DNA of 64,000 nt from Niallia sp. FSL W8-0635. Lineage in GTDB: Bacteria; Bacillota; Bacilli; Bacillales; Cytobacillaceae. The stretch is from the NCBI RefSeq assembly GCF_038007965.1, contig NZ_JBBOYD010000001.1:846501-910500 (forward strand). The letters run 5' to 3'. A program made the position numbers and the translations under genes. Below, in pieces: positions 1 to 64,000 of this stretch; position 1 is the stretch's first letter; each line of letters opens with the position of its first letter. Below the pieces are notes generated by a model, which had not been told where the DNA came from, made no database searches, and saw only the letters and a list, made by a program, of their open reading frames with translations.

Positions 1-2
1 AA

Positions 3-3000
3 GACCCTACTAAACTAATCATTGATCCTTTATGCTATCAAATTACCCTGAGCACATCATCGGTGTTAGAAGTTTTTATGGATGAAAACTACTTAGAATT
101 AAATGTAGAAAACAATGTTCCGTTCGAACCAGGAAGCGGGATTCGTCTAGATAATAATTTTATGCCACTTCTCCCTACTCAATTTGAGCTTATTTCGATC
201 AGTTCCACACGTCATTTATTACGAATCACGGATAGCTCTGCTTATAATGGGGAAAAACAGGCGCTAACGAGTAACGGTAGCATCGCGACTATTACCCCTT
301 TTGAGATTAAGGATATTTCCCAAAACGGTCATCACCTGACGTTAAGCGGGAAAACATATAACGAGAAAAAAGGTTCATATTCCTTTGAAATAAAGGGAGA
401 AATCAATGAAGATGAAGATCTTTATATTAATGGACTTTATATGAACCAATCAGATTGGCATATAGCAAATCTGTCGGGGGATCTTTATTTCAACGAAAAA
501 GGTGAGCGAATTCCAATCCTTGAAAGAAACGGAAATGCACTGTACGTTTCGCAAAGCTTTCCAAAACCTAAAAAAATCACCCATGGTGGTATAGACGTTC
601 ATTTTAAAATTCAAACGATTCCAATCCCAAAGAAGATTCATGTCAATGGAGTAGAAATCGCCATAGAGCATAATCGAGATTCATTTGAAACATTAAGTAA
701 CGTTTCCGGCTTATCTAACGATCATATATATAGGGATCCGGAAAATGGGATCGACATGTTTAAAATATCGAAATATGATCAAAAGAGTAGTTCAAGGAAA
801 GGCCAATTAGCGATACGACTAATAGACGAAGAGGAAGATGATGAGTCATTCTCTAAATCGAATGTTGATTACTTCTTTGATCAAGACACGGAAGAATTAG
901 AAGGGATACTCGACGGAAAGCAAGTGAGGTTGAAAATTGAAAAGGTTCTTCCAGATGAGCGAATCCTATTCATTAGTAGGCACGATAGAACGACACTTAA
1001 ATTTAGTGATATACCTGAAGTCCTCTCCATTCGGGTAAATACGTATCAATTAGAAATGCAACGAAAAGCGATACAAAAGCTAAAAAGAGTACCTTTAACA
1101 GATCAAAAGCCACTTATTGATCTATCGAGAAGAAAAGAAAGAGAAAAGGTATGGAAGTCCTTTACACCTGAAACCATTACAGAATGGAAAGTATTGACCG
1201 ACCATACTAGAGAAGGTGTTCAAGCGCAAAGAAGCTTTGTTTCAAAAGCACTCGCAACACCCGATTTTGCACTGTTAGAAGGTCCACCAGGATCAGGGAA
1301 AACAACAACCATTCTTGAATTAATTGTTCAATTAATTCAACGGGGTAAACGAATTCTTTTATGTGGTTCAACACATGTCTCGCTTGATAATGTGTTAGAA
1401 AGGCTACAAGAGAAGAATTTGTTAGATGGAATTTTTCCATTACGGATCGGAAAACAAGATTCAATTAGCGAGAAAATTAAAGAATTCACGATGGACAACT
1501 ATGAAAATAGTAAGTTCCGTGATGTATTAATTGAATCGGCAAATCTAGTTTGTGGAACCACATTTGGAATCTTGAAACATCCATTATTTAATCTTAACGG
1601 TGATGAACCGCCTGTTCCTAAATATGATTACTTAATTATTGATGAATCTAGTAAAACAACGTTCCAAGAGTTTTTAATTCCTGCTCTATTCGCGAAGCGT
1701 TGGATCCTTGTTGGGGATATTAAGCAATTACCGCCCTTTAATGATCGTGAACATGTGAATGCTGCAATCGATGATGACGAAAAATTATCACCTGCTTTAA
1801 AGCAAGCATGTCTTCTCATTTATCAATATATCCATGATTTTAGAGTGCGAATGCCTGTTTGTCTCGTTTTACAGGATGATGTAATTAAAAATATTCAAAG
1901 TGAGCTGGCAGTGGCTGACCCAGACGATATGAAGAAAAGGGTTGTTGTTATAGATGAGAATCCGACTGTTGACTCTATTTCTTTCGTAGGCATTTCCCAA
2001 ATGGATATAAAAAAGAAAAATCCGATTGTCTGGAGTATGCAAGGCGCTGAGGTGATTTTTGTAAGTGAAAAATTATATTCACTTGTTGAAAATCAGATTC
2101 CAACGAATATGGTTGTAATCAAAGATGATTGGGAAAATTCATCTAATCACTATCAAGTGAATGCTTTTTATTCTCGTCACCCTCAAGAATTACATCAGTC
2201 ATTGCAATATACTTGGAAGTCAAGCAGAAAACGTGAAGCTTTGGCAATCGATTTTTTCAGTGAACAAAAGAAGTTTTTAAAAGAAAAAACATGGGCATCA
2301 GAATATGGATGGAGATTAGTTCGTTCTTTTGAGTTGGAGAATGTAGACAATTCGCGAACGAGAGAAAACTTAAAGAGGAATCTAGAATTACTTTCGCCTA
2401 ACACTGCAGCTGCTCATATTTTAAAAGATATTGAAACAGTAGGTGACATTGCATTGCCATCTATCTTGCAAGCCCTTCAGGATGGGGTTGGGAAGAATAG
2501 AGATCAGTCACTTGAAACGACCTTAAATTCTGGTTTCAATATGGAAGAAAAACAAAATCGATTCGTATCTTTAGACTATCAACATCGTATGCACCCGGAA
2601 ATTTCTCAATTTCCAAGATCCTATTTTTATAACAATGAGGCACTTCGCGATTCATCCTATACGAGGTACAAGCGTGAATGGACGTACAATCGTTATCAGA
2701 ATAGAAATATATGGTTAGATGTTAGTGGTAAAAACAAGCGCTCTACGAATGAAGCTGAAGTGCAAGCGATTATGAAAGAACTAAGAGAATTTATCAAATG
2801 GGCGGCTACCCATAAGAATGATGAACATGATAAAGGAATCTGGGAAGTAGCATGTATAACTTTTTACAATGGCCAACGAAAAGCTATGGCAGATGAACTA
2901 AAGAAATTAACGGGACAAAAAAATAGGCTGGCTAATTTTTCAATCGGAAATGTTGAAATTAAAAATTATACAGTGGATAAATTCCAAGGCCAGGAAGCGG

Positions 3001-3212
3001 ATATCACATTCCTATCAATGGTTCGAACTGACAGAATCGGCTTTATGGATAATCCGAATCGATTAAATGTAGCCATTACACGTGCAAGATACCAGCGTGT
3101 TATTGTGGGTAAATATCAGTTTTTCCTAAATAATAAGCAATCCGAACAATTAAGGCTTTTACCGAGGGAAGCGACGAAAATGACGATAAGTCAAAAAGAG
3201 TTAGGAGAGTGA
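3..3212 (+). CDS. Large SF1 (UPF1/DNA2-like, AAA_11/AAA_12) helicase, 5' end cut by window
   Basis: The reading frame stays open from base 3 to the first possible start (GTG at 63), with no stop and no Shine-Dalgarno before 63. The gene therefore most likely begins outside the window. Counting from GTG 63, a ~400-residue N-terminal region of unknown fold precedes the helicase core. The core has Walker A GPPGSGKTTT near residue 407, Walker B IIDESS near 526, motif III GDIKQLPP near 551, QHRMHP near 839 and the C-terminal motifs DKFQGQEADI and NVAITRAR. About 280 residues are inserted between motifs III and IV. The family comprises ATP-driven RNA or DNA helicases (COG1112-like). It is followed after 5 bp by the next gene, forming a three-gene operon with a PLD-like protein. 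Similar helicase plus PLD pairings occur in anti-phage systems such as Mokosh. A defence role is inference. Confidence 0.85.
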   Translation, partial: DPTKLIIDPLCYQITLSTSSVLEVFMDENYLELNVENNVPFEPGSGIRLDNNFMPLLPTQFELISISSTRHLLRITDSSAYNGEKQALTSNGSIATITPFEIKDISQNGHHLTLSGKTYNEKKGSYSFEIKGEINEDEDLYINGLYMNQSDWHIANLSGDLYFNEKGERIPILERNGNALYVSQSFPKPKKITHGGIDVHFKIQTIPIPKKIHVNGVEIAIEHNRDSFETLSNVSGLSNDHIYRDPENGIDMFKISKYDQKSSSRKGQLAIRLIDEEEDDESFSKSNVDYFFDQDTEELEGILDGKQVRLKIEKVLPDERILFISRHDRTTLKFSDIPEVLSIRVNTYQLEMQRKAIQKLKRVPLTDQKPLIDLSRRKEREKVWKSFTPETITEWKVLTDHTREGVQAQRSFVSKALATPDFALLEGPPGSGKTTTILELIVQLIQRGKRILLCGSTHVSLDNVLERLQEKNLLDGIFPLRIGKQDSISEKIKEFTMDNYENSKFRDVLIESANLVCGTTFGILKHPLFNLNGDEPPVPKYDYLIIDESSKTTFQEFLIPALFAKRWILVGDIKQLPPFNDREHVNAAIDDDEKLSPALKQACLLIYQYIHDFRVRMPVCLVLQDDVIKNIQSELAVADPDDMKKRVVVIDENPTVDSISFVGISQMDIKKKNPIVWSMQGAEVIFVSEKLYSLVENQIPTNMVVIKDDWENSSNHYQVNAFYSRHPQELHQSLQYTWKSSRKREALAIDFFSEQKKFLKEKTWASEYGWRLVRSFELENVDNSRTRENLKRNLELLSPNTAAAHILKDIETVGDIALPSILQALQDGVGKNRDQSLETTLNSGFNMEEKQNRFVSLDYQHRMHPEISQFPRSYFYNNEALRDSSYTRYKREWTYNRYQNRNIWLDVSGKNKRSTNEAEVQAIMKELREFIKWAATHKNDEHDKGIWEVACITFYNGQRKAMADELKKLTGQKNRLANFSIGNVEIKNYTVDKFQGQEADITFLSMVRTDRIGFMDNPNRLNVAITRARYQRVIVGKYQFFLNNKQSEQLRLLPREATKMTISQKELGE

Positions 3213-3217
3213 AATAG

Positions 3218-4837
3218 ATGAAGATGACCCTTAAACGATCAGGTGGAGTGAAATCATTTGAGGCCATCCTAACCATGGAATGGTTTTCTCCGGATCGTCC
3301 AGATATAGTAGAATTGCTTGCATTTTTAAAAGAAAATGGCGGACTCGCTTCTGTCGATAAATTGAAAACGATGATGGGAAACGTACCCGATTTTGTTGCA
3401 GAAGGTGTAATTAATCATTTAAAGAGTACAGGCTTTATCCATCCGCATGGACTCATTTCGACGAAAGGTAACAAAGTCGTGGAAACGGGAAAAGTGCCGA
3501 TTGAAGAGAAAGGTCAGTATAAGTTTTATTACATTGAAGATTCCCTTTTGGAAAATTACTTACTCCATTTTGAGCGCAGTTCCAAGATCATGAATGATAA
3601 GACTGCCTATATAGACGTAAAATTGTTTCAAGAAAAGAAGTATGATTCTGTCATTAACTCGCATCGTTTTCAAATAAAAGGTTTTGATGGGCAGAGTAAG
3701 ATGGCGTATATAGAAGAAGATAGTGGTAAATACCAACTAGAATGGGAGATTGATTTATCCCGAGAAAACCCATCAAGAATGTTTTTATCAGGAGAATTGG
3801 GAAAACGAAATAATGGACGAACCCAAAAGTTCCCGAATAAAGAGATCGTCGCTAAGACGTATATTGATCCCTATCAATTTATTAGTCTTATTATTCAAAA
3901 AGTAAAAAAGAAAGAAATGGAATGGAATGAGGGAAAAAGAATCCTTCTAGTTCCATTTGACATGGTCACAGAGGAGGAACTTTCGACATTAACCACTTCA
4001 TTAAAAGTCCCAGATTGGGGTGAAGCTGGACGATTTGGAGGTTTTGGTGCATCTGAAATAAATATGATTCCAATCGGACCGCTCAATGCCGTCGAAGCGA
4101 AAAAATGGGTGATTGCATTAGCGAAAACATTTCTTCAAGAAGGGTATAAAAATCAAACAGAGCTTTACTCATTTTTAGAAGGATTAAAGGCTGAGACAGC
4201 ATTTAGTAGTTATGAGTATGTCTTTGATGGCATTACAATTAGCGATATTTTAGATGAGGTCAGACACAAAGAAGATTATCAGGCATTTTGGAACTTACAG
4301 GCCCCAATTGATTTGTTCCTTGAATTGGATGACAAGTTTATTGTTCGGAATAAGAGATTGGACCTTGCAGCAGGAATGCAGTTTTCTATGCTGGAATTAA
4401 TTGACGAATTAGTTGGTTATGAAGTACCTGACACACTTGTATTTTCGTCCAAATTTGTTCAAAATCCAGCGCAAGTAAGAAAATTTGAGTTGTTTGTAAA
4501 AGCTTTTAAAGCAAAAGGTGTTAAAAATGTATTGCTCGTAACGAAACATGGTGTGAGCTTCCAAGATAAAGAGATTAAGGTGGAAAGCTACGATAATGTC
4601 TATGTTGGAAGTATTCCACCTCATGATCGTTATTTTGCTTTTAAAGCAAATGGCAATTGGCATCGATATAAAATGACTGCTGAGCTTGACCAATGTCGAT
4701 TTGAACGAATTTTTGATGCAAATGAGCATACACGTGGTTCGTGGCAAGATATTTCCTTTATGGAAATCTTACCGGAAGTATTTCCGCAAAAATTAAATGA
4801 ACAATTGAGTATGATGGAAGAGGTGTACTACCTATGA
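3218..4837 (+). CDS. Unrecognised operon protein with N-terminal winged-helix-like region and HDRYF motif
   Basis: This 539-residue protein is not assigned to a named family. A GGAGAG site lies 9 bases before the ATG. Residues ~25-95 look like a winged helix, with a short helical repeat around a VDKL segment and a turn near STGFIHPHG. The middle is featureless alpha/beta sequence. Near residue 465 the sequence PPHDRYFAFKANGNWHRYK resembles the HDRY(F/I) signature of PLD-like domains that have lost the second catalytic half. The stop overlaps the start of the next gene by 4 bp (ATGA), so the two are translationally coupled. From its position it is probably an adaptor or sensor subunit working with the flanking helicase and PLD-like protein. 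That role is inferred from context only. Confidence 0.7.
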   Translation: MKMTLKRSGGVKSFEAILTMEWFSPDRPDIVELLAFLKENGGLASVDKLKTMMGNVPDFVAEGVINHLKSTGFIHPHGLISTKGNKVVETGKVPIEEKGQYKFYYIEDSLLENYLLHFERSSKIMNDKTAYIDVKLFQEKKYDSVINSHRFQIKGFDGQSKMAYIEEDSGKYQLEWEIDLSRENPSRMFLSGELGKRNNGRTQKFPNKEIVAKTYIDPYQFISLIIQKVKKKEMEWNEGKRILLVPFDMVTEEELSTLTTSLKVPDWGEAGRFGGFGASEINMIPIGPLNAVEAKKWVIALAKTFLQEGYKNQTELYSFLEGLKAETAFSSYEYVFDGITISDILDEVRHKEDYQAFWNLQAPIDLFLELDDKFIVRNKRLDLAAGMQFSMLELIDELVGYEVPDTLVFSSKFVQNPAQVRKFELFVKAFKAKGVKNVLLVTKHGVSFQDKEIKVESYDNVYVGSIPPHDRYFAFKANGNWHRYKMTAELDQCRFERIFDANEHTRGSWQDISFMEILPEVFPQKLNEQLSMMEEVYYL

Positions 4838-7287
4838 CAACAGCTACTCTCCATATGAAGCAGATTGAGGAAAGACAAGATAATTCCGACAAAGTTCTAC
4901 ACAACATTTGGGAAAAACAAAGTGCACATGATTTGGACGCGGATTTGGAACAATTAATTCATGTTGTTGTCAGTAAATTAAGAGAAGCAACAGATGTTGT
5001 TTGTTTGAGTAGCAACGTCCCACTCCCAAAGGAAATTTTACAAGAAATTCCTAGGCTCGCTCAACGAGGAGTACGGGTTTATTTATTGTTAAATGAATTC
5101 GATCATCTGTATGCAAGTTTTATCAATAATAAGGCAATCATTCGAATCGATGAACATGTTGTTGGAAATATACTCCTTATTGACCCAAAGCTTACGACAA
5201 AAAGTGGCTATTTGTTTTCTTTCAATAGTTTTAATTCGGTAAAAAACGGAACTCATTTTTATGTTCCGTTTGATGGCACTCAGTTGAAGGAGGCCTATCA
5301 CTATTTTCTTAGCAGGTTTTGGTCATCGATGGAAGAATATCGTGATAGTAAAATGGAGAGGAACAGTCAACAATTGTCACCACCGTTTGACATCTATCCG
5401 TTAATCGATCCAGAGGGCTTTTACTATAATAGTAGAAATTCTCACTATTTACGCTCGCAACTGGAAGAGATCATCCTGCAAGCAAATCGAAGTCTTCAGA
5501 TTGGACTTTCAAAATATAATGAGTTAGATGCTCTATATGCTACCTTGTACCTAAAGGCAGAGCAGGGAGTCTCCATAACACTGTATACTGGTTTACATGT
5601 TGAGCACGATTTTTTAAAGGAATTTCGAGATAACGAGAATGTGGTTGTGAAGGCAGTCGAACATTTAAACAACTTCTTTGTATTGGCGGATAATGATGCT
5701 GGATTATTGTTAAGTGGTACTTTAGACGGGCATAATGAAGCGGGAATATCATTGAGTCCCAAGGCGGTTCAAGACTTTATTAACCGACTAAATCGACTGG
5801 AACCAAATATGTGGTCCTTTCGTAAAGAAATACGACTTGGAGAGATTCAAACCAGAAAAATATTCATCGACCATTTTAATAAACAATTTAAAGAAAAAGA
5901 AATTGAAGAGTTCACAACAGTGGATTACGGCGAAATTGTTGCTCCCACATTGCGGGCCTTTTTCGAGGGAGCTCATAAGCCGGGGAAAAAGCAATCAGAC
6001 GAATTAGCAATGACTACCATTCATCGATGGAAGTTAATTCCGCCTGTGTTAGATGATAACGCCAAGCAAGATGCCTTATATGATCAGTGGGAAAAAGAAA
6101 CTACAAAACTAAAAAAATATGTCGAACAAGTTCTTGAGTACGCAAAAACAGTAGGTAAGGAAAAGAAAGCATTTTTCGGATCCATTTTCGGTAGACTTTT
6201 CCAAAAAGACGACAAGGTTGATGTAGAAAAGATTATCCAAGGCCTGGAATCAGCAACAATAGAGATGGACAAAGGGATCTTCAAATGGTCAGCTGCCGAT
6301 GAACTATTAAAGAAAATAGAGCAGTACACTTCAAAGTTGTTGGAACAGCAATTAGAGTTGAAGGAAAAACAAGATTACTACGAGAAAAAAGAAAAATGGG
6401 AGCAAGAGAGAAATACAGTATTAAAGGAAAAACAGGATAAAGAAGCTGCGTTGAAAGCTTTAGAACATGAATATAGTGAAGTAGAATCGCAAATGAATGA
6501 AGTTGCCCCAGAATTACTGGATGAAATCAGTTTATATAAGCTTGAAATACAGGACCTTGAAGAAAAACTGTCGTTAATAGCAGTGGAGGAACAAGAAGCT
6601 CTTTCGTTGAAAAATGTTCATGATGTGGTGCTCAAGGTTTGTGCAAATTTAGATGAGAGAATTAAAGGATTTCAGAAGTTAAAGAATGCCGAAAAGAAAA
6701 AGTATTTTACGAACAAGGTTGAACCTTATTTAAAAGGTGAATTTGATAGTATCGGTAAACTTGATATTTTGAAGTCGATCTTAGATTCAAATAATATTAA
6801 AGACGGCAAAGAAAAGATGAAATACGTGAAGAAGGAAATTGCTACACACGTAGAGTTAAGAGAAGAAATACCTTCTGATAAGGAAGACATTTTAAAGCAG
6901 TATGAAGAACTGTGTGAAGAAAAAGATAAATTAAATCACCAATTAACGCAGCTAGAGCAAAAAGGGTCGGAAAATAAAAAAGAAGAGAAGACTAAGCTAC
7001 AAAAACTAGACAAAGAAATTCAAAAGGCTAATCAAGAATTATCACAAAATGAAAAAAGATTGGAGAAATTAGGGGAAGAATTTAACTATTCACCTAGCAG
7101 CAAGGAAGCTCAAAAACTCCCATTCTCCACAAACTTTACCCTAAACCTACCAAAAGAGAAGCTACCTCACGTTGGGAAGCTATACAAAGTTGGAAAAACA
7201 CGAAAACTAGCTATCTCCAATCAGCAGCAACTAAGCGCTGGAGAAGAAGAAGCAGTCAGACTGCAGGCTGAATTGGTATTGGGGTAA
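4834..7287 (+). CDS. PLD-like (degenerate HKD) protein with long C-terminal coiled coil
   Basis: 817 residues, starting at an ATGA overlap with the gene before. Residues ~40-320 have a duplicated alpha/beta arrangement like phospholipase D. The HKD-like sites appear as HVVGNILLID and HLNNFFVLADND, where the lysine of HxKxxxxD is replaced, so catalysis through a standard HKD pair is doubtful. Residues ~390-750 are rich in E, K, Q and L with heptad character. They include a GSIFGRLFQKDD break, suggesting a long coiled coil for oligomerisation or partner binding. A short globular tail follows. It closes the three-gene operon and is followed by a strong hairpin. The family could bind nucleic acid or membrane without cutting. 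A role in defence beside the helicase is inferred from context. Confidence 0.7.
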   Translation: MTTATLHMKQIEERQDNSDKVLHNIWEKQSAHDLDADLEQLIHVVVSKLREATDVVCLSSNVPLPKEILQEIPRLAQRGVRVYLLLNEFDHLYASFINNKAIIRIDEHVVGNILLIDPKLTTKSGYLFSFNSFNSVKNGTHFYVPFDGTQLKEAYHYFLSRFWSSMEEYRDSKMERNSQQLSPPFDIYPLIDPEGFYYNSRNSHYLRSQLEEIILQANRSLQIGLSKYNELDALYATLYLKAEQGVSITLYTGLHVEHDFLKEFRDNENVVVKAVEHLNNFFVLADNDAGLLLSGTLDGHNEAGISLSPKAVQDFINRLNRLEPNMWSFRKEIRLGEIQTRKIFIDHFNKQFKEKEIEEFTTVDYGEIVAPTLRAFFEGAHKPGKKQSDELAMTTIHRWKLIPPVLDDNAKQDALYDQWEKETTKLKKYVEQVLEYAKTVGKEKKAFFGSIFGRLFQKDDKVDVEKIIQGLESATIEMDKGIFKWSAADELLKKIEQYTSKLLEQQLELKEKQDYYEKKEKWEQERNTVLKEKQDKEAALKALEHEYSEVESQMNEVAPELLDEISLYKLEIQDLEEKLSLIAVEEQEALSLKNVHDVVLKVCANLDERIKGFQKLKNAEKKKYFTNKVEPYLKGEFDSIGKLDILKSILDSNNIKDGKEKMKYVKKEIATHVELREEIPSDKEDILKQYEELCEEKDKLNHQLTQLEQKGSENKKEEKTKLQKLDKEIQKANQELSQNEKRLEKLGEEFNYSPSSKEAQKLPFSTNFTLNLPKEKLPHVGKLYKVGKTRKLAISNQQQLSAGEEEAVRLQAELVLG

Positions 7288-7358
7288 AGAATGTAAAGTG
7301 TAACAGTGCCGAGGTCAGATTATACTTTATTAGCTTACATTGATTGAATTAGTATTAT

Positions 7359-7401
7359 AACAAAAACAAAAGCTCAATATAGGTGGGCTTTTGTTTTTGT
7401 T
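7359..7401. terminator. Convergent, probably bidirectional intrinsic terminator
   Basis: A 15-bp perfect stem (7359-7373 with 7387-7401) has a 13-nt loop. The arms are A-rich on the left and T-rich on the right, so it can work on both strands. It lies between the end of the left operon and the convergent integrase gene. Confidence 0.75.
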
Positions 7402-7469
7402 TTTCAGGAAAGTATTTCAATTCTCTAACTTATTTGAAATACCTGATTAAAAAAGTAACTGTAGTAATA

Positions 7470-8573
7470 TTACATATTCTCAAAAGTTTCAATCGTTAGT
7501 TTCTCCTCTTCCTCGCGCAATTCCTTAAGCACGTGAGAATAGTGCTTATAAGTCGTTTCGATAGTGCTATGACCCAAACGCTCGCTAACGTAATTAATGT
7601 CAACTTTCCTATATAGTAGAATACTTGCATGAGTGTGTCTTAACCCATGCATAGTGATTGGATCGATACCAAGTTCTTGTAAAGTTTTTTGTAAGAGCTT
7701 GTTGGCGTTGGTGTTGCTAATTACTCTGTACTTTGACTCTGGGCTATAAAAGACTAATCCATATAGATTAGGTGTAATAGTCTCGAAAAGCCTTCTAAAT
7801 GCATTCATTGTCTTTTTATCTAGTTTGATTGTACGGTTGGATGCTTCATTTTTCGTTGGACCGAAACCTTCAGGATGTCTTTTCGCATAACCCCATGTTT
7901 TGTTAATGGTTATTGTGTTGTTTTTAAAGTCAAAATCCTTTCTTGTCAATCCCACTAACTCGCCAAACCTCGCTCCAGAAGTTAATCCTAATAGAATTAG
8001 ATAATAACCTAGCCCTTCACCTAACAAACTATAAATCGTTTCTAGTAATATTTTAGTTTCAAAATAATTTAAATGCTTTTCTTCTGGCTTCTTCGCAGGA
8101 TTGCTCCAGGTGAGTACGGCTTTCCTTGTGAAATCATGTAGGATAATTTGCTCTTCAATCGCATCCTGTACGCACGATCGAATATGGATATTCACTTTCT
8201 CAACAGTCTCTTTAGCCTTATTAGCTCCAAAGTTATTTAAAAAAAGCTGGTAGTCATGGCGTTTGATTTCCTGGAGTGGTTTGCCGCCAAAATAATCTTT
8301 AATAACTCTATAAGTATAATCGTAATGAAGTTTGGTGGTATTTGTTAAATTAGATTTATATAATGTCATCCATTTTTCAAAATAATCATCAAAAGGCATC
8401 TGCTTCAAATGTGGTAAAATCCCTTTTGCTAGATTTGCCTCAATTTCTGCTGCTGCAATTTGTGCTTCCTTTTTGGTTTTGAATCCACCTTTTCGTATCA
8501 GCTTCGAAACACCTTTCACCATATGACTTACAGTAAATTGATAGGTTTTACCCCGTTTTTGTATACTCGCCAT
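7470..8573 (-). CDS. int: Tyrosine site-specific integrase (phage/ICE type)
   Basis: 367 residues. The N-terminal ~55 residues form an arm-type DNA-binding domain (KRGKTYQFTVS... with GGFKTKKEA). A SAM-like core-binding domain follows, then the catalytic domain with Arg in SGARFGELVGL, HGLRHTHASILL (HxxR) and the nucleophile Tyr345 in the C-terminal TTYKHYSHV. The length is normal for phage and Tn916-type integrases. The ATG has an AAAGGTGAC Shine-Dalgarno at good spacing. It points toward the left edge, with its 3' end next to the terminator. In such elements the attachment site usually lies just outside the integrase gene, so attL may fall within 7288-7469. I could not find a matching repeat for attR. 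It probably inserts and excises the island to its right. Confidence 0.93.
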   Translation of the reverse strand: MASIQKRGKTYQFTVSHMVKGVSKLIRKGGFKTKKEAQIAAAEIEANLAKGILPHLKQMPFDDYFEKWMTLYKSNLTNTTKLHYDYTYRVIKDYFGGKPLQEIKRHDYQLFLNNFGANKAKETVEKVNIHIRSCVQDAIEEQIILHDFTRKAVLTWSNPAKKPEEKHLNYFETKILLETIYSLLGEGLGYYLILLGLTSGARFGELVGLTRKDFDFKNNTITINKTWGYAKRHPEGFGPTKNEASNRTIKLDKKTMNAFRRLFETITPNLYGLVFYSPESKYRVISNTNANKLLQKTLQELGIDPITMHGLRHTHASILLYRKVDINYVSERLGHSTIETTYKHYSHVLKELREEEEKLTIETFENM

Positions 8574-8662
8574 TCTATGATGTCACCTTTCTAATGTTGT
8601 TTGGGGTTTAACCAAGCACGATATAAAAGGTGTGCTTGGTAATTCAGTATATTAGTAGTTTT

Positions 8663-9061
8663 TTAAGCAAAAATCCGATCGAAGTTTTCATCTAAAAACT
8701 TTGCCATCTTTGATGCTTGAAATGACCAGGTTTGTCCTTTGCTTTTTGGATAGAATACAAATCCACCGTTTTCTGCATCTAGTATTTTCTTGAAACTTGT
8801 TGGATAAAGTATATTTTCTTTGATCCATTCGCTTTTTCTATTCACTCGATTCTCAAGGTCTTTCATAGACCAGTAGACTCCTGTTAACTGAAGTTTTTTC
8901 AGTTCTTGTAACTCGATTTTAGAAATAATTACGGAATCTGAAGGGATAGGAATGTTTATATTTACTGATAGTGCTTGAACGTAACTAGGTTCCTTTTGAT
9001 GGTAGAAAAGATGATTTTTACTTTGATTATCTTGATATACAGTTGCAATTTCTGTTGCCAT
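8663..9061 (-). CDS. DUF771-family phage/mobile-element protein (possible excisionase-like helper)
   Basis: 132 residues from the ATG at 9061, which has a perfect AGGAGGTG site. An upstream in-frame start at 9160 has no ribosome site and is not preferred. The C-terminal ~90 residues match the DUF771 pattern: YWSMKDLENRVNRKSEWIKE, then ILYP, then GGFVFYPKSKGQTWSF and a final FLDENFDRIF. DUF771 proteins are small phage and island proteins, often next to integrases. A helix-turn-helix-like MKDLENR segment would suit DNA binding. It lies 90 bp upstream of the integrase on the same strand and is probably co-transcribed, so an accessory recombination or regulatory role is plausible but unproven. 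Confidence 0.8.
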   Translation of the reverse strand: MATEIATVYQDNQSKNHLFYHQKEPSYVQALSVNINIPIPSDSVIISKIELQELKKLQLTGVYWSMKDLENRVNRKSEWIKENILYPTSFKKILDAENGGFVFYPKSKGQTWSFQASKMAKFLDENFDRIFA

Positions 9062-9187
9062 TCTGTTCACCTCCTGGTTGAAAATGTTTATCAAAGATAC
9101 TTGGTTATCGGTAGGATAATAGAAATTATTTGGGCCAAATAATGGAAATATCTCTAACATTAATGATTAATATATTTATGTATTAAT

Positions 9188-10079
9188 AGTAATATTGAAT
9201 TAGAAGATTGGAAAATTTTCGTGGGGGTAGGGGATATTATAAAATATTGCAAGAATATTCTAAAACTGTATAAACTCCAGTATATCTACTAGTTAGAGTA
9301 AACGCATCTGAATTATCCAAGTTTGTAAACATACTCTATATTAAAGATGGTATAAATCACTGTTACATCAAAAGCAGCAAGTAAAAAAAAATTTTTTGAT
9401 AATAATTAACTATTGATGCTTCTAATTTTGAAGTATTAAAATTCTCCTACTCCTAAGAGGGGGTGTCTTATATTACTAGTACAGGATAGTAAATCGTTTG
9501 GTAACTAGTAATAATGCATTATTGTATAATCAAAATATAGATACTATAGGTTGTGTCTTATTTATAGATTATTAGTAGGTGGAAACGTTGAATATTAATC
9601 CAATGATTTATGACTTTGTAAATTAAAGGTGAAATTTGCTAATGAATTTTCTTGTTATTTAAAATCGGAACAAAAAAGGCATAAGTCTAAAAGATCTGTA
9701 TCCAATAATTCACTATTACAGATTATAAATTTAATGAAAATAAGTGCACTTGGGTCGTAGGGGAGAAGTATAAAGTAATATATAAGGGGTAATGTGCAAC
9801 ACCGAAAAGAAGAATTGAAAGTCATTTGTTTTATTCGAAGCACAACAAATTACGTCAAGGTAATGTATACAAAGTTTGTAAGAAAGCAGATTATCCAAAA
9901 TCAGGAATTGATATTGATAATGTACCACATAAAAATATAGTTGGTTCGCAAATTAGCAGCATTAGAACCGTTACTAAGGTTTATTAAAGTTTTACTATAC
10001 GTACAGCAATTACTAATCTAACAATAGTGTTCATTACAATAACGGCATTCTATTGGTAGACTTTTAGGAGGAGATACAA
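9188..10079. other. Non-coding stretch of ~900 bp with one weak coding relic
   Basis: Very AT-rich, with no convincing gene. Frame +1 of 9793-9987 reads 64 codons to a TAA in a protein-like composition (KADYPKSGIDIDNVPHKNI) but has no start site. It may be a decayed gene or chance. The last ~60 bases lead to the TTTAGGAGGAGA ribosome site of the next gene. Confidence 0.4.
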
Positions 10080-13000
10080 ATGATTGGTCAAGAAAAAAAA
10101 GATAATCCACAAACAAAATATGTACAACACTTCTCAACCAGAATTCCATGGAAGGACAACGATTTTACTGGGAGAATTGATAACAACCCTAGATATAATG
10201 TAGCTGCTCAAGTAATCCCTAATATTGCAACATCCCGGGACTTGGAGTTTGAGGAAGAAAATAAAGGTAAAAGTTACGAGGAAGTAGGAGCAGTAAAAAT
10301 GCAAGACTGGATCACAGAGAACGCGGCGTTCATGAGTGATACCAAATTAGAAATTAAAATGAAGCATCCGTATAAAGAGGGAAATGCTAAATTCAAGCAT
10401 TTTGAAGAAACCTCTTTTGAAATGGACCCATATTCATTTTTATTGCGCCCCTTTGCATGGACATTAAAGGACAAAGCTAAAGAAAAACAAAATTATTACA
10501 ATTTTTATTTTGATTTAGACAAAACAGAACAAATGCTGAGCTGGCCAAGTTCCTGGGTGTCACATGGGGAATCTCAAAAAGGAATTTTCGATTACTTCTA
10601 TTCTGGAATTAAACCGCAAAAAACCTTAATTTTCCCTTATTACAAACAAGTGCCTTTTATCGATGATAATAGGCGTGTAATTGCGGGAATAGGAAGTATC
10701 ATATCAAATGTAGAACTTCGAGAATATGTGTCTGATGGAAGCAGTGATGAAAAAAACTATATTTGGGAGACAAATGCAGCTCACTCAATTAGAGTAGACG
10801 GTAAAGATGGCTTTTTAATGCCGTATCTAGAAATTTCAGATTTCGCAAAAAAACATCCTGATTTTGATGTAACGAGTGTCACAGTTTTTGAACCAGCAGG
10901 TTTTCGGGATGAATTCTCCTATGCAGCTGAATGGGTTAGCTATGATGCAGCTATTGATGTATTAAATCAGATGAAAACTGCACTAAAAAATATTGCTAAG
11001 CTTAAGCTAAAAGAAGCTAATCATGAATGGGTTAATGTACAACTTGAATATATTGATAAGCAATTAAAAAATGTTTGGAATCAACGTGGTATTTATCCAG
11101 GATTAGGTTCAATTTTATCAGCTTTCGGTGTTAGATATGGTTTCGATGTTGCTAAACATATTGATACCTCTGAAAACGACTTAATTTCTGAGTTGAAGTT
11201 ATACTTTTTAGGTGATAAAGAAACGGGTAACGAAAATCTAGATGACAGCTTAGCTGACAAAGAGGATGAGTTTTTTGGTTTACTTAAAGATGAAAACAAA
11301 ACTCGTTATTTTGAACTTTTGTCTCGATTGAATCTTTCTGTTGAACAAGCTATTTTTGCTTGGGGTAAACTGAAAAATAATGCAGTTGAGATAATTGAAA
11401 ATCCATACCGATTATACGAACTAACACGAAAAGAAAAGGACATTCATCAAATTACAATTTCTCAGATAGACAATGCAATGTTTGTTAATCCGTTAGTGGA
11501 AAATAATTATCCTCTAAAGAAACCAACCAAAATGAGAACGGAAAGTGATAAACGTCGTTTTAGGGCGATGGTAATTTTTGTATTAGTTCATGCTGCAAAT
11601 GAAGGCCATACTTTACTAAGCTTTGACCGTATTGTTGAAGAAATTAACAAGTTACCATTAGATAAAAGAACGGATTATCAAACAGAAAGAATTATAGGTG
11701 TCGTAGAGTTCTTACAGGATGGTGACTTATACGTTGATGAGGAAAACACCTACATCAAACTCATCGAATATCAAGAATATAAACAATTAGTAGGAGAGAT
11801 AGTAAATAGTCGTTTAGAAAATCGTTTGACGAATGATCAAACCTGGAGAAAAATTATTGACAATAAATTTGGGGAACTTGAAGAAAACAATGAAGAAAAT
11901 GATGAACGAGCACGTAATGAAAAGGCAATAGCATTAAGAACTCTCGAATCATCTAAGATATCTATCTTACTAGGAAGAGCTGGGACTGGTAAAACTAAAA
12001 CATTGGGAATCTTTGCATCCTCAAAAAAAGTAAAGTCTGGTGGGGTATTAGCATTAACTCCCACTGGGAAGGCAAGAGTTCAACTGGAGAATTCATTTAG
12101 GGACAATAGTATTGAGGCAGAGTTTATGACAGTAGCACAATTCCTAATTCGTTCTAACGGTTTCAGCTGGGACACAATGACTTATAAGATGCCTACTCGA
12201 CCTAGTTCAAGTATTTCCAAAACAGTGATTATCGATGAAAGTTCAATGCTGACAGAAGATATGTTCGCTGGCATACTCAAACTTGTGGATTCACATGCTG
12301 AGAGAATTATATTTGTAGGGGATCCCAATCAATTACCACCAATAGGAGCAGGACGACCATTTGTTGATTTGATAAATTACTTAGAGATGGAAGACCCAGA
12401 TAAGGTCGCAACACTGAAAACTGAGATGAGACAGGGTTCCGGTGGCGATGATTTATCCTTTGCTCAAATATTCTCTAATTTGGATTTGTTGGATAAAGAT
12501 GTAATTTATCGTATTCAAAATAATGAAACAGATGACCGCCTAAAATATATTCAATACAGCGATTTAAACGAATTAGAAAAAGTGTTCTTTAAGGAATTGG
12601 TTGAAATCAATGACATGACTACTGAAGATGATATTGATGGATTCAATAAAAGTTTAGGTGCGGAGAAAAACGGTATTTATACAAAATATAATACTGGTAA
12701 ACATATCGAAGACTGGCAAGTCCTATCACCAACTAAATATATTGGGGCAGGAAGTTATTATTTAAATAACCAAATCCATCAGAAATATCGACAGGAAATA
12801 GTTGAAAACTGGAAAAAGTGGGAAAAGAGAAATAAATATAAACCGCAATCTGTTCAAAATATTGTTTTAGGTGACAAAGTTATTTCGAATAGAAATGAAA
12901 TTAGAAAAGCCTGGGATAAAACAGAAGAATATATAGCAAATGGTGAACTTGGGATTTTAAGCAGAGCCAAAAAGAATGGTGATTATCCTGCCTCATATAG

Positions 13001-13730
13001 TTTTCGTTTCGGCTCATTTGAAGGAAAGTTATTCTCGTATACAAAAAGGGATTTTGGTGGAGAAAATAGCGATTCTAAACTAGAACTTGCATATTCTCTT
13101 ACCGTTCATAAGTCACAAGGTTCAGGTTTTGGCAAAACAATCGTAATCATTAACGGTAAAAGTTCAATTATTACAAAAGAACTTTTGTATACTGCGTTTT
13201 CTCGTCAAAAAGAACGACTAACTGTAATAAGTGATTTGCCGATTCAAGAATTAATTAAGTATGCCAATGACTGGCATTCGGATACGAAACAACGTTATAC
13301 GGATTTATTTGTGGCTCCAAATATCATTGAAATTGAATCAAATAACCAAAAACGGTTCTTTGAAGAAAAATTGATTCATAAAACAATTCGTGGTGAAATG
13401 GTAAGATCTAAGTCTGAAGTAATAGTGGCTAATATACTAGATAAGATGAATATCGAGTATTTCTATGAAAAACCAATAGAAGTTAATGGTAAAACCTATT
13501 TACCTGATTTTACTTTACGCTATCAAGGGAAAACAGCATATTTAGAACACCTAGGAATGTTAGGAATTAAATCATATGAAAAAGATTGGGACAAGAAAAG
13601 AGCAAATTATGAAAGTGTTGGAATATCAGAAGCACATGGAAACCTGATAATTACAAAGGATGGATTAGATGGTAGTTTGGATGCAACGTTAATAGAGAGT
13701 AAAATTGAAGCATGGATTAAAAATAGTTAA
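10080..13730 (+). CDS. RecD/TraA-like SF1 helicase with C-terminal PD-(D/E)XK-like nuclease domain
   Basis: 1216 residues with an AGGAGGAG site before the ATG. Residues 1-600 are a large alpha/beta region I do not recognise. The SF1B core has Walker A GRAGTGKTKT (~632-641), TPTGKARVQL, IIDESSMLTEDMF (~716), GDPNQLPPIGAGRPF (~747) and TVHKSQGSGFGKT (~1008), all typical of RecD2/TraI-like 5'-3' DNA helicases. The C-terminal ~110 residues read RSKSEVIVANILDK, then YLPDFTL, then AYLEHLGM. This E...D...E-H-x-G pattern is seen in restriction-endonuclease-like domains fused to helicases. It stands alone between a 900-bp gap and its own terminator, so it appears to be a one-gene unit. Helicase plus nuclease suggests degradation of invading DNA, which is inference. 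Confidence 0.85.
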   Translation: MIGQEKKDNPQTKYVQHFSTRIPWKDNDFTGRIDNNPRYNVAAQVIPNIATSRDLEFEEENKGKSYEEVGAVKMQDWITENAAFMSDTKLEIKMKHPYKEGNAKFKHFEETSFEMDPYSFLLRPFAWTLKDKAKEKQNYYNFYFDLDKTEQMLSWPSSWVSHGESQKGIFDYFYSGIKPQKTLIFPYYKQVPFIDDNRRVIAGIGSIISNVELREYVSDGSSDEKNYIWETNAAHSIRVDGKDGFLMPYLEISDFAKKHPDFDVTSVTVFEPAGFRDEFSYAAEWVSYDAAIDVLNQMKTALKNIAKLKLKEANHEWVNVQLEYIDKQLKNVWNQRGIYPGLGSILSAFGVRYGFDVAKHIDTSENDLISELKLYFLGDKETGNENLDDSLADKEDEFFGLLKDENKTRYFELLSRLNLSVEQAIFAWGKLKNNAVEIIENPYRLYELTRKEKDIHQITISQIDNAMFVNPLVENNYPLKKPTKMRTESDKRRFRAMVIFVLVHAANEGHTLLSFDRIVEEINKLPLDKRTDYQTERIIGVVEFLQDGDLYVDEENTYIKLIEYQEYKQLVGEIVNSRLENRLTNDQTWRKIIDNKFGELEENNEENDERARNEKAIALRTLESSKISILLGRAGTGKTKTLGIFASSKKVKSGGVLALTPTGKARVQLENSFRDNSIEAEFMTVAQFLIRSNGFSWDTMTYKMPTRPSSSISKTVIIDESSMLTEDMFAGILKLVDSHAERIIFVGDPNQLPPIGAGRPFVDLINYLEMEDPDKVATLKTEMRQGSGGDDLSFAQIFSNLDLLDKDVIYRIQNNETDDRLKYIQYSDLNELEKVFFKELVEINDMTTEDDIDGFNKSLGAEKNGIYTKYNTGKHIEDWQVLSPTKYIGAGSYYLNNQIHQKYRQEIVENWKKWEKRNKYKPQSVQNIVLGDKVISNRNEIRKAWDKTEEYIANGELGILSRAKKNGDYPASYSFRFGSFEGKLFSYTKRDFGGENSDSKLELAYSLTVHKSQGSGFGKTIVIINGKSSIITKELLYTAFSRQKERLTVISDLPIQELIKYANDWHSDTKQRYTDLFVAPNIIEIESNNQKRFFEEKLIHKTIRGEMVRSKSEVIVANILDKMNIEYFYEKPIEVNGKTYLPDFTLRYQGKTAYLEHLGMLGIKSYEKDWDKKRANYESVGISEAHGNLIITKDGLDGSLDATLIESKIEAWIKNS

Positions 13731-13737
13731 TTTATAA

Positions 13738-13811
13738 AAAGGTCTGTTTAGACAAAGGTGTACATAATCAAAGAATGAGATATGTTCTCTTCGTCTAATA
13801 CAGGCCTTTAT
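13738..13811 (+). terminator. Long hairpin terminator after the RecD-like gene
   Basis: AAGGTCTGT and TTAGAC (left) pair with GTCTAA and ACAGGCCTT (right) across a ~40-nt loop, starting a few bases after the stop codon and followed by a T-rich stretch. Confidence 0.6.
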
Positions 13812-13955
13812 TGTTGTAAATTGACTATTATCTAACTAACTATCATGCATGTTAAGTAACGATAGATTATATCTTTTAATAGAAAAATATATTTTTAAAT
13901 TCCTTATGGATAATTATCATGCTTAAATTCAGAACATTCAATACAAGCAAATAGA

Positions 13956-13971
13956 TGTATGGTAAAATATT
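13956..13971 (+). promoter_or_regulatory. Candidate extended -10 promoter for the sacsin-helicase gene
   Basis: TGTATGGTAAAATATT holds a TGG-TAAAAT extended -10. The same 16 bases recur at 49011-49026 before the DUF2075 helicase gene, and both copies are followed by TTCGGAGGTC. No convincing -35 is visible. Confidence 0.45.
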
Positions 13972-14044
13972 ACTATAAAATAGTTGATTATATTCATTCG
14001 GAGGTCAGGCATCGTCTTCAGTATTATTTTAGGAGGAAGTAATT

Positions 14045-17000
14045 ATGATTATCCAGGAAAATAAATATTTTGAGCAATTATCAAAACATAGATCTGGTCT
14101 AGCTGACGCACTAGATGACCCTGCTTTACGAGGGGTTAAAACTAGTGTTGTCGAGAAGTATTCAGATCAGGCACATTTTATTTACGAGTTGCTCCAAAAT
14201 GCTGATGATGCTAAAGCGACATCAGCTCGTTTTGAGTTACATAAGGATTATTTAATTTTTGCCCACAACGGAACACGGCGATTTTCTATATCGGATCCAG
14301 ATAAAGACTCTGAAAAGGGTATGTTAGGTGATATTAATGCAATAACATCTATCGCCAACTCTAATAAACTTGAATCCTCAATAGGAAAATTCGGAGTTGG
14401 GTTTAAGTCTGTGTTTCAGTATACCTCAACACCCCATATTTTCGACCCAAATATCTTTTTTAAAATAGAACGGTTTATCGTCCCAAAACTAATTAATGAA
14501 GATTTTTCAGAGAGAAGGGCAGAGGAGACACTTTTTGTTTTTCCTTTTGATCACCCTGAGAGAGGGCCAGAAGAGGCATATGAAGATATTTCAGAAAAAC
14601 TTCGTTCATTAGATTATCCACTCTTGTTTCTTTCAAATCTTAAAGGGATTTCTTTCAAAATCTCAGATACTATAGGATTATATCGCAAAAGCACTTTACA
14701 AAAGGAGAAATTCACTGAAACCAGTGCCGAGTTAATCTCCCTAATACAAAATGACGGTGATGAACATTATGAGGACAAACTATGGTTGTTTTCGCGTGAA
14801 AATGGAGATGGCCATGCATATTCAGTAGGTTTCGTTCTTGATAAGGAAGAAAATCTGACTGCAATACAACATCCAGCATTTTGTTTCTTTCCTACAAAGG
14901 AAGTAACAGGTCTAAACTTTATACTTCATGCACCATTCTTGCTTACTGACAGCCGGGAAGGTATTCGGGCTGGTGTTCCGCATAATATGAAAATGATAGA
15001 AATGTTAGCAGATTTGGCGGCAGACAGTCTTGTTTATCTTAGGGATATTGGACTAGTAAAAGGCCATCCCCTCATTACTGATGAGATATTTGATATTATT
15101 CCATATGATGAAAGTAAATTTAGTGATACAAACGATAAAAGAAAAATTTCGTTCAAGCCATTCTATACTTCTATACAGGAAAAGATGAGTAATTATGAGT
15201 TGCTACCAGCTGTGGATGGCTACGTTTCAAAGGACAATGCATACTGGGCGTTTGTACCTCAAATTGCGGAACTTTTTTCAGACAATCAGTTGGCTACACT
15301 AGCCAGAAATCTAAAAGCAAAATGGGTTTTCACATCGTTTGGACGGCAAGAAACGCAGCGTAAAAATAAGTCACTGACTGATTATATTGAGTCAATAACA
15401 TCTGTTTGGATTGATGAAAAGGATATTATTGAAGGATATGATGACATTATCGTGGGTATTAATAGTGATTTTATTGAGGCACAACAAGTTTCTTGGCTAC
15501 ATAAGTTCTACCAGTGGGTTTCTGAAACAAAGGGAAGAACTGATTTGATTAAACAGAAACCAATTTTTCTTAATCATGAAAGAAATGCAATGGCTGCTCT
15601 TGATGAAAATGACCAAGTTGTGTTATTTTTACCAACCGATACAGATGGATATAACACCGTGTTACCTGAGATATTAGAAAATAATGGTACCGCCGATTTT
15701 CTTAAACAGCTAGGAGTTGATCGTCCATCAACGCGAGATGAAATATATAATCATATTCTTCCGCTTTATAAAGATAACCATGAGGGAATTGACACCACTC
15801 AACATTTTCTGAAATTCTTTGACTATTATAAAGAATGTCCGAAAACAGAAGTAGATGATTTTATTAGACTCATAAAAGAATGTGCGTTTATTAAATACCG
15901 GTCTGCTGATAATGATACTATTTATCGTGGCAAAGCAAGTAATCTTTATTTACCAACCGATGACCTTAGGATATGGTTTCAGGCTAAATTAGATACTAAA
16001 TTCATAGAATTTGGTGAGTACTTAAAATTAGTTGGTGAAAGCAATAAAGAGGATTTAATCCGTTTTTTTACTGACCTTGGAGTGAAGGATGAGCCGCGGG
16101 TTTTATTACGTGAATTGAGTTATGAAGAAGCTAAAAAAATTCGTGATTATTGGCCTGATTATACTAGATATAGGAAATGGGAAGAAAAGTATATAGATGG
16201 AAGTAAAGAAATAATAGAATATCTAATACAAGAGCAAAATGTTGAATTATCCATCATGATTTGGAATCAGTTATTAAAGTATGTTGAATATGGCTATTCT
16301 TATAATGGTATTAGAAGTATTTTTAATGGCGCATATAAGTACTTTTACCGTAACCCAAGGTCAATGGTGTTTGATTCGAGTGAAGCTATCAGACTTCGTA
16401 CAGCGCCATGGCTGCTTAATAGAGATGGGCATTTTATGGCAGCAGGGGAACTAACGGTACAAACCCTATCTCAGCAATATAATACGTCAATAGACGAGGC
16501 AGTGGAGCTTATTAATTATTTGAAGATTCAAGATCATATTGAAGATAGTGAGTATGTCAATGATGGTTTAACTGATGAACAGCGTACGAAAATTGAACTG
16601 GCTGAAGCCCTATCCGATATTCCACTCGAAGAAATTAAGTTGTTTGCGGAACAATATCGCGCAAAAAAAATTAACACAACAAAGGTTGATGGTGACGAAA
16701 CTGATAATATTCTAGAAAACTCTGCTGTTACTCGTATAGCAAAAGAAATCACTAAACGAGCTGTTTCTGATTCAAAAGCAAAGGAAACTACTCCTACTAA
16801 TGCTCAAGCGATGACAGATTCTGACGAGGATGATTACACGAAACCTTCTATTAATTTTAGCAAAAAAATTGAGCAAGCAAAACAACGTAGCGCAAGTGAA
16901 ATAGCAGAAATTGCTTATCTTGATGAATTGACACAAAAAGCGTTAAAGGCAGATAAATACTCATTCGGATGGTTTAAAGCTTTACTTGAATTGGAATCGC

Positions 17001-18790
17001 TCAATAGTGGAGAAAACAAGACCAATAGTAGAGAAATTTCCATAACTTTCTCAAAGGTTGAACAGGAGCAAGGTACTTCACGAACCCTAATTTTAAAACA
17101 CCCAAGTCGCTATATACCACAATCTATGGAAGACCTTGCGGATATTCCTCTTGAACTACATTTTGCAGATCAATCGATAATCAAAGTAGCAATTGAAGTT
17201 GTAAATGTAAAATCATACACGTTAAGGGTAAAATTAAGGACAAATGCACAGATTGACGGAATAGATTTATCATTAGTCACTGAGGCAAGAATCGAGGCAA
17301 AGAATCCTGTGTTTCTATTGGAGGAACTAAAGAATGCCTTTAATAAACTTGATTTCGATGACTCCTATGATATGCAGAACAATCTCTGTGAAAATATCGA
17401 ATTTGTATTTGGGCCACCTGGAACAGGGAAGACAACACACTTAGCGGGAGAGGTTATTCTTCCTCTTATGCAAAAAGAGGAAAACTTGAAAGTTCTTGTT
17501 TTGACTCCGACAAACAAAGCGGCTGATGTTCTTGTGCGTCGACTAATGGAGATGGATAAAGATCAAAGTTATGCGGACTGGCTTGTCCGATTTGGCGCAA
17601 CGAATGACAGTGAAATCGAGCAGAGCGGAGTTTTTCGTGATAAGACTATCGATATTCGGTCCTTTCCAAGACATGTAACTGTCACGACAATCGCTCGTTT
17701 TCCTTATGATTATTTTCTTCCAGAAGGAGATACGAGACTTCATTTGAGTGCGCTTAAGTGGGACTATATAATTATTGATGAAGCGTCCATGATACCTTTG
17801 GTAAACATCATTTATCCACTGTATAAGAAGACACCTGAGAAGTTTATAATAGCTGGGGATCCATTCCAGATTGAACCAATTACAACTGTCGATATTTGGA
17901 AAAATGAAAACATTTACACTCTGGTAGAGCTTGATTCATTTACTAAACCAACAACAATACCCAACCCGTATCCTGTCAAGCTTCTAACCACACAATATAG
18001 AAGTACTCCTGAAATTGGAGAAGTGTTTAGTCAGTTTGCATACGGAGGTGTATTACAGCATAATCGTACCGAAGATAGCAGGCGACCTTTAGGTATTGAG
18101 GATTCAATTGATATAAAACCTATCAATATTATAAAATTTCCGGTGAGTAAGTATGAGAGCGTATTTCGACCGAAACGGCTACAAAGTAAAAGTAATTATC
18201 AGGTGTACTCCGCACTTTTTGCATTCGAGTTCGTAAAGTACATGTCTACACTCATTGAACAGGCTAATGGAGATGAGTTTTTTCGAATAGGTTTAATTGC
18301 ACCATATCGTGCTCAGTCTGACTTGATTGATAAGTTAATGGCATCATTCACATTCCCTAAGAATATTGATGTTCAAGTAGGGACAATCCATGGATTCCAA
18401 GGTGACGAATGTGACATCATAATTGCCCTATTTAATCCGCCACCGTCTATATCGGCATCAAAGCATATGTTTCTTAATAAACTTAATATTGTAAATGTAT
18501 CTATTAGTAGAGCTAGGGATTATTTGTTTATACTTATGCCAAATGATGATACGGAGAATGTAGAAAACCTTGCAATGATAAAGAGAGTAGAAGATCTATG
18601 CAAGGAACAGCCGAACTGGATTGAGCAGGAATCCCATTATATCGAAGAAGTAATGTTCGGTAGCAGCAACTATCTGGAGGATAATTCGTTTTCAACAAGC
18701 CATCAATTGGTAAACGTATATGGAAAGCCTGAAAAACGTTATGAAGTTAGAAGTGAAGACAATGCTGTTGATGTTCAGATACATGATTAG
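14045..18790 (+). CDS. Sacsin-type GHKL ATPase fused to SF1 (UPF1-like) helicase
   Basis: 1581 residues with strong TTAGGAGGAAG site. The N-terminus is a GHKL (HSP90/histidine-kinase-like) ATPase of the sacsin type: the N box FIYELLQNADDAKAT (~45-59, with Asn52) and the G2 box IGKFGVGFKSVFQY (~113-126), followed by a ligand region with PAFCFFPTKEVTG and TDSREGIRAG. Residues ~330-1100 are an unrecognised scaffold with a disordered, charged segment near 880-940. The C-terminus is an SF1 helicase: Walker A GPPGTGKTTH (~1123), IIIDEASMIPL (~1241), GDPFQIEP, TTQYRSTPE, GTIHGFQGDECDI and VNVSISRARDYLF (~1482). Two distinct ATPase modules in one chain suggest a sensor-plus-effector machine. A stand-alone defence gene is likely from the island context. 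I cannot name the system. Confidence 0.85.
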   Translation: MIIQENKYFEQLSKHRSGLADALDDPALRGVKTSVVEKYSDQAHFIYELLQNADDAKATSARFELHKDYLIFAHNGTRRFSISDPDKDSEKGMLGDINAITSIANSNKLESSIGKFGVGFKSVFQYTSTPHIFDPNIFFKIERFIVPKLINEDFSERRAEETLFVFPFDHPERGPEEAYEDISEKLRSLDYPLLFLSNLKGISFKISDTIGLYRKSTLQKEKFTETSAELISLIQNDGDEHYEDKLWLFSRENGDGHAYSVGFVLDKEENLTAIQHPAFCFFPTKEVTGLNFILHAPFLLTDSREGIRAGVPHNMKMIEMLADLAADSLVYLRDIGLVKGHPLITDEIFDIIPYDESKFSDTNDKRKISFKPFYTSIQEKMSNYELLPAVDGYVSKDNAYWAFVPQIAELFSDNQLATLARNLKAKWVFTSFGRQETQRKNKSLTDYIESITSVWIDEKDIIEGYDDIIVGINSDFIEAQQVSWLHKFYQWVSETKGRTDLIKQKPIFLNHERNAMAALDENDQVVLFLPTDTDGYNTVLPEILENNGTADFLKQLGVDRPSTRDEIYNHILPLYKDNHEGIDTTQHFLKFFDYYKECPKTEVDDFIRLIKECAFIKYRSADNDTIYRGKASNLYLPTDDLRIWFQAKLDTKFIEFGEYLKLVGESNKEDLIRFFTDLGVKDEPRVLLRELSYEEAKKIRDYWPDYTRYRKWEEKYIDGSKEIIEYLIQEQNVELSIMIWNQLLKYVEYGYSYNGIRSIFNGAYKYFYRNPRSMVFDSSEAIRLRTAPWLLNRDGHFMAAGELTVQTLSQQYNTSIDEAVELINYLKIQDHIEDSEYVNDGLTDEQRTKIELAEALSDIPLEEIKLFAEQYRAKKINTTKVDGDETDNILENSAVTRIAKEITKRAVSDSKAKETTPTNAQAMTDSDEDDYTKPSINFSKKIEQAKQRSASEIAEIAYLDELTQKALKADKYSFGWFKALLELESLNSGENKTNSREISITFSKVEQEQGTSRTLILKHPSRYIPQSMEDLADIPLELHFADQSIIKVAIEVVNVKSYTLRVKLRTNAQIDGIDLSLVTEARIEAKNPVFLLEELKNAFNKLDFDDSYDMQNNLCENIEFVFGPPGTGKTTHLAGEVILPLMQKEENLKVLVLTPTNKAADVLVRRLMEMDKDQSYADWLVRFGATNDSEIEQSGVFRDKTIDIRSFPRHVTVTTIARFPYDYFLPEGDTRLHLSALKWDYIIIDEASMIPLVNIIYPLYKKTPEKFIIAGDPFQIEPITTVDIWKNENIYTLVELDSFTKPTTIPNPYPVKLLTTQYRSTPEIGEVFSQFAYGGVLQHNRTEDSRRPLGIEDSIDIKPINIIKFPVSKYESVFRPKRLQSKSNYQVYSALFAFEFVKYMSTLIEQANGDEFFRIGLIAPYRAQSDLIDKLMASFTFPKNIDVQVGTIHGFQGDECDIIIALFNPPPSISASKHMFLNKLNIVNVSISRARDYLFILMPNDDTENVENLAMIKRVEDLCKEQPNWIEQESHYIEEVMFGSSNYLEDNSFSTSHQLVNVYGKPEKRYEVRSEDNAVDVQIHD

Positions 18791-18888
18791 TTAAGGATAT
18801 AAACAATTAGAAATGTGGGGGTGGGCCTCTTCTTCACAGTAGATCCGTCCCCATGATACCGAAGCTGGATACACGTAGGTTATATAGT

Positions 18889-18932
18889 GGCTACACAAAG
18901 GATATATAAAGGATACATATTGGATACATAAA
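18889..18932. repeat. Four tandem 11-bp direct repeats (GGATACATAAA type)
   Basis: Units GGCTACACAAA, GGATATATAAA, GGATACATATT and GGATACATAAA lie end to end without spacing. A looser fifth GGATACACGTA lies at 18876-18886. The 11-bp period is close to one helical turn, as in iterons or cooperative protein sites. It lies in the gap between the sacsin-helicase gene and the replication-relaxation region. Confidence 0.7.
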
Positions 18933-18955
18933 ACCCAAAATAACTTACAAGTGAC

Positions 18956-19001
18956 AGGGAACAGCATACCTTTAGTTTCATAGGTAAGTGTTCCCTTTTT
19001 T
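18956..19001. terminator. Intrinsic terminator between convergent genes
   Basis: AGGGAACA (18956-18963) pairs with TGTTCCCT (18989-18996), with a further ACCT/AGGT pairing inside, followed by six T. It ends the plus-strand helicase transcript and faces the minus-strand gene ending at 19011. Confidence 0.75.
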
Positions 19002-19010
19002 GTTTGATTC

Positions 19011-19313
19011 CTAATTATATTCTTTCTCCCTCAATTCCTTCATTGCAGCCATTACCTTGTCTAAATCCTGATCCAGAATATGACATGGATAGATTGCTCT
19101 AATATCTCCATTCTTTCTTGCCCTTTCAAAATTTTCCTCTTCACCATACTGCACAAATGGAACACAAGCCTTATGGATGTTGCCAGGTTCAGCTGTATGC
19201 CAGTGTACAGTTCCATAAAATATTCGATAGTAACGTTTTTTTCCTTTTAATTCGCCATGACTTGATGGAATAAGCTTGAATTCCCATTCTTGATAAGTTG
19301 GTTCTTTCTCCAA
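19011..19313 (-). CDS. Small hypothetical protein
   Basis: 100 residues if translation starts at the TTG at 19313, which has GGAGAGGTG at the right spacing. A GTG at 19322 overlaps that site and is less likely. Charged, no membrane segment, with HWHTAEPGNIHKACVPFVQY in the middle and a final LREKEYN. I do not recognise a family. It is preceded by a hairpin-containing 240-bp intergenic region and is the only minus-strand gene here besides the one at 22208. Possibly a cargo gene of the mobile element. Confidence 0.55.
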   Translation of the reverse strand: MEKEPTYQEWEFKLIPSSHGELKGKKRYYRIFYGTVHWHTAEPGNIHKACVPFVQYGEEENFERARKNGDIRAIYPCHILDQDLDKVMAAMKELREKEYN

Positions 19314-19388
19314 TAATATCACCTCTCCACTTGAATTAAAGTAATTATAATCCGTATCGAATTTAAGAACAAAGCCGATATTCCGAGA

Positions 19389-19424
19389 TTTTCCCTATAG
19401 CATTCCTATACTGCCTATAGGAAA
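19389..19424. promoter_or_regulatory. Inverted repeat, possible operator
   Basis: TTTCC(C)TATAG faces CTATAGGAAA across ~14 bases, with a single bulged C. It lies between two divergent genes (minus gene starting near 19313 and plus HTH gene at 19614), where an operator would be expected. Confidence 0.4.
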
Positions 19425-19613
19425 TTCTCTCGTTATCTAACAATCCCATTGATTTTGAATTTTCTTTTTCCCTAACATGGCGGAGTGATAAATTGGAAAA
19501 AATTGCGAGGGAATTTTATGAATGTGCTGCCGATAACCATTTTGTAGCACAGAAGAACCTTAAAAATTACTTCACATGTGCTCACGAAACATAGATAGGA
19601 GGTGGAAATAAAT

Positions 19614-20282
19614 ATGGCTCAACTTAAAATTGGCGAATTTTCCAAGAAGGTTGGTAAGCATAGCAATACGGTTGCTAACTGGTTCAATCAACTACACGAA
19701 TTAAAGCTTCACTGTGTGAACAGGTCTCCTTTAACTGGAGAAAAGGTATACGATGAGTTGGATTTACAAGTCGCACTTCATATCAAGGAGCTAAGGGATA
19801 AAAAGGTTAGTATTAATGAAATATTTGAAGATATTAGTAATCATTGTAATCTGAGATATACCAGTGTAGATGACTCACTTGATGAAGTTGGAGAGCTCAA
19901 TTCAGATTACGAGCGGTTAAAAATGGAATTGCTTTACATCGTGCAAGATATTTTAAGTGAAAGTTTATGGGATGAATTTGAAACCATAAGAGAAAAGCTC
20001 GAATCATTTATAAATGGATTACCTAGCATGATGGACGAGCGACATAATAGAATAAAAGATTTATTGGCCGTTAGAAGAATTGAAGCGGAGTTAGAAACAG
20101 AAGCACTTCACAAGTGGTCCACTGAGCCAGTGTCAGTCCGTATAAAACGTGGTTTTTTCTTTAATAAGGAAGAAAACATTGAAGCACGTAACCAATATGT
20201 AAAGGGTTATATCATGAAAAACTTAGAGGAGCGTACTTTAAAAACAATTACATTCCAGGATGACCGGGAAACCCCTTCTTAA
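19614..20282 (+). CDS. MerR-like helix-turn-helix DNA-binding protein of a mobile element
   Basis: 222 residues from the ATG at 19614, which follows AGGAGGTGG by 7 bases. An in-frame GTG at 19602 lies inside that ribosome site and is rejected. The N-terminus LKIGEFSKKVGKHSNTVANW followed by GEKVYDELDL and a LRDKKVSINEIFEDI segment matches the MerR-type winged helix that selects operator DNA. The rest (~80-222) is helical and charged, suited to dimerisation. It sits 160 bp before the replication-relaxation gene and may control it or act in partition. Regulator of the element is the best guess. Confidence 0.65.
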   Translation: MAQLKIGEFSKKVGKHSNTVANWFNQLHELKLHCVNRSPLTGEKVYDELDLQVALHIKELRDKKVSINEIFEDISNHCNLRYTSVDDSLDEVGELNSDYERLKMELLYIVQDILSESLWDEFETIREKLESFINGLPSMMDERHNRIKDLLAVRRIEAELETEALHKWSTEPVSVRIKRGFFFNKEENIEARNQYVKGYIMKNLEERTLKTITFQDDRETPS

Positions 20283-20444
20283 GCACTTATATTAAGTGAA
20301 CAATTACGGTTACTGAGTAACTGTGCATTCTACCTCGTTATATTTAGAGAAGTACTTGCTGAATCAAGAATAGTGAGTACTTCAGGGCAAAAAAACTAAC
20401 TAGAACTATATATGTATAAAATTAATTAGAGAGGAGCCAATATT

Positions 20445-21689
20445 ATGGCATATTTATTAGGTTATGATTTAACCGATTATGATATAAAATTAATTGAATG
20501 TCTCGTTAATTATAGAGGTGTTAAACCTTATCATTTTGCAGTAATGAAATATGGTAAGAATTTTACGGAAAGTCAGGAGAAAACTATCTATAAGTATCTT
20601 AGGAAATTACTTGATCAAAAATTGATTGTTAAGTATAAATTGCAAGATGGGTCAGAGGGATCCATGTATTATCTTACTTCCAAAGGTTACGAATTAGCAA
20701 AAGACTTATTTAATATTGAGGAGGGAAAAAGGGGAGAAGGTTGGATTAATGAAAATGGATTTACAAATTATGGTGACTTTCCATATGAATTATTTTCTCC
20801 TCCATTAGAACAAGCTCCCCATCATTTATTACTGGTTGATTTTCTCTTTAAATTAAAATCTATTAATACAACGTTTATTGAACATCGTATCAATCTTTAT
20901 AGCGCTGTAACTTATGGCAACTCTGAAAATAAGTTTCGTTTTCGTCCAGATGCTGAGATTAGATTAGAGAATAATAGGACTTACGCGATTGAGATTGATA
21001 GAGGTAGCGAAAACCATGAACAGCTTTGTAAAAAGTTTAGAACGTACCGACATTATTATGAGACAGCAAAACAAAGTGCATTAGATGTTAGACATGCCGG
21101 AATTATTTTTATCGTGGAAGATAAGCGAAAAAAACATGGCATGAAACGTAGATGGAAGAATATTTGTGCAGCATTTATCAAGGAGGTGGGAGACTACCAC
21201 AAAGATGTTAATCTTATTATGACAACTGTCAGTGATACTAGTGAAACTATTCTTTTTGAGATAAATAGAAAGAATTATGAACAAAGGTTTATCAATAAAT
21301 TAAGCACTTTTCTGAAGAAGAAAGGTAATCAGGATGTAAACCTTTATCTAATCAATGATCTAGATAATGATTATAAGCAAATCATTACAACTAATATGGC
21401 TGAAAGTAATGCGTTTTATGTAAATGTTTATATAACATCGCAAACATTTGAGGCAAACGTTTATAGTAAATTTATGAATGTTTACCGTCAAATAAATGCC
21501 ATTAAAAATCAAGAAGTAGTTAAAGGTCTAGAGTTTAGAGGCTTTAGAAAGGCTATAATTTACGGAAACGAAATGCCTTATCTAATTAATGATATTGGAC
21601 CATACGAGTTAGATAAGGAGTTCAACAATGTGTTTCGGGAATTTAATGACAATGTTCATTATTATAGAGTTGATGATGTCTTGGTATAA
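20445..21689 (+). CDS. Replication-relaxation family protein (Replic_Relax-like)
   Basis: 414 residues, ATG after a GAGAGGAGCC site. The N-terminal ~100 residues form a winged helix (LTDYDIKLIECLVNYRGVKP, YKYLRKLLDQKLIVKYKL, YYLTSKGYELAKDLF). The middle contains FRPDAEIRLEN and YAIEIDRGSEN, an alpha/beta nuclease-like core with D and E-x-D residues as in the replication-relaxation family (PF13814). These proteins occur on plasmids and integrative elements and are thought to act at replication or transfer origins. Together with the integrase and the 11-bp repeats it supports a plasmid-like or ICE-derived origin for this part of the island. Confidence 0.75.
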   Translation: MAYLLGYDLTDYDIKLIECLVNYRGVKPYHFAVMKYGKNFTESQEKTIYKYLRKLLDQKLIVKYKLQDGSEGSMYYLTSKGYELAKDLFNIEEGKRGEGWINENGFTNYGDFPYELFSPPLEQAPHHLLLVDFLFKLKSINTTFIEHRINLYSAVTYGNSENKFRFRPDAEIRLENNRTYAIEIDRGSENHEQLCKKFRTYRHYYETAKQSALDVRHAGIIFIVEDKRKKHGMKRRWKNICAAFIKEVGDYHKDVNLIMTTVSDTSETILFEINRKNYEQRFINKLSTFLKKKGNQDVNLYLINDLDNDYKQIITTNMAESNAFYVNVYITSQTFEANVYSKFMNVYRQINAIKNQEVVKGLEFRGFRKAIIYGNEMPYLINDIGPYELDKEFNNVFREFNDNVHYYRVDDVLV

Positions 21690-21847
21690 CATGTTTGTGA
21701 CTCAGTATCATTTCTAGTTATAATATTGTTAGTTAACACGCAGTTTATCAGTATGATTTTGCAATATACCCGCCTGGAGCAACACTGGTACATGCGATTG
21801 TATTTTTTATAGTAGCTACTTCAAAAAAAGCAAGGTGAATTGTTAGA

Positions 21848-22147
21848 ATGGAAGAAATATCAAAAAACATTGGAACTGTCCATGACATAGACGAATTTGC
21901 GTTTATAGCAGAAATAGAAGACTATTTCTATAAGCAGCAAGATCAGGATGTAGAAATAGAACTTCTGCAGGGTAAAAGTACAACAGAAGGTTTATTAAAT
22001 TTGAGGGCAACTAATAAAAATGGTAATGTGACTGTTTTAAATCATGATGACTCAATTAAGCTTATTGAAACAGTATTCTTTATTAGGGCAGATGAGGTAT
22101 ATGTGAATTTCGCTGGGCACATTGTATATCTGATTGTTTTGAAGTAA
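21848..22147 (+). CDS. Small hypothetical protein
   Basis: 99 residues, ATG with AAGGTGA eight bases upstream. Acidic N-terminal half (IDEFAFIAEIEDYFYKQQD) and a beta-rich C-terminal half ending HIVYLIVLK. No family recognised. Its stop lies inside the 5' arm of a perfect terminator hairpin, supporting a real gene unit. Confidence 0.5.
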   Translation: MEEISKNIGTVHDIDEFAFIAEIEDYFYKQQDQDVEIELLQGKSTTEGLLNLRATNKNGNVTVLNHDDSIKLIETVFFIRADEVYVNFAGHIVYLIVLK

Positions 22148-22192
22148 TCCATAATATAGGCTAAATCGAAAAGCCTATATTATGGATCTTTT
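22147..22192. terminator. Perfect 16-bp hairpin terminator between convergent genes
   Basis: 22147-22162 pairs perfectly with 22172-22187 around a 9-nt loop, followed by CTTTT. On the minus strand it also follows the stop of the gene at 22208. Confidence 0.8.
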
Positions 22193-22207
22193 ATGCCATT
22201 AAAAGGG

Positions 22208-22504
22208 TTACATTAGTTGCTCTCCTTTGTCATCATAGTAGGTTTCAAAATGCCTTGTAATTAAATCAAATAATTCCTTTTGAAATTCTTCGCTTGTTGT
22301 ATTGATACCAGGAAGATGGCCTACTTTTTTTAGTAGAGCTTCTTTTTCTATGTTTCTATCAATCAAGTATTTCACCTCCTCGTACAATTCTGGATATTTC
22401 TCTTCGATAATCATTGCGGTATATTTAAACACCACATTCTTACTTCTTTTATTGAGATCATCTCTAAATCGAGGGAATAAAGCTTTTTCGTGTTTTGGTT
22501 TCAT
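22208..22504 (-). CDS. Small helical hypothetical protein
   Basis: 98 residues, ATG preceded by AAGGTGGGG at 8 bases. Nearly all-helical, charged (FPRFRDDLNKRSKNVVFKYT, EEVKYLIDRNIEKEALLKK). No family recognised. It is convergent with the gene before and shares the perfect terminator. The next gene on its 5' side is over 700 bp away on the other strand. Confidence 0.5.
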   Translation of the reverse strand: MKPKHEKALFPRFRDDLNKRSKNVVFKYTAMIIEEKYPELYEEVKYLIDRNIEKEALLKKVGHLPGINTTSEEFQKELFDLITRHFETYYDDKGEQLM

Positions 22505-22752
22505 CTGCTATCCCCACCTTTAATAATATTTGTAATCCGTTACGCATTGTTGCACCTTCTTCGTTGTTATTTAGAGTTAGCAAACTCTATAAAAAGAGAT
22601 TAATTGAAAGAGATGGAGGTGTCGAATTGGTCAGAGGGTATGATTGTATTGGGCTTTTTACAGATATAGGAATAAAGACAATAAGAGGAAGTTTTACTGA
22701 AATGGGCATTAGATCCATGACTTGAAAAATATCAAAAATTAATGATTTTCGT

Positions 22753-22758
22753 TATAAT
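22753..22758 (+). promoter_or_regulatory. -10 box TATAAT of the leader promoter
   Basis: A consensus TATAAT lies 7-9 bases before the first structured leader element. No good -35 is seen at 17 bp. TTGAAA is present but ~25 bp away. Confidence 0.5.
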
Positions 22759-22764
22759 ATAGGT

Positions 22765-22848
22765 AGCAGTGAAGGCGTTCACTGTGGGATATAGGTAGTA
22801 TCCATCCGACTCACTCTTCCACAGGGATCATCGGGTGGATATTTTTTT
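22765..22848 (+). ncRNA. Structured leader element 1 (attenuator-like) before the DISARM/BREX operon
   Basis: Three helices compete. H1 is CAGTGAA/TTCACTG (22767-22784). An anti-terminator-like helix is CTGTGGGA (22782-22789) with TTCCACAG (22817-22824). The terminator is TATCCATCCGA (22799-22809) with TCGGGTGGATA (22831-22841) followed by seven T. The second helix overlaps H1 and traps the left terminator arm, so the structures are mutually exclusive. The core GTGGGATA...TATCCA recurs in element 2. Confidence 0.6.
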
Positions 22849-23048
22849 ATGCTTTCTTTTTATTTTTAGAAAAATCTATTTATTTTCTAAATCAAGAATT
22901 GATATTTGTCTATCAATAACTTTAGAATTTCGTGATTTTTAGGAGTATCCCCAAGTACGTATATAAACTTACAAACTGTGGGACATTTCCTATTTTCAAA
23001 TAGAATATAAGATTAAGTCTTATACAAATGTAAGATCAACAGCAGACA

Positions 23049-23120
23049 GATAAGATGCCCAAAAGTGGGATACAAGCAATATCCACGTTCTTATCACTTA
23101 TAAGAAGGGTGGATATTTTT
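23049..23120 (+). ncRNA. Structured leader element 2 (attenuator-like), related to element 1
   Basis: GATAAGA (23049-23055) can pair with TCTTATC (23089-23095). GTGGGATA (23065-23072) can pair with TATCCAC (23080-23086) with one bulge. The terminator pairs 23079-23086 with 23109-23116, plus an inner 7-bp stem (23088-23094 with 23100-23106), followed by five T. It ends 120 bp before the first gene of the operon. Core sequence and spacing match element 1. Confidence 0.6.
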
Positions 23121-23242
23121 CATGTATTAAAAGAGTAACAATAATTACTAACCTATAAAACCAGAATTTGGTTGTGTTACTTAAGAACTAGTTATAAAAT
23201 AAAGATAAAGTATAAAAAAAGTAAGAACATCGAGGTGATTCT

Positions 23243-23491
23243 ATGGATATAAAAATCTTTCAGAAGACACAAAGAGATTTAGCAGCGACTATAAATGTTG
23301 TAATAGATAAATATTGGGAAGATGGAATAAGTGAAAATGAAATGATAGAAATTGTTCAGAAGTTATATAGCAATAATGATAGTAAGTTCTTGAAGGATGA
23401 CCAATTTACTACTGTACTGCGTCAACAATGCGGTAAGCGCAGGTTAGAAGTGATTAGTAAGGTGTTGAACATTACCGTGCAACATCGTTAG
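23243..23491 (+). CDS. Small operon leader protein (resembles TIGR04540 family)
   Basis: 82 residues, ATG after a GAGGTGATT site. The pattern TQRDLAATINVVIDKYWEDG, then LYSNND, then LRQQCGKRRLEVISKVL resembles the small TIGR04540 proteins of Firmicutes, which have no assigned function. The first ~20 residues (ATINVVIDKY) echo the N-terminus of the helicase encoded next (QTVNILIDKY), so the two may share a docking surface or an origin by duplication. It is the first gene after the double attenuator and 14 bp before the SF2 helicase. Confidence 0.65.
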   Translation: MDIKIFQKTQRDLAATINVVIDKYWEDGISENEMIEIVQKLYSNNDSKFLKDDQFTTVLRQQCGKRRLEVISKVLNITVQHR

Positions 23492-23505
23492 ATTGAGGTG
23501 TGGAA

Positions 23506-25251
23506 TTGAATACTTTTTTAACAGAAAATGAAATAAGACAAACTGTAAATATATTAATAGACAAATATAACGTTAGTGATACGATGCTAATTAAATTTCT
23601 GGGTACAGATAAATACTTGCAAATTAACAAGATGCTAAATGATTTAGAAGAAGATGACCTAGATAAAAATAAATTAGCACGGATGGTTGTCATTGAGAAA
23701 GGTACATACCTGTTTTCAGGTAGTAATAATAACATCAGGGAACTAAGGTCGTATTTATTAAAACAAATTGATAATAAGACACTAAGTCAATTGTACGAAA
23801 GAAATCCAATAAGCAACAGGAAAATTCAATCCCCTTCATATATGCCAAATGCTTTAGCAGAAAAGAGATGGTCAATGGGAGGAAAATGGCCAAGAGACTT
23901 TGTTCAAACGCTTGGTTTTCCTTTGATTTTTTCAGGTATTTCAATTCCAAAGGACCATAGCACAGACCCTATTCAAGATATTGAACCAAGAAAAATGGTT
24001 CCGCCATTAGTCGAATATCAAAAAGGTCTAAAACAAAAGATGTTGTCTGTTCTGAATCAAGAAAAAGAAAAGACGAGATGCGTTGTTACTTTACCGACAG
24101 GTGGGGGTAAAACTAGAGTAGCAGTTGAAAGTTTCATAGATTGGATGCAACCCCGTTTTAATGAAGGAAAGTATTTATTATGGATTGCCCAAGGTGAAGA
24201 ACTTTGTGAACAAGCAATATCATGTATATCGGATATGTGGCAAGAGAGAGAGTTTCCTGAGACATTGAGAGTTTATCGTTTTTTTGGCGGTAAGAAAATT
24301 AAAGAAGAGGATTTAATCGGTGGAGCTGTAATTGCAAGTATTCAACAATTATATACCCGAATCCAAAGTGAAGATAAAGCATTAGATGAAATATTAGCTA
24401 ATTGTGGTGCAATGATTATTGATGAAGCACATCATGCTACGACAAAGAGCTATGAATTACTTATCAATAAAGCTAAGGAATTAGTAGGTGAAGATCTCTT
24501 TCCTATATGTGGGTTAACTGCTACACCAGGTCGAAGTAATGAAGAAACTATGACCCTTGTTGAACAATTTGAAGCTTATTTAATTCACCCATCTTTACCA
24601 GATATGAAGCGCTATGAAGTAAATCCTCTCTTATACTTTAGGGAAGAAGGATATTTAGCTGAACCATTGTTTTTACTTCATGAAGATGGTGAAGAGATTG
24701 AAGTTACAAACGATATGATGGATAGTGAACAAGATGATATAAATAACGAATTCCTTAATATTTTAGCAAAAGATGAAAAAAGAAATTTTCAAATAATAGA
24801 GTATATGATGGATATAGCAGTAGGTTCATCTTCTTTAGTCTATGCATGTACCGTTGAGCATGCGGAATTCCTAGCATTAATGATGAATTCAGTTGGGAGA
24901 AAATCAGCTGTTATTTCTGCAGATACTCCAAAACCTATTAGACGAATGCATATTTCGGCGTTTAAGAAAGGTGAAATAGAATTCTTATTTAACTACGGAG
25001 TGTTAACAACAGGATTTGATGCTCCAAAAACAGATCATATTCTTATTTGTCGTCCAACTTCTAGTATTATTCTTTATGAGCAAATGGTAGGGCGGGGACT
25101 AAGAGGGGAAAAATTTGGCGGTACCAAATACTGTAAAGTTGTTGATTTCTCTAGAAATATAAAACGTCATGGAGAACCTCTTGCCTATGCTAGATTTATA
25201 AAAGAATGGCAGGTTAAAGAGGTAAAGGACTTTGATGGGGTGATGGTATGA
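23506..25251 (+). CDS. SF2 DEAD/DEAH helicase of the DISARM-BREX operon
   Basis: 581 residues from TTG 23506, which has GAGGTG five bases upstream. The GTG at 23500 overlaps that site. The ~150-residue N-terminus is novel. The core has Walker A LPTGGGKTRVA (Lys202), IIDEAHHAT (306-309), GLTATPGR, TTGFDAP and QMVGRGLRG, as in RadD/YejH-like and restriction-type SF2 helicases, plus a final KVVDFSRNIKRHGEP. It overlaps drmA by 4 bp (ATGA), so it belongs to the same translational unit. It is not part of the classical DISARM or BREX type 3 gene sets and is probably a locus-specific extra motor. Its function is unknown. Confidence 0.85.
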   Translation: MNTFLTENEIRQTVNILIDKYNVSDTMLIKFLGTDKYLQINKMLNDLEEDDLDKNKLARMVVIEKGTYLFSGSNNNIRELRSYLLKQIDNKTLSQLYERNPISNRKIQSPSYMPNALAEKRWSMGGKWPRDFVQTLGFPLIFSGISIPKDHSTDPIQDIEPRKMVPPLVEYQKGLKQKMLSVLNQEKEKTRCVVTLPTGGGKTRVAVESFIDWMQPRFNEGKYLLWIAQGEELCEQAISCISDMWQEREFPETLRVYRFFGGKKIKEEDLIGGAVIASIQQLYTRIQSEDKALDEILANCGAMIIDEAHHATTKSYELLINKAKELVGEDLFPICGLTATPGRSNEETMTLVEQFEAYLIHPSLPDMKRYEVNPLLYFREEGYLAEPLFLLHEDGEEIEVTNDMMDSEQDDINNEFLNILAKDEKRNFQIIEYMMDIAVGSSSLVYACTVEHAEFLALMMNSVGRKSAVISADTPKPIRRMHISAFKKGEIEFLFNYGVLTTGFDAPKTDHILICRPTSSIILYEQMVGRGLRGEKFGGTKYCKVVDFSRNIKRHGEPLAYARFIKEWQVKEVKDFDGVMV

Positions 25252-28200
25252 AACCAGGGGCTACGAAATTAGAAAAATATTTAAAGTCAAGTCAAGAGAA
25301 CTCAATGTCTGTTTCTGACTATATGGAGATAGATAGTAAATGGACAAGTCGTACTTTAAAAAGGATAGTTGATGAACACCCGGATTTATTTCAGATAACA
25401 GAAGGTAAAGTAACATTATTATCAAAAGAACCTGTTAATTATGAAGGATATAAAGAAACAAGATCTGAGATAGTAAATAAATTAGAAAAATTTCTGGTTG
25501 GACCTTTTGATGAAAACGAGGTTCTAGGCAAAAGAAAAAGACCAATGGCTTTATACTTAACGGGAAAACTTGTACCTTTTGGTTCATCGGCAAATGTTAT
25601 AAATGAGGCTGATCTGGATATTCAAACGAATCAGCTGACTGAAGACGAAAAGGTTGATGAATACTTAAGTAATCGTGACATGTTCCGTCCTTCCAGTATG
25701 GGTTTTAGCTTTAAGATGAAAAAGCTAGGGAAAGTAACTATAAATGCAGGTTGGGCGATGTATTTAGGGGAATCTCATGAAAGATCCCAGAAAAAAGAAA
25801 CATGGACAGTGGACCTGAAATCAGATGTTACGAAAATATTAGAAAACAAAAATGCTGATTCAGATCCTGCCCGAGTAAAATATTCTGTAATGAAGAGAGA
25901 TGGAATTTATCATGTAAGTATCTTCCTATATAACTCTTATCAGAGGGATGATCAGTATCCGAAACAGGATGAAATTATGTTTCAAACAAAATTGTCAATT
26001 AGTTTTGAAGAAGATAATATGGCAATTTTCACTTCAAAGGCCGATCGATTTAATGTTGCGGATGAATTACTATATCGTGATTTTAAGGAATTAGCAATTG
26101 GCCATGGGGTAGGTGTGGATTGGAATATTGAGAATGGAAAAGTGAATATAGAATCCACTTGGCTTCCTTTCTATGAGTTACCAGCAGTAGAACATACGAC
26201 ATTTGAAGGATATTCTTTTTCCATGAGAGACCTTAGCAGGATGTCAGCTACAGAACTAAATGATTATTTATCAATTATACCAAAACAATATAATAGATGG
26301 CTAGATTTTCAGTCTGATGAAATTAAGGACTTGGAAGTACATTTAAAAAAAGAAGCGGAAGAGAACATAAAAAAAATCAGGAAAATAATTCAGCGAATTG
26401 AAAATGGTATTAAATTCATATCAAAATCAGATGATTGTATTGGGAAACAAGCTTTCCAATTTGCTAACAAGTGTATGATGTTGCAACGTGCTCACACGAA
26501 GGTGTCGTTGGAATATAGATCATCCAATAAAAGAACTAGGCCCATTCATGATGGGAAATGGCGTTTGTTTCAAATTATGTTTTTGCTTATGAGTATTGAT
26601 GGTGTCTCTGATAAGAACCACGAGGACAGAGAAATGGTAGATTTAATTTGGTTTCCGACAGGTGGAGGAAAGACTGAAGCATACCTAGGAGTAGCTGCAT
26701 ATCTAATGGCATTTAGAAGACTAACTTCGGATATTTTTAATGTGGAAGAGTATGCCGGTGTGACTGTGTTTATGCGTTACACTTTACGTCTTCTAACCAC
26801 CCAACAATTCCAACGTGCAACCGCACTAGTTTGTGCAGCAGAATATATTCGAGGAGAACAACCACATAAATATGGTACAGTGCCTTTTAGTATTGGACTT
26901 TGGATTGGTAATGACTCATCACCAAATCTATTGAAAGATGCTAGTGAAAAAATGGATGAGATTAGACGAGGAAAAGAAGTTCTAAAAGGAAATCCAATGC
27001 AACTCACACATTGTCCATGGTGTGGAACGGAATTATCACCTGATGACTATCATATTACTGAAAAAACTCAGAAAATCAGCTGTCATTACCCTCACTGTGA
27101 GTTTTATGGTGATTTAGGGCTCCCTGTTTATACTGTTGATGAAGAGATATACAAAAGGGTTCCAACTATTATTATCGGTACAGTTGATAAAGTTGCTCAA
27201 CTACCTTGGAAAAATAATATGTACGAGCTTTTCGGACAGAAAAATTTCTATCATCCAGAAAAAGGATTTATTTATGAAGATAAGGAAACGAAACGTGGTT
27301 GGGAGAGGATTGACCGATTAAAACCACCGGAGTTAATCATTCAGGATGAACTTCATTTAATTTCAGGTCCGCTTGGTTCATTAACAGGGCTTTATGAAGT
27401 AGCCGTAGATTTATTATGTCAACAAAATGGGATAGGTCCAAAAATTATCGCTTCCACAGCTACCATACGTGGTGCAGATGAACAAGTCAAAGCATTGTAC
27501 GGTAGAGAGGTAACGCAATTTCCACTAGCAGTACAAAAATCAAATGATAACTTTGTATCTTACTCATTAAAAACGAAGGACAAACCCGGACGTTTATATG
27601 TTGGAATTTGTGCACCTGGTGTCAGTGGGAAAATCCAATCAATTCAAACATATGCAGCTTTGACAACAATTACACGTGATTCAAAATCTGAGTTTATTGA
27701 TCCATATTGGACAATGTTAGGTTATTTTAATACAGTCAAAGAACTTTCTGGTATGTTAACTACATTTAAAGATGAAATACCTACGCGGTTAAATATGTTG
27801 GACAGTAGTAGCCATTTTTCACATGAATTAAATGTGGAAGAAATGACAAGTAGAAAAAAAGCCAAAGAAATACCAGAGTTGCTGAATAAAATGGAGCAAA
27901 CAGTTAACGAACAAGGCGTGTTAGATGCTGTTTTAGCAACAAATATGATTTCTGTTGGGGTTGATGTGAATAGACTTGGAATTATGGTTATGCATGGACA
28001 ACCAAAAACAACTTCAGAATATATACAGGCGACAAGTCGGGTTGGAAGGGAATATCCTGGATTAGTATTAACTATCTTCAATTCCATGCGTTCACGAGAT
28101 TTATCACATTATGAACGTTTTAGGGCCTATCATCAAACAATCTATCGTAATGTTGAAGCAATGAGTGTTACGCCATTTTCAATAGGAAGTAGAAAAAAGG

Positions 28201-28577
28201 GACTAACTGGTGCGTTTATAGGTTTCTTAAGACAGTCGCTCATTGAAATAAGTAACGAAAAGAGTGCCAATAAATTTTATAATTCTGAAAGAGTAGAAGC
28301 ACTGAAAAATAAGTTTGTTGAACGCATTTCTAAGACGAATTCTTGGGAGAAAGTAGAAATAGAAGAACACCTAACAGGGTTTCTGAAATGGTGGGAAACT
28401 ATGTCAGATAAGTATCAGGAACAATTAAGTTATAGATTAAGTCAATACAGTAAAAACCACTTATTAAAACAGATTACTGAAAAAGCAAAAACGAAAGAAT
28501 CCAAACCAGCAATGATGTCGCTAAGAAATGTTGAAGGTGAAATTAAGGTGGAAGAGATGTGGTTTAAAGATGAGTAA
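25248..28577 (+). CDS. drmA: DISARM helicase DrmA
   Basis: 1109 residues. N-terminal ~450 residues are specific to the family. The helicase core has FPTGGGKTEAYLG (Lys475), the unusual DELH box QDELHLISGPLGS (D700-H703), STATIRGAD, and TNMISVGVDV with ATSRVGRE. A zinc finger CPWCGTELSP...CHYPHC is inserted between motifs. The TPFSIGSRKKGLTGAF region after motif VI is typical of DrmA. DISARM is a restriction-modification-like phage-exclusion system, and DrmA works with DrmB as its core. Start codon overlaps the SF2 helicase and the end overlaps drmB by 8 bp, indicating coupled translation. Confidence 0.9.
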   Translation: MKPGATKLEKYLKSSQENSMSVSDYMEIDSKWTSRTLKRIVDEHPDLFQITEGKVTLLSKEPVNYEGYKETRSEIVNKLEKFLVGPFDENEVLGKRKRPMALYLTGKLVPFGSSANVINEADLDIQTNQLTEDEKVDEYLSNRDMFRPSSMGFSFKMKKLGKVTINAGWAMYLGESHERSQKKETWTVDLKSDVTKILENKNADSDPARVKYSVMKRDGIYHVSIFLYNSYQRDDQYPKQDEIMFQTKLSISFEEDNMAIFTSKADRFNVADELLYRDFKELAIGHGVGVDWNIENGKVNIESTWLPFYELPAVEHTTFEGYSFSMRDLSRMSATELNDYLSIIPKQYNRWLDFQSDEIKDLEVHLKKEAEENIKKIRKIIQRIENGIKFISKSDDCIGKQAFQFANKCMMLQRAHTKVSLEYRSSNKRTRPIHDGKWRLFQIMFLLMSIDGVSDKNHEDREMVDLIWFPTGGGKTEAYLGVAAYLMAFRRLTSDIFNVEEYAGVTVFMRYTLRLLTTQQFQRATALVCAAEYIRGEQPHKYGTVPFSIGLWIGNDSSPNLLKDASEKMDEIRRGKEVLKGNPMQLTHCPWCGTELSPDDYHITEKTQKISCHYPHCEFYGDLGLPVYTVDEEIYKRVPTIIIGTVDKVAQLPWKNNMYELFGQKNFYHPEKGFIYEDKETKRGWERIDRLKPPELIIQDELHLISGPLGSLTGLYEVAVDLLCQQNGIGPKIIASTATIRGADEQVKALYGREVTQFPLAVQKSNDNFVSYSLKTKDKPGRLYVGICAPGVSGKIQSIQTYAALTTITRDSKSEFIDPYWTMLGYFNTVKELSGMLTTFKDEIPTRLNMLDSSSHFSHELNVEEMTSRKKAKEIPELLNKMEQTVNEQGVLDAVLATNMISVGVDVNRLGIMVMHGQPKTTSEYIQATSRVGREYPGLVLTIFNSMRSRDLSHYERFRAYHQTIYRNVEAMSVTPFSIGSRKKGLTGAFIGFLRQSLIEISNEKSANKFYNSERVEALKNKFVERISKTNSWEKVEIEEHLTGFLKWWETMSDKYQEQLSYRLSQYSKNHLLKQITEKAKTKESKPAMMSLRNVEGEIKVEEMWFKDE

Positions 28578-30279
28578 AGAAATGGGGACATTGCGCCCTT
28601 CACAGTTAATCTATCACTTTGGACCAGGTTCTATTGTAGATATGATGAATCAAAGTGTAATCGTTATGGCAGTAGATTTGTGGAATACACGTTATACACC
28701 ACATGAAACAGATGAACGAATTACTAGGGCATTGAACATAGATTATATAAAATTACTAAACGAAAGACCAGACTCTGTTAAAGTCAAAGCAACGCCATTT
28801 CCGAAGTGGAAAATTTGTCCAAGTTGTAACATGATGACAGATTATCATAATACTTATTGTTATCATTGCAAACAAAAAGGTGAAGAAATTGAGCTTTATC
28901 CCAGCAGATTTGTGATGTCTTGTAAAAATGGTCATATTAGTGATTTCCCTTATATGGAATGGGTTCATCAAGGAAAATCCTGTACTAGTGATAAGCCCAT
29001 CCTGAAATTTATTCGTCAAGGTGATAGTGGTTCCTTATCAGATCTTTCTGTACAATGCGTAAAGTGTAAAGAGAAACAATCATTAGGTAAAATCATGCAA
29101 AAAGATTCATTAAAATCAATTTTACCATCTTGTACTGGTGAAAGACCATGGATTGGTGATACAGAATCATGCAACGAATCTATGGAAACTTATTTACGGG
29201 GAGCATCTAATATATATTCGCCAGCAGTGACAAGCTTTTTACAGATTCCGCTGAGTGAAGAAAATAGTGACCCACTGGTTTCTAAAGTGCTAGAAAATAA
29301 ACCAGCATTGATAAAAGCAAAAGAAAAGGGATCAAATTCTTTCCAAACATTATTAAGCATACTTGATTTTAACGAATCGGATGCAGATAAAATTGAAAAA
29401 ATTCTGTCTGGAGAATATGAAGAAGAAATAAGTTTCCAGTCGATAAGAAAACAGGAATGGAATACGTTATTCCAAGGAGATACGGATGATACTCATGATA
29501 CTGGTTATAAATCGAGTTCAGTTAGTATTCATGAAAAAATGAAGCCTTATTTTTCAGCTGTTCATAAAATAGAATCATTGCCGGAAATCCAAGTTTTACA
29601 GGGGTTTACACGAATTGAATATTTAGATCGATTTGAATTCGCTGAATCAAAGGACTTGATTCCAGTTATGAAAGATAAGAACAACAAGTGGCTGCCGGGG
29701 ATACGAAATAATGGCGAAGGTATCTTCTTTAACTTTGATAAGTATAAACTAAAAGAATGGGAACGTAATACAAATCATTCAGAGGTAACATCTGATATCA
29801 TTTCGAGATATAATCGGAATCGGGATCAACTTGGTTACTCAGCGTTATCGATAGAAAGCAAACATTTGCTTCTGCATACGTTTAGTCATGCATTAATAAA
29901 GGAATTAGCCGCGCATTCGGGTTATTCGACAACATCATTGAAAGAACGAATCTACTGTAGTAATGAAATGCAAGGAGTACTCATTTATACGGCATCTGGT
30001 GATTCTGAGGGAAGTCTAGGTGGGCTAATAGAACAGGCTGACCCAGATAAACTTTATCCAATTTTTATTCGGGCTATTGAACGTATGATGTATTGTTCTT
30101 CTGATCCAAACTGTTCTGAAGGAGAATTTAAATTTCAATCAACTGCAAATGGAGCTGCATGCCATTCTTGTTCTTATGTTTCAGAAACATCTTGTGAGTG
30201 GGGAAACCAATTGTTAGATCGTCGTCTACTAATTAACATTAATCCGGGGGAAGATACTGGATTCTTTAATCAGCTGTAA
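28570..30279 (+). CDS. drmB: DISARM protein DrmB (DUF1998)
   Basis: 569 residues from the ATG at 28570, inside the end of drmA. An in-frame ATG 14 codons upstream would deepen the overlap and extend beyond the conserved LRPSQLIYHFGPGSIVD start. Zinc-binding cysteines appear as CPSCNMM...CYHC near residue 70. PSRFVMSCKNGHISDFPYM is the signature N-terminal block. The DUF1998 end has LLLHTFSHALIKELA, GVLIYTASGDSEGSLGGL and a Cys cluster CHSCSYVSETSCEWGN. DrmB pairs with DrmA in all DISARM classes. There is no drmC-like PLD gene after it. The next gene is brxF. Confidence 0.92.
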   Translation: MSKEMGTLRPSQLIYHFGPGSIVDMMNQSVIVMAVDLWNTRYTPHETDERITRALNIDYIKLLNERPDSVKVKATPFPKWKICPSCNMMTDYHNTYCYHCKQKGEEIELYPSRFVMSCKNGHISDFPYMEWVHQGKSCTSDKPILKFIRQGDSGSLSDLSVQCVKCKEKQSLGKIMQKDSLKSILPSCTGERPWIGDTESCNESMETYLRGASNIYSPAVTSFLQIPLSEENSDPLVSKVLENKPALIKAKEKGSNSFQTLLSILDFNESDADKIEKILSGEYEEEISFQSIRKQEWNTLFQGDTDDTHDTGYKSSSVSIHEKMKPYFSAVHKIESLPEIQVLQGFTRIEYLDRFEFAESKDLIPVMKDKNNKWLPGIRNNGEGIFFNFDKYKLKEWERNTNHSEVTSDIISRYNRNRDQLGYSALSIESKHLLLHTFSHALIKELAAHSGYSTTSLKERIYCSNEMQGVLIYTASGDSEGSLGGLIEQADPDKLYPIFIRAIERMMYCSSDPNCSEGEFKFQSTANGAACHSCSYVSETSCEWGNQLLDRRLLININPGEDTGFFNQL

Positions 30280-30327
30280 CTACTTATAAATGAAAAAGTA
30301 ATATGGCATACACAAATTTGTTATTAA

Positions 30328-30341
30328 AATATACGTATATT
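30328..30341. promoter_or_regulatory. 14-bp perfect palindrome in the drmB-brxF gap
   Basis: AATATACGTATATT lies in the only sizeable gap (90+ bp) inside the first half of the operon, where a second promoter for the BREX genes could be. No clear -35/-10 pair is visible. Confidence 0.3.
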
Positions 30342-30443
30342 AAAGTATTAATAGTATGAATTGTTTACATGGAAAACGGGATACTAAATAGCTTGGATTT
30401 AAAAAACGTCATTTTTGACTATATTAGAAAAAGGATGTTTCAA

Positions 30444-30884
30444 GTGACTATAAACAGTTTTAAAAAAGAAATTCAAGAAATGGAACAATGGTGGCATAAA
30501 TTGATATTTTTATGCAATAGGAATGCACAATTTAATACTAAGATACCTATTACAGAACAATTCGAAAAAGTAAACGTTAATCTTATCTTAAGTCAAGGAT
30601 TAATAAACTTAGCTAAAAATAAATATCCGCTATATGTTGAAGATATACTTTTAGAGGCTATTACAAATAGAAAAAAAGTATATCTCCTTCAACACATTGA
30701 TATTCTTTTTGACCCAGTATTACAAGTTCATCCTGTACGTTTATTGGAGAACATTAGTAAGACATACAAAATAGTTGTTGAATGGCCAGGGAAATATGAG
30801 GATGATCAACTGTACTATGCTGAATATGGGCATCCTGAATATTTTTCTTGTCGTGAATTTGAAGGGAATATTATTATGAAGTAA
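30444..30884 (+). CDS. brxF: BREX type 3 protein BrxF, with degenerate P-loop
   Basis: About 146 residues from GTG 30444, with AAAAAGG nine bases upstream. The frame is open back to ATG 30369, but neither that ATG nor the one at 30435 has a usable ribosome site. The second half matches BrxF: VYLLQHIDILFDPVLQVHPV, RLLENIS, VVEWPGKYED and YYAEYGHPEYFSC. The family is annotated as a P-loop NTPase, yet the Walker A position reads LIFLCNRNAQFNTK, without the GxxGxGK glycines. ATP binding is thus probably lost. It sits 19 bp before brxC, as expected in type 3 BREX. Confidence 0.8.
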   Translation: MTINSFKKEIQEMEQWWHKLIFLCNRNAQFNTKIPITEQFEKVNVNLILSQGLINLAKNKYPLYVEDILLEAITNRKKVYLLQHIDILFDPVLQVHPVRLLENISKTYKIVVEWPGKYEDDQLYYAEYGHPEYFSCREFEGNIIMK

Positions 30885-30903
30885 AGATTTGGAGGGGAGT
30901 ATT

Positions 30904-33900
30904 ATGCTTCGTTATGATGAACTAATTTCATTCGATCCAGTTGAATCCGTTGTCCAATTAAGAGAAGCGGATGATAAAAGTCGTGCTATCTCACTATTAA
31001 AAACATATGTTATCTCAGATAATATGGCTGAAAAATTAATGAATGACATATTTGAAAACTTACAATTTGAACGTATGGTTGATAACAAAGGGATACTTAT
31101 CGTTGGTAACTATGGATCCGGTAAATCTCACTTAATGAGTGTAGTATCAACCATTGCGGAATTACCAGGTTCTAGTGAACATTTGCGTAACAAACAAGTA
31201 GCGGAAAAAGCAACAGAAATAGAGGGAAAATTTCAGGTTATCCGTGCAGAATTTGGTGCAGTGACAATGCCTCTTCGTGAAATTATTTGTCGCCAATTAG
31301 AAAAAGGATTAGCAAAGATGGGGATAGACTATTCTTTTCCTGCGGCAGATCAAGTGACAAATAATAAAGATATGATGTACGAAATGATGGAATTATTCCA
31401 TGAAGAATATCCTGATAAAGGATTATTACTTGTTATAGATGAACTTCTTGACTACTTACGTGGAAGGAAAGAACAAGATCTTACGCTAGATCTAGGCTTT
31501 TTACGTGAAGTTGGCGAGGTCTGTAATAACACTCGTTTCCGTTTTATTTCTGGTGTACAGGAGATGCTTTTTGATAATCCGAAATTCAGCTTCGTAGCAG
31601 ATTCACTACGCCGTGTAAAAGAACGATTTAAAGAAACTCGTATTGTTCGTGAAGATATTGCTTTTGTAGTGTCAGAAAGGCTATTAAAGAAAAATGATGA
31701 ACAAAAAGCTCTTGTTCGTGAACACTTAGGGAAGTTTAAGAAACTGTATAGTGGGCTATCAGAAGAACTAGAAACCTACGTTAATTTGTTTCCAATTCAT
31801 CCTGCATACCTTGAAATGTTTGAGAGAGTACATATTGGTGAAAAACGAGTTGCTCTACAAACAATTACAGGAGAAATTAAAAAATTACTATCTGAAGAAG
31901 TACCTGAGGATTCAACAGGACTAATATCTTTTGATAGGTATTGGACGTATATCGAAGGAGATTCCTCTTTACGTTCAGATGAGCGTGTAAAGTTTATTAC
32001 AGATAAAGTCGAGACGTTGAAGGGTATTATTCAATCAAGTGTGAAAAGGCAGTATAAAGCCATGGCAACACAGATGGTAAATGCCTTGGCGGTATTTCGA
32101 TTAACTACCGAAGACCTAAAAACACCTATTGGATTAAACTCTGATACACTCAGAGATAAATTATTTCTAAGTCAGCCTTCCTTATTGGAATTTGAAGATG
32201 AAGCAGCTGATTTTTTGAAAACAACAATTGAAGCATCAATGAAAGATTTAAGAACAGCAGCTAGTTTTCAGTATATTTCTTTGAATAATGACAATGGCCA
32301 GTTTTATATCAACATCGATGAGTCAGTACCCGTGGATGAGCTTATTCGTCAACGTGGAGACGGTTTGAATGACAGTCAATTAGATAGTTATTATTTTGAT
32401 GTGTTAAAACAGGCAACTGAAGTATCGGAGACTGCTGCCTATGTTTTTGGATATAAAATCTGGCTACATGAAATTCCTTGGATGGATAGGAGAGTAAAAC
32501 GAGAAGGTTATTTATTCTTCGGGGCACCAAATGAGAGATCAACTGCCCAACCTGAAAGAGATTTTTACATATATATGCTTCAAGCATTTGAAGAACCGGA
32601 TTTTAAAGATGAACAAAAGGAAGATGAAGTATTCTTCCGTTTAAAGAAAAAAAATGATACATTCATACAATTGTTGCGCTTATATGGGGGTGCAACAGAG
32701 ATGTACAATGATACGACTACTAATAAAAAATTATATAAGCCTAAATTGGAAGACTATAAAAAGAAGTTAGTAAAATGGATTAAAGAAAATTTCGTTGATG
32801 CTTATGAAATTGTATATCGAGGAAAAAGTGCTGGAGTACTTGAACATGGGATGTTCTTGCCAAGTAACCCAGACACATTAGTAGAACTTGTAGATTCAAT
32901 TTCACAAGACTTGCTTTCTCAGTGGTTTGAAGTGAAATATGAAGAATATCCTTCATTTAGAAAGCTTGAACATTCATTTTTGACGAAAAAGAATATACAC
33001 ACTTATGTTAAAGATGCTTTAGATTATTTGAATGGCCGTAAAACAAATCAAGGGGAAGCAATTCTTGATGGCTTAATCTTACTTGATCAGCAAGGGAACC
33101 CTACAACAATGAATTCAGGTTATGCAAAATGGGTAACCGACTCGCTTGATAGAATAGGTAATGGACAAGTATTAAACCAGAGTGAACTAATCGAGGTAAT
33201 TAATACATCTCAAGGGACTCCAGATCAACGAATTACTAAAAGGTTTACCATGGAACCTGAATTACTAGTTGTAATCCTTGGTTCATTGATTCAAGATGGA
33301 CAACTTGTAGTAACAGTTAAGGGAACACAGTATGAGGCGATGAATTTTAGCGAATTTATCCGACTTCCTATCCAAGATATTACTTATTTTGATCATATTA
33401 AAAAACCAACTGGATTACCTGTTCGTGAAGTACAAGCATTATCAGATCTATTCGATTCAATCAAGATTGATTTCTCGAATCAAGAAAGAGTTGATTTTGT
33501 TATTAAACAAATTATATCTGGAGCAAAGAAGGCTACTAATCGTACAGTTGAAATGATTGCAAGTATACGCAATAAATTTCATGTATGGGATGGTCCTTTG
33601 TTTACACAAGAAGAAATAGAAGAAAAGCATGAAAAGCTTTCAAGCCTCAATGATTTCTTGCAAGGGTTGCAGGTGTACAATACACGGGCTAAAATGATGA
33701 ATTTAAAATTCAATATGGAACGAATTGAAAAAGAAAAGGCAAATCTGTTACTGTTGGATACATTAGATAATTTACAAAAGAAGATTAATGAATACACTAA
33801 AGTAGCTGATTACCTTGTGAAAGCTAAGTTTATTACTTCCCCTAGTAAGAATTGGATTGACGATGTCGATGTGTCACTAGATAACTTAAGCATTGCATTG

Positions 33901-34605
33901 AAAAATGATGAAGATTGTATAAACGAAATTCAGGAATTAGAGCGTCTGAAAAAAGATTATATAGATTACTATCTGTCTTTGCATCAGAAAATGCGATTAA
34001 ATGCTACTGAAAGCAAAATGAAAACTGAATTATTACAAGATAAACAATGTGACGCATTACAAGTATTATCATCAAAGATTGAATTACTACCAAGTGGGGT
34101 TTTTAAAGATTGGCAAGAAAAAGTGGCTTCATTAAAGGTCTGTTATCATGTAACCGCCGATAAATTAGCACACACACCAGAATGTCAAAATTGTCACTTT
34201 AATCCACGTGAAGAACTGCTAAATGAAAAGCCGTCCCTTTCGGAACTTGATGAAGAATTGGATGATTTATTAGCGACATGGACAGATACGCTATTAACTA
34301 ACTTTAATGATTCATCTGTAAAAGAGAGTATCGAGCTATTAGAAGTTGAGGAGAAGCAATTAATAAATGAACTAATACAAAAGAAAGCATTTACTTTGCC
34401 GATTCCAATTAAAGTAATAAATGCGATTAATAAGGTATTAAAGGGAATTCATCAGGAGCAAGTAGAAGTTGAACAAATAAAAGAAGTGTTTGGTAATGGA
34501 AATCCAATCACTGTAAAAGAAGTTCGGGATAATTTAGATATGTTATTACGTGCACTAGTCGGTAGTAATGATCAGGACAGAGTCCGTTTGACGGTTAGAA
34601 AATAG
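30904..34605 (+). CDS. brxC: BREX ATPase BrxC/PglY (DUF6079 type)
   Basis: 1233 residues from the ATG at 30904, with GGAGGGG at 8 bases. A TTG at 30889 lies upstream of that site and is rejected. Walker A GNYGSGKS lies at 68-75 within the characteristic opening (FDPVESVVQLREADD...). LLLVIDELLDYLRGRK near 180 is the Walker B. A long helical C-terminal third contains a CYHVTADKLAHTPECQNCHF zinc ribbon. BrxC is the large AAA+ ATPase present in every BREX system and is thought to control the methyltransferase and the blocking of phage DNA replication. The length is normal for type 3. It is 12 bp before pglX. Confidence 0.9.
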   Translation: MLRYDELISFDPVESVVQLREADDKSRAISLLKTYVISDNMAEKLMNDIFENLQFERMVDNKGILIVGNYGSGKSHLMSVVSTIAELPGSSEHLRNKQVAEKATEIEGKFQVIRAEFGAVTMPLREIICRQLEKGLAKMGIDYSFPAADQVTNNKDMMYEMMELFHEEYPDKGLLLVIDELLDYLRGRKEQDLTLDLGFLREVGEVCNNTRFRFISGVQEMLFDNPKFSFVADSLRRVKERFKETRIVREDIAFVVSERLLKKNDEQKALVREHLGKFKKLYSGLSEELETYVNLFPIHPAYLEMFERVHIGEKRVALQTITGEIKKLLSEEVPEDSTGLISFDRYWTYIEGDSSLRSDERVKFITDKVETLKGIIQSSVKRQYKAMATQMVNALAVFRLTTEDLKTPIGLNSDTLRDKLFLSQPSLLEFEDEAADFLKTTIEASMKDLRTAASFQYISLNNDNGQFYINIDESVPVDELIRQRGDGLNDSQLDSYYFDVLKQATEVSETAAYVFGYKIWLHEIPWMDRRVKREGYLFFGAPNERSTAQPERDFYIYMLQAFEEPDFKDEQKEDEVFFRLKKKNDTFIQLLRLYGGATEMYNDTTTNKKLYKPKLEDYKKKLVKWIKENFVDAYEIVYRGKSAGVLEHGMFLPSNPDTLVELVDSISQDLLSQWFEVKYEEYPSFRKLEHSFLTKKNIHTYVKDALDYLNGRKTNQGEAILDGLILLDQQGNPTTMNSGYAKWVTDSLDRIGNGQVLNQSELIEVINTSQGTPDQRITKRFTMEPELLVVILGSLIQDGQLVVTVKGTQYEAMNFSEFIRLPIQDITYFDHIKKPTGLPVREVQALSDLFDSIKIDFSNQERVDFVIKQIISGAKKATNRTVEMIASIRNKFHVWDGPLFTQEEIEEKHEKLSSLNDFLQGLQVYNTRAKMMNLKFNMERIEKEKANLLLLDTLDNLQKKINEYTKVADYLVKAKFITSPSKNWIDDVDVSLDNLSIALKNDEDCINEIQELERLKKDYIDYYLSLHQKMRLNATESKMKTELLQDKQCDALQVLSSKIELLPSGVFKDWQEKVASLKVCYHVTADKLAHTPECQNCHFNPREELLNEKPSLSELDEELDDLLATWTDTLLTNFNDSSVKESIELLEVEEKQLINELIQKKAFTLPIPIKVINAINKVLKGIHQEQVEVEQIKEVFGNGNPITVKEVRDNLDMLLRALVGSNDQDRVRLTVRK

Positions 34606-34617
34606 GAGGGGAAATAA

Positions 34618-37404
34618 ATGGTTAATGCAAATGAGCAACTTTCATTTGGTGATGAACAATCTGAAGCAGACAATGGTCCTGTTGTCTGCTTAGGTATGAC
34701 TTTTGATAATGAAGATGAACGTCGTGAATATTTTCGGAATGAGTTAAGAAAGAAATTGCCAGAATTGAGGAATATAGAAGGGTTCCCGATTGGAGAAGAT
34801 GAGGACATTATTGCCTTGTCTGATCCACCTTACTATACCGTATGTCCCAATCCTTGGATAAATAATTTTATCGGAGAATGGAAACACGAGCAAGGAGAAA
34901 AAAAGCAAGTTGACCATCCACTTGCAATTGATGTTAGTGAAGGTAAAAATGATCCAATTTATGTCGCACATAGTTATCATACAAAAGTTCCATATCGAGC
35001 GATTATGAGATATATGCTTAATTATACAAATCCAGGTGATATCGTATTCGATGGTTTTTCTGGAACCGGAATGACAGGTGTAGCGGCAGAGAAATGTCAA
35101 GATACGGAAATTGTCAAAGAATTAATGGGGGATGATTATACAGATGGCATGGTCGGAAAACGAAATGCCGTATTAGTTGATATTTCACCAGCAGCTACAT
35201 TTATAGCACAGAACCATTCGAAAAAAACGAAATTGCCAGATACATACGATGTTCTGAAGAGGGTATTACATGATTTAAGAACAGAAATGGTATGGTTGGT
35301 TTCTACGCTTGGAACAACGATGGAAAAAGTACCAGGACAGCATGCAAAAAATATATTTTTAGAAGATAGGTCTCATTTTGGAGAGATCAACTATGTCATT
35401 TGGAGTGAAATTTATCAGTGTCCGTCATGTAATCAAGAGATCAATTATTGGGACGCAACTGTCGAGGAACAGGATGGAAAAGATGTTAACAAGGATCTTA
35501 GTTGCCCTCATTGTAGTGCTACTTTTTTAAAAAGAAACCTAGAGAAGATTTTAGTTACATATTTTGATCCTATTGCAAATGATCTAGTCGAAATTCCGAA
35601 GACTGTACCTGTACGAATTAATTATACATATAAAGGAAAAAGATATAACAAGAAACCTGATTGGTACGATTTCGAAGTCTTAAAATGGCTTGAAAATTAC
35701 ACTGAATATTCAAAGGTAAGGAAGAGCAAGTTTGTCGATGGGATTAAGACCAGTGAACCAATTAGGAATGGCTTAATCTATTTCCATCAAATGTATACTC
35801 GTAAAAATTTGAGTTTACTTGATAAGTTTTTGCAGCTAAGTGAAGGAACTGGTACGGAAATTGAAGCCCAATTCCTATTAGGAAGTGCAATCCCTCGATT
35901 GTCAAAATTTAATCGCTATATGCCACAGCATAATCGGCATGTTGGCCCTATGGCGAATACATTGTATCTTCCGCCATTATCTGCTGAAATTAATCCAATT
36001 TCGCAACTTGAGTTACAGTTAAATAAATTTTTAAATGCGTGGACGGAAAATCAGTATGCTGGCAATGTAATAACTACTCAGAGTAGCACGAGATTACCGA
36101 TAGAGGATAATTCAATTGATTATATCTTTTTAGATCCTCCATTTGGTGCAAATATTATGTATTCTGAGCTGAATTTCATTAGGGAAGCATGGTTGAAAGT
36201 ATTCACTAACAATAAAAAAGAAGCTATTGAAAACAAAGCTCAAGGGAAAACACTAGGTGATTATACGGATCTGATGAGTGAATCATTCAAGGAAGCCTAT
36301 CGAATATTGAAACCAAATAGCTGGATAACGGTAGAATTCTCAAATACTTCAGCTAGTGTTTGGAATGCGATCCAATTTGTTATCCAAAATGCTGGATTTG
36401 TAATTGCAAGTGTCGATGCTCTTGATAAAAAACGAGGTGGTTTCCATGGCATTATTACAACCACAGGAGTGAAACAAGATTTAGTCATCTCTGCATATAA
36501 GCCTACTGATGAAAGTGTAATCCAGATGAAATCTGAAAGGAATACAGCGGATTCGGCATGGACCTTCATTAATCAACATTTGAATAAGTTACCTGTTTTT
36601 ATAGGAGTCAAAGGTAATGCATCGGTAGTTGTGGAGAGAACCCCAAGAATTTTGTATGATAGAATGATTGCTTATCATGTCCTAACTGGATTACCTATTC
36701 CTATCAATGCATTAGATTTTCAAGAAGAACTTGCACAGCGGTACCCAATGCGTGATGGAATGGTATTCTTAGAATCTCAAGTGGCTGAGTATGATAAAAA
36801 AAGAATATTGGCAAAAGATTTTGCTCAACAATCTCTTTTTGTATCAGATGAAAATAGTGCAATTGAGTGGATCCGTCAGCAGTTAATGAAAAAGACACAA
36901 ACTCGACAAGATATCCACCCAGACTTCATGAAAGAATTACAACATATTGCAAAGCACGAAGAAATACCTGAACTCGATGAATTACTAAATCAAAATTTCT
37001 TAAGATATGATGGGGATGGACCTGTTCCTAATCAAATTCTGACATATTTAAGAAGAACGTACAAAGATTTACGTGGTTTGGAGCCAACTGATCGTAAAGT
37101 AGTTGAAAAGGCTATACATCGTTGGTATGTCCCGGATCCAAATAAGCAGGCTGACTTGGAAAAACTTCGTGAAAAGGCATTATTGCGAGAATATGAAGGT
37201 TATTTACAAGAACTTGAAGGTAATAAAAAGAAATTAAAAACCTTTCGAACTGAAGCAATTCGTGCCGGTTTCAAAAAGGCTTATAGTGAAAAGGATTTTG
37301 AAAGCATTGTAAAAGTTGGTGAGCGAATCCCAGAGATCGTAATACAAGAAGACGATAAATTACTCATGTATTATGATAATGCATGTATACGTTTAGGATT
37401 ATAG
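34618..37404 (+). CDS. pglX: Adenine-specific DNA methyltransferase PglX type I / DrmMI
   Basis: 928 residues with perfect AGGAGGGG site. SAM-binding motif I VFDGFSGTGMTG lies at 143-154 and the catalytic motif IV is DPPF at 506-509. Motif order (I before IV with a ~350-residue insert) and the DPPYYTVCPNPW opening are typical of the PglXI family. Two CxxC pairs (CPSCNQEI and CPHCSATF) form a zinc ribbon near 270-305. In BREX this enzyme methylates an asymmetric adenine site to mark self. Related DrmMI does so in class 1 DISARM. With both BREX and DISARM genes here, it may serve both. The C-terminal ~150 residues form a helical tail. Confidence 0.9.
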   Translation: MVNANEQLSFGDEQSEADNGPVVCLGMTFDNEDERREYFRNELRKKLPELRNIEGFPIGEDEDIIALSDPPYYTVCPNPWINNFIGEWKHEQGEKKQVDHPLAIDVSEGKNDPIYVAHSYHTKVPYRAIMRYMLNYTNPGDIVFDGFSGTGMTGVAAEKCQDTEIVKELMGDDYTDGMVGKRNAVLVDISPAATFIAQNHSKKTKLPDTYDVLKRVLHDLRTEMVWLVSTLGTTMEKVPGQHAKNIFLEDRSHFGEINYVIWSEIYQCPSCNQEINYWDATVEEQDGKDVNKDLSCPHCSATFLKRNLEKILVTYFDPIANDLVEIPKTVPVRINYTYKGKRYNKKPDWYDFEVLKWLENYTEYSKVRKSKFVDGIKTSEPIRNGLIYFHQMYTRKNLSLLDKFLQLSEGTGTEIEAQFLLGSAIPRLSKFNRYMPQHNRHVGPMANTLYLPPLSAEINPISQLELQLNKFLNAWTENQYAGNVITTQSSTRLPIEDNSIDYIFLDPPFGANIMYSELNFIREAWLKVFTNNKKEAIENKAQGKTLGDYTDLMSESFKEAYRILKPNSWITVEFSNTSASVWNAIQFVIQNAGFVIASVDALDKKRGGFHGIITTTGVKQDLVISAYKPTDESVIQMKSERNTADSAWTFINQHLNKLPVFIGVKGNASVVVERTPRILYDRMIAYHVLTGLPIPINALDFQEELAQRYPMRDGMVFLESQVAEYDKKRILAKDFAQQSLFVSDENSAIEWIRQQLMKKTQTRQDIHPDFMKELQHIAKHEEIPELDELLNQNFLRYDGDGPVPNQILTYLRRTYKDLRGLEPTDRKVVEKAIHRWYVPDPNKQADLEKLREKALLREYEGYLQELEGNKKKLKTFRTEAIRAGFKKAYSEKDFESIVKVGERIPEIVIQEDDKLLMYYDNACIRLGL

Positions 37405-37416
37405 AAGGTGAAATAG

Positions 37417-39369
37417 ATGCTCGGATGGCGTAAACAAATTATTGATAAAATTCAATTACAGCAAGCATCACTAATTTTAGTGTCAGATAAAGATAATTTA
37501 TTGAACGATGAATTTGTCTTAAAAGAATTGCAATCACACGGGTTTGATACGGTTAGATTTGAAGATAGTATTACATTTCGTTATCTGTATGAGCAAAAGT
37601 ATCGCACTAATCATTCTGAACGTAAATTAGTGATTTATGTGAATGAGGATGTTGTATTTCCATACGAATTTCAAAGAAAAGCATTGAACGTTAAGGTTAG
37701 TTTGCAAACTTTATTTCCTAAGTTCTCATTAAATATTATCCGACAAATGGATAGAGACGATCTTGATGCCTTGTATACTGTTCATCAACAGTATCAAGGC
37801 ACTCCATCTGAGAGAGAAACATTAGAGTATATTATTAAATTCGTATATAAAATACCTTATGACACGATAGATAGTGAATCTGATTTATATAAGACTTTAT
37901 TGTCAATACATTATCAATCAAAAGAGCTACCCAATGTAGTTCAGGAGTTTCTTTATCGAAAGTGGAAAAGTCTTCCAGCTTTTACGGGCTTGTCATTAAA
38001 AAAGATGATTCAATCACGAACTTTCTTTTATCATTATATAGGTCAAAGATGGGATAATTATGTCAGACAATACCTTCAAGTGAAAAAAGGACAAATTAAT
38101 GATTCAACTGATGTATATGAAAGTAATCCGTTGGCTAATCATGATGTAAGAAGGTTAATGAATGATTTATTCCTTGAAGGGCAAATATCTAAGGTGAAAG
38201 AAGTATTAATACCAGATGCTATTCCTGATTGGATGCGAATAGGAATTGAAGAAGCATCTAATAAAGAGACAGTTGAGAATCAATTAAACTATTTACGTGA
38301 TAAAATATTAGATTGTTTATCAAGTGCCAATCAATATAAAGATTGGTTCCATATAAATGGATTAATTGCAGAATTTAAGCTAGTTTCCATGAAAAGTGAC
38401 ATCAATAAGACTATAATTGAAAAAACAATGAAAGATGTAAACGAAAAATTCATGGGGTGGATCGTAAATCAGTACCATACATTGACCAGTTTGCCACCTT
38501 ATCCAAAACCAAAACTTGTTCATCATCTTCCACATGTGATTAGTAAGGAAAGACAAGGTAATGAAAAAGTAGCGTTGTTAGTTCTTGATGGAATGAATTT
38601 TGTTCAATGGCGAGTGGTTCAGAAGTATTTGCAAGAGGAAGGTTTTTTATTTGAAGAACAACAAGTCTTTGCGTGGGTTCCAACTCTAACATCTGTGTCT
38701 CGTCAAGCAATCTTCTCAGGTAACGTTCCTTTAACCTTTAGCAATTCGATACAAACAACAACAGCGGAAGAAAGACTTTGGAAATCATTTTGGGAAAATC
38801 ATGGTGTCCTAAAACAATATGTTACCTATCAGAAAGGTCTTGGAAACGAAGATTATGATAAACATACAATCCAGGGTCTAACTAGAAAGTCATCCAAGGT
38901 ATATGGGGCAGTTATCGACGTGATTGATCAGTTAACACACCATGCAGTATTAGGAGAAAAGAGTATTTTTTCAAATCTTGCATTATGGTTAGAAACAAAC
39001 TATCTTGTCAATTTTCTATCGGATTTAATAGATGTAGGATATTCCGTATACCTTACATCTGATCATGGAAACACCAATGCAACTGGAATTGGTCGCGTGT
39101 CAGAAGGTGTACTTGTTGAACAAAAAGGAGAGCGAGTACGAATATATAATGATATGACGTTTTATGAAGATGCTGCATCTAAACTATCCTTACAAAAATG
39201 GCCTAGTATTGGATTACCTGAAAATTATCATGTTTTACTTGCTGGATATGGCCAAGCTTTTGTCCCTAAAAATCAATCAATTGTAACACATGGTGGAATT
39301 AGTATAGAAGAAGTAATTGTTCCTTTTGTAAAGGTACTAAAGAATAAGGGAAGTGGATTGGGTGAGTAA
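37417..39369 (+). CDS. pglZ: BREX phosphatase-fold protein PglZ
   Basis: 650 residues, GAAGGTGA site before the ATG. The PglZ domain (alkaline-phosphatase superfamily, metal-dependent) starts near 375 with VALLVLDGMNFVQWRVVQK. FAWVPTLTSVSRQAIFSG and the metal-binding VYLTSDHGNTNATG follow, and it ends with IVTHGGISIEEVIVPFVKV. The first ~370 residues are the helical family-specific arm. PglZ is the hallmark protein of BREX, essential for exclusion and usually for methylation. It overlaps the next gene by 8 bp. Confidence 0.92.
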   Translation: MLGWRKQIIDKIQLQQASLILVSDKDNLLNDEFVLKELQSHGFDTVRFEDSITFRYLYEQKYRTNHSERKLVIYVNEDVVFPYEFQRKALNVKVSLQTLFPKFSLNIIRQMDRDDLDALYTVHQQYQGTPSERETLEYIIKFVYKIPYDTIDSESDLYKTLLSIHYQSKELPNVVQEFLYRKWKSLPAFTGLSLKKMIQSRTFFYHYIGQRWDNYVRQYLQVKKGQINDSTDVYESNPLANHDVRRLMNDLFLEGQISKVKEVLIPDAIPDWMRIGIEEASNKETVENQLNYLRDKILDCLSSANQYKDWFHINGLIAEFKLVSMKSDINKTIIEKTMKDVNEKFMGWIVNQYHTLTSLPPYPKPKLVHHLPHVISKERQGNEKVALLVLDGMNFVQWRVVQKYLQEEGFLFEEQQVFAWVPTLTSVSRQAIFSGNVPLTFSNSIQTTTAEERLWKSFWENHGVLKQYVTYQKGLGNEDYDKHTIQGLTRKSSKVYGAVIDVIDQLTHHAVLGEKSIFSNLALWLETNYLVNFLSDLIDVGYSVYLTSDHGNTNATGIGRVSEGVLVEQKGERVRIYNDMTFYEDAASKLSLQKWPSIGLPENYHVLLAGYGQAFVPKNQSIVTHGGISIEEVIVPFVKVLKNKGSGLGE

Positions 39370-40078
39370 ACCAGTTGGATTTGATCAAAAGGTTTTGCTA
39401 AATCACCTGGATTATACAGCTAATCAAACTAAAAAGTATTCACGTAAAGAGATGTATACAATCTTGGACGGATATTTACGTGATGATATTACAGGTGCAA
39501 AATCAAGAAAGAATGCCATTACGATGTTGATGAAAATATGGTATCTAATTGATGCGGAATTGATACCAATTCGAGATGAAATTCTGGGTGAATTTAGCCA
39601 ATTAACCAATGAAGAAAGGCTTTTTGTACATTGGGGTTTAACGATTGCAGCTTATCCCTTTTTTAAAGATGTTGCTAATGAATTTGGGCGTTTATTCCAA
39701 TTACAAGATGAAGTTTCTAGTAAAGCAATTGGCAAGCGGATGAAAGAAGCGTACGGTGACCGCAGACGTGTTGAGGTTGCAACCAGTGCAGTGTTAATGA
39801 GCATGAAAGCTTGGAATGTTATTCAACCAGTAGGGAGACATAGCTATACAAAAGGCGAAAAGATTGTAATTACGAATCCACTAATCCAATCATTTCTTGT
39901 TCAGGTTATATTATTTGTTATGGAAAGTGATTCACTGCACGTTGATTTAATAGAGAATCATCAGTTATTTTTTCCATTCTACTGTGAATTAAATATCACA
40001 GAGTTACGGGAAAGAAAGATATTTTCTTTTCATCGCCAAGGGGTAAAAGAATTGGTAATTGAAAGAAATGCAATATAA
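39362..40078 (+). CDS. brxA: BrxA-like BREX protein
   Basis: 238 residues from GTG 39362, with AAGGGA about 10 bases upstream. A GTG at 39353 is too close to that site. Helical throughout: YSRKEMYTILDGYLRDDITG, AKSRKNAITMLMKIWYLI, then KRMKEAYGDRRRVEVATSAV and a final wing-like RHSYTKGEKIVITNP. In type 3 BREX the gene next to pglZ is brxA, a small DNA-binding protein with a NusB-like fold. The sequence similarity I can judge is modest, so the name rests partly on position. A terminator hairpin follows at once. Confidence 0.65.
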   Translation: MSKPVGFDQKVLLNHLDYTANQTKKYSRKEMYTILDGYLRDDITGAKSRKNAITMLMKIWYLIDAELIPIRDEILGEFSQLTNEERLFVHWGLTIAAYPFFKDVANEFGRLFQLQDEVSSKAIGKRMKEAYGDRRRVEVATSAVLMSMKAWNVIQPVGRHSYTKGEKIVITNPLIQSFLVQVILFVMESDSLHVDLIENHQLFFPFYCELNITELRERKIFSFHRQGVKELVIERNAI

Positions 40079-40111
40079 AAACCTTATTCAATTGTAGAAT
40101 AAGGTTTTTTT
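40078..40111 (+). terminator. Internal intrinsic terminator between brxA and brxHII
   Basis: 12-bp perfect stem (40078-40089 with 40097-40108), 7-nt loop and a run of seven T. The stem starts at the final base of the brxA-like stop codon. The next gene begins 16 bases after it on the same strand, so it probably lowers rather than ends expression of the last two genes. Confidence 0.8.
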
Positions 40112-40127
40112 AGTAATGGGGGATGAC

Positions 40128-43100
40128 ATGTTTTATAAAGGTGATATTATATCAAGCACATACTTTCCAGAGGCTGTAGAAATCAAATATTGTGAGCATG
40201 TTGAAGATTTTTATATCTTGGAGGCAATTGGAAAAGATACAAATCAATATTATGAATTAATGATTGAACAAGAAAAAATAAAAGACTTCCAACAACTTAA
40301 TAATAAAGAAAATGATTATATCCAGGCATCAGATGTACAAAAATATATTCAATATTTGCTTCTTCAAAATGAAATGAAGTTTTCTAAAACAAAAGCATTA
40401 GGTAATGAAAATCTATTACCACTGCCTCACCAAATAGAAGCAGTATATGGTAGAATGCTTCAAGTACCACAGACCCGATTTTTACTAGCGGATGATCCAG
40501 GTGCCGGTAAAACAATCATGGCAGGCATGCTTATGAAAGAGTTAAAGGCCCGACTTACCGTCGATCGTATTCTAATTCTTGTCCCTCCGCTTGTCCTAAA
40601 ACAGTGGCAGGAAGAACTGAATCAGAAATTCGGTCTACATTTTCATATTATCAACCGGAATATTGTAAATGAATATGGAGGGAAAAACCCTTTTACGGAA
40701 AATTCATTCTGTTTGGCTTCGATGTATTGGGCTATACGTGATGATGTAAGAGCACTTATTCAAGAAGCTAGCTTTGATTTAGTCATTATTGATGAAGCGC
40801 ATAAAATGTCTGCTTATACACAAGGAACTACTAAGAAAAAAGTATTTCGAACAAAGCTCTATCAGTTGGGAGAAGCAATATTAAGAAAATCGGAACATTG
40901 TCTGTTATTAACCGCAACACCACATAAAGGGGATACGGAAAATTTTAGGCATTTGATGAAATTAATTGATGAAGACGTCTTTTCGAGTAAAAGTATGAAT
41001 GAGCGAATACAAGAAAAAGCTAATCCATTTATCATTAGACGTTTAAAGGAAAATCTCAACAATTTTGATGGAACACCATTATTTCCAAAACGCACATCAA
41101 AGACGATTCAATTTCAGCTAACAGATGATGAATTAGAATTATACGATGCAGTAACGGAATATGTAACTCATTACTTTAATCGAGCTATAAATAATGGTAG
41201 CCAAAGTACTGCGTTTGCCATGATGTTATTACAAAGAAGACTTAGTTCGTCTATTGAAGCAATCTATTTATCCTTACGAAGAAGGTATAACCGCTTAGTT
41301 AAATTGTATAAACAAACGGATAAGGAACGGACAAGGTACCTAAATAAAATCAAGAAGTTAGATACAGACAATTATTTAGAGGAGAGTAATGAGCAGCAAG
41401 AACAATTAAATGCTCAATTAGAACAATCGATAGATGTAGTTGATATTAAGGAATTGAAAAAAGAAATTCTTGTTTTACAGGGGTTAATTAAACAAGCAGA
41501 GCACATTAAACTATACACAGTAGAAAGAAAATACGAAGAGCTTGAGGAAACATTATTCGGAATCAATGGAATTCTTCAACATAACGAAAAAATTATTATC
41601 TTTACTGAATCAGTAGATACTTTGAATTACCTTGAAGGAAAACTATTAAAGCGGGTACCACAGGTTTCAAAAATTGTTGGTAGTTTCTCAATGGACAAGC
41701 GACGGCAACAAGTTGAGATGTTTCGTAATGAATGTCAAATAATGCTAGCAACGGATGCTGGTGGAGAGTCCATAAATTTACAATTCTGCAATCAAATGAT
41801 CAATTACGATATACCGTGGAATCCAAATAAATTGGAACAACGAATGGGTAGAATTCATAGAATTGGTCAAAAAAATGAAGTGTTTATATTTAATTTAGTA
41901 GCTAAGAATACCCGTGAAGGTAGCGTAATGGTACGATTGCTTGAGAAAATGGAGAAAATGAGAACTGACTTAGGCTCTGACTTAGTTTATGATTTTATTG
42001 GTGAAATTTTAGAAGTTGAGTATGATAGCTTAGCAAACCTAATGGAAGAAGCCATATTAAATCGAGAAAAATTAGATGAAGTTATCGAAAAAATGGATAA
42101 GACTTTATCTGAAGAAAATAAAAAATTACTGAAGCTAGTTGAAGAAGAAAGAATGGTAGAAGATAAAATTGATTTATCTGAACTGAAGCGACAAAAAAAT
42201 GATTGGTTAGTCGAAAGGATCCCTAAACGATCATACACTGATTTTACATCTTATATTTTAGAAAAGAAGCGAGTTCGTATTCATAAATCAAAAGATGAAA
42301 AAATAATGCGTATTGAGCGGTTACCTAAATTTATTCGTGAGCAAATGCCAGAACTGCAGGAAGAGCAAATACAGAGTTATCGGTTTACCAATTCTATTCT
42401 TGCAGTGTCAGAGGATGTTCCATTAATTACCGATATTCATCCGCTATTTCATATTGGTCTACAATTAATGAAGAAAGAATTAGAAGGTAAGTCGTGGCAA
42501 CATTATAAATTAAATGCAAACATCCCTGAAAAACTCCATGTTGAGATATATGAAATTACTATCACTGATGGAACAGGAAAAGACTTAGATAAACACATTA
42601 TTCATTTTGCTAAACGTGAATCTGGTGAAATAATCACTTTGAATTCCAATTGGATTTTTATTTATGAATTCATAAATCATGACTTTACAGTTCAAAGTGA
42701 GAACGTAAATAAATGCAGAAGTGAGATACTGAGGCATGCTATTTCAATTAGGCAAGAGGTATTGTCAAAAAGAGAAAAGCAGTTAAATAAAATGCATTCT
42801 TTCTTGGAAAAATCATTTAACCAGCAATATCGTGATACCTTGGGGAAATTGGAAATGTATCAACAGGAAAATATCGATAATAGAAACAGTGCGCTAATCA
42901 ATCAAATGAATTCTAAATTAGTTGATTTAGATATGAAAAAGGAAGAGAGATTGGGCACAATAAATCGCCAAAAGAATGTGTCTATGAAGCCACCTAGAAA
43001 AGTACTATCATTGGAAGTAAATCCAATTGGGGAGAGTAAAAGAGTTATTGCCTCTGATTATTATGATGCTGTGGTCAATTATGAAAAAGAAAATGGTCGA

Positions 43101-43313
43101 CTTAATGTAAAACAATACGATAATCTAGGACTAATTGACTTTTCGAGTGAAAGATTTAATGGGGAGGAACGGTATATAGTATTAACATCAGACCCTTTTT
43201 TCAAGTTGAGCGATAGGGACCTAGAGGATTTGAATGATATTTTGGATAAGTTGAATGTTTATGTAGTGAAAGATGGGGAAGTTTTGAATGAATTTACTGT
43301 GAAAGCTCCGTAA
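40128..43313 (+). CDS. brxHII: SNF2-family helicase BrxHII / DrmD
   Basis: 1061 residues from ATG 40128, with GGGGGA just upstream. The in-frame ATG at 40116 has no site and sits against the terminator. SF2/SNF2 motifs: LADDPGAGKTIMAG (Walker A, ~121-134), DLVIIDEAHKMS (DEAH 222-225), LLLTATPHKGD, IIIFTESVDTLNYLEG and EQRMGRIHRIGQKNEVFIF. A helical insert follows motif III and a ~350-residue C-terminal extension is family-specific. BrxHII belongs to BREX type 3. Its close relative DrmD belongs to class 1 DISARM. Here it can be counted as either. It is separated from brxA by a terminator and leads directly into the caspase gene. Confidence 0.88.
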   Translation: MFYKGDIISSTYFPEAVEIKYCEHVEDFYILEAIGKDTNQYYELMIEQEKIKDFQQLNNKENDYIQASDVQKYIQYLLLQNEMKFSKTKALGNENLLPLPHQIEAVYGRMLQVPQTRFLLADDPGAGKTIMAGMLMKELKARLTVDRILILVPPLVLKQWQEELNQKFGLHFHIINRNIVNEYGGKNPFTENSFCLASMYWAIRDDVRALIQEASFDLVIIDEAHKMSAYTQGTTKKKVFRTKLYQLGEAILRKSEHCLLLTATPHKGDTENFRHLMKLIDEDVFSSKSMNERIQEKANPFIIRRLKENLNNFDGTPLFPKRTSKTIQFQLTDDELELYDAVTEYVTHYFNRAINNGSQSTAFAMMLLQRRLSSSIEAIYLSLRRRYNRLVKLYKQTDKERTRYLNKIKKLDTDNYLEESNEQQEQLNAQLEQSIDVVDIKELKKEILVLQGLIKQAEHIKLYTVERKYEELEETLFGINGILQHNEKIIIFTESVDTLNYLEGKLLKRVPQVSKIVGSFSMDKRRQQVEMFRNECQIMLATDAGGESINLQFCNQMINYDIPWNPNKLEQRMGRIHRIGQKNEVFIFNLVAKNTREGSVMVRLLEKMEKMRTDLGSDLVYDFIGEILEVEYDSLANLMEEAILNREKLDEVIEKMDKTLSEENKKLLKLVEEERMVEDKIDLSELKRQKNDWLVERIPKRSYTDFTSYILEKKRVRIHKSKDEKIMRIERLPKFIREQMPELQEEQIQSYRFTNSILAVSEDVPLITDIHPLFHIGLQLMKKELEGKSWQHYKLNANIPEKLHVEIYEITITDGTGKDLDKHIIHFAKRESGEIITLNSNWIFIYEFINHDFTVQSENVNKCRSEILRHAISIRQEVLSKREKQLNKMHSFLEKSFNQQYRDTLGKLEMYQQENIDNRNSALINQMNSKLVDLDMKKEERLGTINRQKNVSMKPPRKVLSLEVNPIGESKRVIASDYYDAVVNYEKENGRLNVKQYDNLGLIDFSSERFNGEERYIVLTSDPFFKLSDRDLEDLNDILDKLNVYVVKDGEVLNEFTVKAP

Positions 43314-43349
43314 TTGTTGGGAGTGACACAAAATACAAGGGGAGTTAAA

Positions 43350-44894
43350 ATGTCAAATGTTAAGGCGCTAATTGTAGGAGTTAGTAATTATTATCTTTCT
43401 GGTGCTAATGATTTACCTTTTTGTATGAATGACATTACTATAATGAAGAATGCTTTACTTAATGGTTTGAAATTAGACTACTCCGATATAATAACGTGTG
43501 GGAACTTAGGTGAATTAACGAAAAATGACTTTGAAAAAGCTTTTTCAGAAATGGTCACGCGAGCAACAAATAAGGATGATACACTAATTTTTTATTTTTC
43601 AGGACATGGAACCACATTAAAGGATAACCAACACTACCTTGTTTTTAGTGATGGACTTTTAAGCACTCAAAAGATTATTAGAAACCTTAAAGATATTCCA
43701 ATCAAGAGTAAGATCATTATATTAGATTGTTGCCACTCAGGGAACTTTTCTATTGATGGAACGTCGTCATTAAATATAGAAAAAACGGTCTCTGAGTTTC
43801 AAGGGGAAGGTTACGCAGTTTTAGCATCTAGTAAATCCGAAGAAGTCTCATTTGGACATCCAGATAAACCTACAAGTCTATTTACAAGCTTTTTATGTGA
43901 TGCACTTCAGGATAGACTATTAATTAGAGATGGAAAAGTATCATTAAATGATATACAAAGACTAGTATCGTTATATTTGGATATATGGAATAAAAAAAGT
44001 ACATATTTAAAACAACATCCAATTTTTAGGGCTAATATGGGTGGTACAATTTATTTTAAAGTACAAGAGTTTCAGCCATTCTATTCAAAAAATGTTTACC
44101 TTAAGTCAGATAAGTATATTATCTATAAAGTTAAACCACTTCATACTGGCCAAGCAAAGAGATACGCTACAGAAGTAATTTTAAAGGAGCCTTTTTCTTT
44201 TGAAGAGATTAATAAAATTTATAATGAAATAGTTAATGTGGTTAAGAATGTGGAGGTGTATAACAATAAGAAATCTAAAGACAAATGGACTGGCAAAATA
44301 GCTAATATTATTTGGGTTTACTTTGGTCGGGATGAAAATGATATGATAAGTAGTAATTTTATTTGTCATACTACTTGGGTGGATGACAAACAAGACAAAG
44401 CATGGTGGTATAAAGTTAATAACAGAAATACTTTTATATTAGATGGGACCCATTTTAATGTACATAGTTACTACGAGCATCTAAAGATTTTTAATCAGAA
44501 TAATTTAGGAAACAAAAATGAGTTAATAATTAAAACTAAGGAAATTTTATCGCATTTAGTAACTTTGGCTGAGAATGTAATCAGTTTATTTAATGAGTAT
44601 AAAAATGGTATACTAACCGAAGTTGAGCTTGTCAAACAAATGGAACCCTTTATTCAAGAAATAAATGAGTATTATATTAAAAGTCAGGATCTAGATATAT
44701 CACCAATTGATATCAAACTTTGGAGTGAAGCATGCTCGATATTATTCGGAACAGTATTTGACTTTACACTATATTACAATAAGCAATACATGTCACAAAG
44801 AACTAGTGATAATAGAAAATTATGTATGGAGATAGCTATAAAACAGTATTATGCTGATTTAGAAAGTGTCGGGAATTTAGAACAGTTATTATAA
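43350..44894 (+). CDS. Caspase-like (C14/metacaspase) protease, last gene of the defence operon
   Basis: 514 residues from ATG 43350, which has AAGGGGAG seven bases upstream. Upstream in-frame TTG starts are rejected. The first ~240 residues are a caspase-fold domain: KALIVGVSNYYLSGANDLPF, the catalytic His86 in IFYFSGHGT and the catalytic Cys128 in IIILDCCHSGNFS, with a full GYAVLASSKSEEVSFGHP strand after it. Both catalytic residues are intact. The remaining ~270 residues are unrecognised, rich in aromatic residues with a helical end. Caspase-like proteases serve as suicidal effectors in several bacterial defence systems. It starts 36 bp after brxHII on the same strand and precedes a terminator, so it is the likely last gene of the operon. 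An activation link to BREX or DISARM is inference. Confidence 0.85.
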   Translation: MSNVKALIVGVSNYYLSGANDLPFCMNDITIMKNALLNGLKLDYSDIITCGNLGELTKNDFEKAFSEMVTRATNKDDTLIFYFSGHGTTLKDNQHYLVFSDGLLSTQKIIRNLKDIPIKSKIIILDCCHSGNFSIDGTSSLNIEKTVSEFQGEGYAVLASSKSEEVSFGHPDKPTSLFTSFLCDALQDRLLIRDGKVSLNDIQRLVSLYLDIWNKKSTYLKQHPIFRANMGGTIYFKVQEFQPFYSKNVYLKSDKYIIYKVKPLHTGQAKRYATEVILKEPFSFEEINKIYNEIVNVVKNVEVYNNKKSKDKWTGKIANIIWVYFGRDENDMISSNFICHTTWVDDKQDKAWWYKVNNRNTFILDGTHFNVHSYYEHLKIFNQNNLGNKNELIIKTKEILSHLVTLAENVISLFNEYKNGILTEVELVKQMEPFIQEINEYYIKSQDLDISPIDIKLWSEACSILFGTVFDFTLYYNKQYMSQRTSDNRKLCMEIAIKQYYADLESVGNLEQLL

Positions 44895-45076
44895 TTTATG
44901 ATAATTATAAAGGGGAATTTAGAAGATAGATTTTCTCCCGTCACGTCCTGAATTTACTCATACAAATTATTTTACACAAATTTTACGCATCACTTGCACT
45001 AAACCTTTTAAACTCAATATCTATTAAGCTTTTTCGACCCCGACCACCGGTATCATAAAAGTCAGTAATGACAAGG

Positions 45077-45105
45077 CTCCTACTCATTTGAGTGGGAGTT
45101 TTTTT
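45077..45105 (+). terminator. Terminator closing the defence operon
   Basis: CTCCTACTCA (45077-45086) pairs with TGAGTGGGAG (45089-45098), one G-T pair, 2-nt loop, then seven T. It lies 180 bp after the caspase gene. Confidence 0.8.
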
Positions 45106-45139
45106 GTTATATACGGACACGATTTTTTACTGACAAGTC

Positions 45140-45465
45140 GTGTTCCATGAGACGTATTCCTGGTGGTGTTATACGGATCAGTACAATAGGTTTCGAGTTC
45201 CCAGCTCTCTATTGTTTTATACTCCTTTAAAAAGATTAGCTGTTATAATATGGAATAGAGGATACAATTCAAAAGAGATAAGAGGTAAATATAGAGAGAT
45301 GGTTGATACAAAGCTTTTAAGCATAAAGGGAATGCCTCTAACTGATGAGCTTTTATTTGCTCATTAAAAGAAACAATAAAAATTGTATACTCCGAGTTAC
45401 GTGATTGTAGAGTAGTACTAGATGCAGCAATCCAAGCACAAAATACACTATTAGATCTTGATTAA
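45140..45465 (+). pseudogene. Possible broken small gene
   Basis: One frame (45140-45367) gives a protein-like IIWNRGYNSKEIRGKYREM and ends DELLFAH-stop. The reading then continues in another frame as SLKETIKIVYSELRDC...LLDLD to a TAA at 45463. A single-base shift at the AAAA near 45367 would join the two. No family recognised and no good ribosome site. The rest of 44895-45499 holds the operon terminator and nothing else I can support. Confidence 0.25.
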
Positions 45466-45499
45466 GTAAGCTGATTTTTAAACGAAGGGGAGGATAACC

Positions 45500-46507
45500 A
45501 TGGATTTTGAAGTGTTAGTGCAAGAAAAAAGAGCTGAATTACTGGAGAATGTACATATTGGAATGATTTGCGGGGTAAATGAACAATTTGAAACCAAATA
45601 TCAGGTAGGAGATACGGAACATTACACTTTTTTCCGTTCTGCTTCCAAGCCGATACAAGCTTTACCTGCATTTTTATCAGATATTATCACTAAATATGGT
45701 CTTACAGAGGAAGAGGCTACACTCTTAACAGCATCTCATCGTGGGGAAGAATACCATATTGCAGCCTTGGAATCGATGTTAAAGAAATTGCCTATTAAAG
45801 AGGAAGAATTGTTCTGTCCACCTTCCTATCCATTAAACTCAAATCCAAGAGATGCGATGTTAAGGAAAGGATTGGAGAAAAGAAGACTTTACCACAATTG
45901 CGCCGGCAAACATATGGGTTTTTTAACCGTTTGTCGTGAAATGGGTTTTCCAACGGAAGGATACTGGAAGATTCATCACCCACTCCAACAACAAATTCTA
46001 ACTATCCTTTCCGAACTATCAAATATACCAATTTCAGATATAAAAGTAGGAACGGATGGATGCGGTGTCCCGGTTTTTGCTATTCCATTAAAAAACATGG
46101 CTATTACCTATCTAAAATTATCTTCTCCTGAATTAATCGACAATTCTGATCTGAAAAGAGCAGTTAAAAGGATGACTGGATTGATGAATAAACATCCAAG
46201 AATAGTTGCCTCCGAGAAGTTTATTTGTACAACTTTATTAGAAGACAGTAACATCGTAGCAAAAGGAGGAGCTCAAGGAGTTTATTGCTTTGGCTTAAAA
46301 AAGGAGAAACTAGGCTTTGCATTAAAAGTAGCCAACGGTTCAGAAGATGTTTGGCCAAATATCATCGCGTCCATTCTAGAACAAATCAATTATTCTAACA
46401 GTGATACCATTAATAGATTAAGAGAACTAAAACCAGCCATCATTAAAAATGATGGTGGAGTGGAAGTAGGGAGTATTAGAGAAGTATTTACATTGTCTCT
46501 TATTTAA
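45500..46507 (+). CDS. L-asparaginase II (PF06089 type)
   Basis: 335 residues with a strong GGGGAGGA site. It hydrolyses asparagine to aspartate and ammonia in the cytoplasm. Family marks are TFFRSASKPIQALPA at the N-terminus, TASHRGEEYHIAALE, LYHNCAGKHMGFL, VGTDGCGVPVFAIPL and AKGGAQGVYCFGL. No signal peptide. This is the PF06089 (rhizobial-type) asparaginase, unrelated to AnsA. The last codons (Leu-Ile-stop) lie inside a 125-bp repeat whose second copy is at 51189, so its 3' end took part in a rearrangement. The native C-terminus seems nearly normal in length. Confidence 0.9.
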   Translation: MDFEVLVQEKRAELLENVHIGMICGVNEQFETKYQVGDTEHYTFFRSASKPIQALPAFLSDIITKYGLTEEEATLLTASHRGEEYHIAALESMLKKLPIKEEELFCPPSYPLNSNPRDAMLRKGLEKRRLYHNCAGKHMGFLTVCREMGFPTEGYWKIHHPLQQQILTILSELSNIPISDIKVGTDGCGVPVFAIPLKNMAITYLKLSSPELIDNSDLKRAVKRMTGLMNKHPRIVASEKFICTTLLEDSNIVAKGGAQGVYCFGLKKEKLGFALKVANGSEDVWPNIIASILEQINYSNSDTINRLRELKPAIIKNDGGVEVGSIREVFTLSLI

Positions 46508-46622
46508 ATATGGTTGGTTTCTCTGGTGGTGTCCTATTGATTGATGAAGCGTATAGCATAACAGCGAATGATTATAGCGATAGTTATGGGAAGGAAAGTC
46601 TTACTGAGTTAACAAAAGCTCT
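46498..46622. repeat. 125-bp direct repeat, copy A
   Basis: Identical to 51189-51313 (offset 4691), then diverging but similar for another ~30 bp. It contains the last 10 bp of the asparaginase gene and the 5' part of an AAA ATPase fragment. The two copies bracket the RHH/DUF2397/DUF2075 cassette. Confidence 0.9.
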
Positions 46623-46962
46623 CGAAGATTATCGTGATGACCTAGTTGTAATTGTAGCTGGATATCTTAATTTGATGGAGCAGTTCTTTCAATCCAATTT
46701 AGGATTAAAGTCGACTTTCAATACTTTTATTTATTTTAATGATTATTCAGTCGATGAATTTGTTCAAATATTCAATTACACTTGCTATCAAAATTACTAT
46801 ATTGCCGAAGAGCAAGCTATTGGAAAAGTCCGCGATTTGTTGCAAAAGAAATTATAAGAGCAAGATTATCACTTTTCAAATGGTCGTCTTGTTCGAAATC
46901 TGTTTGATGATATAAGGCTGAATCAGTTGAAGAGACTGTCGAAGTTGAAGGCATATTACTAA
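46510..46962 (+). pseudogene. Truncated CbbX/SpoVK-like AAA+ ATPase remnant
   Basis: The frame encodes the second half of a CbbX/SpoVK-type AAA+ ATPase: Walker B GGVLLIDEAYSI, then KALEDYRDDLVVIVAGY, LGLKSTFNTFIYFNDYS, and, after an in-frame TAA at 46855, EQDYHFSNGRLVRNLFDDI to a second stop at 46960. The Walker A half is missing and the internal stop falls in the middle of a conserved region. No ribosome site. It is a decayed gene whose 5' end coincides with the repeat junction. Confidence 0.8.
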
Positions 46963-47131
46963 AGAATCGTTGATGTAAATTACTACAGAAGATGTTGCAA
47001 AAATGGTGATTAATTTTCATAGTGCATTTTAGAATTTAATTATTTTGTCTTGTGTAACATTTCCGCGAAAACAAGATTATTCGAGTTGCGTCGGGGACTT
47101 CAGCTAAACAATAGATAACAGACCAACAGAC

Positions 47132-47140
47132 TGTTATAAT
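47132..47140 (+). promoter_or_regulatory. Extended -10 promoter for the RHH gene
   Basis: TGTTATAAT (extended -10 with consensus TATAAT) lies 34 bp before the ATG at 47174. No clear -35. Confidence 0.5.
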
Positions 47141-47173
47141 AAAATTAACAAATTATAGAAGGAGTTTTGGAGT

Positions 47174-47320
47174 ATGGGACATAAAAAATCGCCTAATGCG
47201 AGACCCATCATAAACATCACCATTCCAGATGATTTATTGGAAGAAGTAGAAAACTTCCGTTTTGCAGAAAGAAAAAGGAACCGTTCACAAGCCATATGCC
47301 AAATCCTTGAACTGGATTAA
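47174..47320 (+). CDS. Ribbon-helix-helix (CopG/Arc-like) small DNA-binding protein
   Basis: 48 residues. AAGGAG lies upstream of the ATG. The sequence ARPIINITIPDDLLEEVENF, then KRNRSQAICQILEL gives one beta strand and two helices with the NRS turn, the classic RHH fold that binds DNA as a dimer. Such small proteins are usually antitoxins or autorepressors. It is 68 bp upstream of the DUF2397-HEPN-like gene with no terminator between, so a repressor or antitoxin for that gene is a reasonable inference. Confidence 0.75.
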   Translation: MGHKKSPNARPIINITIPDDLLEEVENFRFAERKRNRSQAICQILELD

Positions 47321-47388
47321 AAGCTTATTGGGAATAAAAAGCCATGCCGATTATGACGAAGAAAATTTAACAAGTATAGGAGAATACC

Positions 47389-48597
47389 ATGACGCTAGAA
47401 CAAAGATTGCTCCGACCCTTTACAAAAGCAAAATACCTCAGCGAAGAAAACTACAAACGATATACCGCCATTATCCACTATTTGTATCAACAACATGAAG
47501 TTTATTATGCACCTCCATCCTTGCCGATTACCATCTTAGAATTTATAAAAGAAAATGATGTATTAGGATTCTTCGGTGACTATGACCTATCCAAACTAGA
47601 AGCGGATTTAAATATGCTTGAGAGTTGGGGGAATGTCATTTCTCACCAGGATTCCGGAAACGTTAGCAGAATTGAAGACTTCAACCGTAGAAAGCTACGC
47701 TATCAATGTACACCTGAAACCATCGAGATTGAACGTATGCTTGAAAAGATGAATAGCCAAATCAATCGAGTAAAAGGGTCATTGGATTCAAATTTGGTAA
47801 ATTCGTTATCCAACTTAATGATAGAGTTGGAAACCTACAAAGCAAAATCCTATTTTAAGAAAGAGGAAAGGAAAGAGCTTAACCTATTATGGAATCAAAT
47901 TTTTGCCCAGTTTGATAATCTACGAAAAGATTCCTCCGACTACCTGGGAATTATCCATAGTAGAAACATCGATGACGCTATGCAAAACAAAGAAATCAGC
48001 GCATTTCGACTGAAATTCACGGAGTATTTAACTGGTTTTATTATCACCCTTCAAAAAAACGTGCATATTATCGAGTTTTCTATCAAGGAAATTGATAAAG
48101 ACCTGATTCATCGTGTCATTACCGAGCTGATATTGGAGCATAAAGATAAACCCTCACTCGGAGAGCCAATAACCGATAAGGAATATCTGGAAATCTATAT
48201 GAACCAATGGAATGCCATGAAGAAGTGGTTTAAATATGACGAATACAATGAACGGTTTGTTGATTATCTATTAAAACAAAAATCAATTATTATTAAGAAG
48301 TCAAAAAATGCTACCATGGAAAATATTTGTGAAATTTTAAAAAATATTAACCCCGATCTTAATAAATTGTTTAAATCAGAGATAAACAAGAATAAGCAAG
48401 GCCAAAAAATAATATCGGCACTTAAGTCTTTAAACAACCTAAGACATTCATTTGCCCATGGAATACTTTCAGAAAAGGTTTACCTTTCTGATATTGAAAA
48501 ATACTTCACTCAAGCAGTTAAAATGATTATTATTCTTGATAGTGTTATACAATTATTTAGTGAAGAGCAAAATACTACTACACAACAAGTTGGATAA
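47389..48597 (+). CDS. DUF2397 (Wadjet JetA-like) N-terminus joined to a HEPN-like C-terminus
   Basis: 402 residues, ATAGGAGAA site before the ATG. Residues 1-~290 match DUF2397/TIGR02677: YKRYTAIIHYLYQQHEVYYA, ESWGNVISHQDSG, IEDFNRRKLRYQCTPETIEI and WNAMKKWFKYDE. That family normally runs to ~500 residues and acts with DUF2398, a JetC-like SMC and DUF2399. None of these partners is here. After ~300 the sequence changes to a helical end with LNNLRHSFAHGILSEKV, containing Arg352-x4-His357, the Rx4-6H signature of HEPN/Abi-C ribonucleases. This looks like a chimeric, stand-alone effector. An alternative is simple C-terminal divergence. Confidence 0.7.
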   Translation: MTLEQRLLRPFTKAKYLSEENYKRYTAIIHYLYQQHEVYYAPPSLPITILEFIKENDVLGFFGDYDLSKLEADLNMLESWGNVISHQDSGNVSRIEDFNRRKLRYQCTPETIEIERMLEKMNSQINRVKGSLDSNLVNSLSNLMIELETYKAKSYFKKEERKELNLLWNQIFAQFDNLRKDSSDYLGIIHSRNIDDAMQNKEISAFRLKFTEYLTGFIITLQKNVHIIEFSIKEIDKDLIHRVITELILEHKDKPSLGEPITDKEYLEIYMNQWNAMKKWFKYDEYNERFVDYLLKQKSIIIKKSKNATMENICEILKNINPDLNKLFKSEINKNKQGQKIISALKSLNNLRHSFAHGILSEKVYLSDIEKYFTQAVKMIIILDSVIQLFSEEQNTTTQQVG

Positions 48598-48613
48598 TAT
48601 TTATAATGAAAAG

Positions 48614-48655
48614 AAGACAAGCAACTGGAACTATTCAGCAGCTTGTCTTTATTTA
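48614..48655 (+). terminator. Terminator after the DUF2397-HEPN-like gene
   Basis: AAGACAAGC (48614-48622) pairs with GCTTGTCTT (48641-48649), followed by TATTTAT. Confidence 0.6.
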
Positions 48656-48689
48656 TATGGATAAAAAAACATATTACAAAATTAATGCG

Positions 48690-48880
48690 CTTTATAATTC
48701 TCTTAATGTCTCCTTAAAACCTAGCCTTTCGTCCTCCTGTAAGTTTACTAGAGTAATAACCTCTTTGCCTAACTTGATAAAACTATTACTACCTGACTAC
48801 CGAATTTTGAAAAGTGTATTCTTTCTCTTACTGCGTCATCATCTACATAGCCAATTTTTTTGTTGAAATACGGAAAAAAA
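48690..48880 (-). pseudogene. Possible decayed minus-strand coding fragment
   Basis: On the minus strand two frames give KKIGYVDDDAVRERIHFSKF and, after a stop and shift, LGKEVITLVNLQEDERLGFK ending in TAA. They look like the C-terminal end of one small protein split by a frameshift. No start site. The rest of 48656-49010 shows nothing further. Confidence 0.25.
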
Positions 48881-49010
48881 AGCTACTGCTTATTTAACTG
48901 ATTGAAATTATATTTATACTCAATCACTGGTATTAAATCGATAAGTAATTTAATTTGTAAAGTGTTTATAACAGCACTCTGCTTTTTCTTTTTTCTAAAA
49001 ATATTTTAAA

Positions 49011-49026
49011 TTGTATGGTAAAATAT
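49011..49026 (+). promoter_or_regulatory. Extended -10 promoter for the DUF2075 gene
   Basis: TGTATGGTAAAATATT (from 49012) with a TGG-TAAAAT extended -10, the same core as at 13956. Transcription would start ~30 bp before ATG 49063. Confidence 0.45.
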
Positions 49027-49062
49027 TCATATTATTATAGAACTGATTTCGGAGGTCCATAA

Positions 49063-50994
49063 ATGATCGTCTACGAAGCTAACAAACATGAATTTCTTGA
49101 ACATGTTGATAAAGATGTTCTTGTTTCCCATATACTAACACAATTTGAATTGAAACTAGGACGTACAAGTGAGTCGGAAATTCGGTCTTGGGATAATTCA
49201 ATGTTGCATATGTACCGTGTTTTAAATGATCCTTCAATTCCCAATGACGCTGGGGTTGCAATTGAATATAAGATTCCATATACATCAAAAAGAGTGGACT
49301 TTCTTTTATCTGGACATGATGGTGAGAAAGATTCTGTGGTTATTGTCGAATTGAAACAATGGTCAGAAGTACAAAAGGTTGAGGGGAAAGAAGCCATTAT
49401 TAAAACGGCTTTAAATCGTGGTTTGCATGAAGTAACCCATCCTTCATACCAAGCGTGGTCCTATGCTGCACTAATCGAAGATTACAATGAAAATGTGCAA
49501 AAGCAATTCATCCAATTAAAACCATGTGCGTATTTACATAATTATCGAATCCGAGATAATGATCCATTAACAGATGAATATTATGATTATTATCTTAACC
49601 TAGCCCCTGTATATGCCAAGGGTGAAGTGGAGAAGCTACGAAATTTTATAAAGAAATATATAAAATTTGGAGATCAGAAAGAAATTTTATATCAAATTGA
49701 ACAAGGGAGAATTCGACCTTCAAAATCACTTCAGGACTCATTATCAAATATGCTAAAGGGTAATCAAGAGTTTGTGATGATTGATGAGCAAAAGGTGTTT
49801 TATGAAACGGCACTCCAGATAGCAAAAAGGGCAATTAAAACGGATACAAAGCAAGTCATGATAATTGAAGGCGGACCAGGCACGGGGAAAACCGTATTGG
49901 CTATCAACTTATTAGTTGCATTGACAAATAAAACAATGACATGTCAATACGTCACAAAAAATTCAGCTCCACGAAATGTCTACTCTACGAAGTTGAAAGG
50001 TGACTTTAGAAAAACAAGAATTGATAATTTATTCAAAGGATCTGGAAGCTATACAGAATCGGAAAAAGATGAACTGGATGTATTGATTGTTGATGAGGCA
50101 CATAGGTTAAATGAGAAATCCGGGATGTTTCAAAACCTAGGGGAGAACCAGGTAAAGGAAATAATCCATACTGCTAGAATGTCTATATTTTTTATTGATG
50201 AAAATCAGCGAGTAACTTTGAAGGATATTGGTAGTGTTGAGATAATTAGGGAATACGCTAAAGAATATGGAGCAGAAGTTACATCGGGTGTTTTAGCTTC
50301 ACAGTTTAGATGTGATGGCTCAGATGGGTATATTGCCTGGCTCGATGATGTATTGCAAATCCGTGAAACAGCAAATGCAAATGATATGGGATTAGATTAC
50401 GATTTCAAAGTGTTTTCTAGTCCAAATGAAATGAAAACAGAAATTGAAGAGAAAAATAAAATCAAAAACAAATCTAGAATTGTTTCCGGATATTGCTGGG
50501 AGTGGCCAAAGGACAACCGGACGAATTCGAACTTTCATGATATTAAAATTGAAGAGCATGACTTTGGGATCAGCTGGAACTTAGATAGCTCTACAACATG
50601 GGCTATTGATAAAAATTCTGTACATGAAGCCGGATGTATCCACACCTGCCAAGGATTAGAGTTTGATTATGTTGGAGTTATTATTGGGGATGATTTGCGA
50701 TACGAAAATGGACAAGTTATTACTGACTATACAAAGCGAGCAAAAACGGATCAATCACTCAAGGGGATTAAAAAAATGCTTAAAGAATCACCTGAAGAAG
50801 CTCTAGAGATAGCAGATAAAATTATTCGTAACACGTATCGCACATTGATGACCAGGGGACAAAAAGGCTGTTATATATACTGTACAGATAAGAAATTGGA
50901 ACAATACTTTAGATCTCGGTTAATGCGTGAAAGCCTGTATAGTGAAAGTGCATATGGAAATATGGAGGCTGCGGAGGATAAAGAAAGTTATTAA
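49063..50994 (+). CDS. DUF2075 helicase with N-terminal PD-(D/E)XK-like domain
   Basis: 643 residues, TCGGAGGTCC site before the ATG. The N-terminal ~210 residues carry IEYKIPYTSKRVDFLLSG followed by VVIVELKQWSE, the D...ExK pattern of a PD-(D/E)XK nuclease fold. The second half is the DUF2075 (COG3410) helicase: IIEGGPGTGKTVLAINLL (~267-284), DVLIVDEAHRL, FFIDENQRVT, HTCQGLEFDYVGVIIGDD and RTLMTRGQKGCYIYCTD. The family are nuclease-helicases often found in defence islands. It ends the cassette bracketed by the 125-bp repeats. Its own promoter and a terminator upstream make it an independent unit. Confidence 0.85.
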   Translation: MIVYEANKHEFLEHVDKDVLVSHILTQFELKLGRTSESEIRSWDNSMLHMYRVLNDPSIPNDAGVAIEYKIPYTSKRVDFLLSGHDGEKDSVVIVELKQWSEVQKVEGKEAIIKTALNRGLHEVTHPSYQAWSYAALIEDYNENVQKQFIQLKPCAYLHNYRIRDNDPLTDEYYDYYLNLAPVYAKGEVEKLRNFIKKYIKFGDQKEILYQIEQGRIRPSKSLQDSLSNMLKGNQEFVMIDEQKVFYETALQIAKRAIKTDTKQVMIIEGGPGTGKTVLAINLLVALTNKTMTCQYVTKNSAPRNVYSTKLKGDFRKTRIDNLFKGSGSYTESEKDELDVLIVDEAHRLNEKSGMFQNLGENQVKEIIHTARMSIFFIDENQRVTLKDIGSVEIIREYAKEYGAEVTSGVLASQFRCDGSDGYIAWLDDVLQIRETANANDMGLDYDFKVFSSPNEMKTEIEEKNKIKNKSRIVSGYCWEWPKDNRTNSNFHDIKIEEHDFGISWNLDSSTTWAIDKNSVHEAGCIHTCQGLEFDYVGVIIGDDLRYENGQVITDYTKRAKTDQSLKGIKKMLKESPEEALEIADKIIRNTYRTLMTRGQKGCYIYCTDKKLEQYFRSRLMRESLYSESAYGNMEAAEDKESY

Positions 50995-51188
50995 TAAATA
51001 GTATAGGGTTTCCAAAGACTTGGGGTATAAATGGGAGAAAAACTTATATAGTGAAGGCAGAAAAGAACAGTCCCCATGATTTCCTTTTCCGTACTGAGAG
51101 GTTGCCTCCTAATTTTCTAACACATCGATGTATCGTGTAACATGTATGTGAAACAAGAATATTCGGGGAGTCACAGTGACGATAAATT

Positions 51189-51313
51189 TCTTATTTAAAT
51201 ATGGTTGGTTTCTCTGGTGGTGTCCTATTGATTGATGAAGCGTATAGCATAACAGCGAATGATTATAGCGATAGTTATGGGAAGGAAAGTCTTACTGAGT
51301 TAACAAAAGCTCT
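51189..51313. repeat. 125-bp direct repeat, copy B
   Basis: Identical to 46498-46622. It even includes the last codons and stop of the asparaginase gene, although no asparaginase gene lies here, so copy B derives from the copy A junction or vice versa. Confidence 0.9.
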
Positions 51314-51374
51314 TGATGATTATTATGATGACTTAGTTGTAATTACAAGAATCCTCTATTGTAACAATTATTAA
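51201..51374 (+). pseudogene. Second, shorter AAA ATPase remnant
   Basis: The frame starting MVGFSGGVLLIDEAYSITAN runs as in copy A until DDLVVIT, then enters unrelated sequence and stops at 51372. Too short to fold as an ATPase; no ribosome site. It is the relic half of the duplication. Confidence 0.75.
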
Positions 51375-51402
51375 ATACAAGAAATAATTAGGAGGAGCCA
51401 AA

Positions 51403-51876
51403 GTGTCAATCAATTTAGATACAGAAAAAAAATTACAACAGTTTTTTTCTGAAATCGAGTATCAAACTATTATTAATTTGAATATTGATTATCTTAAAGA
51501 AGCTATTTCCCTTAAATTAATTAGTGTTAATAATGATGAATTAATTAAAATTAATATTACGTTTAAACAAGTCATGTCTTATTATATCTATCAAGAACCA
51601 GAATATGATACGTATAGACTGAATAACTTTGATGAAGAGTCCAATTTATTATTAACGGAATCAAGCTATTTTCCACAAGGATTTGGTAAAATTATGATTG
51701 AAAGTCTAAATAGTGAACTAAAAGAAATAGAAACACTTTCCTCTACTACAAATTTCTATTTCCAAGTTAATAATAAAGACTACTTCTTTATTGAAGCAAA
51801 CTCCTTAAGTATAAATGGTATAGAGTATAGAAATTTGATTACAGATGATAAAGAGTTGAAGAAACCATTAGATTGA
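51403..51876 (+). CDS. Hypothetical protein, possibly immunity-type
   Basis: 157 residues from GTG 51403, which has a perfect AGGAGGAG eight bases upstream. Mixed alpha/beta, acidic, no signal or membrane segment (TIINLNIDYLKEAISLKLIS, YYIYQEPEYDTYRLNNF, SSYFPQGFGKIMIESLN). I do not recognise the family. Its size, acidity and lone position after a rearranged junction resemble immunity proteins of Bacillus toxin loci, but no toxin gene is seen. A terminator follows. Confidence 0.5.
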   Translation: MSINLDTEKKLQQFFSEIEYQTIINLNIDYLKEAISLKLISVNNDELIKINITFKQVMSYYIYQEPEYDTYRLNNFDEESNLLLTESSYFPQGFGKIMIESLNSELKEIETLSSTTNFYFQVNNKDYFFIEANSLSINGIEYRNLITDDKELKKPLD

Positions 51877-51890
51877 ATATTTATCTTTAG

Positions 51891-51926
51891 GAGCTAAGAG
51901 TGTTAAGGCATCTTAGCTCTTTCTTT
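51891..51926 (+). terminator. Intrinsic terminator
   Basis: GAGCTAAGA (51891-51899) pairs with TCTTAGCTC (51911-51919), then TTTCTTTT. Confidence 0.8.
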
Positions 51927-51987
51927 TCTGCAAACTGCCACTCAATCCCAAAAACAACCATCTCTTCAGCCCTCCCCCTTCATCTTT

Positions 51988-52005
51988 CCTACCAAACTTA
52001 GTATA
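51988..52005. promoter_or_regulatory. Probable operator of the GntR/LacI-type regulator (autoregulation)
   Basis: Shares spacer and one full arm (AAACTTAGTATA) with the palindrome at 53264-53283, and lies 46 bp before the regulator gene. Confidence 0.5.
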
Positions 52006-52050
52006 GTAAATATATATTATCCAATAAATAAACACAAAAACCGCTGGAGG

Positions 52051-53130
52051 ATGAGACCAATCAAAAACGAACCATTATATCAGCAAATTCAAAACAAAAT
52101 AATAGAGCGAATAAAGGCAGGAAAATGGAGAGTAGGAGACAGAGTTCCCTCTGAAAAGGAATTAATGGATGAATTTCATGTAAGCCAGATTACTACCAAG
52201 AATGCATTAGCTGGCTTAGCTGATAAAGGAATTGTGGAGCGGATCAAGGGGAAAGGGACGTTTGTCATTGAAAGTAGTTTTACAGGTTCAATGGCTCACA
52301 ATCACACTTCAAGTGGGTTGATTGGGTTAATTATTCCAACGATGAAGACGAAGGTGGAACAGGATTTTGTTAATTTCCTTGAACAGTATGTGACGGAACG
52401 AGGGTATAACTTAGTCATTAAGATATCTAGAGAATCACAGATAAAAGAGGCAGAGGCAATTGAGACATTTCGTGCTATTGGGGTGGAAGGGATTATTATT
52501 TTTCCTGCTGAAAAGGAAACGTATAATGAAGCGGTTCTTCGACTTACGCTAGACAAATTTCCTCTCGTATTGATTGATCGATATATGAAGAATATTTCTA
52601 CATATAGTGTAAGTTCAGAAAATACGCAAGGAGCGTTTGAGACTATTTCTTATCTGTTGAATAAAGGGCATGAACAGATTGCACTTATCTCTCCATTAAT
52701 AACAAACACGGTGACGGAAGAACGGGCAAAAGGATTTGAGCAAGCTTTCTTAAGAAAAGGAATTACAATTGATAAAAATCTTTGGCTACCATTGCCATTT
52801 GATAAAATATCCGCTGATGAAACGCCTGCACTGATTAAACAATTTTTAATGGAAAACCCGCAGTTAGCTTGCTTATTTACGATGAATGCAGAACTGGCAC
52901 AGTATGCATATCGCGCTATTTTAGAAGTCCAAAAAGAGTACTTCCGTCCAATAGAGTTAGTCACTTTTGATTCGCCTGGAATAGAAGGTGTAACTTTTGT
53001 ACAACAGGATATTCAGCGATGTAGCAAGGATACGGTGAAGTTATTAATGCAACAACTAGCTGGCGAATACGATCCGAAACGAATTTTTATCCCGGTAAAT
53101 ATAGTGCTTGCTGCAGGAAATGAAAAATAA
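52051..53130 (+). CDS. GntR-type HTH with LacI-type sugar-sensing domain (AraR-like repressor)
   Basis: 359 residues. N-terminal GntR winged helix: EPLYQQIQNKIIERIKAGKW, VPSEKELMDEFHVSQITTKN and IVERIKGKGTFVIES. From ~85 to the end is a periplasmic-binding-protein-like sensor (GLIGLIIPTMKTK, GVEGIIIFPAEKE, LVLIDRYMKN, LACLFTMNAELAQYAYRA). This is the AraR architecture: a repressor released by a pentose such as arabinose. The ATG abuts the GGAGG site with no spacer, so the true start may be a nearby non-ATG codon. It is followed by a GH43 glycosidase gene that shares its operator sequence and is the likely target. Confidence 0.85.
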   Translation: MRPIKNEPLYQQIQNKIIERIKAGKWRVGDRVPSEKELMDEFHVSQITTKNALAGLADKGIVERIKGKGTFVIESSFTGSMAHNHTSSGLIGLIIPTMKTKVEQDFVNFLEQYVTERGYNLVIKISRESQIKEAEAIETFRAIGVEGIIIFPAEKETYNEAVLRLTLDKFPLVLIDRYMKNISTYSVSSENTQGAFETISYLLNKGHEQIALISPLITNTVTEERAKGFEQAFLRKGITIDKNLWLPLPFDKISADETPALIKQFLMENPQLACLFTMNAELAQYAYRAILEVQKEYFRPIELVTFDSPGIEGVTFVQQDIQRCSKDTVKLLMQQLAGEYDPKRIFIPVNIVLAAGNEK

Positions 53131-53141
53131 GGAAAGAGTAT

Positions 53142-53168
53142 GCTACCTAATTCATGGTGGCTATTTTT
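53142..53168 (+). terminator. Short intrinsic terminator after the regulator
   Basis: GCTACC (53142-53147) pairs with GGTGGC (53156-53161, one G-T pair), followed by seven T. Confidence 0.55.
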
Positions 53169-53263
53169 TTGTCTTAAAATTGTCTCCTTCTTACCGTTTG
53201 AATACTTTCCTTTTTTTTCTAATAAGTAGGACTTTTCAATCAAAAAAGTATAAAAGGTATATT

Positions 53264-53283
53264 ATATACTAAGTTTAGTATAT
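53264..53283. promoter_or_regulatory. Palindromic operator upstream of the GH43 gene
   Basis: Two 9-bp arms ATATACTAA and TTAGTATAT separated by GT. A related site lies before the adjacent regulator gene, which suggests one repressor binds both. Confidence 0.6.
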
Positions 53284-53312
53284 GTTTACGAATTGGGATA
53301 ATATAAGATGTT

Positions 53313-53326
53313 TGTAAGCGCTTTTA
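53313..53326. promoter_or_regulatory. CcpA catabolite-responsive element (cre)
   Basis: TGTAAGCGCTTTTA matches TGWAARCGYTWNCW at 13 of 14 positions. Located between the operator and the glycosidase gene, it implies glucose repression. Confidence 0.65.
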
Positions 53327-53527
53327 ATAGTTGTGGAATAACATCTATAGATTGGGTTTAATAGTTTTTCATTCTTCAAAACTTTTTACTAGATTACAGG
53401 TACCCAGGGTATACAAAATCAACTTATAACGGATTACGTATACCACTTTTATATAAATGGTATCAACTATTGTTAAAAATATGGGGAGGGGATTATCCTG
53501 AAGAAGTTAGTAAAAGTATTACTGTGT

Positions 53528-56500
53528 GTGAGTTTATGGCTCTCTTTACCGTATGCAGCATTTGCATACAGTAACCCAATGGATTTACCAGAATCTTGGA
53601 CATGGGATAGTGGGGAGTATTATGGAGAAGGGGACCCATTTATTCTAAAGCATAATGGTATTTATTATCTTTATGTTAGTACGGTAGATGATAAAAGTGG
53701 TGTGAAAGCTTGGACATCAGAAGATTTGATGGATTGGAAATATGCGGGTCTTGTTACAGAAGAACCTACTACGAAGGCTGCCTATGCACCGGAAGTAGTT
53801 TACTGGAATGGTGAATTCTATATGTATACATCTCCAGGTGGAAATGGGCATTATGTGTATAAAAGTTCAAGTCCACTAGGCCCTTTTAAAAAACAAACGG
53901 ATAACCTTGGGATGGGAATTGATGGACATGTTTTTATTGATGATGATGGTAAATGGTATTTTTATAGTACGGGATCAAACAGAATAGATGCACGCTCCAT
54001 GCCATCGCCAACTGAATTTGGCAAAGCAACAGATACTGGTGCAAAAATGAATGGCTGGACAGAAGGAGCAACGGTACTGAAAAGAAACGGCAAATACTAT
54101 ATGACGTATACGGGAAATCATATTTGGAATAAAGCATACCGGATTGACTATGGAGTAAGTGATTCTCCTAATGTTGGTTTTACAACAAACAAGGAGCAAA
54201 ATCCACTACTATTAAATACGGAAGGGGAAAATGTAGGGTTAGGGCATAACACAGTTGTCCGAGGACCAGACCTAGATTCTGACTACATTGTTTACCATAG
54301 TCATGCAAACCCTGGGCGCTACATAAACTTTGACCGCATAGCATGGAATGGAGATAAAATGCTAGTGCTAGGACCAACAACCTCTGACCAACCAGATCCT
54401 GCATTACCGGATTTTAGTGATCGATTTGCTCGCACTGACATCGGAGAGGATTGGAAAAATGTAAATGGAGGAAAATGGAGTATTACAGATGATTCTTCTA
54501 ATTGGCTGGAACAGAAGACTTTGGATGATACGAAATGGTATAGACAAGTAAGTAAGGCAGCAACGAATAAGGAATATACGGCAGAATTCAATCTGAAAAT
54601 GGTAGAAAAAGGGGAGAGTGAAAATCCTCGACTTGGTGTGGTTTTCTCCTACACTGATGAAAAGAACTACGGGACAGCTGTCTTGAGTCCAGAGCATAAT
54701 CGACTGGAAACTAATTTTGTTGTTGATGGTGAGGAACAAGGCTGGGAGTACGCAGATTTACCAGAAGGCTATGATTACACAAAGCTACATCAAATGAGAG
54801 TAGAAAAGTCAGAAGATACATTTAGAATCTTTGTGGATGGCATGCAAAAGCAAACACGAGAGGTTCGCAATATTGGTGCTGGTAGCATTGGCTACACCAC
54901 ATCAGATGTACACGGAGCTTTTGGCTATACAGCTTCTAGTAATAAAGTAGACGGAAGTAACGCCTTTGATGCCTATAAGCCTTTACCAGGAAAAGTTGAG
55001 GCGGTTCATTACAATGCTGGTGGCGAAGGAGTTGGGTATCATGACAAGACAAGTAAAGAAGACGTTAATCCGTATCGACAAGATCATGTAGATATTGCTG
55101 ACGATTCCGACGGCAGTTATTATGTTGAATCAAATGAAAAAGGGGAATGGCTGAAATACAATGTAAATATTGCAGAAGAAGGCTTATATAATCTGGATTT
55201 ACGAGTAGGCTCATCTTCTAAAGATGCTAAGGTAAGGATCTTGTTAGATGGAAAGACAGATATAACTGGGGATGTAAGTATTCCGCAATCAACCGATTGG
55301 AGAACGTTCTCGATCGAAAAGCTGAAATTACCGAAAGGCAAGCATACTTTAACCATGGAAGTGGTAAAGGGTTCGTTTGATTTTTCAAGCTTTAAAGTAC
55401 AAGGATACAAAGCAGTTGACAGTTTATATGACGATTTTAATGACGGGGATGCAGAAGGATGGGACGAAATAGAGGGGACATGGAAGGTTGGTCCTTTTGA
55501 AGAGCAAAATATTGATTTTGATGAATACAAAAAGGTTCCTGGGGTAATTAATGCAGCCTATTACAACACTGGTGGTGAAGGAGTTGCCTATCATGATACG
55601 ACGGCTGAGAATATTGGTGGCGTATTCAGAAGGGATTCTGTAGATATAAGAACCAATCCGGAAGGCGGCGGATATGCTGTTGGGTGGAATCAGACTGGTG
55701 AATGGCTGAAATACAATGTAAATGTGCAAGAAGCTGGCGAATACAATCTTAAGCTGTATGTAGCTACAACCTTCACAAGTGCAAAGGCACGCATCTGGTT
55801 AGATGATGAAACAGATTTAACCGGCGTAATTGATGTCCCAGCTACTGGTGGCTGGAACAATTGGCAGCCTGTTATAAAAAATGGAATTACTTTGCCTAAG
55901 GGAAATCACACATTGAAACTAGAATTCGTGGAAGGGGAATTTGATTTTACAAAAATGGAATTAACATCCTTTGATATTCCTAGATCACTCCCTGGACTCA
56001 TTGAAGCGGAAGACTATAACACTGGTGGCCAAAATGTAGCTTATTATGATAAGACAGAAGGAAACGCTGGTGATGAGTACCGCAACGATGATGTGGATAT
56101 TCGAAAATTATCTGAAGGGGATTATGCAGTTAGCTCGATTCAAACGGGAGAATGGTTAACGTATGATGTAGATATTTTAGAAGAAGGAAGCTATGGACTT
56201 GATTTACTTGTTTCCTCTGTAAGCGATGGAGCGAAGGTGAAAATTCTTTTAGATGACGAGATAGATGTAACAGATGAAATTGCTTTGCCGAAAACGGGAA
56301 GCGTGGACACTTGGAAGAATGTATCTTTACAGGATATAGCATTACCAGCTGGCAAACATACGTTAAAAGTGGTTGCTGTAGAAGGTGACTTTGAGCTTTC
56401 GAAGTTCATGTTCCACCAATTTGATAAGCACAAAAAGCTTCCAGGTAAAATAATGGCAGCCGACTATATTACCGGTGGAGAAGGAGTAGCCTATCACGAT

Positions 56501-57622
56501 AATACAATCGAAAATATTGGGGGAGAGTATCGACAGGATGCAGTAGATATTCGCGTTAACACTGAAGGTGGCTACAACGTTGGATGGAATCAAACAGGAG
56601 AATGGTTAAAGTATAATGTTGATATTGCAGAAGCCGGTACTTACGATTTGGCCATAAATGTAGCTACAACCTATAAAGATAGTCAAATCCGCTTATGGCT
56701 TGATGATTCAGTTGATTTAACAGGTGTTATTGATGTGCCAAGTACAGGCGATTGGAATACTTGGGGAAATGTTATCAAGGAAGATGTTTCCTTACCAGCT
56801 GGAAAGCATACCATTAAAGTGGAAATAGTAAAAGGGGAATATGATTTTAACTATTTTGAGTTCCTAGAGGAAATCGAAGTAACAGAGCCACAAATAATAG
56901 GGGAGTACAATGCAAGTAGTGAGACATTTGCCAAATCAGTCATCGGTGAAAAAGAATGGAAAGACTATATTGTGGAAGCCGATGTTAAAGTGGCAGAAGG
57001 ATCTGGAGACGGAGGAGTCATCTTTAGAGTAAACAATCCTGCTAATGGAATCGAGCTTAGCCAAAATAATGCTGATTTTATGCAAGGATATGTTGCTTAT
57101 ATAAATGAAGACGGAGTCCACCTTGGAAAGCAAAATTATAATTGGGAGTATCTAGATGGTGCTTCACTTAAAGAACCAACATCCACTTGGCATCATATGA
57201 AGATTGAAGTGAATGGGACAACGATTAAAGTGTATGTGGATGATATGAAGACACCGAAAATTGATTTTACGGACAATAGTCTTACTGCCTTTACACAAGG
57301 AAAAGTAGGGGTAAGATCCAATTATAATAATACGAAGTTTGATAATTTCCTTGTTAGACCATACGAAGCAGATCATTCGTCCATTCAAGAATTATTGGAT
57401 ATGTATAAGGGTTCAGGGGAGCTAAAGGATAGTCTTTATGCGAGCTTGAGCAATAAACTGAAGCAATCCCAAAAACATCTAGAGAAAGGAAAAGAAGACC
57501 AAGCAATTAAATTTCTCCAAGATATGATCAAACTGATTAATAATGACAAAAATGAGAAATTGCCTGCTGATAAAAAGGAAAGTCTGGAGTTAGAGATAGA
57601 AAGATTGATAGAACAATTGTGA
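53528..57622 (+). CDS. Secreted GH43 arabinosidase/xylosidase-like enzyme with four CBM6-like repeats
   Basis: 1364 residues from GTG 53528. Catalytic GH43 beta-propeller at ~20-290, with base Asp36 (GEGDPFILKHNGIYYLYVST), modulating Asp132 and acid Glu179 (TEGATVLKRNGKYYMTYTGN). A concanavalin-like module follows (~295-475). Four CBM6-like repeats (starts ~484, 668, 819, 970) share LPGKxxAxxYNTGGEGVAYH and GEWLKYNV. A laminin-G-like module (~1115-1290) and a helical charged tail end the protein. It probably trims arabinose or xylose side chains of plant polysaccharide outside the cell. The start is odd: the ribosome site GGGGAGGGG at 53484 leads to CTGAAGAAG in another frame, and one extra base near 53520 would join a complete KKLVKV-type signal peptide. 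Either a frameshift or a base error. Confidence 0.85.
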   Translation: MSLWLSLPYAAFAYSNPMDLPESWTWDSGEYYGEGDPFILKHNGIYYLYVSTVDDKSGVKAWTSEDLMDWKYAGLVTEEPTTKAAYAPEVVYWNGEFYMYTSPGGNGHYVYKSSSPLGPFKKQTDNLGMGIDGHVFIDDDGKWYFYSTGSNRIDARSMPSPTEFGKATDTGAKMNGWTEGATVLKRNGKYYMTYTGNHIWNKAYRIDYGVSDSPNVGFTTNKEQNPLLLNTEGENVGLGHNTVVRGPDLDSDYIVYHSHANPGRYINFDRIAWNGDKMLVLGPTTSDQPDPALPDFSDRFARTDIGEDWKNVNGGKWSITDDSSNWLEQKTLDDTKWYRQVSKAATNKEYTAEFNLKMVEKGESENPRLGVVFSYTDEKNYGTAVLSPEHNRLETNFVVDGEEQGWEYADLPEGYDYTKLHQMRVEKSEDTFRIFVDGMQKQTREVRNIGAGSIGYTTSDVHGAFGYTASSNKVDGSNAFDAYKPLPGKVEAVHYNAGGEGVGYHDKTSKEDVNPYRQDHVDIADDSDGSYYVESNEKGEWLKYNVNIAEEGLYNLDLRVGSSSKDAKVRILLDGKTDITGDVSIPQSTDWRTFSIEKLKLPKGKHTLTMEVVKGSFDFSSFKVQGYKAVDSLYDDFNDGDAEGWDEIEGTWKVGPFEEQNIDFDEYKKVPGVINAAYYNTGGEGVAYHDTTAENIGGVFRRDSVDIRTNPEGGGYAVGWNQTGEWLKYNVNVQEAGEYNLKLYVATTFTSAKARIWLDDETDLTGVIDVPATGGWNNWQPVIKNGITLPKGNHTLKLEFVEGEFDFTKMELTSFDIPRSLPGLIEAEDYNTGGQNVAYYDKTEGNAGDEYRNDDVDIRKLSEGDYAVSSIQTGEWLTYDVDILEEGSYGLDLLVSSVSDGAKVKILLDDEIDVTDEIALPKTGSVDTWKNVSLQDIALPAGKHTLKVVAVEGDFELSKFMFHQFDKHKKLPGKIMAADYITGGEGVAYHDNTIENIGGEYRQDAVDIRVNTEGGYNVGWNQTGEWLKYNVDIAEAGTYDLAINVATTYKDSQIRLWLDDSVDLTGVIDVPSTGDWNTWGNVIKEDVSLPAGKHTIKVEIVKGEYDFNYFEFLEEIEVTEPQIIGEYNASSETFAKSVIGEKEWKDYIVEADVKVAEGSGDGGVIFRVNNPANGIELSQNNADFMQGYVAYINEDGVHLGKQNYNWEYLDGASLKEPTSTWHHMKIEVNGTTIKVYVDDMKTPKIDFTDNSLTAFTQGKVGVRSNYNNTKFDNFLVRPYEADHSSIQELLDMYKGSGELKDSLYASLSNKLKQSQKHLEKGKEDQAIKFLQDMIKLINNDKNEKLPADKKESLELEIERLIEQL

Positions 57623-57634
57623 TAAAGGATGTTG

Positions 57635-57682
57635 GTGTCAGGTACCGTAAAAAGACAGTTGTCTTTTTACGGTGCCTGACAC
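57635..57682. terminator. Large palindrome after the GH43 gene
   Basis: 22-bp arms (57635-57656 and 57661-57682) with one G-T pair and loop AGTT, bounded by GTGTCAGG and CCTGACAC. It can act as a terminator. A degenerate copy lies at 59738-59784, so it is also a dispersed repeat. Confidence 0.75.
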
Positions 57683-57763
57683 TATTTTATACGGAGTTAA
57701 ATAACAAAAAAATTCTCCAATATTAATACAGTATTCTTTGTAAGAAAAATAACTCAAATCTGA

Positions 57764-57796
57764 AAAGCTCCAAGAAGTGATTCCTTGGAGCTTTAA
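57764..57796. terminator. Terminator of the dinB-like gene
   Basis: AAAGCTCCAAG (57764-57774) pairs with CTTGGAGCTTT (57784-57794). On the minus strand it follows the dinB-like stop and ends in T-rich sequence. Confidence 0.7.
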
Positions 57797-57804
57797 TTAG
57801 TAAC

Positions 57805-58278
57805 TTATGTTTGGTTTGGGACTTTGATCGATTTGATCATCTGTTGTATTGATCCGAGATGGTAGGCAGAGTGAGCGAGCGCCCCCAACAAACCATTCGA
57901 TGTCTGTTCATCTAAGGAGTCAAGTGAATCAATCTTTTTTAATAGTGTTGTGTATTCTAGTTGAAGTTCGTCAGTAAATTGAGCCCATGTGATTTTATCA
58001 ACGTTTGTGATTTTCCATGATGCTCCCCAGTCCTTACTGGGTTCTTCCCCATTTAAGTAGGAATTCGCAACCCATAAATAATAGCGGGTATGATCTGTTT
58101 GTGCGGCAATTGTTGTACCATTGATAGCTATTGAAGCATCTTCTGCCGATACCTTTTCAAGTGTTCCGAATAATCCACTACCAGGTTTCGCTTCTGTGTA
58201 CCAGCTTGCGTTTTCTTTAGGTCCATCATATGTTTCCTTCAACAATGTTCTAACAGCTACCAACATCGGATTGTCCAT
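57805..58278 (-). CDS. DinB-like metal-binding four-helix protein
   Basis: 157 residues, AGGAGGT site before the ATG. Four-helix bundle of the DinB/YfiT type with histidine ligands in AAQTDHTRYYLWVAN and LGALAHSAYHLGSIQQMIKS. WGASWKITNVDKITWAQF lies between them. Family members bind divalent metal and often act in thiol-dependent detoxification, although many are uncharacterised. It is divergent from the CGNR regulator gene, with four shared half-sites between, so that regulator probably controls it. Confidence 0.8.
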   Translation of the reverse strand: MDNPMLVAVRTLLKETYDGPKENASWYTEAKPGSGLFGTLEKVSAEDASIAINGTTIAAQTDHTRYYLWVANSYLNGEEPSKDWGASWKITNVDKITWAQFTDELQLEYTTLLKKIDSLDSLDEQTSNGLLGALAHSAYHLGSIQQMIKSIKVPNQT

Positions 58279-58302
58279 CTCAGTACCTCCTGAATTAGTA
58301 TT

Positions 58303-58379
58303 TAACCATCAAAACTACTTTTGATGGTTAAATTATAACTGAGTTGATTATAACCGTCAATATGCATTATGATGGTTAT
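58303..58379. promoter_or_regulatory. Divergent operator: four TAACCATCA half-sites
   Basis: A perfect 13-bp inverted repeat (58303-58315 with 58320-58332, loop CTAC) and a second pair (TAACCGTCA 58352-58360 and TGATGGTTA 58371-58379) carry the same 9-bp half-site. They lie between the dinB-like and CGNR genes. Confidence 0.65.
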
Positions 58380-58397
58380 AGTAAAGGAGCTTTGATT

Positions 58398-59003
58398 ATG
58401 TCGGAAATGAACGCTTATATGATGGTCGGAGAACGTTTGTGTATGGATTTTATCAATACCGTCAGTTGGAGAGAAAGTACGGAGAAAAGGCGGGATTGGT
58501 TTACTAGCTACGCCAAATTGGTCGACTGGTGCATCCGTGCTGAAGTCTTGACCGAACAACAAGCTAAAGCCCTTCTTTTAAAGGCGCAGGAGAAACAGTC
58601 TGAAGCTGGAGAAGTTCTAAAACAGACTATCGAAATGCGGGAGGTCATGTATCGAATCTTCCAGTCCATTTCAAAGGGGACATCGCCACATCCGCTAGAC
58701 CTGAAAAGTTTCAATGATTTTGTAAGCCACTTCTATCAAACTTTGCTTGTAATCCAAGAAAAGGATCATTACAGGTTGAAGTTCATGTATAACGAGGAAA
58801 ACTTGGACACTATGCTCCCTCCAATTTTACAATCTGCTGTTGATTTACTCGTTTCTAAAAACGACCTGGAACGAGTCAAACAATGTGAGGGGGACTCTTG
58901 TGGATGGTTATTCTTTGATACGAGTCGGAACCGGAGCCGGCGTTGGTGTTCAATGGCCGATTGCGGTAATCGAGCTAAAGCACGGCGGTTTTACCAAAAA
59001 TAA
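58398..59003 (+). CDS. ABATE-CGNR zinc-finger transcriptional regulator
   Basis: 201 residues from ATG 58398, AAAGGAGC nine bases upstream. The frame extends back to TTG 58344, which lies in the operator region and is rejected. The N-terminal ABATE domain (GERLCMDFINTVSWRES) is a stress-responsive ligand domain. The C-terminal CGNR zinc finger reads CEGDSCGWLFFDTSRNRSRR followed by WCSMADCGNRAKARRF, with the four cysteines in place. Members regulate stress or metabolite response genes. Divergent from the dinB-like gene and facing four shared half-sites, it probably autoregulates. Confidence 0.88.
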   Translation: MSEMNAYMMVGERLCMDFINTVSWRESTEKRRDWFTSYAKLVDWCIRAEVLTEQQAKALLLKAQEKQSEAGEVLKQTIEMREVMYRIFQSISKGTSPHPLDLKSFNDFVSHFYQTLLVIQEKDHYRLKFMYNEENLDTMLPPILQSAVDLLVSKNDLERVKQCEGDSCGWLFFDTSRNRSRRWCSMADCGNRAKARRFYQK

Positions 59004-59194
59004 AAGTGATTAGATACTGTTTTTGTGGATTGTCTGCCTACTAAGTTATATCGCACCATTACCGTAAAGAAGGATATTATAAAATTTTCTAACTGTATTA
59101 CCATCAAGATAACCAGGCTTTGTATCACTTTATCTCCAACTTTATTCGGACTGTCGATACCAAAATCAAAGGATTCGTTTGGTTGAATAAGGGA

Positions 59195-59227
59195 GCAGGT
59201 ACCCACATTGTTGGGTATCTGCTTTTT
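59195..59227. terminator. Terminator between convergent genes
   Basis: GCAGGTACCCA (59195-59205) pairs with TGGGTATCTGC (59212-59222), one G-T pair, then five T. 59004-59194 shows no other feature. Confidence 0.7.
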
Positions 59228-59265
59228 CATTGAGTGTATTTAAATTCTTTAACGAGTTGTCTCCA

Positions 59266-59604
59266 TCAGTATCCTGGATAATAAGGAGTTGGATAGGGAT
59301 ACGGGGATGGATAAGGATATGCATACGGGTAAGGAGCAGGTACTGGATAAGGAGCTGGTGTTGCCGCCGCGCCAAGTGCTAATCCTGTAAGAGTACCTAA
59401 TGCAAATCCTCCTCCTGGATAATTTCCACCTTGATGAGACCAGCTTCCACCGTGTCCCCAATTTGGATGTCCGCCTCCATGCTGATGCCAATTAGTGTTA
59501 CCGCCGCCATGTTGGTGCCAATTAGTGTGACCACCATGGCCTCCTGATGGATGACCTCCACCACCGTGATGTGACCTCATACCTGTTTGATTAAAATTCA
59601 TCAT
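59266..59604 (-). CDS. Gly/His-rich protein with Pro/Tyr tail (coat-like)
   Basis: 112 residues, ATG after GAAAGGGG. Low-complexity but ordered design: three GGGHPSGGHGG and TNWHQHGGG repeats, a central hydrophobic-small segment FALGTLTGLALGAAATPAPY, then a PYPYPSPYPYPTPYYPGY tail. Many Bacillus spore-coat and surface proteins have such Gly/His and Tyr/Pro repeats that bind metal or cross-link. The central segment could be a glycine-zipper helix. I cannot name a specific coat protein. The frame is long for such biased sequence and a ribosome site is present, so it is probably real. Confidence 0.65.
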   Translation of the reverse strand: MMNFNQTGMRSHHGGGGHPSGGHGGHTNWHQHGGGNTNWHQHGGGHPNWGHGGSWSHQGGNYPGGGFALGTLTGLALGAAATPAPYPVPAPYPYAYPYPSPYPYPTPYYPGY

Positions 59605-59737
59605 TGTTTTGGGCCCCTTTCTTTAAAATCTCTATATCATATGCCTATCCTTTCCAAATGGGTATAACATAGTTGGTAAAAAATAACCCTCACTCGAATT
59701 TAGGGAATGGGATGTTTTCCAAGTAGTATTTCAAAGT

Positions 59738-59784
59738 CGGTGGCACTGTAAAAAGACAGTTGTCTATTTATGGTGCCTGGGACC
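59738..59784. repeat. Degenerate copy of the GH43-side palindrome
   Basis: GGCACTGTAAAAAGACAGTT and TGTCTATTTATGGTGCCTGG match the arms of 57635-57682 with several changes. Half of another copy (GGTACCTGAC) lies at 59917. Confidence 0.7.
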
Positions 59785-59790
59785 ATTTTT

Positions 59791-59892
59791 CAAGATATGA
59801 TTAAGCTTCTTCATAACGACAAAAACGAGAAATTGCATACTGATAAAAAAGGCTTGAAGTCAGAGATAGAAAGATTGATAGAGAAATTGTGA
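59791..59892 (+). pseudogene. Remnant of the 3' end of a GH43-type gene
   Basis: The frame QDMIKLLHNDKNEKLHTDKK ... EIERLIEKL-stop matches the last 34 codons of the gene ending at 57622, with one codon deleted. Most differences do not break the frame. It lies between the degenerate palindrome and a half palindrome, so it is what remains of a deleted paralogous copy. Confidence 0.8.
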
Positions 59893-59952
59893 TTGGGGAT
59901 GAACAGCCTTAAACAAGGTACCTGACCCGAAAGTGAAATAAAATACCTTCTT

Positions 59953-59990
59953 AAAATCATGTGCTATTTATTTAGTGCATGATTTTTTGT
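59953..59990. terminator. Hairpin, terminator-like
   Basis: AAAATCATGTGC faces TGCATGATTTT with a small mismatch, followed by T-rich sequence. It lies upstream of the flavoreductase gene. Confidence 0.45.
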
Positions 59991-60053
59991 ATTGGTTATA
60001 AGAGAGGCAAGTATATACTTAATAAATTATCTAAAATTCTCAATCTTTTTAAT

Positions 60054-60068
60054 TGAGAACTATTATCA
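60054..60068 (+). promoter_or_regulatory. Fur box
   Basis: TGAGAACTATTATCA matches the 7-1-7 Fur consensus TGATAATnATTATCA at all but two of the 14 defined positions. It lies 54 bp before the next gene. Confidence 0.6.
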
Positions 60069-60122
60069 TTTGTTGTATAGTAGATAGTACAATATAAAAT
60101 AATGGAGTAAGGAGAATATACT

Positions 60123-60839
60123 ATGCAAATATACTGGACGAAAATAAATAAGATTGTTGAGGAAACGCCTGAGGTTAAAACGTATCAACTTGAGCTTCCG
60201 AAAGACTTTACATGGGAAGAAGGTTCCCACACTCATTTTGCACTGAAAGGCTTCAATGCTGGAGAAAAACCAAACCGCAGCTTAATTCGTCATATGTCCA
60301 TCTCTTCCTTACCGCACGAAAATACAATCGGAATTACGACACGCATAAGAGAGCAGTGCTCGGAGTTTAAATCGATTTTAAGAGATCTTGAAGTTGGCAA
60401 TGAGGTTGCAATATTTAAAACGCATTCGAATTTACCGCTGAAAAGGGAAGGCAAAAATGTTTACCTGCTATCATCAGGTGTTGGTCTGGCAACTTTTAGA
60501 CCGATTGTGCTGGAGTTTTTCGAACGTGCTGACAACGTCAATCACATTCATTCTCTAAACATTGATTCATCAAAAGCTTTCTTATTCACCGATATTTTTA
60601 CATCTGCACCTGACAAGAAGTTCAAGGCACAATTCACTGATAATCGTAAAGACTATTACGAAGAAGTGAAAAATCTTGCTGCAGACAAGGATGGTCTCTT
60701 CTATGTTGTTGGCAGCGATGACTTCCTTCTGCAGAATATTGAAGTACTGCGTGAACAGGGCATCAAGCCAGAACAGATTATGCTCGATAAGCGTGAACAA
60801 GAATTGCCTAAGTTTTTATCCATTGAATCGACTCTTTAA
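60123..60839 (+). CDS. FNR-like FAD/NAD(P)H oxidoreductase, probably iron-regulated
   Basis: 238 residues, AAGGAG site before the ATG. A ferredoxin-reductase-type fold: FAD-binding barrel with the signature RHMSISSLP (~60-68) and GSHTHFALKG, then a NAD(P)H domain with VYLLSSGVGLATFRPIVLEF (~116-135) and a final QIMLDKREQEL. No iron-sulphur domain, so it needs a separate electron acceptor. The Fur box upstream suggests a role in iron acquisition, such as reducing ferric siderophore or haem. That function is inference. A terminator follows. Confidence 0.8.
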   Translation: MQIYWTKINKIVEETPEVKTYQLELPKDFTWEEGSHTHFALKGFNAGEKPNRSLIRHMSISSLPHENTIGITTRIREQCSEFKSILRDLEVGNEVAIFKTHSNLPLKREGKNVYLLSSGVGLATFRPIVLEFFERADNVNHIHSLNIDSSKAFLFTDIFTSAPDKKFKAQFTDNRKDYYEEVKNLAADKDGLFYVVGSDDFLLQNIEVLREQGIKPEQIMLDKREQELPKFLSIESTL

Positions 60840-60857
60840 GAGGGAACAAGAACGAAA

Positions 60858-60912
60858 AAAGGACTGCATCCAGTCCTTTCAGGCTGTCGAGAAAGTCTCG
60901 ACAGCTTTTTTC
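60858..60912 (+). terminator. Two hairpins ending the flavoreductase transcript
   Basis: AAAGGACT/AGTCCTTT (60858-60879) is followed by GCTGTCGAGA (60883-60892) paired with TCTCGACAGC (60896-60905) and six T. The second is the strong terminator. Confidence 0.75.
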
Positions 60913-60991
60913 ACAATTTCACTATACAACATATAGTGGTTTGATAATATCTTGCAAACCAAATGTCGTGGTCAAAATCAATTAAAACATC

Positions 60992-61075
60992 AAAAACCCC
61001 CTTTTTCAAAATCATACTTTTAAAAATAGGGGGGTTTTTCTACAAGCTGAAAGGACTGCATCCAGTCCTTTTTTA
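60992..61075. terminator. Terminator cluster after desR (minus strand)
   Basis: AAAAACCCCC / GGGGGGTTTTT (60992-61039) and a second copy of AAAGGACT...AGTCCTTT (61050-61071), both able to terminate minus-strand transcription from desR. The second hairpin is identical in sequence to 60858-60879. Confidence 0.65.
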
Positions 61076-61672
61076 TTTAAACCAGCCTTTTTCCTTAAAC
61101 CTAGTGATGGCTTCGATTCGGTTTTTTACTTCTAATTTATCGAGTATCATGCTGATATAATTTCGTACAGTTCCGGTCTTAATGGATAGTTCTTGGGCGA
61201 TTTCTTTTGTGTTTTTGCCATTTGCAACTAGCGTAAGCACTTCTTTTTCCCGCTCTGTGAGGGGATTTTCTTCTTTGTATACGTCATCGACTAGTTCTGG
61301 TGCGTAAATTCTTCTTCCTTCCATCACACTGCGGATGCTATTTGCCAAATCGTCGCTCGGACTGTCCTTGAGTAAATAGGCCGATACGCCAGCTTTCAAT
61401 GCACGCTGGAAATAGCCGGATCTGGCAAAGGTCGTTAAAATAATGACTTTGCATGGATGGCTCATTAGTTCTTCTGCTGCTTCCAAGCCAGTTTTAGCAG
61501 GCATTTCAATGTCCATTATACAAATATCAGGATTCTTTTCCTTGACTAGCTGAATGGCTTCTTCTCCATTTTTTGCTTTGCCGACAACCGTAATATCGTC
61601 TTCTAAATCAAGCAATGAACCTAATGCACCTAGAAGAAGGCGTTGGTCTTCGGCAATGACAATCCGGATCAT
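61073..61672 (-). CDS. desR: Response regulator DesR (NarL/LuxR family)
   Basis: 199 residues. Receiver domain with phosphoacceptor Asp54 (DICIMDIEMPAKTG) and LLKDSPSDDLANSI, then a LuxR-type HTH: NPLTEREKEVLTLVANGKNT, KEIAQELSIKTGTVRNYISM. This matches Bacillus DesR, which, when phosphorylated by DesK at low temperature, activates the des desaturase promoter. Its start overlaps desK by 4 bp. The operon order des-desK-desR is as in Bacillus subtilis. Confidence 0.93.
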   Translation of the reverse strand: MIRIVIAEDQRLLLGALGSLLDLEDDITVVGKAKNGEEAIQLVKEKNPDICIMDIEMPAKTGLEAAEELMSHPCKVIILTTFARSGYFQRALKAGVSAYLLKDSPSDDLANSIRSVMEGRRIYAPELVDDVYKEENPLTEREKEVLTLVANGKNTKEIAQELSIKTGTVRNYISMILDKLEVKNRIEAITRFKEKGWFK

Positions 61673-62802
61673 ACTATGTCCTCCTTTTCTATTATTTTTC
61701 CATCACGTGGAACGACTATTTTTACGATTGTTCCAGCGTTCGCGGTAATCTCTAATGTACCGTTGATAAAATCCAAGCGTTCTCTCATGCCCGCCAATCC
61801 GCTACCTTTGTGAGCATCTTCCTTCTTAAAAGGAGTAGTTCCATTATCTTTGATTTCCATGATTGTTTCTTTTTTATTTTGGTTGATGCTTATGTTGCAG
61901 GTGGTTGCATTACTATGTCGTACTACATTTGTAACGGCTTCTTTTAAGCACATGCTGATAATGTTTTCTGCAATCGATGAAATTCTTAGATTGGAAGCTA
62001 TATCGTAAGTAAGGCTTATTTCAGCTGCTTCAACTATTTTTTTGACGAGGAGGAGCTCGTCTTTTAATTTTATGCCACGCATTTCAGAAACCATCTTCCT
62101 GACTTCATTTAATGCTGTTCTAGAAGCATGCTGAATATCTTTCAGTTCCAATCGGGCTTGCTCTGGATCCTTATAAACTAGCTTTCTTGCTAAATCACTT
62201 TTTAAACCAATAAGGGATAGTTTTTGTCCAAGAGTATCATGAAGATCTCTGGCAATTCGCTGTCTTTCTTCTAGTTTTACTAAATCGGAAATACGCTTAT
62301 TCGCATCTTCTAGTTTTTCCTGTAGCTGATCCTTCTCTTTACGGTTCTGGATGGTCAAGGGTAATAAAATAACGCCAAACCAGATGATTAGCACAAAGGG
62401 AAGCTGCTTTATCAGCAAGGAATCACCTATGATGATTTTGAAGTAAATCGCGAATGTTGTAACCGCTAAGTGTATAAAGTAAAGGATAAAAAAGGGAATC
62501 CGTTTTTTTATATTGCCGATAAAATAGGAAAGAAAAAAAGAAAAATACACATAGCTGTATGCATAAATGGCGATAGTAGATATCCCGATTAATAAGGATG
62601 GCCATAAATAGATCGTCCAGCCTTTTGAAAGATACGCAATTCTGTAAAATAGAAAAAATAAAATGGTTAGGATGATGCCAGCTATCACATCAACTGCTGC
62701 AGAGGCGTGGAATATAAAATAAAAGGGCAAAATGGTAAGCAATGTCCAAATATAAGGAGAAATGCCGGTGCTTTTTTTTAAAATCTCTAATCTTTTTATC
62801 AT
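61669..62802 (-). CDS. desK: Thermosensor histidine kinase DesK
   Basis: 377 residues. About five membrane helices in the first ~150 residues (LLTILPFYFIFH, AGIILTILFFLF, WPSLLIGISTIAIY). A coiled linker (IQNRKEKDQLQEKLEDA) and the HisKA_3 site RIARDLHDTLGQKLSLIG follow, with catalytic His188, then an HATPase domain (MCLKEAVTNVVRHS, DNGTTPFKKEDAHKGSGLAG). DesK senses membrane order and switches between kinase and phosphatase for DesR. Length and His position agree with the Bacillus protein. Confidence 0.94.
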   Translation of the reverse strand: MIKRLEILKKSTGISPYIWTLLTILPFYFIFHASAAVDVIAGIILTILFFLFYRIAYLSKGWTIYLWPSLLIGISTIAIYAYSYVYFSFFLSYFIGNIKKRIPFFILYFIHLAVTTFAIYFKIIIGDSLLIKQLPFVLIIWFGVILLPLTIQNRKEKDQLQEKLEDANKRISDLVKLEERQRIARDLHDTLGQKLSLIGLKSDLARKLVYKDPEQARLELKDIQHASRTALNEVRKMVSEMRGIKLKDELLLVKKIVEAAEISLTYDIASNLRISSIAENIISMCLKEAVTNVVRHSNATTCNISINQNKKETIMEIKDNGTTPFKKEDAHKGSGLAGMRERLDFINGTLEITANAGTIVKIVVPRDGKIIEKEDIV

Positions 62803-62929
62803 TGTTTAGAACCTCGTTATTTATTGGCTGTTATTCATCCATTTTAACATAATCAAGCAGCAATTAATGGCATTAAACCTTATAATTGCTGCTCAGATTA
62901 GTTGCTTCCATCAAAAGAGACTTTTCGTT

Positions 62930-63961
62930 TTACTGCATTTCAGATCTTGCAGACATAGAAAGAGCTTTCTTTTGTTTTTTCCATTCATAAAAACTGATAA
63001 ACTTTTTGTCTTTTTCATCCCATAAACGGAATTTTAAAGAACGAAGACTGCTTGCCAGTGTTATAGTTGGAACATTCTGAAGAGGCTCCGTCTGTTGATG
63101 GACATGCTCTAAGTTGTAATTAGGCACTCTCGGACTTAAATGATGCACATGATGGTAGCCAATATTGCCAGTCAGCCATTGCATCCATTTTGGAAGGCGA
63201 TAGAAGGAGCTTCCTTCTACTGCAGCTTTTACGTAATCCCAATTTTTATCTTCCTCAAAGTAAGTGTCTTCAAAGGTATGCTGCACATAAAACAGCCATA
63301 CCCCAACAGATCCAGAAATAAGAAAGATCGGCAGCTGGACGAGCAAGAAAGAAGACCAGCCAAGTGTTGTTCCAAGAAGAACTACTAATAGAACGATAGA
63401 AATATTCGTTACGTACGTATTTAACCTTTCCTTCGATCTAGCTCCTTTACGGTTGAATCGATTAGCTAATAGGAATTCATAAATAGGTCCTAATATAAAC
63501 ATGATGAACGGATTGCGGTATAAACGATATTGGATTTTTACCATTAAAGAGGCATTTTCATACTCCTCTATCGTCATCATCCATAAATCGCCAACTCCGC
63601 GCTTATCCAGGTTGCTGCTTGTTGCATGGTGAATAGAATGGCTATGCTGCCATTTACTATAGGGAAATAAGGTTAAGATTCCAGTAATTGTTCCTAAAAT
63701 CTTATTGGCCTTACGGTTCTTAAAGAAAGAAAAGTGGCAGCAATCGTGAAAAATGATAAAAATTCTTACCAAAAATCCTGCCGCTGCTATTGAAAACACA
63801 AGGGTTAATAGATAGGAAATGCTCAAGCTTTTATAGGCTACAATCCAAAGTAATAAAAAGGGTAGAATAGTATTGATAAGCTGCCAGACACTTGTTTTTA
63901 CAGTGGATTTCTCAAAGGGTGCTACAGCATTTCTCAATTGTTTTAAGTTTTTAATATTCAT
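62930..63961 (-). CDS. des: Membrane delta-5 fatty-acid desaturase Des
   Basis: 343 residues. The three histidine boxes of membrane desaturases are HDCCH (72-76), HSIHH (108-112) and HHVHH (~275), with helices such as IINTILPFLLLWIVAY-like segments between. It introduces a double bond into membrane phospholipid acyl chains at low temperature. A GAAGGG site lies before the ATG, and TATACT on the minus strand near the window edge may be the -10 box. The DesR site would lie just outside. It leads the desK-desR genes on the same strand after a 127-bp gap. Confidence 0.93.
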   Translation of the reverse strand: MNIKNLKQLRNAVAPFEKSTVKTSVWQLINTILPFLLLWIVAYKSLSISYLLTLVFSIAAAGFLVRIFIIFHDCCHFSFFKNRKANKILGTITGILTLFPYSKWQHSHSIHHATSSNLDKRGVGDLWMMTIEEYENASLMVKIQYRLYRNPFIMFILGPIYEFLLANRFNRKGARSKERLNTYVTNISIVLLVVLLGTTLGWSSFLLVQLPIFLISGSVGVWLFYVQHTFEDTYFEEDKNWDYVKAAVEGSSFYRLPKWMQWLTGNIGYHHVHHLSPRVPNYNLEHVHQQTEPLQNVPTITLASSLRSLKFRLWDEKDKKFISFYEWKKQKKALSMSARSEMQ

Positions 63962-64000
63962 TTTTTGCTTCCCTTCTATAAATAGTTATCTATAGTATAA

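What the first reader, a model, noticed from the sequence alone, without database searches (positions are those of the whole stretch)
22740..44894. Composite DISARM-BREX operon with shared methyltransferase and SNF2 helicase
One co-oriented, largely overlapping gene train holds DrmA, DrmB, BrxF, BrxC, PglX, PglZ, a BrxA-like protein and BrxHII, plus an extra SF2 helicase and a small protein in front. PglXI and BrxHII of BREX type 3 are relatives of DrmMI and DrmD of class 1 DISARM, so the locus is a complete BREX type 3 set and at the same time a class 1 DISARM set lacking only DrmC. That points to a merged machine rather than two neighbours.
Basis: partly seen in the sequence, partly recalled or inferred. 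Interest (0 to 1): 0.9.

Follow-up and report, generated by a model that had tools for sequence, protein, structure and literature searches.

The report
DISARM cassette docked onto BREX operon
A bacterial anti-virus operon joins parts of two known defence systems: the DNA-sensing pair of DISARM sits in front of a complete BREX type 3 system, behind a small head gene also found at the front of other defence operons, which suggests that such systems are built from swappable blocks.

Summary
DrmA and DrmB precede a complete BREX type 3 set (BrxF, BrxC, PglX, PglZ, BrxA, BrxHII), all co-oriented, at 23243-43313. The reading "class 1 DISARM lacking only DrmC" fails: the methyltransferase shows no similarity to the DrmMI it was compared with, and both it and the SNF2 helicase are of BREX3 type.

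The composite recurs: read whole in four genomes of different genera; six more are inferred from equal contig lengths. DrmA and BrxC distances correlate over these ten (r = 0.76). Window and G032 operons look like one transferred unit under purifying selection.

It is not obligatory. Twenty-four other BREX3 loci show no DrmA in the region read. The same DrmAB branch also precedes a SNF2/type III restriction operon (8 loci) or has no methyltransferase seen beside it (2).

New here: a TIGR04540 gene, mostly with a conserved promoter-like block, heads this operon, plain BREX3, BREX1, the SNF2/type III operon and its DrmAB version. DrmAB looks like a cassette docked between head and core. Whether DrmAB borrows BREX methylation is untested. 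No paper found describes the composite; TIGR04540 is in none.

The parts
23172..23227 (+). conserved promoter-like block (TTGTGT-N17-TAAAAT, then AGTATAAAAAAAGTAA) in front of the head gene
   Evidence: the 16-nt block begins 25-38 nt before TIGR04540 in 6 of 6 fetched genome loci (one mismatch in G032); in the E. hirae plasmid with one mismatch; not in M. foraminis. Promoter function is inferred
23243..23491 (+). TIGR04540 family protein, 82 aa, operon head gene of unknown function
   Evidence: NCBIfam 98.8 bits, cut-off 50
23500..25251 (+). SF2 helicase, RadD-like, companion of DrmAB (GTG start)
   Evidence: ResIII and Helicase_C; RadD of PDB 4e-25; below NCBI's RadD cut-off (128 of 720 bits); at 61-77% identity near DrmAB without BREX in 3 genomes
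25248..28577 (+). DrmA helicase
   Evidence: NF038325 1031.6 bits, cut-off 950; PDB 7s9v DrmA 5e-166; motifs PTGGGKT, DELH, STAT, SRVGR present
28528..30279 (+). DrmB
   Evidence: NF038324 493 bits, cut-off 240; PF09369
30280..30434 (.). seam between the DrmAB cassette and the BREX3 core
   Evidence: 157 nt in G032 and E. clarkii; holds an inverted 851-aa gene in G016
30369..30884 (+). BrxF (start probably 30435, by length of homologues)
   Evidence: NF033453 103 bits, cut-off 50
30889..34605 (+). BrxC type 3 (DUF6079)
   Evidence: PF19557 1222.7 bits; PDLC02482 1300 bits
34618..37404 (+). PglXI adenine methyltransferase of BREX type 3
   Evidence: PDLC02541 1147 bits; no similarity to DrmMI
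37417..39369 (+). PglZ of BREX type 3
   Evidence: NF033449 618 bits, cut-off 250
39353..40078 (+). BrxA-like DNA-binding protein
   Evidence: PDLC02437 163 bits
40116..43313 (+). BrxHII SNF2 helicase of BREX type 3
   Evidence: 54-70% identical to BrxHII of plain BREX3 loci
43314..44894 (+). caspase-like protease joined to the operon end (ATG at 43350 probable)
   Evidence: PF00656 76.8 bits; His98 and Cys140 invariant in 38 aligned sequences, window included; conserved in G032
45073..45102 (+). terminator-like hairpin downstream of the operon
   Evidence: 13 pairs and a T run; 1 found, 0.6 expected in shuffles

Best explanation
This is a BREX type 3 operon with a DrmAB cassette (DrmA, DrmB and a RadD-like SF2 helicase) docked between a TIGR04540 head gene and the complete BREX3 core, plus a caspase-like gene added at the end.

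Shown by sequence: the anatomy, its recurrence, similar divergence of all modules between two genomes, purifying selection, and the independent existence of both modules.

Inferred: the BREX3 core methylates the host at the PglX site and blocks unmarked phage DNA by itself. DrmAB with its helicase is an optional second arm that loads on single-stranded or 5'-overhang phage DNA, and the arms are co-expressed from the head promoter. The caspase-like protease is a back-up suicide effector. Whether DrmAB uses the BREX methylation as its self mark is open.
For: Whole order seen in the window, G032, E. clarkii and G016. Window against G032: dS 0.03-0.19 for every operon gene from TIGR04540 to the caspase, dN/dS 0.10-0.32, PglX apart. 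DrmA against BrxC distances over 10 loci: r = 0.76, p = 5e-5; without G032 r = 0.63, p = 3.5e-4 (6 of the 10 are inferred from equal contig length).

Modules exist apart. TIGR04540 precedes plain BREX3 by 12-14 nt in G866 and G930. TIGR04540-DrmAB stands before a SNF2/type III operon in G687 and G568 (DrmA is broken in G568), and a relative of that operon (28-52% identical) stands behind TIGR04540 without DrmAB in E. hirae. DrmAB of Serratia is activated by DNA with a 5' overhang (PMC9142583, abstract and passages).
Against: No expression or phage data. No terminator-like site lies in the seam, but the BREX part could have its own promoter: 3 promoter-like sites were found in 30200-30500, 1.6 expected. 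In G016 an inverted gene lies in the seam, so one transcript is not universal. G016, E. clarkii and 22 of the 24 plain BREX3 loci show no TIGR04540 in the regions read, so the head is not general. On the DrmA tree the BREX3 link needs 2 changes. On the BrxC tree one inferred hybrid (P0164) lies beside known plain loci.
Confidence: 0.55

Rival explanations
1. Obligate merged machine: DrmAB needs PglX for its self mark and BrxHII as its SNF2 partner, and neither half works alone.
For: No second methyltransferase or SNF2 gene inside the operon in the four hybrids read, apart from a second PglX in G032. 12 of 14 close DrmAB loci read (DrmA at least 52% identical) stand before a methyltransferase operon. 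Correlated distances.
Against: 24 BREX3 loci show no DrmA in the region read. Two close DrmAB loci (G105, G1048) have no methyltransferase among the neighbours scanned. BrxC 91% identical to the window's (V. dokdonensis) has no DrmA row with that contig length among the 120 listed. An inverted gene lies in the G016 seam.
Confidence: 0.2
2. Two independent systems that are neighbours in a mobile defence island, joined by chance and kept together by co-transfer; no functional contact.
For: The island carries an integrase and a Replic_Relax protein. Both modules occur alone. Salirhabdus has DrmA, DrmB, DrmC and DrmMII beside BREX3. Co-transfer alone can give correlated distances.
Against: Same placement (DrmAB upstream, same strand) in front of two different cores. 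Hybrids in two DrmA clades. Tight spacing and purifying selection.
Confidence: 0.25

Closest known systems
BREX type 3
   Same: Full set BrxF-BrxC-PglXI-PglZ-BrxA-BrxHII in the same order as in plain loci; above the curated cut-offs of the BREX-3 models that were hit (BrxF, PglZ)
   Different: DrmAB, a RadD-like helicase and TIGR04540 in front; caspase-like gene behind. The 2026 BREX survey (PMC12839542; abstract, section 35 part 1 and passages read) has no 'DISARM', 'Drm' or 'caspase' in its main text
DISARM (core DrmAB)
   Same: DrmA and DrmB above NCBI's cut-offs; DrmA similar to the solved DrmA 7s9v
   Different: No DrmC, DrmMI or DrmMII match among those shown for the operon proteins; SNF2 helicase is of BREX3 type
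ARMADA (PMC12458937; abstract and passages read)
   Different: Here the YprA-family protein passes NCBI's DISARM DrmA model and BrxC, PglZ and BrxF are present; BrxC and PglZ have 0 occurrences in that paper
BRC composite (BREX + HerA/FtsK + Dpd; PMC12839542, abstract and passages)
   Same: A hybrid of BREX parts with other defence systems
   Different: Other partner modules; 'Drm' has 0 occurrences in that paper
TIGR04540-SNF2(HKD)-DUF4391-Mod-Res operon
   Same: Same head gene and, in G687 and G568, the same DrmAB placement
   Different: Core is a SNF2 helicase with type III restriction, not BREX

Membership tests
BREX type 3 | BrxF | tested here: met
   NF033453 103 bits, cut-off 50
BREX type 3 | BrxC of DUF6079 type | tested here: met
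   PF19557 1222.7 bits, cut-off 23
BREX type 3 | PglXI methyltransferase | tested here: met
   PDLC02541 1147 bits
BREX type 3 | PglZ of BREX-3 type | tested here: met
   NF033449 618 bits, cut-off 250
BREX type 3 | BrxA and BrxHII in operon order | tested here: met
BREX type 3 | host methylation and phage exclusion | not testable with these tools
   needs wet work
DISARM class 1 | DrmA and DrmB | tested here: met
   NF038325 and NF038324 above cut-off
DISARM class 1 | DrmMI methyltransferase | tested here: not met
   no DrmMI model among the 25 hits shown of 28; E = 0.8 to a DrmMI of 1421 aa
DISARM class 1 | DrmD helicase | tested here: not met
   376 bits, cut-off 610; a typed class 1 DrmD is 29% identical, BrxHII of plain BREX3 54-70%. 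PADLOC does name it DrmD, but with a model that also hits plain BREX3
DISARM class 1 | DrmC (PLD nuclease) | tested here: not met
   no DrmC or PLD match shown for the operon proteins scanned
ARMADA | YprA helicase of the ARMADA clade with BrxA-like insert | not tested
   no ARMADA model at hand; DrmA passes NCBI's DISARM DrmA cut-off
TIGR04540 family | NCBIfam model above curated cut-off | tested here: met
   98.8 bits, cut-off 50

The most novel reading that the evidence does not exclude
TIGR04540 with its promoter block is a common docking head for methyltransferase-guided defence operons in Bacillota (BREX1, BREX3, SNF2/type III). DrmAB is a portable front-end that plugs in between this head and whichever core follows, and borrows that core's methylation as its self mark.
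Probability: 0.25. Interest if true: 0.8.

Novelty: new variant of a known kind. Interest (0 to 1): 0.6.

Why it matters
If right, DISARM and BREX are not closed systems but sets of blocks with a standard way of being joined. The same DrmAB branch in front of two different methyltransferase cores, with each kind of core also found without DrmAB behind the same head gene, is a natural experiment. It makes two open questions directly testable: what marks self for DrmAB, and what the TIGR04540 head does.

Tried and rejected
Searches of viral contigs with DrmA, TIGR04540 and the promoter block found nothing, and with BrxC one weak match that was not followed. TIGR04540 has no match in phage records. 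The plasmid search with DrmA gave identities below 60% only; 40 of 86 records were listed and none was opened for context. Of 7 plasmid records with BrxC one was opened; no DrmA is annotated beside its BREX3. Rfam gave no family at its gathering score in the window, and three weak matches below it in 22500-23300. No phase-variation tract was found: one 23-nt, 2-copy repeat in brxC.

Rejected: that the caspase is part of the core. No match was found in E. clarkii (an empty search without a positive control) or in G016. Its relatives (296 proteins, 120 listed) are of similar length in many Bacillota, with neighbours not seen, so it is treated as an accessory. Rejected: PADLOC's 'DrmD' label as evidence for DISARM, because a plain BREX3 helicase scores the same. 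The SNF2 gene some 10 kb downstream of DrmB in G1048 was checked as a possible partner: it belongs to a MotA/MotB/EH_Signature/SNF2 cluster behind two transposases. G568 was left out of the DrmA tree because its DrmA is broken into pieces; it is counted among the 8 type III loci. G081 is counted among the 24 plain loci although its BrxC is split.
Full report
WHAT IS THERE. The stretch holds, all on the + strand: TIGR04540 protein (82 aa), SF2 helicase, DrmA, DrmB, BrxF, BrxC, PglX, PglZ, BrxA, BrxHII and a caspase-like gene. Spacing is tight: 3 overlaps, 6 gaps of 0-37 nt, and one seam of 89 nt between DrmB and BrxF, or 155 nt to the BrxF start that homologues use. DrmA keeps its helicase motifs and the caspase its His and Cys.

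WHOSE GENES ARE THEY. The methyltransferase and SNF2 helicase are of BREX3 type. BrxHII is 54-70% identical to helicases of BREX3 loci without DrmAB (broken copy in G131 left out). Against 17 loci with an SNF2 gene near DrmA it gives 27-31% with 15 helicases, one of them typed as DrmD, and 38% with two that were not typed. PglX shows no similarity to a class 1 DrmMI, a protein of 1421 aa, and in the 17 loci one weak match of E 1e-5. PADLOC's DrmD label is not diagnostic: the same model gives 1202 bits here, 1249 bits on a plain BREX3 helicase and 180 bits on a class 1 DrmD. So this is not a class 1 DISARM set.

HOW COMMON. In the window's family (193 genomes), DrmA (E up to 1e-50) is in 13 genomes and BrxC (E up to 1e-100) in 10 genomes, 12 loci. 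Both are in 3 (window, G016, G032), each with one DrmA joined to one BrxC; G032 also has an unlinked DrmA and two BREX3 loci without DrmAB. In a class sample of 398 genomes, DrmA is in 23; BrxC type 3 gives 51 at E up to 0.001, of which 13 are full length (one split); both only in the window's genome. In order samples, DrmA (E up to 1e-150) is in 13 of 299 and BrxC in 7 of 231; the window and Salirhabdus have both. The hybrid was read whole in the window, G032, E. clarkii and G016. Of 31 BREX3 loci compared (E. faecium plasmid apart), 4 are hybrids, 1 (Salirhabdus) stands beside DrmA, DrmB, DrmC and DrmMII, 24 have no DrmA in the region read, and 2 (G043, G080) end too near a contig end to tell. 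These loci were gathered by search, not drawn at random.

OTHER LIVES OF THE SAME DrmAB. I read 14 loci with DrmA at least 52% identical to the window's: 4 precede BREX3, 8 precede a SNF2(HKD)-DUF4391-Mod-Res operon, and 2 (G105, G1048) have no methyltransferase among the neighbours scanned. No DrmC was matched beside any of the 14, but with one DrmC as the only BLAST query, so a remote one could be missed; E. clarkii and G1048 carry a PLD-SF2 helicase nearby. The SF2 helicase of the window also occurs near DrmAB without BREX in three genomes: G105, G511 and R. marisflavi (seen twice, as L048 and G1055).

INHERITED TOGETHER. On the DrmA tree the BREX3 label (10 rows, 6 inferred) needs 2 changes (shuffled mean 9.0, 0 of 500 as low) and the type III label (7 rows) 1. 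On the BrxC tree a 25-row branch (SH-aLRT 100) holds 9 rows with DrmAB, 16 of unknown neighbourhood and no known plain one; the tenth, P0164, lies in another branch with 3 known plain loci. DrmA and BrxC distances over the 10 hybrids correlate, r = 0.76, p = 5e-5; r = 0.63 without G032. Six of the ten are inferred only from equal contig length of DrmA and BrxC hits. Against strict linkage: of 16 BrxC clusters at 66% identity or more on contigs of 97 kb or longer, 4 share a contig length with a DrmA among the 120 listed. Window against G032 (another genus): dS 0.03-0.19 from TIGR04540 to the caspase, dN/dS 0.10-0.32, while PglX has been replaced by two others (dS 2.6 for the closer). So the operon probably travelled as one piece and is kept by selection; co-transfer alone would not prove a functional link.

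THE HEAD. The 82-aa gene is TIGR04540; no paper in the library holds that name. All 8 genes I found lie at the front of a methyltransferase operon, of five kinds: the hybrid (window, G032), DrmAB-SNF2-type III (G687, G568), plain BREX3 (G866, G930), BREX1 (M. foraminis plasmid) and SNF2-type III without DrmAB (E. hirae plasmid). Six of these come from the window or loci fetched for DrmA or BrxC and are biased; the two plasmid ones were all the hits in that collection. A promoter-like block begins 25-38 nt upstream in 6 of 6 of the former, is present with one mismatch in E. hirae and absent in M. foraminis. With up to 2 substitutions the block has 15 hits in 5.6 million bases (both strands added), 6 of them these; none of the other 9 has the -35/-10 pair. 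Each kind of core (BREX3, SNF2-type III) is therefore seen behind this head both with and without DrmAB: DrmAB looks like an insert between head and core.

HOW IT MAY WORK. Established for DrmAB of Serratia: it is autoinhibited, is activated by DNA with a 5' overhang, and its ATPase is lower on methylated DNA (PMC9142583, abstract and passages). Type 1 BREX components are needed to modify host DNA (PMC12839542, passages). Inferred here: BREX3 marks and excludes; DrmAB with the RadD-like helicase is an optional second arm against single-stranded or replicating phage DNA; the caspase-like protease is a back-up suicide effector. That DrmAB uses the BREX mark is possible (no methyltransferase of its own) but weakened by G105 and G1048.

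KNOWN OR NEW. Ten searches of open papers listed none that describes a DrmAB-BREX3 composite. Of the papers listed I opened four, in part: the YprA survey, the 2026 BREX survey, the DrmAB structure paper and PMC9716671; the passages seen do not mention it. The others were seen as listings only. Supplementary files were not searched. It is a new arrangement of known parts, with a head cassette that deserves study.

Noticed in passing
window 22740-22850 and 23040-23130: Two stretches that fold into terminator-like hairpins (z -3.55 and -3.33) before the operon head, each with a GGGATA...TATCC segment that could pair otherwise, like an attenuator; the second is degraded in G032.
   Followed up: partly
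window 7470-8573, 20445-21689: Phage-type integrase and Replic_Relax protein: the operon lies on a mobile island. G687 has the same three flanking genes (87-92% identical) with another DrmAB operon.
   Followed up: partly
L004/L005 (G032): Two different PglX genes (56% and 48% to the window's) stand in place of one in an otherwise 93-99% identical operon: specificity swap.
   Followed up: partly
G032 (L146/L147, L161): This genome carries three BREX3 loci.
   Followed up: no
L002:14094-16649, L136:1319-3832, L127:15331-18087: Large related proteins (837-918 aa, sigma-70-like in the two scanned) next to DrmB, in G016 inverted between DrmB and BrxF; the G016 one matches MzaA weakly.
   Followed up: partly
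L030:5709-8144: PLD-SF2 helicase in front of the DrmAB-BREX3 operon of E. clarkii; homologues near DrmAB in G1048 and G802 (in two pieces), 8 kb behind the operon in G016. Could replace DrmC.
   Followed up: partly
P0106-P0108: Proteins of about 1680 aa with both DrmA-like and MZB parts, perhaps fused DrmA-DrmB.
   Followed up: no
window 45500-50994: Asparaginase II-like, JetA-like (DUF2397, C-terminal part missing) and Schlafen-helicase genes behind the operon.
   Followed up: no
L136:8154-14557 (G1048): MotA/MotB/EH_Signature/SNF2 cluster, Zorya-like by recall, about 7 kb behind DrmAB.
   Followed up: no
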